Shown in pieces: positions 1-40,814 of a DNA stretch of 40,814 bases. Position 1 is the stretch's first letter. The number at the start of each line of letters is the position of its first letter. Both the position numbers and the translations under genes were made by a program. The notes beneath the pieces were generated by a model that saw only the letters and a program-made list of their open reading frames with translations, searched no databases and was not told where the DNA came from. This DNA is from Solirubrobacterales bacterium (GTDB taxonomy: Bacteria > Actinomycetota > Thermoleophilia > Solirubrobacterales > Solirubrobacteraceae): assembly GCA_019244395.1 (NCBI GenBank), contig JAFASQ010000277.1, positions 1-40,814 of the forward strand, written 5' to 3'.

Positions 1-435
1 GATGTTGACGATCCGCCCGGAACGGGCCTTCAACATCGCCCTGAGCGCGCGCCGGGTCAGCCTGAAGGCGGCCGTCAAGTTGGTCTGGAGCACCGAGTCC
101 CACTCCTCGTCGCCGAGCGACGGGGTGAGGTCGTCGCGGCTGATGCCCGCATTGTTCACCAGCACCAGCACCGGCCCGTCGAAGCGCGTCTCGAGTGCCC
201 CGAACAGCTCGTCGGGGGCACCCGGATCGCCGACGTCCGCGGCCAGCGCGACCGCCTCGCCGCCCTCGCCTTCGATCTCGCTCACCACCGCCTCGGCGCC
301 GGTGCGATCGGCGCGGTAGTTGACGCCGACGCGCCAGCCGTCCCGGGCGAGTGCGCGTGCGATGGCCGCGCCGATGCCGCGCGACGCCCCGGTCACGAGC
401 GCGCTGCCATCGCGAGACGCCGCCGGCTCAGGCAT
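1..435 (-). CDS. fabG: 3-oxoacyl-ACP reductase FabG, 3' part beyond the window edge
   Basis: NADPH-dependent reduction of 3-oxoacyl-ACP in the type II fatty-acid elongation cycle (family knowledge). Reading the minus strand from the ATG at 435 gives 145 codons without a stop, beginning MPEPAASRDGSALVTG. The SDR nucleotide-binding motif TGASRGIG lies at about residues 15-22, followed by the DV and VNNAG elements expected of classical SDRs. The frame is open at base 1, so the Ser-Tyr-Lys catalytic part is outside the window. The start overlaps the fabH stop by 8 bp, indicating translational coupling in a fabD-fabH-fabG operon. Another SDR is possible in principle, but the fab context makes FabG the natural call. 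Confidence 0.88.
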   Translation of the reverse strand, partial: MPEPAASRDGSALVTGASRGIGAAIARALARDGWRVGVNYRADRTGAEAVVSEIEGEGGEAVALAADVGDPGAPDELFGALETRFDGPVLVLVNNAGISRDDLTPSLGDEEWDSVLQTNLTAAFRLTRRALRAMLKARSGRIVNI

Positions 436-1456
436 CTTCGGAACCTCCCCATTCGACCACGCCTGCCCCCCAGGTGTAGCCGGCGCCGAACGCGCTCAGC
501 AGCACGCGCGCGCCGGGCTGAAGCCGGCCCCCGCGCTCGGCCGCGGCCAGACTGAGCGGCAGCGTGGCCGCAGAGGAGTTGCCGAGGTTCTCGATGACGT
601 CCACGACACGATCCGAGGGGAGCTGAAGTTTTTCCGCGAGCGCACGAAGAATCCTGCCGTTGGCCTGGTGGTAGACGAATAGGTCGATGTCCTCGAGCGC
701 CAGGCCGGCGCCCGCGACGGCGGCGAGCGTCGCCTCGCCCATCCGGGCCACCGCGTGGCGGTAGACCTCGGGCCCGTCCATGCGCAGCTTGCGGTCGGCG
801 TGGGCGATGTGGATCGCGGGGGCGCCCGAACCGTCGGCGCCCAGCACGATCGGGCCGATCGACCCGACCTCGCCGGCGGCGGGCCCAAGCACGACCGCGC
901 CGGCCCCGTCGCCGAACAGCGGTGCCGTCCGCTTGTCCTCCCAGTCGACGATGCGGGTGGTGAAGTCGGCGCCGATGAGCAGAATGCGCTCGGCTCGCCC
1001 GGTCTCGATCTGGGCGGCACCGAGTGACAGACCCGACAAGAAACCCGTGCACGCGGCGCCCAGATCGATCGCGCCGGCGCGGTCGGCGCCGACGGCGTGG
1101 GCCACGACCGGGGCGGCGTTGGGCATGAGTTCGTCCTGGGTGAGCGTCGCCACCAAGACCAGATCCACGTCGGCCGGGTCCACGCCGGCGCTGTGCAAAG
1201 CAGCCGAGCCCGCGCGGGCGGCGAACTCCGAGAGCCGCTCGTCGTCGGCCGCCACCGGCCGCGCGCGAATTCCGGTGCGCGAGACGATCCAGTCCTCGCT
1301 GACGCCGAGACGCTCGGCGAGCTCCGCGGTGGTGACGCGGGTTGACGGGACCTCGGCCGCCACCGAGAGGATCGCCGGACGCGCCGGCGCGAGCGCCGAC
1401 GTCGCCGCCTCGGCGCTGGCGTGGCTGCGCGGCTCGATGCGCGACGGGTCAAGCAC
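428..1456 (-). CDS. fabH: Beta-ketoacyl-ACP synthase III (FabH)
   Basis: Condenses a starter acyl-CoA with malonyl-ACP to begin fatty-acid synthesis. The 342-aa protein shows the thiolase fold and the complete Cys-His-Asn triad of the family: C136 in GAACTGF, H263 in VYHQANGRI and N293 in ENLGNSS. FADGAGA-type glycine motifs (here FGDGAGAVVLG at about 181-191) are also present. About 25 extra Ala/Arg/Ser-rich residues precede the core, so the true start may be a little downstream. However, the start given overlaps fabD by 8 bp, like the fabH/fabG junction, which supports it. Starter specificity (acetyl versus branched or isobutyryl) cannot be read from sequence. Confidence 0.93.
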   Translation of the reverse strand: MLDPSRIEPRSHASAEAATSALAPARPAILSVAAEVPSTRVTTAELAERLGVSEDWIVSRTGIRARPVAADDERLSEFAARAGSAALHSAGVDPADVDLVLVATLTQDELMPNAAPVVAHAVGADRAGAIDLGAACTGFLSGLSLGAAQIETGRAERILLIGADFTTRIVDWEDKRTAPLFGDGAGAVVLGPAAGEVGSIGPIVLGADGSGAPAIHIAHADRKLRMDGPEVYRHAVARMGEATLAAVAGAGLALEDIDLFVYHQANGRILRALAEKLQLPSDRVVDVIENLGNSSAATLPLSLAAAERGGRLQPGARVLLSAFGAGYTWGAGVVEWGGSEDA

Positions 1457-2288
1457 TGGCCAACTCCACGTCTCTCAGCGTGCGCTTGACCAGACCGGTC
1501 AGTACACGTCCCGGCCCGACTTCGACGAAACGCTCGGCGCCGCGTTCGTGCATGGCCAGCAGCGTCTCGCGCCATCGCACGGGCCTGATCAGCGCCTGAG
1601 CCAGCTGCTCGCGGATGTCTTCGAACGGCGCGGCCGTGACCGCGGAGAAGACAGTGGCGTGCTCGGGCGCCCAGATCTCGACCCGCTCGAGCGCGGCGGA
1701 GAACTGCGGCACCGCTTCGGCCATCATCGGCGAGTGGAACGCCCCGGTCACGGGCAACTCCATGGCTCGTAACCCAAGCTCCTTGGCCGATGCGCTCGCG
1801 CTTTCGAACCCGGCGCGATCGCCCGACAGCACCACCTGGTGGGGTGAGTTGTCGTTGGCCACCGCGAGGCCGTGCGGCTCGGCCAGCTCGTGGGCATGAT
1901 CGGCCGCGCCGGCACCCAGCAGGGCGAGCATGCTGCCGTCGCCGGCGCGCTCACCCGAGTCCTGCATCAGCTTGCCGCGAAGCGCGACCAGCTCGAGGCC
2001 GTCGCGTTCGCGCAGACAGCCGGCTGCGACCAACGCGGCCAGCTCGCCCAGCGAATGCCCGGCCATGAAGCTCCCGGACGGTCGTCCCAGCGCCGCCCAT
2101 CCGGCCAGGCTGGCGCAGAAGATGGCCGGCTGGGCGAACTTGGTGCCATCCTCGACTCGCGCGAACGGATCCTCGCCGACGATTTCCTCGGCCAGCAACA
2201 ACAAATCTGGTCGCACCTCGGCGACCGTCTCGCGCATCTCCGGGGTCTGGCTGCCTTGACCTGGAAACAGGATCGCCGTAACCGCCAT
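1449..2288 (-). CDS. fabD: Malonyl-CoA:ACP transacylase (FabD)
   Basis: Loads malonyl groups onto acyl carrier protein, supplying extender units to FabH and the elongating synthase. The 279-aa sequence has the GQGSQ motif at residues 10-14, the nucleophile Ser79 in GHSLGE and His185 in TGAFHSP, which together form the expected catalytic dyad. It is slightly shorter than the usual 300-310 aa. It is the first gene of the minus-strand fab cluster. No Shine-Dalgarno precedes the ATG, but a TAGGGT hexamer lies 9 nt upstream, so a leaderless or near-leaderless message is likely. Confidence 0.94.
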   Translation of the reverse strand: MAVTAILFPGQGSQTPEMRETVAEVRPDLLLLAEEIVGEDPFARVEDGTKFAQPAIFCASLAGWAALGRPSGSFMAGHSLGELAALVAAGCLRERDGLELVALRGKLMQDSGERAGDGSMLALLGAGAADHAHELAEPHGLAVANDNSPHQVVLSGDRAGFESASASAKELGLRAMELPVTGAFHSPMMAEAVPQFSAALERVEIWAPEHATVFSAVTAAPFEDIREQLAQALIRPVRWRETLLAMHERGAERFVEVGPGRVLTGLVKRTLRDVELASA

Positions 2289-2297
2289 TCTGATATC

Positions 2298-2303
2298 ACC
2301 CTA
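2298..2303 (-). promoter_or_regulatory. Candidate -10 element for the fab operon
   Basis: TAGGGT on the minus strand ends 9 nt before the fabD ATG at 2288. It fits TAnnnT, and no Shine-Dalgarno lies in between. I see no convincing -35. It is one of many similarly placed hexamers in this window. Confidence 0.4.
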
Positions 2304-2342
2304 CGCGGCAGTTCGGGTCCGGATACACGCGCCCTGCGGACT

Positions 2343-2360
2343 TCCCCCCGTTCGGGGGGA
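2343..2360 (+). other. GC hairpin covering the Shine-Dalgarno of the next gene
   Basis: TCCCCCCG-TT-CGGGGGGA forms a perfect stem. Its 3' arm contains the GGA of the GGAGG (2358-2362) that serves the TTG start at 2371. Folding would hide the ribosome binding site. It may instead be the remnant of a terminator facing the divergent fab operon. Confidence 0.45.
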
Positions 2361-2370
2361 GGCTGGAACC

Positions 2371-3198
2371 TTGAGTCTTCCCGAGCCAAATTCGTCCTCC
2401 GCCGCGCTCGTCACCGGTGCCTCGTCGGGCATCGGGAGCGAGATCGCGAAACAGCTCGCGGCGCGCGGTTTCACGCTGGTCCTGGCCGCCCGGCGCGAGG
2501 ACCGGCTGGTGGCATTGGCAGACGAGCTGAGCGCCGAGCACGGCGTGCGGGTGGAGACGATCGCCGCCGACCTCGGCAAGCCGACGCCGCGCGGCCGGAT
2601 CTCCGGCCAGATCGAAGAGCTCAACCTTCAGGTGGAGATCCTCATCAACAACGCCGGCTTCGCCACCGGCGGAGAGCCGTTCCACGAGGCCGATCCCGAA
2701 CGGGAGATCGAGCAAGTGCGAGTCGACGTCGAGGCGGTGGTGGCGCTCACGTCGGCCTTCCTGCCGGCGATGGTGAAGCGTGGACGGGGCGCGATTCTCA
2801 ACGTCGCCTCGACCGCCGGGATGCAGCCGATTCCCTACTCCGCCGGCTACTCGGCCGCCAAGGCCTACGTTCTGACTTTCTCCGAGGCGATTCACCAGGA
2901 GGTACGCGGCCACGGAGTCACCGTGACCGCGCTGGCTCCGGGCCCGGTTGACACGGACTTCTGGCAGATCGCCGGCTGGGAGACGGCGACGGGGAGGTCG
3001 TTCGAGCGCTCGGTTCCCGGTGCCCTGATCTCGCCCCAGCAGGCCGCGCGCGCCGGCGTCGAGGGGCTCGAGCGCGGTGAGCGCGTGGTCGTGCCAGGCC
3101 TACCTATACGCGCCGCGATGACGGCATGGCGCTACGTCCCGAACGCGTTCAGGCTGCCGGCACTCGCGCGTTTCATGCGCCCCGGGATCGAGGATTAA
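2371..3198 (+). CDS. Short-chain dehydrogenase/reductase, DltE/YqjQ-like
   Basis: Classical SDR of 275 aa; NAD(P)-dependent oxidoreductase of unknown substrate. The cofactor motif TGASSGIG is at residues 15-22, NNAG at 93-96, and the catalytic Ser147, Tyr160 and Lys164 are all in place (YSAAK). The C-terminal part (residues 215-275) carries PGALISPQQAARAGVEGLERG and an arginine-rich tail, as in the broad-specificity ketone/acyl reductases of this group. The start is TTG at 2371, chosen because GGAGG lies 8-12 nt upstream and the SDR fold begins soon after. It is divergent from fabD and separated from it by 82 bp, so a link to lipid metabolism is only contextual. Confidence 0.85.
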   Translation: MSLPEPNSSSAALVTGASSGIGSEIAKQLAARGFTLVLAARREDRLVALADELSAEHGVRVETIAADLGKPTPRGRISGQIEELNLQVEILINNAGFATGGEPFHEADPEREIEQVRVDVEAVVALTSAFLPAMVKRGRGAILNVASTAGMQPIPYSAGYSAAKAYVLTFSEAIHQEVRGHGVTVTALAPGPVDTDFWQIAGWETATGRSFERSVPGALISPQQAARAGVEGLERGERVVVPGLPIRAAMTAWRYVPNAFRLPALARFMRPGIED

Positions 3199-3234
3199 GG
3201 GCCTCGCTGCGCTCGGCGTCCGTGGGGCCGGGTG

Positions 3235-3250
3235 CCCCATCCGGATGGGG
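3235..3250. terminator. Palindromic hairpin between convergent genes
   Basis: CCCCATCCGGATGGGG is a perfect 16-bp palindrome in the 115-bp gap between the convergent SDR and response-regulator genes. There is no T-tract on either side, so it would act as a U-less hairpin terminator, as is common in actinobacteria. Confidence 0.5.
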
Positions 3251-3313
3251 ATCGTCATTCGTCAGACGCATCGGCTGGCGCGGAGTTCGTCACGCGCCGT
3301 CGCCAGAATCGGG

Positions 3314-3913
3314 CTATCCCAGCAGCCCGATCCGCTGGGCCCGCCGCACCGCCTCGGCTCGGTTGCGCGCCCGCAGCTTGCGATACAGCACGCTGGTGTG
3401 CTCCTTGACCGTGTGCGGTGACAGGTAGAGACGCTCGGCGATCTCGCGGTTGGTCGAGCCCCGGGCGATCAGGTCGAGCACCTCGCGCTCGCGCTCGGTC
3501 AGCAACGGCGCCGGCTGCTCGGCCTTGGTGGGAAACGCGGTCATCCCGAGCCCGACCCGCCGGACGGCGGCGGCCACCCTCGCCGCCTCCCAGTCCTTGG
3601 AGACGAATCCGGATGCGCCCGCCGCCCTCGCCGCCGCAGGCGACATCCGGCCGGCTCCCGAGATCAGGACGACGCGGGTGGCCGGCGACGCCTCGCGGAT
3701 CGCCGCCGATAGCTCGGCCCCGGACTCGCCGGCCAGGAACAGGTCGACGAGCGCGACGTGCGGCTTGTGGGCCCGGGCCAGCGCGATCGCCTCGGCGCCG
3801 GTGCGCGCCTGAAAGAAGCGCTCGACCCAGGGCTGCTCGCCCAACAGCACCCGAAAGCCCCAGTGCACGACGTCGTGGTCGTCGACGACCAGCACGCGCA
3901 GCCGCTCCTCCAT
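3314..3913 (-). CDS. NarL/LuxR-family response regulator
   Basis: Transcription factor output of the adjacent histidine kinase. The 199-aa protein has a receiver domain (residues 5-120) with the acidic pocket D11/D12, phosphoacceptor D57 in ALVDLF and the conserved K106 in FVSKDW. A LuxR-type helix-turn-helix follows at residues 135-195 (LTEREREVLDLIARG, then SPHTVKEHTSVLYRKL). The start at 3913 makes a TGATG stop/start overlap with the kinase gene; the longer reading frame upstream lies inside the kinase gene and is unnecessary. Targets are unknown. Confidence 0.92.
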   Translation of the reverse strand: MEERLRVLVVDDHDVVHWGFRVLLGEQPWVERFFQARTGAEAIALARAHKPHVALVDLFLAGESGAELSAAIREASPATRVVLISGAGRMSPAAARAAGASGFVSKDWEAARVAAAVRRVGLGMTAFPTKAEQPAPLLTEREREVLDLIARGSTNREIAERLYLSPHTVKEHTSVLYRKLRARNRAEAVRRAQRIGLLG

Positions 3914-5049
3914 CAATCGACGTCCTGCTGCAGAGGCACGACCAGGCGCACGCGCCACCGGTCGCCGTCGACCGGGCCGGACTCCACAGCGCCGCCCTGC
4001 TGAAGCGCCTCGAAGGCGGCTAGGCGCAGGCCCATCCCGGCCTCACCGGTGCCGGGGCGGGCGCCGTCGTTACGCACCTCGAGCGTGAAGTCCTGCTGGT
4101 CGCGCGAAACCGCCACCTCCACCCGTGTGGGGTGGGCGTGCTTGGCGATATTGCGCAGAGCTTCCGCCAGCACCGACTGGGCCAGGGGCTCGAGGTCGGC
4201 CGGGACGCTCGACTCGCCGTGCCAATCGACGGCCACGACCACTCCGGGCGATTTCCTGACCCGCTCGAGCTCGGCGGCCAGGGTCGTCCCGGTCTCGGCC
4301 GCGAGCGGCGCGAGCGGCCGCTCGAGCGCACGCCGCAGGTCGCTCAGCGCCTCCTGCATCTCAACCCGGCAGCGCTCGCGCTCGGCGCGATCCAGGGGCT
4401 GCTCGGCCCCCAGCGCGAGCGACACCCCGAACAGGCGCTGGAGCACGCTTTCGTGGATCTCCCGAGCCAGATCGAGCCGCTCGCCGAGCCGCCGCATGCG
4501 CTCCTGCTGGCGGGTGACGTTGCGCGCGGCGGCCACCAGCGCCGCGGTCTTGCCCAGGGTCCAGAGCAGGTGGCGCTCGCCGTCGGAGAGCTCGAACCGG
4601 CCACCGCCCCGGTCAGCACAGATCACTCCGTACGCGTAGCCCCCCGCGCTCATCGGCGTGCACACCAGGGTGGTGACGCCGAGCAGCTGGGCGTACTCGA
4701 GCGGGACCGCCTCTTCGATCCCCTCGGAGACCACGACTACCTTGTCCTCCAGCAGCGCGCGCTGGGCGATCGGCGTGTTGACCAGCGTCGGCCTGATCCC
4801 GGACAGCTGCTCGAACGGGATACCGTGGGAGCCGATCGCGCGCACGCGGCGGCGCGCTGCGTCGGCCATGAAGACCGCCGCCCGGCGCATCGTGGTCAGG
4901 CGGCAGATCGCCTCGCAGATCCGGTCGTAGAACTCGGTCGGGGAGGTGTGCATGTCGATGTCGGCCAGCAGCTCGACGAACACCTCGAGCGGCTCGACCC
5001 CGGCAAACAGCGACGGTGGCGGGGAGGCGGTGGGTTGCTCGACGCTCAC
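3913..5049 (-). CDS. GAF-domain sensor histidine kinase (NarL-type HisKA_3)
   Basis: Cytoplasmic two-component sensor of 378 aa. There is no transmembrane segment. Residues about 20-175 form a GAF domain (RRAAVFMAD, ICADRGGGRFELSDGE), so the signal is probably an intracellular small molecule, redox or gas ligand. The dimerisation helix LDLAREIHESVLQ carries the phosphorylatable His199, and the HATPase domain has an N-box (EALRNIAKHAHPTRVEV) and a GMGLRL glycine box. It overlaps the upstream FO synthase gene by 4 bp (ATGA) and the downstream regulator by 1 bp, so all three are probably one translationally coupled operon. Which ligand the GAF domain senses is not visible. Confidence 0.9.
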   Translation of the reverse strand: MSVEQPTASPPPSLFAGVEPLEVFVELLADIDMHTSPTEFYDRICEAICRLTTMRRAAVFMADAARRRVRAIGSHGIPFEQLSGIRPTLVNTPIAQRALLEDKVVVVSEGIEEAVPLEYAQLLGVTTLVCTPMSAGGYAYGVICADRGGGRFELSDGERHLLWTLGKTAALVAAARNVTRQQERMRRLGERLDLAREIHESVLQRLFGVSLALGAEQPLDRAERERCRVEMQEALSDLRRALERPLAPLAAETGTTLAAELERVRKSPGVVVAVDWHGESSVPADLEPLAQSVLAEALRNIAKHAHPTRVEVAVSRDQQDFTLEVRNDGARPGTGEAGMGLRLAAFEALQQGGAVESGPVDGDRWRVRLVVPLQQDVD

Positions 5050-7322
5050 ATCACGCCGTCCGGCCCGTCGGCGCTCGCCGTCCTGGGCTCGCCAACACCG
5101 CCGGCGGCCAGACTCATCCGGCGCGGCAGCTCGTAACGCCGCCGGATGTCATACAGGGTCGTCCGCTCGGCGGCCGGCCGACCCGCGCGGTGCGCGGCCG
5201 CGACGAGCTCGTCCGGGGTCAGACGAACCCCGTGGTAGCTGCCGGCCATGCGCGAGATCGATTCCTCCATCAGCGTTCCGCCCAGGTCGTTGACTCCCCA
5301 GCGCAGCGATTCGGTAGCGGCGTCGAGCCCCATCTTGACCCAGCTGGCCTGGAGATTGGTCACGGTGCGGCCGAGCGCGAGGCGGAACGCCGCGGTGTGC
5401 TTGAGGTTCTCCTCGCGCGAGATCTCCTCCACCCCGTGGGTGCGCCCGAGCAGCGTGTGGAAGGGGATGAACGACAGCGGCACGAACTCGGTGAACCCGC
5501 CGGTGCGTTCTTGGAGCTCGCGAACCACCCGCATGTGCTCGGCCAGCTCCCAGGGCTCCTCGACGTGACCGAACATCACGGTCACGGTCGAGCGGATGCC
5601 CTCGGCGTGCGAGGCCTCGATGATCTCGATCCACCTCGCCACGGGCAACTTGTTGGGCGAGATGCGCTCGCGCACGCCGTCGTGCAGAACCTCGGCGGCC
5701 GTCCCGGGCGTCGACCCGAGGCCGGCGTCGCGCAGGCGGTCGAACACGGCGCGCGGCGCCAGGCCGGAGACGTCGCACATGTGCGCGACCTCCATCGGCG
5801 AATAAGCGTGCAGGTGTAGCTCCGGGGCGGTCCGCTTGGCCACTCGCAGCCACTTCTCGTATTCCTCGAGTCCCCAGTCGGGATGGATGCCGGATTGCAT
5901 GCAGATCTCGGTGGCGCCGAACGCGACGGCCTCTTCCACCCTGCGCACGAACTCCTCCTCGGAGTGCTCATAGGCGTCCGGCGAGCGGCGCGACTGACCG
6001 AAGCCGCAGAACGCGCAGCCGACCGTGCAGATGTTCGAGACGTTGATGTTTCGGTTGACCACGAAAGTGACCGTGTCGCCGGCCAGTTCCCTGCGCAGCT
6101 CGTCGGCCGCCGCGCGCATCTCCTCGATCACCGGCGAACGGGTCTCGGCGAACAGCGCGGTCAGCTCCTCGGGGGTGAGGGAGGCGCCGTCGCGAGCCCG
6201 CTGTATCGCCCTTGGTGCGGCGGCGTCGGCCACCTGCAAATCGACCCGTCGGCCCGATCCGCGGCGCGGGATGAACGACCAGTAGCGCGCCTTGATCACG
6301 TCCATCACCGGCCGGGAGATCCAAACGGGATCGATGTACTCGGGATACACACACAACCGCTCGGACAGGGCGAGGCCTTCGGCACGCAGCCGCTTGCGCG
6401 CGTCGCTGGGTGACGGGAACGGATGCTCGGGCGAGATGTGGTCCCCGTTGGCGCTCAGCCCGCCGAGGTCGGTCGCGCCCGCTCGCACCAGTTCGGTCCA
6501 CCAGTCGGACAGGTTGGGCGGGACCTGGATCCCCACCCCGGGCATCAGCCGCCGCGCCTCGCCGACCAGGCGCTTCATGTCCTCGAGCGTGACCTCGCAC
6601 GCCCACGGGGGCGCGTTGAGGCGCGGGCCCTCCCATACTCCGGTGCGCCAGTATGCGCGGGTGGCGGCATCGGCGATCTGGGCGGGCTCGCGCCCGTAAT
6701 AGTTCTGATGCGGCACGTAGTTTTGGAGGATCACTTCCTGGATGTGCCCCTGGCGCTCGTGCAATTCGGCTAGCTGCTCGAGCGCCGCGACCCGCTCCTC
6801 CTCGGTCTCGCCGATCCCGACGAGGATCCCGCTTGTAAACGGGATGTTCAGCTCGCCGGCGGCCGTTATCGTCTCGATCCGTCGGGCCGGGTGCTTGGTC
6901 GGAGAGCCCTGGTGGACGACGAGGTCGGGGTTGCTCGACTCGAGCATCAGGCCCTGCGAGGCGGTCACCGCCCGCAGGCGGGCAAGCTCGTCGCGGCCCA
7001 GCACGCCCAGGTTGGTGTGCGGGAGCATCCCCCGCTCCAGCGCGCGCTCGCACGTCCAGACCACGTAGGCGACGAAATCCTCGTGCCCATAGGCCCTCAG
7101 GCGAGCCGCCACCTCAGGGTTGACCTCGGGCTTCTCGCCGGTGAGCACGAGCAGCTCCTTGACGTGGTGGCGGGAGACCGCCCGGTCGAGCAGCTCGAGC
7201 ACCTCGTCTGGCGCGTACAGGTGGGGCTTGTGGGTCGCGAACGCGCAGTACTTGCAGTAGCAGCGGCAGGTCCGCGACAGCGACAGCGTGAGGTTCCGGC
7301 TGAACGTGACACGGCGACGCAT
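5046..7322 (-). CDS. fbiC: FO synthase, fused CofG-CofH (FbiC)
   Basis: Makes the deazaflavin chromophore FO of coenzyme F420 from tyrosine and 5-amino-6-ribitylaminouracil, using two radical-SAM domains. The CofG half carries CX3CX2C at C19/C23/C26 (CRCYCKYC). The CofH half carries C432/C436/C439 (CTVGCAFCGF), and both show the expected glycine-rich GEKPE and GIHPD elements. With the ATG at 7322 the protein is 758 aa, shorter than mycobacterial FbiC (about 850 aa) because the usual N-terminal preamble is absent. A longer frame to 7640 runs into the divergent lipoprotein gene and is unlikely. The fused arrangement is typical of Actinobacteria. It leads an operon with a histidine kinase and response regulator. 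Confidence 0.93.
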   Translation of the reverse strand: MRRRVTFSRNLTLSLSRTCRCYCKYCAFATHKPHLYAPDEVLELLDRAVSRHHVKELLVLTGEKPEVNPEVAARLRAYGHEDFVAYVVWTCERALERGMLPHTNLGVLGRDELARLRAVTASQGLMLESSNPDLVVHQGSPTKHPARRIETITAAGELNIPFTSGILVGIGETEEERVAALEQLAELHERQGHIQEVILQNYVPHQNYYGREPAQIADAATRAYWRTGVWEGPRLNAPPWACEVTLEDMKRLVGEARRLMPGVGIQVPPNLSDWWTELVRAGATDLGGLSANGDHISPEHPFPSPSDARKRLRAEGLALSERLCVYPEYIDPVWISRPVMDVIKARYWSFIPRRGSGRRVDLQVADAAAPRAIQRARDGASLTPEELTALFAETRSPVIEEMRAAADELRRELAGDTVTFVVNRNINVSNICTVGCAFCGFGQSRRSPDAYEHSEEEFVRRVEEAVAFGATEICMQSGIHPDWGLEEYEKWLRVAKRTAPELHLHAYSPMEVAHMCDVSGLAPRAVFDRLRDAGLGSTPGTAAEVLHDGVRERISPNKLPVARWIEIIEASHAEGIRSTVTVMFGHVEEPWELAEHMRVVRELQERTGGFTEFVPLSFIPFHTLLGRTHGVEEISREENLKHTAAFRLALGRTVTNLQASWVKMGLDAATESLRWGVNDLGGTLMEESISRMAGSYHGVRLTPDELVAAAHRAGRPAAERTTLYDIRRRYELPRRMSLAAGGVGEPRTASADGPDGVM

Positions 7323-7333
7323 GCGCGCGGCAG

Positions 7334-7339
7334 ATTCTA
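7334..7339 (-). promoter_or_regulatory. Candidate -10 element for fbiC
   Basis: TAGAAT on the minus strand, 11 nt before the ATG at 7322, with no Shine-Dalgarno in between. It lies back to back with the plus-strand TATCCT at 7349, so the two divergent promoters would overlap within the 42-bp gap. Confidence 0.45.
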
Positions 7340-7348
7340 CGAACCACC

Positions 7349-7354
7349 TATCCT
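7349..7354 (+). promoter_or_regulatory. Candidate -10 element for the THI5-like lipoprotein gene
   Basis: TATCCT, 10 nt before the ATG at 7365. The same hexamer stands at 7-8 nt before ygfZ, clpS and the desaturase gene in this window. No clear -35 was found. Confidence 0.45.
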
Positions 7355-7364
7355 GGCGCGGCCC

Positions 7365-8366
7365 ATGCGCCGATCCATGCTCGTCGCGGCCTGCATGCTG
7401 GCCCTCGTCATCGTGGGTTGCGGCCCGGGCTCTGCAGCGACCCAGTCTTCGCTCCGCGACGCCACCTTGATGCTCGATTTCACGCCCAACGCGGTACACG
7501 CCGGCATCTATTCGGCGCTCGCCCACCACTACGTGCACAACCTCGGTTTGCGGCTGCACGTGATCGCGCCCACCGCCTCGGTCGACCCGATCAAGCTGCT
7601 CGAAACCGGGCGGGTGAACTTCGCCATCCTCGACATCCACGATCTCGCCATCGCCCGCGAGCGCGGCCAGGACATCGTGGGCGTCATGGCGATCGTCCAG
7701 CGCCCGCTCTCATCGGTGATTGCCGCTCCGGATATCGCGACGCCGCGCGCGCTCCCCGGCAAGACGGTTGGGATCACCGGCGTGCCGAGCGACACCGCTG
7801 TACTGCGATCGGTGGTCTCGGGGGCCGGGGCCGATCCGGCCAAGGTCAAGACGATCACGATCGGCTTCAATGCCGTGGCCGACCTGCTGGCCGGGCGCGT
7901 GGCCGCCGCCACCGCCTTCTGGAACGACGAGGGTCAGGCGATCCAGAGCAAGCGGCCCGGCTTTCACATCTTCCGGGTCGACGACTACGGGGCTCCGTCT
8001 TACCCAGAGCTCGTGGTCTGCGCGACGCGGCACACCCTCGACCGCGACGCGAGCCTGACCCAGGAGGTGGTTGACGCGCTCGTGTACGGCTACGACTTCA
8101 CGGAGTTCAACCCGTCGCGAAGTGCCGAGGATCTCGAGGAATTCGTGCCCGGGCTTGACCCGAGGCTCGTCAGGGCGCAGCTGAACGCGCTCCTGCCGGT
8201 GTTCCAGGGGCCCAACTATCGGGTGGGCGAACTCAGTCCCGCGCGCCTGCGTGCGTGGGCGAATTGGGAGGTCAGGTTCGGGATCGTCTCCCGCCCGCCC
8301 GACGTGGCGCGCGCGTTCGACCCGAGCTTCGGCGCGAACGTGCCGACGCCGGCGCCCCGGGGTTGA
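7365..8366 (+). CDS. NMT1/THI5-like ABC substrate-binding lipoprotein
   Basis: Predicted extracytoplasmic binding protein of 333 aa. The N-terminus is a lipoprotein signal (MRRSMLVAACMLALVIVGC, lipobox ending at Cys19). The family hallmark DFTPNxxHxGI appears just after it (about residues 36-46), as in ThiY/RibY-type proteins that bind thiamine-pyrimidine precursors or riboflavin. The ATG at 7365 is preferred because it starts the signal peptide directly. No permease or ATPase gene is adjacent, so it is an orphan here. The divergent neighbour is FO synthase, which makes a flavin-like ligand conceivable, but the pyrimidine role is equally possible. The gene ends within a strong hairpin. Confidence 0.82.
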   Translation: MRRSMLVAACMLALVIVGCGPGSAATQSSLRDATLMLDFTPNAVHAGIYSALAHHYVHNLGLRLHVIAPTASVDPIKLLETGRVNFAILDIHDLAIARERGQDIVGVMAIVQRPLSSVIAAPDIATPRALPGKTVGITGVPSDTAVLRSVVSGAGADPAKVKTITIGFNAVADLLAGRVAAATAFWNDEGQAIQSKRPGFHIFRVDDYGAPSYPELVVCATRHTLDRDASLTQEVVDALVYGYDFTEFNPSRSAEDLEEFVPGLDPRLVRAQLNALLPVFQGPNYRVGELSPARLRAWANWEVRFGIVSRPPDVARAFDPSFGANVPTPAPRG

Positions 8367-8384
8367 TGCCTCCCGGCGTCGGCA
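8341..8384 (+). terminator. Strong hairpin spanning the lipoprotein gene stop
   Basis: TGCCGACGCCGG (8341-8352) and CCGGCGTCGGCA (8373-8384) are perfect 12-bp inverted repeats around a 20-nt loop, which itself contains CCCCGGGG. The stop codon (8364-8366) is in the loop. There is no T-tract. It is a probable intrinsic, U-less terminator ahead of the promoter at 8393. Confidence 0.6.
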
Positions 8385-8392
8385 AGCTGACC

Positions 8393-8421
8393 TTGACCAC
8401 CCCTGGGGAGCCACATAGTCT
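8393..8421 (+). promoter_or_regulatory. Sigma70-type promoter for the glucodextranase gene
   Basis: TTGACC (8393-8398), a 17-bp spacer and TAGTCT (8416-8421) make a good -35/-10 pair. GAGGGG at 8440-8445 then serves as ribosome binding site. This is the clearest full promoter in the window. Confidence 0.55.
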
Positions 8422-8448
8422 CCGCCCAGCAAACGAGCAGAGGGGTAG

Positions 8449-11400
8449 ATGACGATGAAGGGTCGTGTCCTTGGCTTGCTCGCCGGCGCCGCCCTGGTGC
8501 TGGCAGGGCTCGTGTCCGCGGCGAATGCCGCCGCCCAGACGGCTCCGGGTGCCCCCGGTGTCCAGAGCTACTTCGACCTCGCGCGCAAGGACTGCGTCGG
8601 GACCGCCCGCAACACCTCGTCAAAGGTCTGGTTCACGGTCGCCGACGGCGTGCTGTCGGACACCTACTGGCCGACCGTCGACGCGACCAACGTCCACACC
8701 CTCCAGTACCTGGTCACCGACGGAAGCACCTTCACCGACCTGCAGACGCGCGATATGCGCTATCGGGTCGTGCCCGATCCGACCGGGATGAGCTGCACCG
8801 TCGTGGCATCGAACGCCGCCCACGGCTACCGCATCACCACCACCTACATCGCTGATCCCGCGCGGAACGCGGTCCTGATGCGAGTCCGCTTCGACGGTCC
8901 GCGCAGCGACCGGCTGTACGTGCGGCTCGATCCGCTCGCCGGCGGCACCGGAGGCGGCGGCTCGCAGAACGCCGGCGGGAACTCGGCGGTGGTGACGGGC
9001 CAGAACGTCCCGGTCGCGTTCAACACCAACACGGTCACCAACGCCACCAACCGGGACTACGCGGTTCCCACCTATATGGCGCTCGAATCCTCGGCGGGCT
9101 TCTCAAACGCGAGCGTCGGCTACGCCGGCACCCCGAGCGATGGCCAGGCCATGCTCGATGCGCAGCACTCGCTGACGCCCTACGACTCCGCGCCCGACGG
9201 GCACGTCGCCCTGACCGCCGGCGTCGCGCTGCCACGCTCGCGCACGGTCGGCCTGGCGCTCGGGTTCGGAGAGACGCAGCCGCAGGCACTGTCGACGGCC
9301 GGTGCGTCGTTGAACGAGTCCTTCGGCGGTGCATGGGCCCGCTACGAGGCGCAGTGGCTGGGCTATGACCGCGGCCTGCGCCGTCCGTCCCAGAAGCTCG
9401 GCTCCGCCGCCGTCCGTGAGTACTACGAGTCGGTCAACGTGGTCAAGGCCAGCGAGGACAAGACCTTCCCCGGCGCGATCGCCGCCGGTCTTGCCTCTCC
9501 CTGGGGCCAATCGGTGCCCGCCGGCAACTTCACCAACGGGGAGCCAACATACTTCGGCTCCTACCGCGAGGAGTTCTCGCGCGACATGTACGAGGCCTTC
9601 ACCGGGTTGCTGGTCGCCGGCGACATCCGGACCGCCCAGGACGCCACCAGGTTCCTGTTCGAGCGCCAGCAGCAGCCGGACGGGTCGATGCCGCGCAACT
9701 CCCTGCCCAACGGCAAGCCGGCGCCCGACACCGGCGGACTTCAGCTCGACGAGTGCTCTTATCCAATCCTGATGGACTGGCAGTCCGGACTGGCGGGCGA
9801 CGCCACGCTCTATCGCCAGCACGTCATCCCGGCCGCGGACTTTGTCGTCGCCCATGGCCCGTCGGACGGCTCGGAGCGCTGGGAGGAGCAGAGCGGCTAT
9901 TCGCCGTCGACGATCTCAGCCGAGATCGCGGGACTGACGGCGGCCGCCGCGATCGCGCGGGTCAACCACGACCCGGCGCACGCCCGGCTCTATCAGGCGA
10001 CCGCCGATGACTTCGCGCGCAACATCAAGGCTTGGACCGTGACGACGAGCGGTCCTCTGGCTCCTAGGTACTTCATTCGGGTCTCAAAGACCGGCGATCC
10101 GAACGCGGCCATCTCGTACAACCTCGGCAACGGGAGCATCACCGTCGATCAGCGCTCGGTGGTAGACGCCGGCTTCCTCGAGCTCGTTCGCCTCGGCGTG
10201 CTCCCGGCCAGCGACCCGGATATCCAGGCCTCCCTGAACGTCGTCGACGCCACGATCAAGCGCGACACGCCGAATGGTCCTGGCTTCTACCGCTACGGGA
10301 CCAGCACTCCCGGCTCGGAGGATGGCTATGGGGACTGCTACGTGCCTGACCCGACCACCTGCCCGCAAACCGGCGCGCCCTGGCCGCCGACCGACACGGG
10401 AAGCGGTCATCTCTGGCCGGTGCTGTCTAACGAGCGAGGTGAGTACGACATCGCCGCGGGGAGTCCCGGGTCGGCGCAGACGCTCCTGACCGCGATGCGC
10501 GAGATGACCTCGGGGCAGGGCCTTGAGCCCGAGCAGGTGTGGGAGGACCCGCCCGTGCCGCCCTCACCGTTCGGGACGGATCCGAGCGTCGCCTCGATCG
10601 GGTTCGTCGACGGCCAGCCCGCCGGCTCGGCCAGCCCGCTGACCTGGGCCCAGGCTTCCTATGACCGCCTGGCCCTCGATATCAGCGCCGGCCGCAACCT
10701 CGAGACGCCCCGCATCGTCACGCGTCGGTACGTGACCCGCGGCATGCCTGGCTCGCTGCCGCTGAGCGCCACCTCGACCTCCAGCGCCGACGGCTCCACG
10801 GTGACGATCAGCGGGACCACCACCGCCGGTGCCCGGGTCGACGCCGAGGGCGTTGGCGCGTCGGGCGGGATCGCAGCAATCGCCTCGACCACGGCGGATT
10901 CATCCGGCAGCTACTCACTCAGCCTTCCGACCGGCTTTGGCAGCACCACGGTCACCGTCACGGCCACGCTCGGGCGTGCCACGGGCTACTCCCAGCTCTC
11001 GGTCGTCAACGTGAAGCTGCCCGGGACGACGGTGCTCGACGTCAGCGACCCAACCGGGGACGACAACGGGCCGGGCACGTACCAATATCCGACGTCGAGC
11101 GACTTCGCGCCCGGATCGTTCGACCTCACGCGCTTTGCAGTCAGCCAGGACGGTACGAACGTGTACATCCAGGCCACGCTCCGAACGCTGGTTCCGACGT
11201 TCGGGTCCCCGTTTGGGGCGCAACTGCTCGACGTGTTCGCCCGCAACCCGGCGGCGACCAGCTTCTCGACCGCCGCCCCGTTCACCTCGCGGAACTACAC
11301 GATCGCGCCGGCGGACGCGTGGAGCGAGAGGCTCGAGGCGCAGGGCTTCGCCGCACCCGTCTGGGTGGCGCCTCCCAACAACTCATTGGGCACGCCTCAG

Positions 11401-11733
11401 TTCGTGGTCGACGGCCCGAGCAAGACGGCCACCCTTATCCTGCCGCAGTCGAGCTTCGGCACGGTGAAGTCCGGGTGGGTGTTCACCGTCGCGCTGACCG
11501 GGCAGGACGGGTTCAGCCCGGATCAGGCCCGGGCGTTCACCCAGCCCGCCGGGGCGTTCACATTCGGCGTCTGCCCTGCCAACGACACCACTGACGCGAT
11601 CTGCAAGCTCGACCCGAACACCGTGCCCAAGGTAATGGACACGATCCCACCGTCGGGTGTCTCGCAGGCCACCGAGCTCGACCCGACGAAGAATCCGGGA
11701 GGAGTCCAGCTTCAGGGCGTGACCGTGCCCTAG
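8449..11733 (+). CDS. Secreted GH15 glucoamylase/glucodextranase-like enzyme
   Basis: Predicted exo-acting alpha-glucan hydrolase releasing glucose, exported by a Sec signal peptide (about residues 3-27, cleavage near ANA-AAQ). The 1094 aa follow the Arthrobacter glucodextranase layout: N-terminal super-beta-sandwich (about 35-300), (alpha/alpha)6 GH15 domain (about 315-765), an Ig-like domain B (about 770-880) and a C-terminal DOMON-like Glucodextran_C module starting near VLDVSDPTGDDNGPG. Catalytic residues are visible: general acid Glu479 in RWEEQSG and base Glu695 in PEQVWED. The second ATG at 8455 is better spaced from GAGGGG (9 nt) and may be the real start, giving MKGRVLGLL. Substrate could be dextran, starch or an isomalto-glucan. 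Confidence 0.88.
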   Translation: MTMKGRVLGLLAGAALVLAGLVSAANAAAQTAPGAPGVQSYFDLARKDCVGTARNTSSKVWFTVADGVLSDTYWPTVDATNVHTLQYLVTDGSTFTDLQTRDMRYRVVPDPTGMSCTVVASNAAHGYRITTTYIADPARNAVLMRVRFDGPRSDRLYVRLDPLAGGTGGGGSQNAGGNSAVVTGQNVPVAFNTNTVTNATNRDYAVPTYMALESSAGFSNASVGYAGTPSDGQAMLDAQHSLTPYDSAPDGHVALTAGVALPRSRTVGLALGFGETQPQALSTAGASLNESFGGAWARYEAQWLGYDRGLRRPSQKLGSAAVREYYESVNVVKASEDKTFPGAIAAGLASPWGQSVPAGNFTNGEPTYFGSYREEFSRDMYEAFTGLLVAGDIRTAQDATRFLFERQQQPDGSMPRNSLPNGKPAPDTGGLQLDECSYPILMDWQSGLAGDATLYRQHVIPAADFVVAHGPSDGSERWEEQSGYSPSTISAEIAGLTAAAAIARVNHDPAHARLYQATADDFARNIKAWTVTTSGPLAPRYFIRVSKTGDPNAAISYNLGNGSITVDQRSVVDAGFLELVRLGVLPASDPDIQASLNVVDATIKRDTPNGPGFYRYGTSTPGSEDGYGDCYVPDPTTCPQTGAPWPPTDTGSGHLWPVLSNERGEYDIAAGSPGSAQTLLTAMREMTSGQGLEPEQVWEDPPVPPSPFGTDPSVASIGFVDGQPAGSASPLTWAQASYDRLALDISAGRNLETPRIVTRRYVTRGMPGSLPLSATSTSSADGSTVTISGTTTAGARVDAEGVGASGGIAAIASTTADSSGSYSLSLPTGFGSTTVTVTATLGRATGYSQLSVVNVKLPGTTVLDVSDPTGDDNGPGTYQYPTSSDFAPGSFDLTRFAVSQDGTNVYIQATLRTLVPTFGSPFGAQLLDVFARNPAATSFSTAAPFTSRNYTIAPADAWSERLEAQGFAAPVWVAPPNNSLGTPQFVVDGPSKTATLILPQSSFGTVKSGWVFTVALTGQDGFSPDQARAFTQPAGAFTFGVCPANDTTDAICKLDPNTVPKVMDTIPPSGVSQATELDPTKNPGGVQLQGVTVP

Positions 11734-11740
11734 CGCTCGC

Positions 11741-12085
11741 TCACCCGAGAAGGCGCGTCACCAGAGCCCCGCCCTCCCGCGCCATCCGCGACCGCGGCAC
11801 GACCAGGTCAAACCCGGCCAGTTCGGCCTGGGCGCGAACGTCCTGCTCCACATGAGAGTAGAACGCGAGCGTCTTGACGTCGGGGCGCTGGGCCGCGGCC
11901 ACCTGCCCGATCCGCTCGCCGGCGTCCGCGGTCAGGTCGACGACCAGCGCCTGCGCGCCGGCCAGTTCGCGGTGCAGCGCGTTCGGGTCTGAGACCAGCA
12001 GCGCGTCGTGGCCCGCGGCGCGGAGCGCGCCGAGCACGTTGGAGCCGAAGAGCAGGTCGGGGATGAACGCCACCACGCGGGCCAC
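11741..12085 (-). CDS. Small receiver-like protein, probably degenerate
   Basis: 114 aa, function unknown. The alternation of hydrophobic strands and helices resembles a response-regulator receiver: VVAFIPD, then ALVVDLT with Asp50 at the phosphoacceptor position, LAFYSHV with Ser77 at the switch position, and DLVVPRSRM with Arg98 where the conserved Lys should be. The N-terminal acidic pair is reduced to one Asp. This suggests a pseudo-receiver used for protein contacts rather than phosphotransfer. It lies 12 bp downstream of the 120-aa gene on the same strand, so the two are probably co-transcribed. The fold assignment is my inference from pattern only. Confidence 0.6.
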   Translation of the reverse strand: MARVVAFIPDLLFGSNVLGALRAAGHDALLVSDPNALHRELAGAQALVVDLTADAGERIGQVAAAQRPDVKTLAFYSHVEQDVRAQAELAGFDLVVPRSRMAREGGALVTRLLG

Positions 12086-12097
12086 CGCCGGCGAGTC

Positions 12098-12460
12098 CTA
12101 CTGAGTGCGGATCCGGCGGAATTCCTGGCGCACCGACTCAGGCCGGCCCCACATCTGGGTGATCTCGACGCGCCCGGTGCGGACCTCGCGGACGGCCATC
12201 TCTCCGTCGATCTCCGCCTCGTCGAGCAGCTTGAGTGCGGCGTGGACCGCTGGCACGGACGCCGCGTGGCCGAACCGGTGGGCCACCAGCAGCCGCCAGT
12301 GCCAGTCGTTACGCGAATACGGCTGCGCGTTACAGGTAACGAGCAGCACCGCGGCGTCGACGTAGCGGCGCTCGTCGAAGATGCGCAGGTCGAGCTCGAG
12401 GTCGGTCCAGTCGTCGGGCAGCGAGTCGACGATCTGCTCAAAGGTTTCCGTGAGGGCCAT
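12098..12460 (-). CDS. Conserved-looking hypothetical protein, 120 aa
   Basis: Not recognised. The soluble 120-aa sequence begins MALTETFEQIVDSLPDDW, with an acidic first third, a central stretch NAQPYSRNDWHWRLLVAHRFG and a charged C-terminus (VRQEFRRIRTQ). There are no signal peptide, membrane helices or obvious catalytic motif. Compositional bias and codon use match its neighbours, and there is no overlap with another convincing gene. It is followed by the receiver-like gene and preceded, 34 bp away, by the mntH stop, so it could be the end of a mntR-mntH transcript or have its own start (a TACGCT hexamer lies 10 nt upstream of its ATG). Confidence 0.65.
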   Translation of the reverse strand: MALTETFEQIVDSLPDDWTDLELDLRIFDERRYVDAAVLLVTCNAQPYSRNDWHWRLLVAHRFGHAASVPAVHAALKLLDEAEIDGEMAVREVRTGRVEITQMWGRPESVRQEFRRIRTQ

Positions 12461-12494
12461 CTGCCGGCGAAGCGTAGCGGGGGCGGCTACGGGA

Positions 12495-13829
12495 TCAGCC
12501 CAAGAAGAACTGCTGGTAGAGCAGGAACAGGTTGAGCGCGGTGATCAGGATCGCGCAGCCCCAGGCCAGGACGGTGGTGACCCGGCGGTTGACGTGAGCC
12601 CCCATCACCTCGGGTCGGCTGGTCAGCATGACCAGCGGGATCACCGCGAGTGGGATGCCGAACGACAGCACCACCTGGCTTAGCACCAGCGCATCGGTGG
12701 GATTCATGCCGAGCGCGAGGATCACCAGCGCGGGGATCATGGTCAGCGCGCGCCGGACCATCACCGGGATCCGGACGTTTATGAATCCGGCCATCACCAC
12801 CTGGCCCGCGTAGGTTCCGACGCTCGATGAGGATGCGCCGGACGCGAACAGCGCCACCGCGAAGGCGAGCGCCGCGCCGCCCCCGACCAGGCGGCCGAAC
12901 TCCATGTGGGCCTGCGGGATCGTGCTGAGCCCGGACAGCCCGGCGGTGTGAAACAGCTTGGCCGCGACCGCCAGCATGGCCATGTTCACGATCCCGGCCA
13001 GCCCCAGCGCGATGATCACGTCGAGGCGCTCGAAGCGCAGCACTCGGGCCCGCTCGTGGTCGTTGCGGACCGGCGTGCGGCCCTGGGTGAGCGCCGAGTG
13101 CAGGTAGATCACGTGCGGCATCACGGTTGCGCCGATGATCCCGACAGCCAGGTACAGCGCGCCGGTGCCGCTAAGGCCCGGGATCAGCCCACGCAGCGAG
13201 GCGTGCGCCGACGGGCCGATCTTGAGCGTTTCGTAGAGAAAGCCCAGGAAGATGATCCCGAGCAGCGCGGTGATGGCGAGCTCGAAGCGCCGAAAGCCGC
13301 GCGTCTGGAGCTCGAGGATCGCGAAGGCAATCACGCCGGTCAGCAGGCCTGCCGGCAGCAGGGGCACGCCGAACAGCAGGTTCAGACCGAGCGCGGCGCC
13401 GAGGAACTCCGCGATGTCGGTGGACATCGCCATGATCTCGGCCTGCACCCACATGGCCCAGGTGACCGGACGCGGGAAGCGCTCGCGCACCACCTCCGGC
13501 AGGTTCTGGTCGGTGACGATCCCGAGCTTGGCCGACAGGTACTGGATCAGCATGGCGATCAGGTTCGCCAGCAGCACCACCCACAGCAGCAGGTAGCCGA
13601 ACTTCGCCCCGCCCTGGAGGTTGGTGGCGAAGTTGCCGGGGTCGACGTAGGCGATCGAGGCGACGAAGGCCGGGCCGAGCATCGACAACGTGGCCCGGAG
13701 ACGGCCCTTGGCCAAAAGCTCGTCGAGCGGGCTGCGGGCCCCGACGGCGTCGCGGAGGGCGACTGCCGCCCCGTCCGCCGCGGCGCCCTCGAACGCGGGC
13801 TCGGGAATCGAGCCTGGGGCTGGAGTCAC
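12495..13829 (-). CDS. mntH: NRAMP-family Mn2+/Fe2+ transporter (MntH)
   Basis: Inner-membrane proton-coupled divalent-metal importer, 444 aa with about 11 hydrophobic segments after a 45-residue cytoplasmic N-terminus. The metal-binding signature is intact: Asp63 and Asn66 in VDPGNFAT of TM1, and the Ala-x-x-Met of TM6 in GATVMPHVIYLHS. The start overlaps the stop of the upstream DtxR-type regulator by 4 bp (ATGA), giving a regulator-transporter operon. Mn2+ is the likeliest physiological substrate because of that pairing; Fe2+ or Cd2+ transport cannot be excluded. Confidence 0.93.
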   Translation of the reverse strand: MTPAPGSIPEPAFEGAAADGAAVALRDAVGARSPLDELLAKGRLRATLSMLGPAFVASIAYVDPGNFATNLQGGAKFGYLLLWVVLLANLIAMLIQYLSAKLGIVTDQNLPEVVRERFPRPVTWAMWVQAEIMAMSTDIAEFLGAALGLNLLFGVPLLPAGLLTGVIAFAILELQTRGFRRFELAITALLGIIFLGFLYETLKIGPSAHASLRGLIPGLSGTGALYLAVGIIGATVMPHVIYLHSALTQGRTPVRNDHERARVLRFERLDVIIALGLAGIVNMAMLAVAAKLFHTAGLSGLSTIPQAHMEFGRLVGGGAALAFAVALFASGASSSSVGTYAGQVVMAGFINVRIPVMVRRALTMIPALVILALGMNPTDALVLSQVVLSFGIPLAVIPLVMLTSRPEVMGAHVNRRVTTVLAWGCAILITALNLFLLYQQFFLG

Positions 13830-14500
13830 CGGCCGACCTCCACCCGCATCGCGCGGGCCAGGGTGCCGCCCAGCACCTGTACCCGATGCCCGAAGCGGAC
13901 GAACAGCGGGCCCTCAAATGGCTGCTTCTCGATCACCTCGAGGTGGTCGCCTGGAGCGATCCCGCGCTCGGCCAGGAACCGGAGCATCTCCGGGTCGGAG
14001 TCGGACACCCGCGCGAACGTGCCCTTCATGCCGGGCTCGAGGGATTGGAGGCTGTGCGTTGTCCCCTCTTCGATGGTCAGCTCGCGGGTCGGGATCGGAT
14101 CGCCGTGAGGGTCGTGCGTGGGATCGCCCAGCTTGACCGCGATCAGCTCCTCAAGCTCTTCGGACAGGACGTGCTCGAGCACCTCGGCCTCCTGGTGCAC
14201 CCGATCCCACGGCACTCCGAGCGTCTCGACCAGGTACAGCTCGAGCAAGCGGTGGTGGCGCATGACCTCGAGCGCGACGCGGCGTCCATCCTCGGTCAGC
14301 GACACCCCCCGATAGGGCTGGTGCTCGACCAGCCCGAGTTCGCCGAGGCGCTTGACCATCCCGGATGCGGACGCGGCCGTGACGCCGAGGCGCTCGGCCA
14401 GAGCATTCGTGCTTACGGGCTCGCAGTCGCGCCGCTCGAGCGCGTAGATCGCCTTCGTGTAGTCCTCAATTGCCTGCGAGCGCGTCTCCAGGATCGCCAT
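13826..14500 (-). CDS. mntR: DtxR/MntR-family metal-dependent repressor
   Basis: Metal-sensing transcriptional repressor, 224 aa. It has an N-terminal winged helix (QAIEDYTKAIYALERR, then TNALAERLGVTAASASGMVKRL), a metal-binding/dimerisation domain with the familiar RHHRLLELYL and VHQEAEVLEHVLS elements, and a C-terminal FeoA/SH3-like domain (from about residue 150). The ATG at 14500 starts exactly at the helix-turn-helix domain; a longer frame upstream would remove the intergenic region. It is coupled to mntH, so manganese is the likely co-repressor. A CATAAT hexamer 7 nt upstream of the ATG and an adjacent TAGGCCTA palindrome suggest autoregulation. Confidence 0.9.
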   Translation of the reverse strand: MAILETRSQAIEDYTKAIYALERRDCEPVSTNALAERLGVTAASASGMVKRLGELGLVEHQPYRGVSLTEDGRRVALEVMRHHRLLELYLVETLGVPWDRVHQEAEVLEHVLSEELEELIAVKLGDPTHDPHGDPIPTRELTIEEGTTHSLQSLEPGMKGTFARVSDSDPEMLRFLAERGIAPGDHLEVIEKQPFEGPLFVRFGHRVQVLGGTLARAMRVEVGR

Positions 14501-14507
14501 GACGAAG

Positions 14508-14513
14508 ATTATG
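14508..14513 (-). promoter_or_regulatory. Candidate -10 element for mntR-mntH
   Basis: CATAAT on the minus strand, 7 nt before the mntR ATG, with no Shine-Dalgarno in between. It directly abuts the palindrome at 14515-14522, so a bound repressor would block it. Confidence 0.4.
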
Positions 14514-14514
14514 G

Positions 14515-14522
14515 TAGGCCTA
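14515..14522. promoter_or_regulatory. Candidate DtxR/MntR operator
   Basis: TAGGCCTA, a perfect 8-bp palindrome in the 70-bp divergent gap between mntR and ygfZ, within an AT-rich patch (to 14532) that is unusual for this GC-rich DNA. The minus strand reads AATTTAGGCCTACC, containing the TTAGG half-site typical of DtxR-family operators. Symmetry outside the core is poor. Confidence 0.4.
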
Positions 14523-14557
14523 AATTTGAATTCTGCAAGTGGACACGTGGCCCTTCG

Positions 14558-14563
14558 TATCCT
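14558..14563 (+). promoter_or_regulatory. Candidate -10 element for ygfZ
   Basis: TATCCT, 7 nt before the ATG at 14571, with no Shine-Dalgarno. This is the spacing expected for a leaderless transcript. A TGGACA lies only 12 nt further upstream, too close for a standard -35. Confidence 0.5.
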
Positions 14564-14570
14564 GTTCCGC

Positions 14571-15524
14571 ATGGCCTCTGTGGGTACCGCGAGCGCCGAC
14601 TACCGCACGATCACCCAGGCGTGCGGGTACTTCGACCGCTCCGAGCGGGGAAAGCTCGCCCTGTCGGGCTCCGAGGCCGCGACGTTCCTGCAGGGTCAGG
14701 TGAGCAATGACGTGGAGGGCCTGGCTGTGGGCGCCGGCTGCTACGCCACGTTCCTCACGCCGAAGGGCAAGATGCTCGGCGACGTCAGGATCCTGAGCAC
14801 CGGCGACGAGCTGCTCATGGACACCGAGCGGGTCGCCCTCCAGGCGCTGTTCAACATGATCCGCCGGTTCAGCCTGGGCTACGCCGTCGAGTTGCACAAG
14901 CGGACGCTCGAGCAGGGCCTTCTGTCGTTGCTCGGCCCGGAGGCGGTCGCGGTCGCCGGCGTCGAGTACTTGCCGGCGGAGGAAAACGCGCATGGGCCCG
15001 CCTCCGTGGCGGGAGTCCAGGCGCGCGCGATCCGGACCGACACCGGGATCGACCTCTTGTGCGACGCCGGCGATGTGGAGGCGCTCGGCGCTCGGCTCGA
15101 GGACGCCGGCGCGCCTGCCGTCGGCGAAACTGCGGTCGAGTGCCTTCGGGTCGAGCGCGGTCGCCCGCGCTACGGGATCGACTTGGACGACACCGTCATC
15201 CCCCAGGAGGCAGGCCTTAACGAGCGCGCCGTGTCGTTCACCAAGGGCTGTTACGTGGGTCAGGAGACGGTGGCGCGGCTCTACTACCGCGGCAAGCCGA
15301 ACCGCAACCTGCGCGGGCTGAGGCTCTCGGGGCACGCGGAGCCGGGCGAGGAATTGACCTTCGAGGGCCGGGCTGTGGGACGGATCACGAGCGTCGCGTC
15401 CTCGCCGCGCTTCGGCCCCATCGCGCTGGCCTTCGTGCGGCGGGAGGCGCCGGTCGGCGCCATCGTGTCCGTCGGCTCGGGGGACGGATTGACCGGCGAG
15501 GTCACAGAACTGCCGTTTCGCTGA
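14571..15524 (+). CDS. ygfZ: YgfZ/GcvT-like folate-binding protein
   Basis: Folate-dependent protein of the YgfZ (IBA57-like) family, which supports assembly or repair of certain Fe-S enzymes. The 317-aa sequence has the GcvT-type fold, starting with LSGSEAATFLQGQVSNDV, and the family signature KGCYVGQE with the key Cys227. The glycine-cleavage T-protein is longer and lacks that signature, so GcvT itself is unlikely. The ATG at 14571 is chosen because the homology begins just after it and a TATCCT lies 7 nt upstream; the frame continues to 14499 but would overlap the mntR start region. Its 3' end overlaps the convergent nuclease gene by 23 bp. Confidence 0.88.
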   Translation: MASVGTASADYRTITQACGYFDRSERGKLALSGSEAATFLQGQVSNDVEGLAVGAGCYATFLTPKGKMLGDVRILSTGDELLMDTERVALQALFNMIRRFSLGYAVELHKRTLEQGLLSLLGPEAVAVAGVEYLPAEENAHGPASVAGVQARAIRTDTGIDLLCDAGDVEALGARLEDAGAPAVGETAVECLRVERGRPRYGIDLDDTVIPQEAGLNERAVSFTKGCYVGQETVARLYYRGKPNRNLRGLRLSGHAEPGEELTFEGRAVGRITSVASSPRFGPIALAFVRREAPVGAIVSVGSGDGLTGEVTELPFR

Positions 15525-17268
15525 GCGCGGTCCGCTCGAGCATCACCTGCGTCGTGTCGGGGTGGGAGGCCAGATACGTCGCGATGATCCTGAGCTCGTC
15601 GATCTCGTCGGGCGGGACGTGGGCGCCGAGCTCGCCGGCCCGGGCGGCACGGCTGAGCGCCGCCTGGTTGCGCCGCTCGAGAGCTTCGGTGTCTTCTGGC
15701 GCCGGCCCCCAGTCGACCAGCCGGCCGCCGGCGAGCCAGAATGCATCCCCGCGGACCTGATCGACCGGGTGCGCAGCCAGCACGAGCTTCGCCCTGACGT
15801 GCGTCGCCTCGAGTGCGCCGCCCAGGCGCTCGAGGATCAAGGTCAGCCGGCGCAGCCGGCGTCGGAGCCACGCAGCCCGCTCGTAGTGCTGCTTCGCCGC
15901 GGCTTCACGCATCTGGCCGCGCACGTGGGCCAGCAGCCGGTCGCGGCCGTCGGTTTCGCCGAGGAACAGCCGAAGCGCTTCGTCTAGCCGGCGGCGGTAC
16001 AGGTTCGGGTCCAGATCGCCGAGGCAAGGCGAGAGGCAGCGTCCCATCTGGCCGTAGGCCGAAGGATGCTCGCGGAGCTGCAGGCGCCGGCCGCAGTGGC
16101 GCAGCCCGAACAGCGAATCGAGCTGCTCGACCAGTTCGTGCGCGAGCCGGCGGCCCTTGAGGGGCCCGATCGTGACGGCGTGCCCGGCGGCGGGCTCAGA
16201 GGCGACCTCGAGGATCGGGAACGGAATGTCGAGCCGGCAACGGATGTAGCACAGCCGCTCGTCGCGTCTGGTCAGGCGGATGTTGCCGGGCGGTCGGTGG
16301 CGCTTGATCAGCCGGTTCTCGAGCACGAGCGCTCCGAGCTCTGAGTTCGTGCTCTGGTAGTCGACCACGGTGGCCTGCACCGTCCAGTCGGCAGGCACGC
16401 TCGAGGGCGCGAAGTGAGCCCGGGCCCGGCTCCGGATCGAGATGGACTTCCCGACGTAAAGGACGCGGCCGTCGTCGTCACGGAACAGGTAGACGCCGGG
16501 ATCCCTAGGCAGCTCCGCGAAGTCGAGCTCGGGCGGCGGGGTAAGCGCGGCGACGCGCCGCTTGCGCCCGACGGTGCGCCGGCGCCGCCGGCTCGAGATC
16601 GCCACCGCGTCGCCGATCGTCAGCGCGTTCGCACATAACCTCGGGAACAGGGCGCACAGAACGCGCGCACACGTCTCCGCGTCCGCCAGCGCCCGGTGCG
16701 CGGTGTCGACTTCGATCCCCAGAGCGTCGGCGAGGGCGCCGAGCCCGCGGCGCCGTTGCAGGGGCAAGAGCCTTCGCGCCAGCGCGGCGGTGCACAGTAC
16801 CGGCGGGTTCGGCCATTCGAGGCCGATCAGCTCGAAGCCGCGTCGCAGGACCCGGCGATCGAATGGTGCGTTGTGGGCGACCAGCACCCGGCCGTCCAGA
16901 CGCTCGGCCACCGCCGGCAGCACCTCCTCGAGTCCCGGCGCCTCGGCCAGCATCTCCTGCGTGATCCCCGTGAACCGCTGAATGCCCCGTCCGAGTGGCC
17001 GGTTACAGCGCACCAATGACGACCATCGGTCGTGAAGCTCGCCCCCGCCCACGAGCACAGCGCCCACCTCGGTGAGCTCGCAGGCCTCACCGCCGAGGCC
17101 GTTCGTCTCGGTGTCGACGACGAGGAACTCCGCGCTGGCGATCGCGTGCTCGAGCAGCGTCACCACCTGCGTGATACGCGCCGCCCCGGACGTTACGCAA
17201 AGAGGATTGCAGACGGTTTGGACGTATTCGTCTTCGACGACCGGTCCGCTGGGTAGGATCGGCGGCAC
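15502..17268 (-). CDS. DEDDh exonuclease / GIY-YIG (UvrC-Cho-like) hybrid nuclease
   Basis: Fusion of a DnaQ-type 3'-5' exonuclease with the N-terminal nuclease half of UvrC, as in mycobacterial Rv2191; presumed DNA-repair role. Residues 47-210 carry ExoI D52/E54 (VDTETNG), ExoII HNAPFD (132-137) and ExoIII H191...D196. Residues 255-285 are the GIY-YIG core (PGVYLFRDD, YVGKS). Residues 385-415 match the UvrC cysteine region, with C392, C411 and C415 present but the RPC cysteine apparently missing. A UVR-like helix follows at about 450-480; the UvrC RNase H and HhH domains are absent. The true start may be a GTG near 17163 (V35/V36), which would leave a divergent promoter space. Confidence 0.88.
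   Translation of the reverse strand: MPPILPSGPVVEDEYVQTVCNPLCVTSGAARITQVVTLLEHAIASAEFLVVDTETNGLGGEACELTEVGAVLVGGGELHDRWSSLVRCNRPLGRGIQRFTGITQEMLAEAPGLEEVLPAVAERLDGRVLVAHNAPFDRRVLRRGFELIGLEWPNPPVLCTAALARRLLPLQRRRGLGALADALGIEVDTAHRALADAETCARVLCALFPRLCANALTIGDAVAISSRRRRRTVGRKRRVAALTPPPELDFAELPRDPGVYLFRDDDGRVLYVGKSISIRSRARAHFAPSSVPADWTVQATVVDYQSTNSELGALVLENRLIKRHRPPGNIRLTRRDERLCYIRCRLDIPFPILEVASEPAAGHAVTIGPLKGRRLAHELVEQLDSLFGLRHCGRRLQLREHPSAYGQMGRCLSPCLGDLDPNLYRRRLDEALRLFLGETDGRDRLLAHVRGQMREAAAKQHYERAAWLRRRLRRLTLILERLGGALEATHVRAKLVLAAHPVDQVRGDAFWLAGGRLVDWGPAPEDTEALERRNQAALSRAARAGELGAHVPPDEIDELRIIATYLASHPDTTQVMLERTALSETAVL
17254..17259 (+). promoter_or_regulatory. Candidate -10 element for the 67-aa protein gene
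   Basis: TAGGAT, 29 nt before the ATG at 17289. With a start about 7 nt downstream it would give a short leader that contains the perfect Shine-Dalgarno at 17278-17287. It would lie inside the nuclease gene if that gene starts at 17268. Confidence 0.35.
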
Positions 17269-17277
17269 ATCCTCGGG

Positions 17278-17287
17278 AAGGAGGTGA
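17278..17287 (+). promoter_or_regulatory. Perfect Shine-Dalgarno
   Basis: AAGGAGGTGA is a full 10-base complement of the 16S rRNA 3' end and is followed one base later by the ATG at 17289. Such a perfect site is unusual in this window, where most starts have a weak site or none. Confidence 0.7.
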
Positions 17288-17288
17288 A

Positions 17289-17492
17289 ATGACCACTACC
17301 GCCCCTGACCTCGACAAGCTCAGAGAGCTCGACGAGGGGACCCGCCGGGCCTGGACGGCCTACAACGAGCGGCTCCGTGACCTCGCCGGCGAGGAGTACG
17401 AGCGTGTCGAGAGCGATTCGTGGTCCGAGCTTCAGCGTGAACTACGGCGTCTGGAACGCCGGCGGGCGTCGCTAACGCAGAACTCGACCTGA
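17289..17492 (+). CDS. Small charged helical protein, 67 aa
   Basis: Not recognised. The 67-residue protein is rich in Glu, Arg and Leu (LRELDEGTRRAWTAYNERLRDLAGEEYERVE... then LQRELRRLERRRASL), predicted to be almost entirely helical, probably a short coiled coil or helical hairpin. There is no cysteine or metal motif. It is real with good confidence because of the perfect Shine-Dalgarno and the sharp stop of coding bias at 17492. It is divergent from the hybrid nuclease gene. A high translation level is inferred; its role is unknown. Confidence 0.7.
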   Translation: MTTTAPDLDKLRELDEGTRRAWTAYNERLRDLAGEEYERVESDSWSELQRELRRLERRRASLTQNST

Positions 17493-17764
17493 ATCCCGTC
17501 CGCACCCGCAGCGCCGCCCCAGGCGGGTCGAGCCGCTGCGCGCTCCTCGTCCGGGCCAGCGCGGTGGACGCTCTCCGCGCCCGGAGCCGGCCGCCACAGC
17601 GACTGGCACGCGCGTCGATACTCTCCCCCGCGCGATACGTTGAATCGATCGGTGTTGAGTTCGTGCCGGCGGGTATTACTCTCGAGTAGGTTCGCCCGCG
17701 GGACCGGGAGTCGAGGCGATTGGGCGTCATCGCAGCCCGTGTTGGAGAGGAGGGGGGCCCGAGG
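17493..17764. other. Non-coding gap
   Basis: 272 bp between the 67-aa gene and the lipoprotein gene. I see no convincing gene, tRNA or repeat. The first half is GC-rich and featureless; the second half is locally AT-richer (17636-17690) and probably holds the promoter for the lipoprotein gene, but I cannot place -35/-10 boxes confidently. Confidence 0.5.
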
Positions 17765-18199
17765 ATGTGCAGGTGGACGATCGGGATGCTGGCCGTGAGC
17801 GCTCTGGCTGTCTCAGGCTGCGGGTCGACCTCCAAAGGCGCCACCGCGCCCCGCCCGCCGTCGCCGGTCAACCTGACCGTCTACATCGACGACAGTCGCG
17901 TGTCGGTCTCGCCGACCGCGGTCGGCGCCGGCCCCGTCGCGTTCATCATCACCAACCAGGCGAGCCAGGCCCAGTCGCTCGCGGTCCTGCCCGCCGGTGG
18001 CGCGGCGGGACAGCCACTCGTGACCACCGGCCCGATCAACCCCCAGGCGACGGCACAGGTCACCGTCGATTTCAGCTCCCCCGGCCGCTACTCGCTCTCG
18101 ACGGGCGGCGACGGCGGGCCGGGCTCGACGATCCGCGCCGCCTCGATCCGCATCGGCAAGCCACGCGCGAGCAGCGACCACCAGCTCCTCCAGCCGTAG
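17765..18199 (+). CDS. Small secreted lipoprotein, cupredoxin-like fold
   Basis: 144-aa predicted lipoprotein. The signal peptide MCRWTIGMLAVSALAVSGC ends in a lipobox with Cys19. The mature part is a single beta-rich domain (VNLTVYIDDSRVSVSPTAVGAGPVAFIITNQASQAQSLAVLP), reminiscent of cupredoxin-like or DUF-type beta-sandwich proteins in which a PVAFIITN strand is typical. There are no His/Cys/Met copper ligands, so copper binding is unlikely. The ATG at 17765 is preferred over a GTG at 17720 because it begins the signal peptide and follows a GGAGAGGAGG stretch. Function unknown. Confidence 0.72.
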   Translation: MCRWTIGMLAVSALAVSGCGSTSKGATAPRPPSPVNLTVYIDDSRVSVSPTAVGAGPVAFIITNQASQAQSLAVLPAGGAAGQPLVTTGPINPQATAQVTVDFSSPGRYSLSTGGDGGPGSTIRAASIRIGKPRASSDHQLLQP

Positions 18200-18220
18200 C
18201 GGCAAACCCTCGCGAAAGCA

Positions 18221-18267
18221 AGCCTGGTCGAAATCCGGACAAATAGCGGACGTTTGTCGACCAGGCT
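18221..18267. terminator. Long inverted repeat after the lipoprotein gene
   Basis: AGCCTGGTCGA (18221-18231) and TCGACCAGGCT (18257-18267) are perfect 11-bp inverted repeats with a 25-nt loop that contains a weaker TCCG/CGGA pairing. It is placed 22 bp after the stop codon and 55 bp before marR. There is no T-tract. It may be a terminator or a regulatory element of the marR-efflux operon. Confidence 0.5.
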
Positions 18268-18312
18268 CATCGACTTCCGTCCGACCACACATCTGCTTGC
18301 TTTTGTGCAATA

Positions 18313-18328
18313 CTTGCATGCGTGCAAG
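18313..18328. promoter_or_regulatory. Candidate MarR operator
   Basis: CTTGCA-TGCG-TGCAAG, 6-bp arms around 4 bp, overlaps the GTG start codon of the marR-like gene (18322-18324). Size and position fit autoregulation by a dimeric winged-helix repressor. Confidence 0.5.
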
Positions 18329-18858
18329 CAACTAACGTCCGAACGACCCCCATCGACGTGGATGGCGTCCCCGCGGCGACCGACATAGCCGCCCCGGAGG
18401 AAGCCACCCAGGCCGATCTCGCCGGCGACCTCTACGCGCTCGTCGTCTTCCTACACAAGAACTGCAACTCGGACTTGTTCGAGGCGATCGGCGCCCTCGA
18501 GCTGACGCTGACCCAGATCAAGCTGCTGCACCATCTCGAGTCACAGCCCCGTGAACTGACGCTCAAGCAGGCGGCTGAGCTCGTGCACGTGTCGCTGCCG
18601 GCGGCCAGCCGCCTGGTTGACGACCTCGTACGCCGCGGATTCGCACAGCGGCGAGAGGACGAGGAAGATCGCCGGATGAAGCGCGTCTGCCTCACCGCCG
18701 CCGGCCGCACGGTGAGCCGCCGCCTGAACGCCGCCCGGCTGAGCGGGCTGAGGCAGTTCACCCAGACCTTGAGCGCGGACGAGCGGGTCTCGCTCGCGCA
18801 GGCGCTGAATCAACTACTCAGGCGAGGCGAAGTGGCCGCCTGCCGCCCCGAGCTATGA
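18322..18858 (+). CDS. MarR-family transcriptional regulator
   Basis: Winged-helix repressor, 178 aa, probably controlling the efflux gene that overlaps it. After a 33-residue low-complexity N-terminus come the MarR helices: LTLTQIKLLHHLE, LTLKQAAELVHVSLPAASRLVDDLVRRG (recognition helix, about 85-112) and the wing RREDEEDRRMKRVCLT. The start is GTG at 18322. The ATG at 18319 is out of frame and no Shine-Dalgarno is visible, so a leaderless message or a later start is possible. The gene ends with ATGA, overlapping the MFS start by 4 bp. Ligand unknown. Confidence 0.88.
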   Translation: MQATNVRTTPIDVDGVPAATDIAAPEEATQADLAGDLYALVVFLHKNCNSDLFEAIGALELTLTQIKLLHHLESQPRELTLKQAAELVHVSLPAASRLVDDLVRRGFAQRREDEEDRRMKRVCLTAAGRTVSRRLNAARLSGLRQFTQTLSADERVSLAQALNQLLRRGEVAACRPEL

Positions 18859-20444
18859 CCGAACGCATCCTCGCGCACCGACACCGCCTGATCACCGACG
18901 AGAACAGCCGCTGGTGGACCTTGGCGGCCATGTGCTTCGCGCTGTTCATGCTGATGCTGGACAACACGGTGGTGAACGTTGCGCTGCCGTCGATCCAGCG
19001 CGACCTGCACGCTTCGCTCGCCTCGCTCGAGTGGACGGTCAACGCCTACACGCTGACCCTGGCCGTGCTCCTGGTGACGGGCGGACGGCTCGGCGACATC
19101 TTCGGCCGGCGGCGGATGTTCCTGTTCGGCGTGGTCGTGTTCGGACTGTCGAGCCTGGCGATCGGGTTCGCGCCCAGCGACGGCTTCCTCGTCGCCTTCC
19201 GGGCGGTTCAGGGTGTCGGCGCGGCGTTCATGATGCCGGCCACGCTGTCGATCATCACCCAGGCCTTTCCACCCGAGCAGCGCGGCACGGCGATCGGCAC
19301 GTGGGCTGGAGTCAGCGCGCTTGCGCTCGCCATCGGACCGGTGGTGGGCGGCTTTCTGACCGAGTACGTCAGCTGGCGCGCGATCTTCTTCATCAACCCG
19401 CCGATCGCGGTCGTCGCGGTCGCCATGACGCTGTTCGCCACGCGCGAGTCGCGCGATGAGACCGTGGACAACACCGTCGACTATGCCGGGATCGCGAGCA
19501 TCACGATTGGGCTGACCGCGCTCGTGCTCGCGCTGGTCGAGGCCAACAGCTGGGGCTGGGGATCGGTACGCGTGATCTCCCTGCTGGTCACGGCGGCAAT
19601 CGGGCTGACCGCGTTCGTGCTGATCGAACGGCGGGTCACGGCCCCGATGGTCAACATCGCCTTCTTCAAATCGCGGACCTTTCTCGGAGCCAACCTGGTC
19701 GCGTTCCTGATCTCGTTCGCGATGTTCGCGCAGTTCTTCTTCTTGACGCTCTACATGCAGAACATCCTGCACTACTCGCCCCTCCAGACCGGGATCCGCT
19801 TCCTGCCCTCGACGATCGTGATCATCATCATGGGCCCGCTCGCGGGTCGTCTGACCGACAAGGTTGGCTCGCGCCCGCTGATGACACTCGGGCTGGTGGT
19901 CGTCGCGAGCGCGCTGGCCATCCAGTCGCGGCTGACTATCCACAGCGGTTATGGGCTGCTCCTGCCCGGCTTCGTGCTCATGGGTCTCGGAATGGGGCTC
20001 GTCATGTCCCCGATGAGCACCGCGGCGATGAACGCGGTCGACCGCACCAAGGCCGGCGCGGCCTCGGGCCTTCTGTCGATGATCCGCATGGTCGGGAGCA
20101 CGTTCGGAGTCGCCGTCATGGGCGCGCTGGTCGCGACGATCGGGCGCTCGAAAATCGACTCGGGCCTCCCCCATGTCGCCGCATCGACTCGCGCAAAGAT
20201 CGCCGACGCCCTCGGGAGTGGCGGCTCGCTCAGCGGCCACCATGCGCCGGCGCAGATCGTCTCCGTCGCCCGCGAAGCTTTCGTTTCGGCGCTCGCCACT
20301 GGGCTGACCGTCAGCGCCGCGGCGACGCTGCTCGGCGCGGTCGTGGCCTGGAAACTGATCGCCCCGCGGATCAGGCAGCCGGCCCCGGCCGCCGCCCCCG
20401 CCCGCGAGGACGAGGACGCGACCACAGAAGCCACCCTCGTCTGA
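18855..20444 (+). CDS. DHA2-type MFS drug efflux transporter (EmrB/QacA family)
   Basis: Fourteen-helix proton-driven multidrug exporter of 529 aa. It contains the family motifs LDNTVVNVALPSIQRDL in TM1, the motif-A-like LGDIFGRRRMFLFG loop, motif C in TM5 (AIGPVVGGFL) and a second motif-A-like GRLTDKVGSRPLM in the C-terminal half. The C-terminal tail is Ala/Pro/Glu-rich. The start overlaps marR (ATGA), so expression is probably derepressed by a MarR ligand. Substrate unknown. Confidence 0.92.
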   Translation: MTERILAHRHRLITDENSRWWTLAAMCFALFMLMLDNTVVNVALPSIQRDLHASLASLEWTVNAYTLTLAVLLVTGGRLGDIFGRRRMFLFGVVVFGLSSLAIGFAPSDGFLVAFRAVQGVGAAFMMPATLSIITQAFPPEQRGTAIGTWAGVSALALAIGPVVGGFLTEYVSWRAIFFINPPIAVVAVAMTLFATRESRDETVDNTVDYAGIASITIGLTALVLALVEANSWGWGSVRVISLLVTAAIGLTAFVLIERRVTAPMVNIAFFKSRTFLGANLVAFLISFAMFAQFFFLTLYMQNILHYSPLQTGIRFLPSTIVIIIMGPLAGRLTDKVGSRPLMTLGLVVVASALAIQSRLTIHSGYGLLLPGFVLMGLGMGLVMSPMSTAAMNAVDRTKAGAASGLLSMIRMVGSTFGVAVMGALVATIGRSKIDSGLPHVAASTRAKIADALGSGGSLSGHHAPAQIVSVAREAFVSALATGLTVSAAATLLGAVVAWKLIAPRIRQPAPAAAPAREDEDATTEATLV

Positions 20445-20478
20445 GCACCGCCACTCCTCGAGCTACACCCGAGTAGCA

Positions 20479-20488
20479 TCCGGCCGGA
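20479..20488. other. Palindrome in the MFS-ccr gap
   Basis: TCCGGCCGGA, a 10-bp perfect palindrome followed by another TCCGGA at 20491-20496, in the 79-bp gap upstream of ccr. It could be an operator for ccr or a weak terminator of the efflux operon; the sequence does not decide. Confidence 0.3.
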
Positions 20489-20523
20489 CCTCCGGACCCG
20501 ACAGCAAGGAAGGTGCAGCACGA

Positions 20524-21774
20524 GTGGCCGTTGACTCAAGCCAAGTCGCACACGTCGAGACCGAGCCCGGCGAGCTCCCGCGGACGATGGCCGCCTGGGT
20601 GATCCGCGAGGAGCGCCAAGGCGAGCCGACCGACGCCTTCCAGATCGAGGAGATCGAGGTACCGGAGCCCGGGGCGTTCGAGGTAATCGTGCGCGTGATG
20701 GCCGCCGGCGTGAACTTCAACAACGTGTGGGCGGCGCTCGGCGAGCCGGTTTCGGTGTTCCGCTACCACCCCGACGAGAACCACCACATCGGCGGCTCGG
20801 ACGCCTCCGGCGTCGTCTGGAAGGTGGGGCCGGGCGTGACTCGCTGGAAGCCCGGCGACGAGGTCGTGATCCACTGCAACCAGGCGTCCTACGAGGATCC
20901 CGAGGTTCACGGTCTCGACCCGCTCGCCGCCCCTTCGCAGCGGATCTGGGGCTACGAGACGAGCTGGGGCTCGTTCGCCCAGTTCTGCAAGGTCCAGGCC
21001 CAGCAGCTGCTGCCGAAGCCCGCGCATCTGGCCTGGGAGGAGGCCGCGGCTTACGGACTGACCTACTTCACCGCGTACCGCATGCTGATCGACCGGTGCC
21101 GCCTTCAGGCCGGGCACCGGGTGCTGATCTGGGGGGCGGCGGGCGGGCTCGGCGTGTTCGCCACCCAGCTGTGCGCGCTGACCGGCGCGGACGCCGTTGG
21201 CGTCGTGTCCAGCGAGGAGAAGGGCCAGCTGATCAGGCAGCTGGGAGCGGTCGACTACATCAACCGCTCGGAGTTCGCCGGCATGATGCGCCGCGGCGAC
21301 GAGAGCGTCGACGAGGAGCGCGCCCGCTTCAAGGAGTCCCGGCGGTTCTGCAAGGCGGTCGAGGCGATCCTGGGCGAACCGCCGGACATCGTGTTCGAGC
21401 ACGTCGGCAAGGCCACCTTCCCCACTTCGGTGCTGGTGGTCAGGCCGTTCGGCAAAGTGGTGATCTGCGGCGCGACCTCGGGCTATCAGCTCGACTTCGA
21501 CGTCCGCTACCTGTGGATGCGCCAGAAGGAGATCGTCGGCTCACACTTCGCCAACGCGTGGGAGGCGACCAAAGCCAACCAGTTGATCGAGGAGTCCAAG
21601 GTGCGCCCGGTGCTGTGGCAGACGATGGGCTTCGAGAAGGTGGGCGAGGCGCACCAGCTCCTGCGTGACAACCTGCACCTGGGAAAGATCGCCATCCTGG
21701 TCGGCGCCACCGAGGAGGGCCAAGGCAAGACAGCCGAGGGTCCCGGCGCGATCCGAGCCGAGGTGGGCGCCTGA
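20524..21774 (+). CDS. ccr: Crotonyl-CoA carboxylase/reductase (Ccr)
   Basis: NADPH-dependent reductive carboxylation of crotonyl-CoA to (2S)-ethylmalonyl-CoA, the signature step of the ethylmalonyl-CoA pathway; also supplies extender units to some polyketide synthases. It is a 416-aa zinc-less MDR protein with NADPH motif GAAGGLG (204-210). The CO2-pocket positions described for Kitasatospora Ccr have equivalents here: Asn66 (NFNNVW), Tyr144-Glu145 (WGYET, where Kitasatospora has Phe-Glu) and His341 (GSHFAN). The GSDASGVVWKVG and RYLWMRQKEI blocks are typical of Ccr rather than of quinone reductases. The start is GTG at 20524, behind AAGGAAGG. It shares a TGATG stop/start with the following unknown gene. 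Confidence 0.93.
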   Translation: MAVDSSQVAHVETEPGELPRTMAAWVIREERQGEPTDAFQIEEIEVPEPGAFEVIVRVMAAGVNFNNVWAALGEPVSVFRYHPDENHHIGGSDASGVVWKVGPGVTRWKPGDEVVIHCNQASYEDPEVHGLDPLAAPSQRIWGYETSWGSFAQFCKVQAQQLLPKPAHLAWEEAAAYGLTYFTAYRMLIDRCRLQAGHRVLIWGAAGGLGVFATQLCALTGADAVGVVSSEEKGQLIRQLGAVDYINRSEFAGMMRRGDESVDEERARFKESRRFCKAVEAILGEPPDIVFEHVGKATFPTSVLVVRPFGKVVICGATSGYQLDFDVRYLWMRQKEIVGSHFANAWEATKANQLIEESKVRPVLWQTMGFEKVGEAHQLLRDNLHLGKIAILVGATEEGQGKTAEGPGAIRAEVGA

Positions 21775-22142
21775 TGGCCGGTGTGGTCCACATCGACTGG
21801 TACTCCACGGTCCTGCGCCAGGAGCAGTTCGCCATCGAGGTCGCCTACGTGGCCCCGCTCGCGCTGCGCTACGGCGCGACCCAGTACGCAGTCCACCGAT
21901 CACGCGACGACCGCTACAAGATCATGCAGATGGCCTGGTTTGAGACCAAGCAGGACTGGTACCGGTACTGGGACGGAATCGAGATGATCGAGTTCCGCCG
22001 CCGGAACCTCGGCCATTACCAGATCCCGATCACCTACGTGTGGTACGACGAGCTGGTGGCGGGCGCGCTCGGTCCCGAGGTCCAGGCGGAGCCCGAGCCG
22101 GAGCCGGAGCCCACAGCGCCGGCGCCGCCGGCAATCGCTTGA
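21774..22142 (+). CDS. Unknown 122-aa protein coupled to ccr
   Basis: Not recognised. The first 95 residues form a compact aromatic-rich domain (MAGVVHIDWYSTVLRQEQFAIEV... then MQMAWFETKQDWYRYW, ending ITYVWYDELV) whose strand/helix rhythm could be a dimeric alpha-beta barrel; this is a guess. The C-terminal 25 residues are EPEPEPEP/Ala-Pro repeats, encoded by a stretch that runs into a 26-bp tandem repeat. The ATG overlaps the ccr stop by one base (TGATG), which strongly implies co-translation and a linked job. It does not resemble ethylmalonyl-CoA epimerase (VOC family) or any acyl-CoA enzyme I know. Confidence 0.75.
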   Translation: MAGVVHIDWYSTVLRQEQFAIEVAYVAPLALRYGATQYAVHRSRDDRYKIMQMAWFETKQDWYRYWDGIEMIEFRRRNLGHYQIPITYVWYDELVAGALGPEVQAEPEPEPEPTAPAPPAIA

Positions 22143-22178
22143 AACCGGCGCCGCCGGCAGTCGCTTGAAACCGACGCC
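22119..22178 (+). repeat. 26-bp tandem repeat, 2.3 copies, across a stop codon
   Basis: Copies at 22119-22144 and 22145-22170 differ at one base (A/G), and a third partial copy runs from 22171 to 22178. The unit reads CCGGCGCCGCCGGCaaTCGC followed by TTGAAA. The stop codon of the 122-aa gene (22140-22142) lies inside the first copy. It contains GGCGCC and CCGGCG palindromes, so a folded mRNA end is likely. Confidence 0.75.
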
Positions 22179-22196
22179 AATCCGCGCGCGACCTCC

Positions 22197-22202
22197 TATC
22201 CT
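22197..22202 (+). promoter_or_regulatory. Candidate -10 element for the desaturase gene
   Basis: TATCCT, 8 nt before the GTG at 22211. No Shine-Dalgarno lies between, consistent with a leaderless message. No -35 is evident. Confidence 0.45.
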
Positions 22203-22210
22203 TCGCGCCC

Positions 22211-23107
22211 GTGAGTCGTCCACACAAGATCGCCAACCTGATCGGCGTGCCGCTGCCCATGGTGGGGCTGGTCGTCGCGATCGTGGTGCTGTGGGACCGC
22301 GCGATCGGGCCCCTCGAGCTGGCCTTGCTGATCGGCCTGTACCTGCTGACCGCGCTCGGGGTGACACTCGGCTACCACCGCATGTTCACCCACCGCGCGT
22401 TTGAGTCGAGTCGAGCCTTCCGCGCGATCATGGCCATTCTCGGTTCAATGGCGGTGCAGGGGTCGGTCATAACCTGGGTGGCGGACCACCGCAAACACCA
22501 CACGTTCACCGACCAGGCGGGCGATCCGCATTCGCCGCACCTGGCTGGCCCGGGGTTCTGGGGCGCTGTCAAAGGCCTGTGGCACGCGCACGTAGGGTGG
22601 CTGTTCGAAAGCGTCGGCACTGCCGAGCGCGAGCGCTTCGCCGCCGATCTGCTCAAGGACCGCGTACTCCGTGTAATCGACCGACTGTTCGCCCTCTGGG
22701 TGGGGCTGAGCTTCGCGATCCCGTTCGCGGCGGGATGGCTTCTGGGAGGCGGCCTCGGCGCGGCGCTCACCGCTCTGCTCTGGGGCGGCTTCGTCCGGGT
22801 GTTCCTGCTCCATCACGTCACCTGGTCGATCAACTCGGTGTGCCACTTCTTCGGGCGTAGGCGATTCAACATCGAAGACGAATCGCGCAACGTGTTCTGG
22901 CTGGCGCCGCTGTCCATGGGCGAGGCCTGGCATCACAACCACCATGCCTTCCCGACCTCCGCCTTCCACGGCCTGAGCCCACTCGAGCGCGTGGCGGACC
23001 CCACTGGCCTGCTCATCGCCTTGCTCGAGAAACTGGGGATCGTCTGGAACGTGGTCAGAGTCAGCCCCGAACGCCAGCGAGCCAAAGCGCTTCCCCGGCG
23101 CGCGTGA
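22211..23107 (+). CDS. Membrane fatty-acid (acyl-CoA/lipid) desaturase
   Basis: Integral-membrane di-iron desaturase of the stearoyl-CoA desaturase family, 298 aa, introducing a cis double bond (typically delta-9) into acyl chains. The three histidine boxes are complete: HRMFTH (about residues 57-62), DHRKHH (about 91-96) and HHNHH (about 238-242). Hydrophobic segments flank them, and LGYHRMFTHRAF plus GEAWHHNHHAFP are diagnostic. The start is GTG at 22211. It lies after ccr and the 122-aa gene on the same strand but with its own -10-like hexamer, so co-regulation with them is uncertain. No fused cytochrome b5 domain; the electron donor must be separate. Confidence 0.92.
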   Translation: MSRPHKIANLIGVPLPMVGLVVAIVVLWDRAIGPLELALLIGLYLLTALGVTLGYHRMFTHRAFESSRAFRAIMAILGSMAVQGSVITWVADHRKHHTFTDQAGDPHSPHLAGPGFWGAVKGLWHAHVGWLFESVGTAERERFAADLLKDRVLRVIDRLFALWVGLSFAIPFAAGWLLGGGLGAALTALLWGGFVRVFLLHHVTWSINSVCHFFGRRRFNIEDESRNVFWLAPLSMGEAWHHNHHAFPTSAFHGLSPLERVADPTGLLIALLEKLGIVWNVVRVSPERQRAKALPRRA

Positions 23108-23114
23108 TCGGAGC

Positions 23115-23402
23115 CTAGCCGGACTCGAGTGGCGCCATCGTCAGCCCGGCGCCTTCCAACTGCACCCAGTATCCCTCGGCCTCGTCGCGTGGCCCGCTCC
23201 ACACGATCGCGCAGCCCGTCTTGTGGATGCGATCGGCGAACCGGTATCCCTCGGCCAGCGTCACACCCGGGATCACCCGGCACAGCGTCTCCGCCACGTG
23301 ATCGAACGTATTGTGGTCGTCGTTCAGGACGACGACCCGCCACAGCCCGCCCACACCGCTGCCGGGTCCGCCTACGCGGGGCAGCTCAACCGTCTGCGAC
23401 AT
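23115..23402 (-). CDS. clpS: ClpS-like N-end-rule adaptor
   Basis: Adaptor that delivers N-degron substrates to ClpAP/ClpCP protease. The 95-aa protein has the usual unstructured N-terminus (MSQTVELPRVGG) and the ClpS core VVVLNDDHNTFDHVAETL with the conserved Asn-Asp-Asp, then a long helix (LAEGYRFADRIHKTGCAIV). It corresponds to the usual length of 95-106 aa. The ATG at 23402 is preceded by TATCCT exactly 7 nt upstream and no Shine-Dalgarno, so it is probably leaderless. The HNTF variation in place of the common xTPM is also seen in actinobacterial and cyanobacterial ClpS. Confidence 0.88.
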   Translation of the reverse strand: MSQTVELPRVGGPGSGVGGLWRVVVLNDDHNTFDHVAETLCRVIPGVTLAEGYRFADRIHKTGCAIVWSGPRDEAEGYWVQLEGAGLTMAPLESG

Positions 23403-23409
23403 CGAGCTG

Positions 23410-23415
23410 AGGATA
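23410..23415 (-). promoter_or_regulatory. Candidate -10 element for clpS
   Basis: TATCCT on the minus strand, 7 nt upstream of the clpS ATG at 23402. It has the same hexamer and spacing as ygfZ. No -35 recognised. Confidence 0.5.
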
Positions 23416-23449
23416 CCCGCCGCCGCGCCACCCGGGCCATCGCCACGGG

Positions 23450-24301
23450 TCACCCCGAGCGAACCGCCTCGCTCCGCTTGCGCCAGTAACGCTCGAAACC
23501 GGCGTACAGCTGCTCCGGGGGCGCGGCCTGCTCGTAGGCCGGCACTGTTTCGACGTCGACGTGGGCTGAGATCTCCGTCCGGATCCCGTCGACGAACCCC
23601 TCGAGATCCTGCTCGCGGGCCAGCGCCGCCCAATCATCGAGCCGCAGCGAGAGTTCGGCCAACTGAGCGTCCACGTCCTCGGTCGCGCCGAAGTGCGTCA
23701 TGACCAGGCGGCGCGGCTTCCAGGCGGCGATCCGTTCGATCGAGGCGTGCCACTTCTCGACATCGATGTCGGGCGGTGGGCTCGGCGGGATCGTGAGCGG
23801 CGAGCCGGCGATCCGCACGCCACCGGTGTCGCCCACGAAGGCCACGCCGTCGTGCAGATAGGAGACATGGTGCGAGGCGTGCCCCGGCGTGTAGGCGACG
23901 TCGAACTCGCCGCCGAGCAGCGTCTCGCCGCCGTGCAGGACGCGCAAGTTGGCCTCGGGGACTGGCACCATGTCGCCCCACAGCCGGTCCATGTCCTCGC
24001 CGTACAGCTTCCGGGCGCTCTCGAGCAGCCGCTCCGGACGAGCCAAGTGCGACGCGCCACGCTCGTGCACGTAGACCTCAAGGTCCGGCCATCGCTCGAT
24101 GAGCGACCCGGTCGCACCGGCGTGATCGAGGTGGATATGGGTAAGCAGCAGCGCCCGCGGACGATCAGCGCCGAGGCCTTCGAGCAACGTGGAAAGGCAC
24201 GACGTCGGCCCCGGGTCGATCACCACGTCGCCGACCAACCACACGCCGATCACCTGCGGACGCCCGAGGTGCATGACGTCGATGAGCCGCATCTCGGCCA
24301 T
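23450..24301 (-). CDS. Metallo-beta-lactamase fold hydrolase
   Basis: Binuclear-metal hydrolase of 283 aa with the signature THIHLDH (His55, His57, Asp59, His60), followed by TPGHASHH, VGDTGG and VMTHFG carrying the remaining ligands. This glyoxalase II-like arrangement is used by thioesterases, lactonases and phosphodiesterases. The C-terminal 80 residues are helical and charged (WAALAREQDLEGFVDGIRTE), as in many MBL proteins annotated only by fold. It follows the DivIVA-like gene by 14 bp and is likely co-transcribed. A thioesterase role in the nearby CoA pathway (malyl-CoA thioesterase is missing) is conceivable but has no direct support. Confidence 0.88.
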   Translation of the reverse strand: MAEMRLIDVMHLGRPQVIGVWLVGDVVIDPGPTSCLSTLLEGLGADRPRALLLTHIHLDHAGATGSLIERWPDLEVYVHERGASHLARPERLLESARKLYGEDMDRLWGDMVPVPEANLRVLHGGETLLGGEFDVAYTPGHASHHVSYLHDGVAFVGDTGGVRIAGSPLTIPPSPPPDIDVEKWHASIERIAAWKPRRLVMTHFGATEDVDAQLAELSLRLDDWAALAREQDLEGFVDGIRTEISAHVDVETVPAYEQAAPPEQLYAGFERYWRKRSEAVRSG

Positions 24302-24315
24302 GCCGGAGCCGGCGG

Positions 24316-25044
24316 CTAGCGCGGCTCGGTGTCCTCCTCGTCGGGCTCGACCACGGGCATGGTCGCGGTCGGCTCGACATCCGGATCTTGTTCTGCGACA
24401 TCCCGATTTTGCTCTCGCGTCGGCACCTCGTCGGGCAAGGCATCCTCGACCGGGACCTCGACGGGAGCCGGGTCGGCCCGCGGGTCTTCCTCGAGGACGG
24501 TCACCGCTGAGCGATCAGCGTCCGCCGCGGTCGGGTCGGGCGGGAAACGGTCGGCGGCAGAACCGGTCAGCGTCAGCAGCTCGCGCGCCAGCTCGCGCGT
24601 GTCCTCGACGATCCGGTGGCGCTCGGCCCAGATCCGGTCGGTCTCGGCGTCCAGCTCGCGGACGCGCTCCTCAGCGCGGGCGCTGATCTGCGCCGCCTCC
24701 TGCCGCGCCGTCTCGAGCCGATCCTCGGCCTCGGTGCGCGACTGGGCCGTGATCTGGGCCGCAGTCTCGTGGGCGCGCTGCAGGATGCCCGAGACCTCCT
24801 CCCCCACGCGCTCGAGCGCGCGGCGGATCGCCGCGTCCGGCGAGCGCGTCGCCTGAAGCTCGGCGACGAGCTGGCTCGTTCGCTGCACGTACGCGTCAAC
24901 TGCGTCACGGTCATACCCACGCAGCACGATGGGGAAGTCGACGTCGGCCGCGACCGGGACGGGATCGTCGGGAAGGGTGGCCAGCGGCGCGGTGATCTCC
25001 TGCATCAGGGCATGTTCGGTGGATGCTTTGCTCTGATCGGGCAT
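24316..25044 (-). CDS. DivIVA-like coiled-coil protein
   Basis: 242-aa protein probably involved in cell-pole, septum or cell-wall organisation. The DivIVA hallmark FPIVLRGYDRDAVDAYV (about residues 37-53) precedes a long coiled coil (about 55-160) rich in Ala, Glu, Arg and Gln (SGILQRAHETAAQITAQSRTEAEDRLE...). The last 75 residues are disordered and acidic with repeated DP/VP/EE runs. Initiation at 25044 is favoured because TATGGT lies 7 nt upstream (leaderless pattern); an ATG at 25056 directly behind GGAGGGG is the alternative. It is the first of a probable divIVA-MBL run and divergent from ecm. Confidence 0.8.
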   Translation of the reverse strand: MPDQSKASTEHALMQEITAPLATLPDDPVPVAADVDFPIVLRGYDRDAVDAYVQRTSQLVAELQATRSPDAAIRRALERVGEEVSGILQRAHETAAQITAQSRTEAEDRLETARQEAAQISARAEERVRELDAETDRIWAERHRIVEDTRELARELLTLTGSAADRFPPDPTAADADRSAVTVLEEDPRADPAPVEVPVEDALPDEVPTREQNRDVAEQDPDVEPTATMPVVEPDEEDTEPR

Positions 25045-25051
25045 GCCCCGG

Positions 25052-25057
25052 ACCATA
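25052..25057 (-). promoter_or_regulatory. Candidate -10 element for the DivIVA-like gene
   Basis: TATGGT on the minus strand, 7 nt before the ATG at 25044. The ATG inside it (25056) is an alternative start codon, so either the hexamer or the start call may be wrong. Confidence 0.35.
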
Positions 25058-25101
25058 GCCCCTCCGCCCCGGAACCGCACGTCCGCCGCCCCTCCCCCTC
25101 A

Positions 25102-25107
25102 TAGAAT
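25102..25107 (+). promoter_or_regulatory. Candidate -10 element for ecm
   Basis: TAGAAT, 8 nt before the ecm ATG at 25116. There is no Shine-Dalgarno between, so the mRNA is probably leaderless. It is divergent from the DivIVA-like gene within a 71-bp gap. Confidence 0.5.
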
Positions 25108-25115
25108 TCGGCTCG

Positions 25116-27179
25116 ATGTCGCAGACGCCTTCACCCCACCTGCCCGAGCCCGATCGGCCGTGGATGATGCGGACCTACGCGGGGCATTCGGACGCCAAGC
25201 GCTCCAACCAGCTCTACCGCAGGAACCTCGAGAAGGGCCAGACCGGGCTGTCCATCGCCTTCGACCTGCCTACCCAGACGGGCTACGACCCCGACCACGA
25301 GCTGGCCAGAGGCGAGGTCGGGAAGGTCGGCGTCTCGATCGCCCACGAGGGCGACATGGCCACCCTGCTCGACAGCATCCCGCTCGACCAGATGAACACG
25401 TCGATGACGATCAACGCCACCGCGGCCTGGCTGCTGGCCCTCTACATCGTCGCCGCCGACGCCCAGGGCGTCCAGCAGGAGAAACTCCAGGGCACCACTC
25501 AGAACGACATCCTCAAGGAGTACCTGAGCCGCGGCACCTACGCCTTCCCGCCCGGTCCGAGCATGCGGTTGATCGCGGACACGATCGCCTACACGGTCCA
25601 GCACATCCCCAAATGGAACCCGATCAATATCTGCTCCTACCACCTCCAGGAGGCCGGCGCGACCCCCGTGCAGGAGATCGCCTTCACGATGGGCAACGCG
25701 ATCGCCGTCCTCGACGCGGTCAAGCCGCGAGTTCCGCAGGAGCTCATGGGCAGCGTCTTCGGCCGCATCTCGTTCTTTGTCAACGCCGGTGTGCGGTTCG
25801 TCGAGGAGCACGCCAAGCTGCGCGCGATGGCGGTGCTCTGGGACGAGCTTGGCCGCGACCGCTACGGCGTGGAGGACGAGAGGCACCGCCGCCTGCGCTA
25901 CGGCGTCCAGGTCAACTCGCTCGGCCTGACCGAGGCGCAGCCCGAGAACAACGTCTACCGGATCGCGCTCGAGGCGCTGGCGGTGACGCTCGGCCGCGGC
26001 GCCCGCGCACGGGCGATCCAGCTCCCGGCCTGGAACGAGGCGCTCGGCCTGCCTCGACCCTGGGACCAGCAGTGGTCGCTTCGCCTCCAGCAGATCCTCG
26101 CCTACGAGACCGACCTGCTCGAGTACCCGGACATCTTCGAGGGCTCCAAGGTGATGGAGGGGCTGGTCTCAGAGCTGCTCGCGGGAGCCCGGACCGAGAT
26201 GCAGCGGGTGGCGCAGCTCGGTGGCGCCGTCGACGCCGTCGACTACATGAAGGCGGCGCTGGTCGAGTCCCAGCGCAAGCGCTGGCAGCGCATCGAGTCC
26301 GGCGAGCAGGTCGTGGTTGGCATGAACCGCTTTATCTCGACTGAGGCCTCGCCGCTGAGAGCCGGAGCCGACGGCGGGATCCTGGTCGTCGACCCGGAGG
26401 TCGAGGCCGAGCAGCGAGCGGCGGTGGAGCGCTGGCGCGCCGACCGCGATCCGAGCGCCGTCGACGGCGCGTTGCAAGAACTCGCCCGCATCGCCCGCGA
26501 CGACACCGAGAACGTGATGCCGGCCACGATCGCCGCGGCTCGGGCCGGCGTCACGACCGGCGAGTGGGCGCACACGCTGCGCGAGGCGTTCGGCGAGTAC
26601 CGCGCCCCCACCGGCGTCACCGAAGCCGCCGCCCCCGCGAGCGAAGAGGTGTCCGAACTCCGGACCGAGGTCGAGCGGGTCAGCGAAGCCCTCGGCCGAC
26701 GCCTCAAGCTTCTGGTCGGCAAGCCCGGCCTCGACGGGCATTCCAACGGGGCCGAGCAGATCGCGGTGCGTGCCCGCGACGCCGGCATGGATGTGGTCTA
26801 CGAGGGGATCCGCCTGACTCCGTGGCAGATCGCGACGTCGGCAGCGCAGGAGGGCGTGCACGTGGTGGGGCTGTCGATCCTGTCGGGCTCGCACCGGGAG
26901 CTGATCCCAGCCGTGCTGGACGCGCTCCGCGAGGCGGGTGTGGAGGATGTCCCGGTCGTGGTGGGCGGGATCATTCCCGACGCCGACGCTGACGCCCTGC
27001 GCGAGGCCGGCATCGCGGCCGTCTACACGCCCAAGGACTGGAACCTGAACGGGATGATGCGCGACATCATCGAGCTGGTCGCCGAGCCGCCGGATGCGTC
27101 GGGCACCGCCCGATCAGGCGAGGCCGGACGGCGAGCGGGCGGCGGGCCCGAGGGCCTCGAGACCGCCGTGGGCGCTTGA
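25116..27179 (+). CDS. ecm: Ethylmalonyl-CoA mutase (Ecm)
   Basis: Adenosylcobalamin-dependent rearrangement of (2R)-ethylmalonyl-CoA to (2S)-methylsuccinyl-CoA. The single 687-aa chain has the catalytic TIM-barrel (about 1-510) and the B12-binding domain (about 535-665) with D540-x-H542-x-x-G545 in KPGLDGHSNG. The N-terminal block MMRTYAGHSDAKRSN, then FDLPTQTGYD (methylmalonyl-CoA mutases read FDLATHRGYD), matches Rhodobacter Ecm as I remember it over long stretches (MNTSMTINATA, WNPINICSYHLQEAGATP), so Ecm is preferred over Mcm. Ccr 3.3 kb upstream supports this. The C-terminus ends in a Gly/Arg-rich tail of about 25 residues. meaB follows with a 4-bp overlap. Confidence 0.9.
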   Translation: MSQTPSPHLPEPDRPWMMRTYAGHSDAKRSNQLYRRNLEKGQTGLSIAFDLPTQTGYDPDHELARGEVGKVGVSIAHEGDMATLLDSIPLDQMNTSMTINATAAWLLALYIVAADAQGVQQEKLQGTTQNDILKEYLSRGTYAFPPGPSMRLIADTIAYTVQHIPKWNPINICSYHLQEAGATPVQEIAFTMGNAIAVLDAVKPRVPQELMGSVFGRISFFVNAGVRFVEEHAKLRAMAVLWDELGRDRYGVEDERHRRLRYGVQVNSLGLTEAQPENNVYRIALEALAVTLGRGARARAIQLPAWNEALGLPRPWDQQWSLRLQQILAYETDLLEYPDIFEGSKVMEGLVSELLAGARTEMQRVAQLGGAVDAVDYMKAALVESQRKRWQRIESGEQVVVGMNRFISTEASPLRAGADGGILVVDPEVEAEQRAAVERWRADRDPSAVDGALQELARIARDDTENVMPATIAAARAGVTTGEWAHTLREAFGEYRAPTGVTEAAAPASEEVSELRTEVERVSEALGRRLKLLVGKPGLDGHSNGAEQIAVRARDAGMDVVYEGIRLTPWQIATSAAQEGVHVVGLSILSGSHRELIPAVLDALREAGVEDVPVVVGGIIPDADADALREAGIAAVYTPKDWNLNGMMRDIIELVAEPPDASGTARSGEAGRRAGGGPEGLETAVGA

Positions 27180-28150
27180 CCGAACGCACCCGGGCCAGCG
27201 GCCGCGACCTGGGGACGAGACTTCGCGAGGGCGACCTCGCCGCCGCCCCCGCCGCGCTCAACCTCCTCGAGAGCCGCACGCCGGACGCCCGGGAGCAGGC
27301 CGAGGCGCTGCTGGCCGAGGTCTCGCCCGCCGCGCTGGGCCATGAACCGCCGGCCCACGTCATCGGGCTCACCGGGCCGCCCGGCGTGGGCAAGTCCTCG
27401 CTGCTCTCCCGCCTGATCCGCGAGTGGCGCGACCGGGGGCGCTCGGTCGCCGTCCTCGCGGTCGACCCGAGCTCCCGGCGCTCGGGCGGGTCGCTGCTCG
27501 GCGATCGCGCCCGGATCGAGATCGACCCGCGCGACCGCCAGGTGTTCATCCGCTCGACCGCGGCCGGGGAGCGCCTCGGCGGGCTCGCGCCGGCCACACG
27601 CACGGCCGCACAGGCATTGGCCGCCGCGTTCGACGTGGTGGTGATCGAGACCGTCGGGGTGGGACAGTCCGAGACGGACATCGTCGACACGGCCGACACC
27701 GTGGCGGTGGTGCTCCAGCCCGCCTCCGGCGACGTGCTCCAGTTCCTCAAGGCGGGGATCATGGAGGTACCCGACGTGTTGGTCCTCACCAAATCTGATC
27801 TGGGTAGCGCCGCCAAGCGGGCGCTCGCCGACCTGCACGCGGCCCTCGCCGCACTCGGAGCCGGCGCGACCCCCGTGTGCGCGGTGTCCTCGGTGCCGCC
27901 GCCGACCGGCATCCCCGCTCTGGCCGACGCGCTCGAGGCACACCACGCCGGCCTCGACCTGTCCGGGCACCGCCTCCGAGCCCGGCGCCGTCAGGCCCTC
28001 GACGAGTTCGTCGCCGAGCACGGCGAGCGTGGCCTGCGAGCCCTCGGCGGACGCCTCGAGGCCCAGCGCTGGCTCGAGCGCCAGGACGAGACACTCGACG
28101 CGTCCTCGCTGGAGCGATCGCTCGAGGCCCGTACCCAGGAGTCCCCGTGA
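27176..28150 (+). CDS. meaB: MeaB/ArgK-type G3E GTPase, mutase chaperone
   Basis: GTPase that loads, protects and reactivates adenosylcobalamin mutases. The 324-aa sequence has the Walker A GPPGVGKS (67-74), AVDPSSRRSGGSLLGDRARI, VIETVGVGQSE and the base-recognition motif LTKSD. The start is the rare TTG at 27176, overlapping the ecm stop (TTGA), which couples its translation to the mutase. Although annotated for methylmalonyl-CoA mutase in many genomes, here the partner is the Ecm-type enzyme. It in turn overlaps the GNAT gene (GTGA). Confidence 0.93.
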   Translation: MTERTRASGRDLGTRLREGDLAAAPAALNLLESRTPDAREQAEALLAEVSPAALGHEPPAHVIGLTGPPGVGKSSLLSRLIREWRDRGRSVAVLAVDPSSRRSGGSLLGDRARIEIDPRDRQVFIRSTAAGERLGGLAPATRTAAQALAAAFDVVVIETVGVGQSETDIVDTADTVAVVLQPASGDVLQFLKAGIMEVPDVLVLTKSDLGSAAKRALADLHAALAALGAGATPVCAVSSVPPPTGIPALADALEAHHAGLDLSGHRLRARRRQALDEFVAEHGERGLRALGGRLEAQRWLERQDETLDASSLERSLEARTQESP

Positions 28151-28779
28151 GAAGCGTCCGCCGCCGCTATGGATTCGGTCCCCACCGACCCCGCCGGATC
28201 GTGCTCCCGGCCGAGCCGCTCATCGACGGCGCGACCGCTTTGCGTGCGTGGCGCGACTCCGATCTGGAAGCGCTCGTCGTGGCCTGCCAGGATCCCGAGA
28301 TCTCGCGCTGGACCCGGGTGCCCTATCCCTACGGACCCGCCGATGGCCGCGCCTACCTTCTCCAGCGCCACGACACCCTGCACGCGGGCACGGCGGCCCC
28401 GTTCGCGATCGTCGCCACGGCCGACCGCGACCACCTGCTCGGCTCGATCTCACTGATGCGCTTCTCCTGGAAGCATGCCCGCGCGGAGGTCGGCTATTGG
28501 CTGGCCGAGGAGGCCCGCGGGCACGGCCATGTGACCCGAGCGGTGCGGCTGATCAGCGCCTGGGGCTTCCGCCATCTCGGCCTCGAGCGGATCGATCTGA
28601 TGGCAGCCACCGAGAATCCTGCCTCCCAGCGCGTCGCCGAGCGTTGCGGATTCACCCGCGAGGCCGTGCTCCGCTCCTACCTGCAGGGCAAGGACGGCCG
28701 GCAGGACATGGTGGCCTTCGGCCTGCTGGCGAGCGACCCGCGGCCGCGAAGCGCTAGCCCGGGCGACGGCGTCGGCTAG
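28147..28779 (+). CDS. GNAT acetyltransferase, RimJ/RimL type
   Basis: N-acetyltransferase of 210 aa using acetyl-CoA. The family layout is clear: LRAWRDSDLEALVVACQDPEI at the N-terminus, then LLGSISLMRF, the motif-A region AEVGYWLAEEARGHGHVTRAV with the acetyl-CoA pyrophosphate loop, and NPASQRVAERCGF near the end, typical of RimJ/RimL-like ribosomal-protein or small-molecule acetyltransferases. Translation starts at GTG 28147, overlapping the meaB stop by 4 bp, so it is the third cistron of ecm-meaB. A lysine-acetyl control of the CoA enzymes is an idea only. Confidence 0.85.
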   Translation: MRSVRRRYGFGPHRPRRIVLPAEPLIDGATALRAWRDSDLEALVVACQDPEISRWTRVPYPYGPADGRAYLLQRHDTLHAGTAAPFAIVATADRDHLLGSISLMRFSWKHARAEVGYWLAEEARGHGHVTRAVRLISAWGFRHLGLERIDLMAATENPASQRVAERCGFTREAVLRSYLQGKDGRQDMVAFGLLASDPRPRSASPGDGVG

Positions 28780-28782
28780 GCT
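28777..28782 (+). promoter_or_regulatory. Candidate -10 element for moaA
   Basis: TAGGCT, 9 nt before the moaA ATG and overlapping the TAG stop of the GNAT gene. It would allow independent transcription of moaA. Confidence 0.3.
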
Positions 28783-28791
28783 CTGGTCACG

Positions 28792-29787
28792 ATGGAACTC
28801 GAACCGCTCAAAGACGGTCACGGCCGCCTGATCGGGGACCTGCGTGTCTCGGTCACCGACCGCTGCAACTTCCGCTGCCAGTACTGCATGCCGGCGGAAG
28901 GCCTGCCGTGGCTCGAACGGGACGAGATCCTCACCTTCGAGGAGATCGCCCGTCTGGTCGGCCTGTTCGCCGCCATGGGCGTGCACGACGTGCGACTGAC
29001 CGGCGGCGAGCCGCTGGTCAGGCGCGACTTCCCGCGTCTGGCCGCGATGCTCGCGCAGATCCCCGGTGTCGAGGACCTCAGCGTGACCACCAATGGCTAC
29101 CTGCTCGAGCGCCACGCTGAGGCGCTCGTGCGCGCCGGCATCGACCGCTTCAACGTGTCGGTGGACTCGCTTCAGCGCGATCGCTTTTTCGAGCTCACCC
29201 GGCGCGACGCACTGCCCCAGGTCCTCCGGGGACTGGAGATGCTCGCCCAGTATCCGGAAGCCCATCCGATCAAGATCAACGCCGTGGCGATCCGCGACTT
29301 CACCGAGGAGGAAGCGATCCCGTTCGCCGAGTTCGCCCGGCGCACGCCTTATGAGGTCCGCTTCATCGAGTTCATGCCGCTCGACGCCGATCACGCCTGG
29401 ACCGCCGATCAGGTACTGACCGGTGCCGAGATCCGCGCCGCGATCGACGCCGTTTATCCCCTCGAGCCCGAGTCGCGCGAGCCGCACGCCACCGCCCGGG
29501 TGTATCGATTCGCCGACGGCAACGGGAAGATCGGGTTCATCAACCCCGTGTCCGAGCCGTTCTGCGGCGACTGCAACCGCGTGCGCCTGACCGCCGACGG
29601 GCGGCTGCGCACATGCCTCTTCTCGCTGAACGAGACCGACCTGCGCACGCCGATCCGGGACGGCGCGGACGAAGCGGAGCTCGAGCGCATCATCCGCGCC
29701 GCCGTGTGGCGCAAGGAGCTCAAGCACCACGTGGGCGAGCCGGGCTTCATCCAGCCGGCCCGCAGCATGTCCGCCATCGGCGGTTAA
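28792..29787 (+). CDS. moaA: GTP 3',8-cyclase MoaA (molybdenum cofactor)
   Basis: Radical-SAM enzyme that starts molybdopterin synthesis from GTP. The 331-aa protein has both [4Fe-4S] sites: N-terminal C25/C29/C32 (CNFRCQYC) and C-terminal C258/C261/C275 (CGDCNRVRLTADGRLRTC). It ends with the conserved GG dipeptide (SAIGG), which threads into the active site in characterised MoaA proteins. LTGGEPLVRRD and the TTNGY strand are typical. It lies 12 bp after the GNAT gene. Another Mo-cofactor gene, mobA, is 1.9 kb downstream on the opposite strand. Confidence 0.95.
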   Translation: MELEPLKDGHGRLIGDLRVSVTDRCNFRCQYCMPAEGLPWLERDEILTFEEIARLVGLFAAMGVHDVRLTGGEPLVRRDFPRLAAMLAQIPGVEDLSVTTNGYLLERHAEALVRAGIDRFNVSVDSLQRDRFFELTRRDALPQVLRGLEMLAQYPEAHPIKINAVAIRDFTEEEAIPFAEFARRTPYEVRFIEFMPLDADHAWTADQVLTGAEIRAAIDAVYPLEPESREPHATARVYRFADGNGKIGFINPVSEPFCGDCNRVRLTADGRLRTCLFSLNETDLRTPIRDGADEAELERIIRAAVWRKELKHHVGEPGFIQPARSMSAIGG

Positions 29788-29826
29788 CGAATTCGCAAGA
29801 CTTGAGCAGCATCATCAGAGCCGCGG

Positions 29827-31620
29827 ATGCTGCTGCTCATGCTGTTTGCCTTCATCGCCGGCGCCGGAACGGCGATCACGCCCTGCGTGCTGCCCGTGGT
29901 GCCGGCGCTGCTTGCCTCGAGCGCCACCGGCGGACGCCGGCGCCCGATCGGAATCGTGGTCGGGCTGGCCGCGACGTTCACGATCGCGATCGTGCTCCTG
30001 GCCCAACTCGTCAAGGGCATCGGGTTGGCCAGCGGCGCGGCGAGAACGCTCGCGATCGTGGTGCTGATCGGCTTCGGCATCGCGTTGCTGGTCCCCGATC
30101 TGGTCGCGCGTCTCGAGGCGCCGCTCTCCCGGCTCGGCCGGTTCGGCCCCAAAACCCGGGGCACCGGCTTCTGGTCGGGTCTGGCCGTCGGCGGCGCGCT
30201 CGGCTTCGTTTGCGCGCCGTGTGCCGGGCCGATTCTCGCTGCCGTGACGTCGGTCAGCGCCTCGAGCGGTGCGTCGGCGCGGGTCGTGCTGGTGGCGATC
30301 GCCTATTCGGCCGGCCTCGCCGCGGTGATGCTCGTGTACGCGTTCGCCGGCCGGGCCGCGCTCGAGCGGATCCGGCGGGTGGCCCGAGGCCACGCGGTCG
30401 AGCGAACGCTCGGAGTGGTCCTGCTCGCGACCGCAGTCGTGATGGCGGCCAACCTCGACGTCCGATTCGAGGAGGCGCTGGCCAAGGACACCAGCCTTCC
30501 CGCCATCCTGGTCGATCCCACCCGCTCGCTTGAAAGCTCGAACGCCGTCCAGCAGCGGCTGGCTTCGCTTCGTCCGGCCTCGCGGTTCGCCACCGCGCAG
30601 AAGGAGGCCTCGGCCGCGCCGGTGTCCACCCGCGACGAGCTCCAGGCCGCGATCTCTGGCGTGAAGACGCCACCGCTCCCCCGCCTGGGAACGGCCCCCG
30701 ATTTCACCGGCACGGAAGACTGGTTCAACACCTCAGGCGGCCGGCCTCTGACGCTGGCCGGCCTGCGCGGGCATGTCGTGCTGCTCGACTTCTGGACCTA
30801 CACGTGCATCAACTGCCTGCGCACCCTCCCCTTCCTCGAGGGCCTGTACGCCAACTATCACCGCTACGGCCTCGAGATCGTCGGCGTGGAGACGCCCGAG
30901 TTCACCTTCGAGCAGGAGGCAAGCAACGTCGAGCAGGCGATCCACTCCGACGGGATCCGCTATCCGGTCGTCCAGGACAACCAGTACGGCACCTGGAACG
31001 CGTGGCAGAACCGGTACTGGCCCGCCGAGTATCTGGTCGACGCCAAGGGCCAGGTCCGCCACGTCCAGCTCGGCGAGGGCGATTACAAGCAAAGCGAAGC
31101 CGCGATCCGCGCCCTCCTGGCCGACGCGGGCGCGCGCACGCTCCCGCCGCCGATGGGCGCCCGCGCGATCATGCCCTCCGCGGGCCTGGGCACGCTGGAG
31201 ACCTACCTCGACACCCAGAGCCAAGCCGGCTTCCTCACCTCGCCGCGCCCGGGCGTCCACGAGTACCCCGGCGTGACCGGGCCGCTCGCCCTCAACCATT
31301 TCGCCTTGAAGGGTCCCTGGAACGCCTCTTCTGAGTCAATCAGCGCAGTAGGCGCCGGCGCCTCGATCACCGGGACGGTCCAGGCAGCCAAGGTGTACCT
31401 CGTGCTCACCAGCGCCGGCAACCTGCCGAGTCACGGACGCATCCTCCTCGACGGCCGGCCCCTGCCGAGCGCTCATGCCGGCGCGGACGTCAAGAACGGC
31501 GTCGTCACGGTCACCGGGCAGCGGCTCTATTCGCTGATCTCATTCCCGTTCGCGCAGCAGTTCACGTTCACCGTGCAACTACCGGCGGGCGTGAGCGCCT
31601 ACGACTTCACGTTCGGCTGA
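29827..31620 (+). CDS. dipZ: DipZ-like CcdA-thioredoxin fusion
   Basis: Membrane thiol-disulfide relay that carries electrons outward for extracytoplasmic reduction, as in mycobacterial DipZ (Rv2874). The 597 aa comprise a CcdA/DsbD-beta-like part with about six helices (1-210) and Cys20 (TPC) and C129/C132 (CAPC), a TlpA-type thioredoxin domain (about 290-430) with CxxC C327/C330 (TCINC) and the companion VGVETPEF strand, and a C-terminal beta domain (about 440-597) matching the DipZ C-terminal module. The start at 29827 lies 39 bp after moaA. Cytochrome c maturation is one possible client; oxidative-stress defence is another. Confidence 0.9.
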   Translation: MLLLMLFAFIAGAGTAITPCVLPVVPALLASSATGGRRRPIGIVVGLAATFTIAIVLLAQLVKGIGLASGAARTLAIVVLIGFGIALLVPDLVARLEAPLSRLGRFGPKTRGTGFWSGLAVGGALGFVCAPCAGPILAAVTSVSASSGASARVVLVAIAYSAGLAAVMLVYAFAGRAALERIRRVARGHAVERTLGVVLLATAVVMAANLDVRFEEALAKDTSLPAILVDPTRSLESSNAVQQRLASLRPASRFATAQKEASAAPVSTRDELQAAISGVKTPPLPRLGTAPDFTGTEDWFNTSGGRPLTLAGLRGHVVLLDFWTYTCINCLRTLPFLEGLYANYHRYGLEIVGVETPEFTFEQEASNVEQAIHSDGIRYPVVQDNQYGTWNAWQNRYWPAEYLVDAKGQVRHVQLGEGDYKQSEAAIRALLADAGARTLPPPMGARAIMPSAGLGTLETYLDTQSQAGFLTSPRPGVHEYPGVTGPLALNHFALKGPWNASSESISAVGAGASITGTVQAAKVYLVLTSAGNLPSHGRILLDGRPLPSAHAGADVKNGVVTVTGQRLYSLISFPFAQQFTFTVQLPAGVSAYDFTFG

Positions 31621-31661
31621 GCCGGGCTGGTGTGAGGCCGTCGAGCTCCTGACGCCGGCGC

Positions 31662-32273
31662 CTAATACGGCGGCGGCGCGGCCGCCCGCCGCCGGTCGAG
31701 CATCGCCGCCGCCTGGAGGAGATCGTCGGGCGTATCCACGTCGAACAGCTCTTCGGGATCGTCCGCCTCGACCAGGATCGGGTCGATTGCGGCGATCGTC
31801 TCGAGTAGGGGGGCGGTCCCTTCTCGGGCCGCGCCCGCGAGCAGGTCGAGCGCCCGCGGCTGATAGCAGCCCAGCAGCGGCTGCAGGGTCCCGTGCGCGC
31901 AGGCGATGGCCGCCGGCGCCCGCCGCGGGGCGGCCCGCACGAGCCGGCGGACCAGCTCGGGTGTTACGAACGGCAGATCGGCGGCACAAACCAGCACCGG
32001 ACGTCCGCCCGAGAGCGCGAGCGCCTGCGTGATTCCCACCAGCGGATGGCGCGGGCACTCCGGCTCTATCCACACGGCCACTCCCGCCAGGGGCGGCAGC
32101 TTTGTGCCGGTTTTGGCCAGGATCGCGACACTTGTCAGCACCTCCCCGACCGTTTCGAGCGGGTAGCAGATGAGCGGCTTGCCGTGCAGCGCGACGGCGG
32201 CCTTCTCGCCACCGATGCGCAGGCCGGCTCCGCCCGCCAAGATCGCGCCGATCGGGCTGGATCGGAGTCGCAT
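31662..32273 (-). CDS. mobA: Molybdenum cofactor guanylyltransferase MobA-like
   Basis: Transfers GMP to molybdopterin. The 203-aa nucleotidyltransferase has the N-terminal LAGGAGLRIGGEKA variant of the usual LAGGxSxRMGxDKA loop, then KPLI, a DLPFVTPELV core containing the metal-binding Asp, and the C-terminal DVDTPDDLLQA typical of this family. The deviation in the first loop (Ile for Met, Glu for Asp) leaves room for a related nucleotidyltransferase such as MocA/CofC-like. It is preceded by GAGGGG at a good distance, so it is translated with a normal ribosome binding site. Distance to moaA and FO synthase makes either the Mo-cofactor or, less likely, the F420 pathway plausible. Confidence 0.8.
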   Translation of the reverse strand: MRLRSSPIGAILAGGAGLRIGGEKAAVALHGKPLICYPLETVGEVLTSVAILAKTGTKLPPLAGVAVWIEPECPRHPLVGITQALALSGGRPVLVCAADLPFVTPELVRRLVRAAPRRAPAAIACAHGTLQPLLGCYQPRALDLLAGAAREGTAPLLETIAAIDPILVEADDPEELFDVDTPDDLLQAAAMLDRRRAAAPPPY

Positions 32274-32310
32274 CAGCGCCCCTCGCGGTGCTCACTCACA
32301 GCCGGGATCG

Positions 32311-32316
32311 TAGAAT
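32311..32316 (+). promoter_or_regulatory. Candidate -10 element for the zinc-ribbon gene
   Basis: TAGAAT, 7 nt before the ATG at 32324. It is identical to the hexamer ahead of ecm and fbiC, again with no Shine-Dalgarno. Confidence 0.45.
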
Positions 32317-32323
32317 CAAGGCA

Positions 32324-32896
32324 ATGGAGGGCTCAACCTCGGTACGGAGCTGGCTCCGTTGCTACCGGTGCTGGTCGCAGAACCTGGAAGTGCAGGTTCA
32401 TTACGAAGGAATCCACCGCATCGATCCCGAGACGGGTGAGCGCGGCGAGGTAGTCGACGAGATGCAGGAGGCGGTGGTCCAGTGCCTGGAGTGCATGCAC
32501 GACCAACCGCACCTGGGCTTCCACAACGGCCGGGTGGAGCCGATCGAGGACCGCTGGGAGCGGATGATCGCCGGCACCCCCTGGGTCGCCTCCTGCACCG
32601 TGACAGTCGATGCCGACGACGTCGAGACCTGCTCGGGCCCCGAGGCCGGCGACGCTCTGTCCTACGCCGCCTTCGGCGACCACGGGACCCGCGAGTTCTT
32701 CACCCACGTGCGTTTCCACAAGCACGACGACGACCGGATCGTGGTCCACCTCCTGGTCGAGCTCTACGCCCGCTCGGCCGAGGAGGCCACCGAGGTGCTC
32801 GAAGACGCCGCTCGCGGAACCCTGGCGATCACCTCGCTTGCCGAGGAATCGCGTCCGCCCGCATCGACGGGCGGCGACGGCGACTCGCAGCATTGA
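32324..32896 (+). CDS. Unknown protein with N-terminal zinc-ribbon motif
   Basis: Not recognised. The 190-aa acidic protein has a four-cysteine metal site: C13-x2-C16 (CYRC) and C54-x2-C57 (CLEC). A soluble alpha/beta domain follows (VASCTVTVDADDVETCSGPEAGD, later VVHLLVELYARSAEEATEVLEDAA), which could bind nucleic acid or protein. The ATG at 32324 is chosen because TAGAAT lies 7 nt upstream; a frame extension to 32288 adds 12 residues. It is divergent from mobA. Its last 68 bp overlap the end of the convergent membrane-protein gene. Confidence 0.75.
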   Translation: MEGSTSVRSWLRCYRCWSQNLEVQVHYEGIHRIDPETGERGEVVDEMQEAVVQCLECMHDQPHLGFHNGRVEPIEDRWERMIAGTPWVASCTVTVDADDVETCSGPEAGDALSYAAFGDHGTREFFTHVRFHKHDDDRIVVHLLVELYARSAEEATEVLEDAARGTLAITSLAEESRPPASTGGDGDSQH

Positions 32897-33656
32897 CCCG
32901 CTGCCAGCCCTCGGTGATCAGCAGCGCGAGCGCCACCGGCACGGTCGCCGGCAGCTCGGAGATGACCAGGAACAGCAGGTCGAACACGGCGGCGATGGCG
33001 AAGGTCAGTACCGCCGCTTGCCATTGCCTGCGCCACTGCGCCGCGAGCACCGCCCCTAGCAGCCCGGCCACGAACAGGTCGCCGTAGCCCATCGAGACGG
33101 TCCCGAAGAGCTCGCTCTGGAGCTGCGGGAGGCCGGCCGGCGGATGCGCCGCGACGAGCGCCGCATTGGGGGCCTGGAGAAGATCCGACACCACGAGCCA
33201 GGTGTCGGCGGCCGCCATCAGCACGATCCCGGCCTTCAGCCAGGGTGTCGGCGTCACGGCCGCCAGCAGCACGCCGAGCGTGACGCAGCTGAGCGCCGAC
33301 AAGAGCGCCCCCGAGGCCTCTCCGACCAGCGAGGTCTTGTCCAACCAGGCGAGCAGGAACAGCGGGAGGACCAGTAGCGCCGCCCACGTCCGGGACCCGC
33401 GCGCCGCCCACCCCAGTGCGGCGGCGGCCAAGAGCGGCACGGCGATCAGGGCCAGCCAGGTGAGCCCGGTGGCCGTGTCCGATACGTACCGGATCGCGAA
33501 CACCACGACGACGATCGACCCGATCGGCACGAGCCCCCAGCCGCGGCCGTGCAAGCGCCTGAGCCAGGCCGGCCGCGGCATCGCCCGCGGCGCCGCGACC
33601 ACGGCGGCCTGAAGCGCCAGCAGACCGGCGTCCGAGGGAATGAAGGGGAGGGCCAT
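32829..33656 (-). CDS. Multi-pass membrane protein with presenilin/SPP-like GxGD features
   Basis: 275 aa with about nine predicted transmembrane segments (roughly 5-23, 42-56, 66-83, 90-105, 115-134, 141-160, 188-206, 212-231, 236-250). Three elements fall where intramembrane aspartyl proteases of family A22 have their active site: Asp151 in the sixth segment (AAADTWLVVSD), GYGD with Asp193 at the start of the seventh (SMGYGDLFVAGLLGAVL), and a Pro-Ala-rich ELPATVPVALAL at the ninth, like the PAL motif. The usual Tyr before the first Asp is Ala here. Prepilin peptidases also have GxGD but a different layout. A protease role is an inference; the protein may only share the pattern. Confidence 0.62.
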   Translation of the reverse strand: MALPFIPSDAGLLALQAAVVAAPRAMPRPAWLRRLHGRGWGLVPIGSIVVVVFAIRYVSDTATGLTWLALIAVPLLAAAALGWAARGSRTWAALLVLPLFLLAWLDKTSLVGEASGALLSALSCVTLGVLLAAVTPTPWLKAGIVLMAAADTWLVVSDLLQAPNAALVAAHPPAGLPQLQSELFGTVSMGYGDLFVAGLLGAVLAAQWRRQWQAAVLTFAIAAVFDLLFLVISELPATVPVALALLITEGWQRVNAASRRRRPSMRADAIPRQAR

Positions 33657-33662
33657 ACCGTC

Positions 33663-33668
33663 AGATTA
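33663..33668 (-). promoter_or_regulatory. Candidate -10 element for the GxGD membrane protein
   Basis: TAATCT on the minus strand, 6 nt before the ATG at 33656, with no Shine-Dalgarno. A 6-bp hairpin (33669-33683) abuts it. Confidence 0.4.
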
Positions 33669-33683
33669 GGCGCCGCGGGCGCC
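33669..33683. terminator. Short GC hairpin in the gap after the 246-aa gene
   Basis: GGCGCC-GCG-GGCGCC forms a 6-bp stem in the 79-bp gap between two minus-strand genes. It may terminate the upstream pair or act as an operator beside the -10 element. GGCGCC is self-complementary, so chance occurrence is likely in this GC-rich DNA. Confidence 0.3.
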
Positions 33684-33735
33684 AGAGCTCACGAGACTTC
33701 GATAGCTCTTCGAGACGCGGGCCTGCCTCGCCGCG

Positions 33736-34476
33736 TCAGCTCGAGGTCGGCTGCGCGACGAGCCGTTCCAGCAGTCGCCGCAGCGCGTCGTGATCGATGC
33801 CCTGCGCCTTGAAGCGATCGGGATTGTCGGGGTCGCGCAGGAATACGTGCAAGTGCTCCCCCTCCCGCGCCAGGACCACGTCCGTCTTCTCTCGATCACC
33901 CGAGTCGCGCCAGCGGCTGACGGTGACCAGCGCGGTCTTCGCGCTTGCCGCGAGCGCCGCGTCGAGGTCGGCATCCCCCGGCCCACGGTCGCCGTCGGGA
34001 AGCCGCTCGAGGAGGCGTTCGAGCGCGTCCTCGGTCGTGCGGAGCGAGTAGAAGTGAATGCCCAGTGCGTCAATCCGCACCTCTAGAGTGACCTTCTCGG
34101 GCTGTGGCATGTGCAGAAAGCGCCACGGCGTATCGGGTTCGGTACCGGTCAGCCGGGCGTCGACGACCAGTCGACTGCGCTGCTGGAAGGCGACGGCGAT
34201 GCCCAGGTCGCCACGCACCTCGATGTACTCATCGCCGGGATTCGTCGTGATCAGGTCACGCGCGGCGAGCGAGCGAACCGCTTCGCTGATCGCCTCTTGG
34301 GAAGGCTCGTGCTCGAGGAACTCGATCAGGACTCCCACCGAGAAGATCTCAGCGGCGGTGTAGGCGCCGAGCGGCACCGGCCCGGTGCCGACGAGGTTGA
34401 CGATCGCGCGGATCAGCTCTGAGGAGACGTCGCCCTCGCGAGCCGTGGCGGTGGCGGCGGTGTCGGCGGCGTTCAT
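33736..34476 (-). CDS. Unknown protein, 246 aa, coupled to the preceding gene
   Basis: Not recognised. The soluble protein begins MNAADTAATATAREGDVSSELIRAI. It has an N-terminal helical part resembling a winged-helix/effector layout (SQEAISEAVRSLAARDLITTN), a middle beta-rich region and a C-terminal segment (HVFLRDPDNPDRFKAQGIDHDALRRLLERLV). The overall order recalls EspG-type chaperones of ESX secretion systems, but the match is weak and no ESX gene is nearby. The ATG at 34476 gives a 4-bp overlap (ATGA) with the 316-aa gene, so they are one operon. Charged composition and normal codon use argue that it is real. Confidence 0.7.
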   Translation of the reverse strand: MNAADTAATATAREGDVSSELIRAIVNLVGTGPVPLGAYTAAEIFSVGVLIEFLEHEPSQEAISEAVRSLAARDLITTNPGDEYIEVRGDLGIAVAFQQRSRLVVDARLTGTEPDTPWRFLHMPQPEKVTLEVRIDALGIHFYSLRTTEDALERLLERLPDGDRGPGDADLDAALAASAKTALVTVSRWRDSGDREKTDVVLAREGEHLHVFLRDPDNPDRFKAQGIDHDALRRLLERLVAQPTSS

Positions 34477-35423
34477 TCCTGCTCCGTTGTGTCGGGGGAC
34501 GCCGTCCGCAACGCGTACACCAGGGTTCGCTCGTCGTCCAGCTCTAGCGTCTGCCGTCGGCTGGCCTCGACCGGTGGTAGCCGCCAGCCGGGCGGTTCGA
34601 CGTCGCGGCGCAGCAGCTCCTTGGCGGTTTCGCCCGCCGTCCTGGTGACCCACACGTCCGAGCCGGCGAATAGGCCCCGACCTTGAACCTCGCCCGTGAA
34701 GGTGAGCTCGCGAAGGTCGTCGGCTCGGTCGGGGGGCGCAAAGCGCGCCGCCAGTTCCGGGGACGCGGAGGTCACATCGTCGCTCTCCTCGAGCCGGGAG
34801 ACGACTCGCGTGAGCTCGTCGGCGGCGGCTTTCGGAAGCGGCACCCTCGCCGTTAGGTCGGGCGATAGGTACATCGGCCGCTTCTCGGTGTCGACCGATC
34901 GTCCCCACGGCCCGATGTTGCTGCGCGTCACCCGGTACATGACGTAATCGGCCAGATGCACCAGGTCGTGCCAGGAGGGCAGCTTGCGCTTGCCGAACGC
35001 CGCCGGGGTCTTCTCCAGCTGCACCCACGTTCCACGCTCCGTCCGTCCGTGCAGCTTCTCTCGCAGGAGCGGGCCGCGCATGCCGATGTCCGGGTACTTC
35101 TGCTTGTCGATCTCGTGGTGGTGGCTGGAGACTCGGAGGTGGCTGGCCTTGGGGAACCGCCAACGCTCGTACAGCGAGGGGTCGTCGACGAGCACGTGCG
35201 CGCCCCGCAGCACGTCGCGCAGCTGGATCACGTTGAGCCCGTGGTGTTCGAGATCGGCGAGCACCGCGGCCTCCTGGGGGGTGAGGAGCTCGGCCGCTTT
35301 CTCCAGGCCGCGTCGATAGCCGCCGGGCCGCGCCGAGATCTCAACCATCAGGCGCACGCGGCGCCGGATGCGCTCCGTTGAGCCCGGCTGCGATGCGGCG
35401 GTCGGCGGCGATGCGGCGGGCAT
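34473..35423 (-). CDS. Unknown protein, 316 aa
   Basis: Not recognised. It is soluble, with two parts: an N-terminal helical region (about 20-85, LTPQEAAVLADLEHHGLNVIQLRDVL) and a middle region rich in His, Trp and Tyr (SSHHHEIDKQKYPDIGMRG, then LPSWHDLVHLADYVMYRVT and NIGPWGRS), which may be a catalytic or binding domain. The C-terminal third is charged. There is no signal peptide or membrane helix. A TATCGT hexamer lies 9 nt before the ATG. It is the first gene of a two-gene operon with the 246-aa protein. I cannot propose a function beyond partnership with that protein. Confidence 0.7.
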   Translation of the reverse strand: MPAASPPTAASQPGSTERIRRRVRLMVEISARPGGYRRGLEKAAELLTPQEAAVLADLEHHGLNVIQLRDVLRGAHVLVDDPSLYERWRFPKASHLRVSSHHHEIDKQKYPDIGMRGPLLREKLHGRTERGTWVQLEKTPAAFGKRKLPSWHDLVHLADYVMYRVTRSNIGPWGRSVDTEKRPMYLSPDLTARVPLPKAAADELTRVVSRLEESDDVTSASPELAARFAPPDRADDLRELTFTGEVQGRGLFAGSDVWVTRTAGETAKELLRRDVEPPGWRLPPVEASRRQTLELDDERTLVYALRTASPDTTEQE

Positions 35424-35432
35424 CTCGCGAGA

Positions 35433-35438
35433 ACGATA
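35433..35438 (-). promoter_or_regulatory. Candidate -10 element for the 316-aa gene pair
   Basis: TATCGT on the minus strand, 9 nt before the ATG at 35423. It lies between the pckG stop (35445) and the gene start, so no other room for a promoter exists. Confidence 0.4.
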
Positions 35439-35444
35439 CGCCGG

Positions 35445-37262
35445 CTACTTGCGCAGGCGGCGCTCGAGTGCCTCGAACTGGGCCCGCAACTCGCCTGGCA
35501 GCTTCTCGCCGAACCGCGCGTAGTGCTCGCGCATCTGCGGCAGCTGCTCGATCCAGCAGTCGGCGTCGACCTCGATCAGCTTCTCGACTGCCTCCCGCTC
35601 GATGCCAAGCCCGCTCGTGTCGATCCCGCCCTCGCCGACCGGGGGCACGAGACCGATTGCCGTCTCGTTCGCGTCAGCCTGGCCTTCGAGCCGCCGGAAG
35701 ATCCAGGCCAGCACGCGCGAGTTCTCCCCGAACCCCGGCCACAGGAACTTGCCGTCGTCGTCGCGGCGGAACCAGTTGACGTAAAAGATCCTGGGAAGCT
35801 GGGCTCCTTCGCGACGACCGATGTTCAGCCAGTGCTGGAAGTAGTCGGCCATGTTGTAGCCGCAGAAGGGCAGCATCGCCATTGGGTCGAAGCGGAGCTT
35901 CCCGACCGCGCCGGCCTGGGCGGCGGTCGTCTCCGAGGACATCGTCGAGCCGAGGAACACCCCGTGCTCCCAGTCGCGCGCCTCGTAGACCAGCGGCACG
36001 ACGGTGCCCCGCCGGCCGCCGAACAGCATCGCGTCGATCGGCACGCCAGCGGGGTCGTCCCATTGCGGGTCGATCGAGGGACACTGGGCGATGCGCACCG
36101 TGAAGCGGGCGTTCGGATGCGCGGCCGTCGACTCCTCCGCCGGCGTCCATTCGTTGCCGCGCCAGTCGATCGCGTGCTCGGGCGGATCGCTCATCCCTTC
36201 CCACCAGATGTCACCTTCGTCGGTCTTGGCGCAGTTCGTGAACACCACATCGTGCTCGAGCATCTTCAGCGCGTTCGGGTTGGTCTTCTTGCTCGTCCCG
36301 GGGGCTACACCGAAGAACCCGGCCTCGGGATTCACGGCGTACAGCCGGCCGTCCTTGCCGAACTTCATCCACGCGATGTCGTCGCCGATCGTTTCGACCT
36401 TCCACCCGGGCAGGGTCGGGATCATCATCGACAGGTTGGTCTTGCCGCAGGCACTCGGGAATGCGCCGGCGATGTACTTCGACTCGCCCTCGGGGGAGGT
36501 CATCTTGAGGATCAGCATGTGCTCGGCGAGCCAGCCCTCGTCGCGCGCCATGACCGAGGCGATCCGCAGCGCGAAGCACTTCTTGCCGAGGAGCGCGTTC
36601 CCTCCATAGCCCGAGCCGAACGACCAGATCTCCCGGCTCTCGGGGAAATGCACGATGTACTTGTTCTCGGCGTTGCACGGCCACGGGACGTCCTGTTCAC
36701 CCTCGGCCAGCGGCGCCCCGAGCGAATGCAGACACGGCACGAAGTCGCCGTCGTCGCCGAGCTCGTCGAGCGCCTCCTGTCCCATCCGGGTCATGATCCG
36801 CATCGAGGCCACCACGTACGGCGAGTCGGTCAGCTGTACGCCGATGTAGGAGATCGGGGATCCGATCGGCCCCATCGAGAACGGGACGACGTACATCGTG
36901 CGTCCGCGCATCGCGCCCCGAAACAGCCCGGTGAGGGTCTGGCGCATTTCCTCGGGATCGGTCCAATTGTTCGTGGGGCCGGCGTCGTCCTCGTCCAGCG
37001 AGCAGATGAAGGTCCGATCCTCAACCCGAGCCACATCGGCCGGGTCCGACAGCGCCAGGTAAGAGTTCGGGCGCTTGGCGTCGGAAAGCCGCTCGGCGGT
37101 CCCGGCCGCCACCAGCACCTGAGCCAGCCGCTCGTACTCCTCGTCTGACCCGTCGCACCACTGGATCTCCTCGGGCTGGGTGAGCCCTGCCACCTCGTCT
37201 ACCCACTCCTGGAGGCGAGGATGGTTGGTCGTGGCTTGATGCGTCGGTGCAGTATGGGCCAT
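35445..37262 (-). CDS. pckG: Phosphoenolpyruvate carboxykinase (GTP)
   Basis: Converts oxaloacetate plus GTP to PEP, CO2 and GDP, the entry to gluconeogenesis from C4 acids. The 605-aa sequence has the GTP-type features: the P-loop [11 protein letters not shown] with the hyper-reactive Cys272, and [22 protein letters not shown] (about 490-515), both typical of the GTP rather than ATP family. It sits on the same strand as, and 99 bp downstream of, the mesaconyl-CoA hydratase candidate, and close to the lyase gene. That fits growth on acetate-type substrates, where PEPCK drains C4 products of the ethylmalonyl-CoA pathway. Confidence 0.96.
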
Positions 37263-37361
37263 GAGCGTTCAGCGACTCCTAGGGTCTCGGGGGGTTTCAA
37301 GCCTACCCGGGCTAGGCCGAATATGGCCCGCTGGTGGCCTAACTACGGTGCGCAGACCTAC

Positions 37362-37907
37362 TCATTCAACGTTCGCCTCGGCCGACCGGGTAGTCCCAGC
37401 CTCGGCGCCGGAGTCGCGCCGGGGGACGAGCACGAGGCGCTTGAACTCGGCCACTAGGACGCCGTCCTGATTGAGCACTCGGGTGTGCACGCGGACCGTT
37501 CCGCGGTCGGGCTTCGACTGCGAGGGGCGTACCTCGAGCACCTCGGATTCACAGAACAAGGTGTCGCCGTGGAATACGGGAGCCGGGTGCTTTAGCTCCT
37601 CGGTGGCGAGGTTGGCGATCGCCTTGCCGCTCACGTCCGAGACGCTCATACCGAGCGCCAGCGAGTAGACCAGCGGGCCGACGACGACGTTGCGGCCCTG
37701 TTGGGACTGGGCGGCGTACACGTCGTTGATGTGGAGCGGATGGTGGTTCATGGTGATGAGGCAGAACAGGTGATCGTCGGCCTCGGTCACGGTCTTGGCC
37801 GGCCAGTGCTTGTACACCGCCCCGACTTCGAATTCCTCCAGGTAGCGCCCGTACGGGTGGGCGCCGCTCGCCTCGCGAACGGTCTGATCGGTGTCGACTT
37901 GGTTCAT
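37362..37907 (-). CDS. MaoC-type enoyl-CoA hydratase, candidate mesaconyl-CoA hydratase
   Basis: Single hotdog-fold protein of 181 aa. The hydratase-2-like motif is present as MNHHPLHINDVYA, with Asn54 in place of the usual Asp and His59 as the conserved base, followed by VVVGPLVYSLALGMSVSD and FHGDTLFCESEV. This Asn variant with a short chain resembles actinobacterial MaoC proteins paired with CitE-like lyases (Rv2499c/Rv2498c), which act on itaconyl-, citramalyl- or mesaconyl-type CoA esters, rather than the roughly 355-residue Chloroflexus Mch. It is divergent from the lyase gene across 76 bp. Hydration of mesaconyl-CoA to beta-methylmalyl-CoA is the role inferred from context; itaconyl-CoA hydratase is the main alternative. 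Confidence 0.75.
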   Translation of the reverse strand: MNQVDTDQTVREASGAHPYGRYLEEFEVGAVYKHWPAKTVTEADDHLFCLITMNHHPLHINDVYAAQSQQGRNVVVGPLVYSLALGMSVSDVSGKAIANLATEELKHPAPVFHGDTLFCESEVLEVRPSQSKPDRGTVRVHTRVLNQDGVLVAEFKRLVLVPRRDSGAEAGTTRSAEANVE

Positions 37908-37969
37908 GGCGCGGGAGGATGCCAGGTCCGAACGACCGCGGGCGCCGCCCTGACGCACCCAAACCCAAC

Positions 37970-37975
37970 TAACGT
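37970..37975 (+). promoter_or_regulatory. Candidate -10 element for the lyase gene
   Basis: TAACGT, 8 nt before the ATG at 37984, with no Shine-Dalgarno, in the 76-bp divergent gap shared with the hydratase gene. Confidence 0.4.
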
Positions 37976-37983
37976 TCCCGCCC

Positions 37984-39051
37984 ATGCGAAACCCCCGTGA
38001 CTTTGGAAAGCCCCTGGCCATCGGCGCGCCCGCGCCGGTGCTCGAGATCCCGTTCAAGCCCTCCCGGATGATCCACTTCCTGGACTTCTCGAACGAGAAG
38101 ATGGTCGCCAAGGTGCCAGACATCGCGCCGACGGTCGACATCCTGCTGGGCAACCTCGAGGACGCCGTGCCGGTCGACCGCAAGCAGGCTGCGCGCGAGG
38201 GCGTGGTTCGCGTTGGCCAGGAGATGGATCTGGGTGATACCCAACTGTGGACGCGGGTCAACAGCCTCGAGTCGCCGTGGGTGCTGGACGACATCACCAC
38301 GCTGGTGCGCGAGATCGGTCACAAACTCGACGTGATGATGATCCCCAAGGTGGAGGGAGCGTGGGACATCCACTACGTCGATCGGCTGCTCGCTCAGCTC
38401 GAGGCGCGAGCCGACCTCGAGCGCCCAATACTGATCCACGCCATCCTCGAGACCGGCCTCGGCGTGGTCAACCTCGAGGAGATCGCCACCGCCAGCCCGA
38501 GGATGCAGGGGATGAGCTTCGGCCCGGCCGACTTGGCCGCCTCGCGCCGGATGAAGACCACGCGCGTGGGCGGCGGGCACCCGGGCTACCGGGTGATCGA
38601 GGACCCAGACCCGTCCGACCCCGAAGCGACGCGTGCGACGGCCCAGCAGGACCCGTGGCACTACTCGATCGCGCGGATGGTCGATGCCTGCACCTCGGCC
38701 GGGATCCTCCCGTTCTACGGCCCGTACGGAGACATCCGCGACGTGCAGGGGTGCGAGACTCAGTTTCGTGCCGCGTTCCTGCTCGGCTGCGTCGGCGCCT
38801 GGTCGCTTCACCCGGTCCAGATCGACATCGCCAAGAAGGTGTTCAGCCCCGATCCCGACGAAGTGCGGTTCGCCAAGAAGGTTCTCGAGGCGATCCCCGA
38901 CGGCCGCGGCGTCCACATGATCGACGGCAAGATGCAGGACGACGCGACCTGGAAGCAGTGCAAGGTCATGGTGACGCTGGCCGAGATGCTCGCCCACAGG
39001 GATCCCGACCTGGCCGAGGCATACGGGTTCGAGCCCGCGGCGGCAGTCTAG
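37984..39051 (+). CDS. Malyl-CoA / beta-methylmalyl-CoA lyase, Chloroflexus-like
   Basis: CitE/HpcH-fold, Mg2+-dependent lyase of 355 aa; such enzymes cleave malyl-CoA to acetyl-CoA plus glyoxylate and beta-methylmalyl-CoA to propionyl-CoA plus glyoxylate. Sequence blocks match the Chloroflexus aurantiacus malyl-CoA lyase as I recall it: [15 protein letters not shown] at the N-terminus, [10 protein letters not shown] (metal-binding acidic pair near 58-60), [52 protein letters not shown] and [14 protein letters not shown]. Alphaproteobacterial Mcl1 is clearly more distant. It completes the last step of the ethylmalonyl-CoA route suggested by ccr and ecm. The Rrf2 gene follows 20 bp later. Confidence 0.88.
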
Positions 39052-39071
39052 GCGAGGCGTGAGGCGGCGGC

Positions 39072-39530
39072 ATGCGGATCTCGGCCAAGGCTGACTATGC
39101 GGTCCGCGCCGCGGTCGAACTGGCCGCGGCGCCCGACGAAAAGCCGGTCAAGGCCGAGCGGATCGCCACCGCCCAGGACATCCCGCTCAACTTCCTCGAG
39201 AACATCCTGGGCGAACTCCGCCACGCCGGCATCGTCCGCAGCCATCGGGGGGCCGAGGGAGGCTTCAGGCTGGCCAAGCCGGGCGACCAGCTGACGGTGG
39301 CCGACGTGATCCGGGCCGTCGAAGGGCCGCTGGCCAGCGTCCGGGGCGGCCCGCCGGAGGACGCCGCCTACCCGGGCGCCGCGATCGCCCTCCCCCGCGT
39401 GTGGATCGCGGTCAGAGCCAACCTGCGCAGGGTGGTCGAGCACGTAACGCTGGCCGACGTTGCCGCCGGCAGGCTTCCCGCGGCGATCGACGAGCTGGCC
39501 GAGGATCCGGAGGCCTGGGTCACGCGGTGA
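39072..39530 (+). CDS. Rrf2-family regulator without Fe-S cysteines
   Basis: 152-aa winged-helix regulator. The Rrf2 signature MRISAKADYAVRAAVELA begins the protein, followed by PLNFLENILGELRHAGIVRSHRGAEGGF for the recognition helix and wing. No cysteine is present anywhere, so it cannot hold the IscR/NsrR-type cluster and resembles CymR-like members instead. It is the second gene after the lyase and convergent with the sulfate transporter genes. Either the CoA pathway or sulfur uptake could be its target. GAGGCGG just upstream gives a usable ribosome binding site. Confidence 0.85.
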   Translation: MRISAKADYAVRAAVELAAAPDEKPVKAERIATAQDIPLNFLENILGELRHAGIVRSHRGAEGGFRLAKPGDQLTVADVIRAVEGPLASVRGGPPEDAAYPGAAIALPRVWIAVRANLRRVVEHVTLADVAAGRLPAAIDELAEDPEAWVTR

Positions 39531-39540
39531 GCGGAGCCCC

Positions 39541-39645
39541 GCTCACGCGCTGGGCGCGATCTCCTCTCCCGCGACCGCGGCCTCCGCGGGGTGGGGCTCA
39601 CGCGGTGAGCGCGGTCTCCTCTCCGGCCACGGCCGCCTCCGCCGG
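39541..39645. repeat. Imperfect tandem duplication of the cysA 3' end
   Basis: Two copies of about 50 bp with period 55 (from 39541 and from 39596), roughly 84 percent identical by eye. The second copy encodes the last residues of CysA ([11 protein letters not shown]); the first lies beyond the stop codon, between cysA and the convergent Rrf2 gene. It looks like a local slippage duplication that left a decayed copy. Confidence 0.6.
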
Positions 39646-40602
39646 ATCGCCGGACACCGTGGCGCTGACGGGCGGGCGAACGTAGACGATGTCTCGCTCG
39701 TGGAGCTCGAGCTCCTCGGCCTGGGCCCGGGTCAGCTGGGCACGTGCCGCCTCTCCCCCGTTCAGCTCGAGCTCGACGCGCACCTCGAAGCCGAGGTGCA
39801 CGACGCGCTTGACCATCGCCTCGATCAGGCCCGGACCCGCGCTCAGCGAGAGCGTGACGTCGTGCGGGCGGATCAGCTTGCCCTCGACCGTGCTGACCGG
39901 GCCAAGGAAGCCCATGACGAACGGGTTGGCCGGGTTATCGTAGACCTCGCGGGGCGAGCCCATCTGCTCGATCCGCCCCTGGTTCATCACCGCGATGGTG
40001 TCGGCGACCTCCATCGCCTCCTCCTGGTCGTGGGTGACCAGAACGGTCGTCACGCCCTGCTCGTCGTGCAGCCGGCGCAGCCAGCGCCGCAGTTCGGCCC
40101 GGACATTGGCGTCCAGCGCACCGAACGGCTCGTCGAGCAGCAGCACCTGGGGTTCGACGGCCAGCGCCCGGGCGAGCGCCATGCGCTGCCGCTGGCCGCC
40201 CGAGAGTTGATGTGGCCGCTGTCCGGCCCACTGGGTGAGTCCCACCAGGGCCAGCAGGTCATCCACCCGAGCCCGCACCTCGGCCGGCTTGCGCTTGCGG
40301 ATCTTGAGGCCGAACGCGACGTTGCCCCAAACCGTCATGTGTGCGAACGCGGCGTAGTGCTGGAAGACGAATCCGATGCCGCGATCCTGGGGCCGCGCCC
40401 CGGTCACGTCGTGATCGGCGATCCGCACGACGCCGTCGTCGGGGCTTTCCAAGCCGGCGATGATCCGCAGGAGCGTCGACTTGCCCGAACCGCTCGGACC
40501 GAGCAACGCCGTCAGCGCACCCTCGGAAACCTCGACCGAGACGTCTTCGAGCGCGACGAAGTCCCCGAACCGCTTGGAGATGCCTTCTACGTCGATCCTC
40601 AT
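39598..40602 (-). CDS. cysA: Sulfate/thiosulfate ABC transporter ATPase CysA
   Basis: ATP-binding subunit of 334 aa. Walker [10 protein letters not shown] (35-43), the Q-loop block [20 protein letters not shown] (typical of CysA), signature [15 protein letters not shown], Walker B VLLLDEP and the switch VTHDQEEA are all present. A C-terminal TOBE-like regulatory domain ([15 protein letters not shown] onward) follows. The last residues are Ala/Glu/Thr-rich and part of a tandem duplication. It overlaps the upstream permease gene by 4 bp (ATGA). Confidence 0.93.
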
Positions 40603-40814
40603 CGGGCTTCCTTTGTCCGCGAGCCGAACATCGTCATCAACAGCAGCACGCCGATCGAGAGTACGGCCAACTCAGTCGCCGCCGCGTACACGCTGGTCGT
40701 CACCTGACCGCCCACTTGCTCGTCGCGCTGGAAGATCAGCAGCGGCAGCGTGAGGGTCGAGCCGGCGACGTTCGAGGAGACGACGAGCACCGCACCGATC
40801 TCGCCGAGCGCCCG
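40599..40814 (-). CDS. cysW: Sulfate ABC transporter permease CysW, C-terminal part
   Basis: Last 71 codons of a permease continuing past the window end. [18 protein letters not shown] is the EAA-like coupling loop of CysW, and a final transmembrane helix ([18 protein letters not shown]) precedes a short basic tail. It is cotranscribed with cysA (ATGA overlap). The upstream partners, usually cysT and a binding protein, lie outside the window. CysT or ModB is possible, but the order cysW-cysA is the standard one. Confidence 0.82.

What the first reader, a model, noticed from the sequence alone, without database searches (positions are those of the whole stretch)
20524..39051. Dispersed ethylmalonyl-CoA pathway genes in a probable Thermoleophilia genome
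Ccr (20524), Ecm (25116) plus MeaB (27176), a mesaconyl-CoA-hydratase candidate (37362) and a malyl/beta-methylmalyl-CoA lyase (37984) lie within 19 kb, with GTP-PEPCK adjacent. These are the diagnostic steps of the glyoxylate-shunt-free acetate-assimilation route known from Rhodobacter, Methylobacterium and Streptomyces. The genes are interleaved with unrelated ones, so the route is not an operon here. Epimerase, methylsuccinyl-CoA dehydrogenase and malyl-CoA thioesterase were not seen in the window. The combination suggests the organism assimilates acetate, C1 or polyhydroxybutyrate carbon this way.
Basis: partly seen in the sequence, partly recalled or inferred. Interest (0 to 1): 0.75.

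Follow-up and report, generated by a model that had tools for sequence, protein, structure and literature searches.

The report
Acetate-assimilation gene cluster in soil actinobacteria
An uncultured soil-type bacterium of the order Solirubrobacterales carries a conserved gene cluster for the ethylmalonyl-CoA pathway, a known alternative to the glyoxylate shunt for growing on acetate, and most of its sampled relatives carry it while a few carry the shunt instead.

Summary
In detail: Ccr, Ecm, MeaB, a mesaconyl-CoA-hydratase candidate, a malyl/beta-methylmalyl-CoA lyase and GTP-PEPCK are real genes at the stated places; the hydratase is 181 aa, not 312. Nearest named relatives are Solirubrobacterales (Thermoleophilia). 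An epimerase and a malate synthase lie on other contigs. "Dispersed" is wrong: the neighbourhood is conserved in the order. Of 61 genomes, 53 hold ccr, lyase or Mcd candidate (one of them has isocitrate lyase); 8 hold none (seven have isocitrate lyase). An rpoB tree needs at least two changes of that state inside the genus. Unlike Rhodobacter, the lyase is Chloroflexus-type (64.6% identity), and the Mcd candidate is a short acyl-CoA dehydrogenase without the N-terminal extension and four pocket residues of characterised Mcd. A Streptomyces emc cluster has the same short dehydrogenase and hydratase types. It is a known pathway in a lineage for which two searches of the held library found no paper. 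No activity was tested.

The parts
20524..21774 (+). ccr, crotonyl-CoA carboxylase/reductase
   Evidence: TIGR01751 511.9 bits over the cut-off 378.55; best solved relative is 4gi2, named crotonyl-CoA carboxylase/reductase, 411.6 bits, ahead of AntE 342.6
21774..22142 (+). orf122, small conserved protein whose start overlaps the end of ccr; predicted ABM-like alpha+beta fold; function unknown
   Evidence: matched in 65 of 97 loci, ccr in 92; AlphaFold2 mean pLDDT 93.0; Foldseek best 2omo, E 2e-6
23450..24301 (-). MBL-fold hydrolase next to ecm; possible CoA-ester thioesterase (inference from position only)
   Evidence: Pfam Lactamase_B; matched in 53 of 97 loci
25116..27179 (+). ecm, coenzyme B12-dependent ethylmalonyl-CoA mutase
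   Evidence: below the methylmalonyl-CoA mutase equivalog cut-off (559.2 against 876); groups with Paracoccus, Ruegeria meaA, Methylobacterium and Streptomyces emc-cluster mutases, 100/100
27176..28150 (+). meaB, mutase-associated GTPase
   Evidence: Pfam MeaB 224.1 bits; slightly under the NCBIfam cut-off
35445..37262 (-). GTP-dependent phosphoenolpyruvate carboxykinase
   Evidence: PRK04210 model NF003253, 1001.8 bits, cut-off 504
37362..37907 (-). mch candidate, short single-domain MaoC hydratase (181 aa)
   Evidence: Pfam MaoC_dehydratas and MC_hydratase; RipB/Ich model 132.8 bits, under its cut-off 340; 64.8% to the hydratase of the Streptomyces emc cluster
37984..39051 (+). mcl, Chloroflexus-type malyl-CoA / beta-methylmalyl-CoA lyase, divergent from mch
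   Evidence: 64.6% identity over 342 aligned residues to 4l7z; 8 of 8 catalytic or Mg-site residues checked are kept, including Asn58

Best explanation
The window holds the core of an ethylmalonyl-CoA pathway that stands in for the glyoxylate shunt in this Solirubrobacterales bacterium. Inferred flow: crotonyl-CoA, made from two acetyl-CoA, is reductively carboxylated by Ccr to ethylmalonyl-CoA; an epimerase and Ecm (with MeaB) give methylsuccinyl-CoA; a short acyl-CoA dehydrogenase encoded on another contig gives mesaconyl-CoA; the short MaoC hydratase gives beta-methylmalyl-CoA; the Chloroflexus-type lyase splits it into glyoxylate and propionyl-CoA. Glyoxylate enters as malate through malate synthase, propionyl-CoA as succinyl-CoA, and PEPCK opens gluconeogenesis. 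Shown by sequence: gene presence, clade placement, linkage, no isocitrate lyase found. Inferred: every activity, the direction of flow, and the roles of the short dehydrogenase and hydratase.
For: Families. Ecm clade. Lyase identity and residues. No ICL in the genome at E <= 1e-20. Epimerase over cut-off (142.4 against 114.95). Mcd candidate at G000:C164, 80% to the dehydrogenase that lies between mch and mcl in L070. Malate synthase at C342. Of 61 genomes, at least one of ccr, mcl, Mcd candidate in 53 (1 with ICL), none in 8 (7 with ICL); Fisher p for ccr against ICL 5.6e-5, not corrected for relatedness. Class sample of 160: ccr in 39 of 43 of the order and 6 of 117 outside; ICL in 2 of 43 and 54 of 117. 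Cluster synteny. A Streptomyces record holds ccr, ecm, lyase, short hydratase and short dehydrogenase in a row. [quoted passage not shown] tsukubaensis (background section and passages seen).
Against: The Mcd candidate lacks the ~170-residue N-terminal extension, and PdMCD R252, A285, F287 and R376 read T, F, L and K; PMC5798300 reports R252 variants as inactive (passages). The hydratase has one MaoC domain and its best NCBIfam model is RipB/Ich, under the cut-off. G052 holds ccr, mcl, the dehydrogenase and ICL together. G028 has none of these. G037 and G040 keep the cluster without ccr, so the other genes can persist without Ccr. The genome is a 580-contig assembly, 93.56% complete and 4.15% contaminated, so absence of ICL is weaker than in a closed genome. 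Propionyl-CoA carboxylase was not searched.
Confidence: 0.88

Rival explanations
1. Ccr and Ecm supply or recycle ethylmalonyl-CoA for secondary metabolism, and the hydratase and lyase belong to an unrelated route.
For: Ccr homologues occur in polyketide clusters (PMC4606968, passages). AntE is the second best solved relative of Ccr.
Against: No polyketide-synthase domain appears among the 30 window ORFs scanned with Pfam (not every ORF was scanned, and some scanned ORFs are probably not genes). Ccr scores higher with 4gi2 than with AntE. Co-occurrence and linkage with mch, mcl and the dehydrogenase, and near exclusion of ICL, fit central metabolism.
Confidence: 0.04
2. The hydratase and lyase degrade itaconate or a leucine-derived C5 acid through citramalyl-CoA, because the hydratase resembles RipB and the Chloroflexus-type lyase can also split (S)-citramalyl-CoA.
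For: RipB/Ich is the best NCBIfam model of the hydratase. The Chloroflexus enzyme is trifunctional and cleaves (S)-citramalyl-CoA (PMC3832036, passages).
Against: The RipB score is well under the equivalog cut-off (132.8 against 340). The same short hydratase lies in a Streptomyces cluster next to ccr and ecm, though its best model is RipB/Ich too. mch and mcl lie with ccr and ecm in the fetched stretches, and mcl is missing from the 7 same-genus genomes with ICL.
Confidence: 0.12
3. The genome runs a Chloroflexus-like partial 3-hydroxypropionate route, with the lyase working in the synthetic direction.
For: The lyase belongs to the Chloroflexus group by identity and Asn58.
Against: Ccr and Ecm are not needed there (recalled). 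PMC3832036 states that Methylobacterium extorquens, which uses the ethylmalonyl-CoA pathway, also holds a lyase related to the Chloroflexus enzyme (passage). Malonyl-CoA reductase and propionyl-CoA synthase were not searched.
Confidence: 0.03

Closest known systems
Ethylmalonyl-CoA pathway of Rhodobacter sphaeroides and Paracoccus denitrificans
   Same: Ccr, Ecm and a malyl/beta-methylmalyl-CoA lyase; Ecm 64.0-64.4% identical to Paracoccus proteins; no isocitrate lyase found here, as in Rhodobacter (PMC3832036, passage)
   Different: Chloroflexus-type lyase; single-domain hydratase; short dehydrogenase without the N-terminal extension
emc cluster of Streptomyces (L188, Streptomyces sp. BHT-5-2, record without annotation)
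   Same: Ecm 62% and short hydratase 65% identical to the window proteins, short dehydrogenase 59% identical to that of L070
   Different: Ccr only 45% and lyase 32% identical; Streptomyces has one compact run of genes, here a looser cluster with the dehydrogenase on another contig
Malyl-CoA lyase of Chloroflexus aurantiacus (4l7z)
   Same: 64.6% identity, 8 of 8 checked residues kept including Asn58
   Different: sits in a cluster with ccr and ecm, so most likely works in the cleavage direction (inference)

Membership tests
Ethylmalonyl-CoA pathway | Crotonyl-CoA carboxylase/reductase present | tested here: met
   TIGR01751 over cut-off
Ethylmalonyl-CoA pathway | Mutase in the ethylmalonyl-CoA mutase clade | tested here: met
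   100/100 with MeaA/Ecm proteins; scpA proteins and own C188 and C434 mutases on the other side. The tree builder warns that long branches meet
Ethylmalonyl-CoA pathway | Epimerase | tested here: met
   TIGR03081 142.4 bits at C157, cut-off 114.95; its true substrate is not known
Ethylmalonyl-CoA pathway | Methylsuccinyl-CoA dehydrogenase | tested here: inconclusive
   Orthologue of the cluster dehydrogenase at C164; only match at E <= 1e-70 to the PdMCD core in 11 of 12 genomes, 40-43% identity; four pocket residues not kept
Ethylmalonyl-CoA pathway | Beta-methylmalyl-CoA lyase | tested here: met
   identity and 8 of 8 residues
Ethylmalonyl-CoA pathway | Mesaconyl-CoA hydratase | tested here: inconclusive
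   MC_hydratase and MaoC matches, one domain only; RipB/Ich best in NCBIfam, under cut-off
Ethylmalonyl-CoA pathway | Enzyme activities and acetate growth | not testable with these tools
   needs bench work
Characterised Mcd (PdMCD type) | ~170-residue N-terminal extension | tested here: not met
   403 aa; main match to PdMCD covers its residues 171-551
Characterised Mcd (PdMCD type) | Arg252, Ala285, Phe287, Arg376 of the substrate pocket | tested here: not met
   T, F, L, K; E535, R421, W318, T320 kept
Chloroflexus-group malyl-CoA lyases | At least 57% identity within the group and Asn58 | tested here: met
   64.6% and Asn; criteria from PMC3832036 (passages)
Two-domain mesaconyl-CoA hydratase | ~350 aa with two hot-dog domains (recalled; Pfam MC_hydratase is 353 positions) | tested here: not met
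   181 aa, one MaoC domain; it matches both halves of the 352-aa chain 4e3e
Glyoxylate shunt | Isocitrate lyase | tested here: not met
   no match at E <= 1e-20 in the genome

The most novel reading that the evidence does not exclude
Solirubrobacterales and Streptomyces use a second class of (2S)-methylsuccinyl-CoA dehydrogenase: a short acyl-CoA dehydrogenase that recognises the methyl-branched dicarboxylic substrate without the N-terminal extension or the Arg252/Ala285 pocket of the proteobacterial enzyme. In Solirubrobacterales the pathway is completed by a Chloroflexus-group lyase, and within one genus lineages have switched between this whole module and the glyoxylate shunt at least twice.
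Probability: 0.5. Interest if true: 0.55.

Novelty: new member of a known kind. Interest (0 to 1): 0.42.

Why it matters
It gives a testable account of how a little-cultured lineage, known here mostly from MAGs, assimilates acetyl-CoA. The near exclusion between this module and isocitrate lyase makes a switch between two central-carbon routes visible inside one genus. It also marks a dehydrogenase whose substrate recognition cannot be the one solved for the proteobacterial enzyme.

Tried and rejected
Rejected: the mutase as a methylmalonyl-CoA mutase; a Rhodobacter-type lyase (195.1 bits for 4l9y against 501.7 for 4l7z); the 312-aa reading of the hydratase ORF; orf122 as the epimerase (no Pfam or NCBIfam match at the limits used; ABM-like fold).

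Led nowhere or left open: the paper search for a trifunctional lyase (0 papers). Searches pairing Thermoleophilia names with other terms held more papers than were listed (166 with 20 listed; 361 with 5 listed), so only (0 papers each) bear on print status, and that library lacks most subscription papers. Of the CO2-pocket residues named for K. setae Ccr in PMC10966969 (passages) I saw only motif-level agreement by eye (VNFN, GYET where the Streptomyces chain 3hzz has GFET, GSHF); the K. setae alignment was not printed, so no numbering was mapped. The second structure job was not used. The Fisher values ignore relatedness. The rpoB tree holds 21 of the 30 genomes asked for, without G000, whose rpoB match is a fragment; G026, which carries one of the two changes, fills 46% of the columns. 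In that tree I labelled G002 and G023 as EMC although neither has ccr over the cut-off (G002 has a partial ccr and the dehydrogenase, no lyase match; G023 has lyase and dehydrogenase).
Full report
What is there. Ccr passes the curated cut-off of TIGR01751. The mutase is a single chain of 687 aa with a B12 domain and falls below the methylmalonyl-CoA mutase equivalog cut-off. The hydratase must start near 37907 and is 181 aa: the longer ORF runs into the divergent lyase gene, and homologues are 174-176 aa. The hydratase and lyase genes are divergent, with 76 bases between them.

Whose genome. The window is G000:C48:1-40814 of a 5.69-Mb assembly in 580 contigs, 93.56% complete and 4.15% contaminated. 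Of 292 Ccr relatives in genome contigs the best 80 were kept, at 75-94% identity, nearly all titled Solirubrobacterales or families and genera of it, or Actinomycetota.

Not dispersed. Mapping window proteins on the 97 loci then held (80 named Ccr loci plus 17 from the genome search, 5 of these from the own genome) gave ccr in 92, orf122 in 65, the MBL hydrolase in 53, ecm in 51 and meaB in 33; many loci are short contigs. L059 shows ccr - orf122 - MBL - ecm - meaB - PEPCK - mch and then nears the contig end. I fetched twenty stretches from 17 genomes, chosen because ccr or mcl lay there. In the 13 genomes with ccr in the stretches, ccr, ecm, mch and mcl recur in that linkage, mostly with meaB and PEPCK; L136 begins just behind ccr. 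In six stretches (L138-L143, families f3 and f4) a ~400-aa acyl-CoA dehydrogenase and an SCP2-like protein lie between mch and mcl. The SCP2 match is weak: 18.4 bits against a cut-off of 21.3. From, ccr and mcl share a contig in 17 of the 43 genomes that hold both; the other 26 have them on different contigs of split assemblies.

Completing the pathway. That dehydrogenase has an orthologue in the own genome at C164 (80% to the L070 protein), again next to an SCP2-like gene. It is the only match at E <= 1e-70 to the PdMCD core in 11 of 12 genomes; the twelfth, G012, has isocitrate lyase. Against it: it lacks the N-terminal extension, and R252, A285, F287 and R376 of PdMCD are T, F, L and K, while E535, R421, W318 and T320 are kept (residue roles from passages of PMC5798300). 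R421 also aligns with Arg in the FadE3 chain printed, so it is weak evidence; FadE3 is the best solved relative (407.7 bits against 314.4 for PdMCD). An epimerase over its cut-off and a malate synthase are present. Isocitrate lyase was not found.

Which enzymes. A tree of 21 mutases puts the window protein with Paracoccus, Ruegeria meaA, Methylobacterium and Streptomyces emc-cluster mutases (100/100); the scpA proteins and the own C188 and C434 mutases are on the other side. The builder warns that long branches meet and that the root is a midpoint. The lyase is 64.6% identical to the Chloroflexus enzyme over 342 residues with 8 of 8 checked residues kept, and gets 501.7 bits there against 195.1 for the Rhodobacter chain and 198.5 for another chain named malyl-CoA lyase, 5ugr. 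PMC3832036 says M. extorquens also has a lyase of this group (passage), so the type is not foreign to organisms with this pathway. A Streptomyces record holds ccr, ecm (62% to the window's), a CitE-like lyase (32%), a short hydratase (65%) and a short dehydrogenase (59% to that of L070) in a row. So the short hydratase and dehydrogenase look like the actinobacterial form, on one Streptomyces record, and the lyase is what sets this order apart from it.

Switching with the glyoxylate shunt. In G000 plus 60 relatives: ccr over cut-off in 47 of 61, lyase at E <= 1e-60 in 48, dehydrogenase at E <= 1e-130 in 50, isocitrate lyase in 8, malate synthase in 32. At least one of the first three in 53, of which one (G052) has isocitrate lyase; none in 8, of which 7 have isocitrate lyase and one (G028) has neither. 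In G006, G012, G013 and G024 a malate synthase lies right beside the isocitrate lyase (coordinates). In a class sample of 160 genomes, ccr is in 39 of 43 of the order and 6 of 117 outside; the lyase at 72% identity or more in 40 of 43 and 0 of 117 (4 outside match at 38-41%); isocitrate lyase in 2 of 43 and 54 of 117 (the split takes the unlisted genomes without a match to lie outside the order, as the listing appears sorted by kinship). An rpoB tree of 21 genomes needs at least two changes of the ICL label: G026 is sister to G008, which has ccr, and five others form a group beside G015 and G016, which have ccr.

Loose ends. Of 40 genomes with all three marker genes, 18 have a malate synthase match and 22 do not, so a malyl-CoA thioesterase would be needed there; the MBL hydrolase beside ecm is a candidate by position only. 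G037 and G040 keep MFS - orf122 - MBL - ecm - meaB with no ccr between MFS and orf122, and have mch, mcl, the dehydrogenase and malate synthase but no isocitrate lyase.

Verdict. A well-supported ethylmalonyl-CoA pathway, known in kind. I found no paper in the held library that joins ethylmalonyl-CoA with Solirubrobacterales or Thermoleophilia. Most interesting are the short dehydrogenase and the repeated switch with isocitrate lyase.

Noticed in passing
L253 (G037:C1:713000-732000) and L254 (G040:C2:785500-804500): An ethylmalonyl-CoA cluster with only ccr missing between the MFS gene and orf122; no ccr over the cut-off elsewhere in these genomes. Ethylmalonyl-CoA might be made by an acyl-CoA carboxylase there (speculation).
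   Followed up: partly
window 21774-22142: orf122, directly behind ccr and conserved in the order, predicted ABM-like fold, no Pfam or NCBIfam match.
   Followed up: partly
window 23450-24301: MBL-fold hydrolase divergent from ecm, matched in 53 of 97 loci; possible malyl-CoA thioesterase in genomes without malate synthase.
   Followed up: partly
L248:9049-10619; L138-L143; L150-L152: An SCP2-like small protein (weak Pfam match) travels with the Mcd candidate, also where the pair lies away from mch and mcl.
   Followed up: partly
G052 (L251, L252): The one genome of 61 with isocitrate lyase together with ccr, lyase and dehydrogenase.
   Followed up: no
window 39072-39530: Rrf2-family regulator just behind the lyase gene; also next to mcl in L137.
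   Followed up: no
window 5046-7640: 864-aa radical SAM protein with a CofH/MqnC C-terminal region, matched near ccr in 15 of 97 loci at more than 50% coverage.
   Followed up: no
G000:C434:25844-27198: Two mutase pieces on opposite strands next to each other in the own genome, which may be an assembly fault or a duplication.
   Followed up: no
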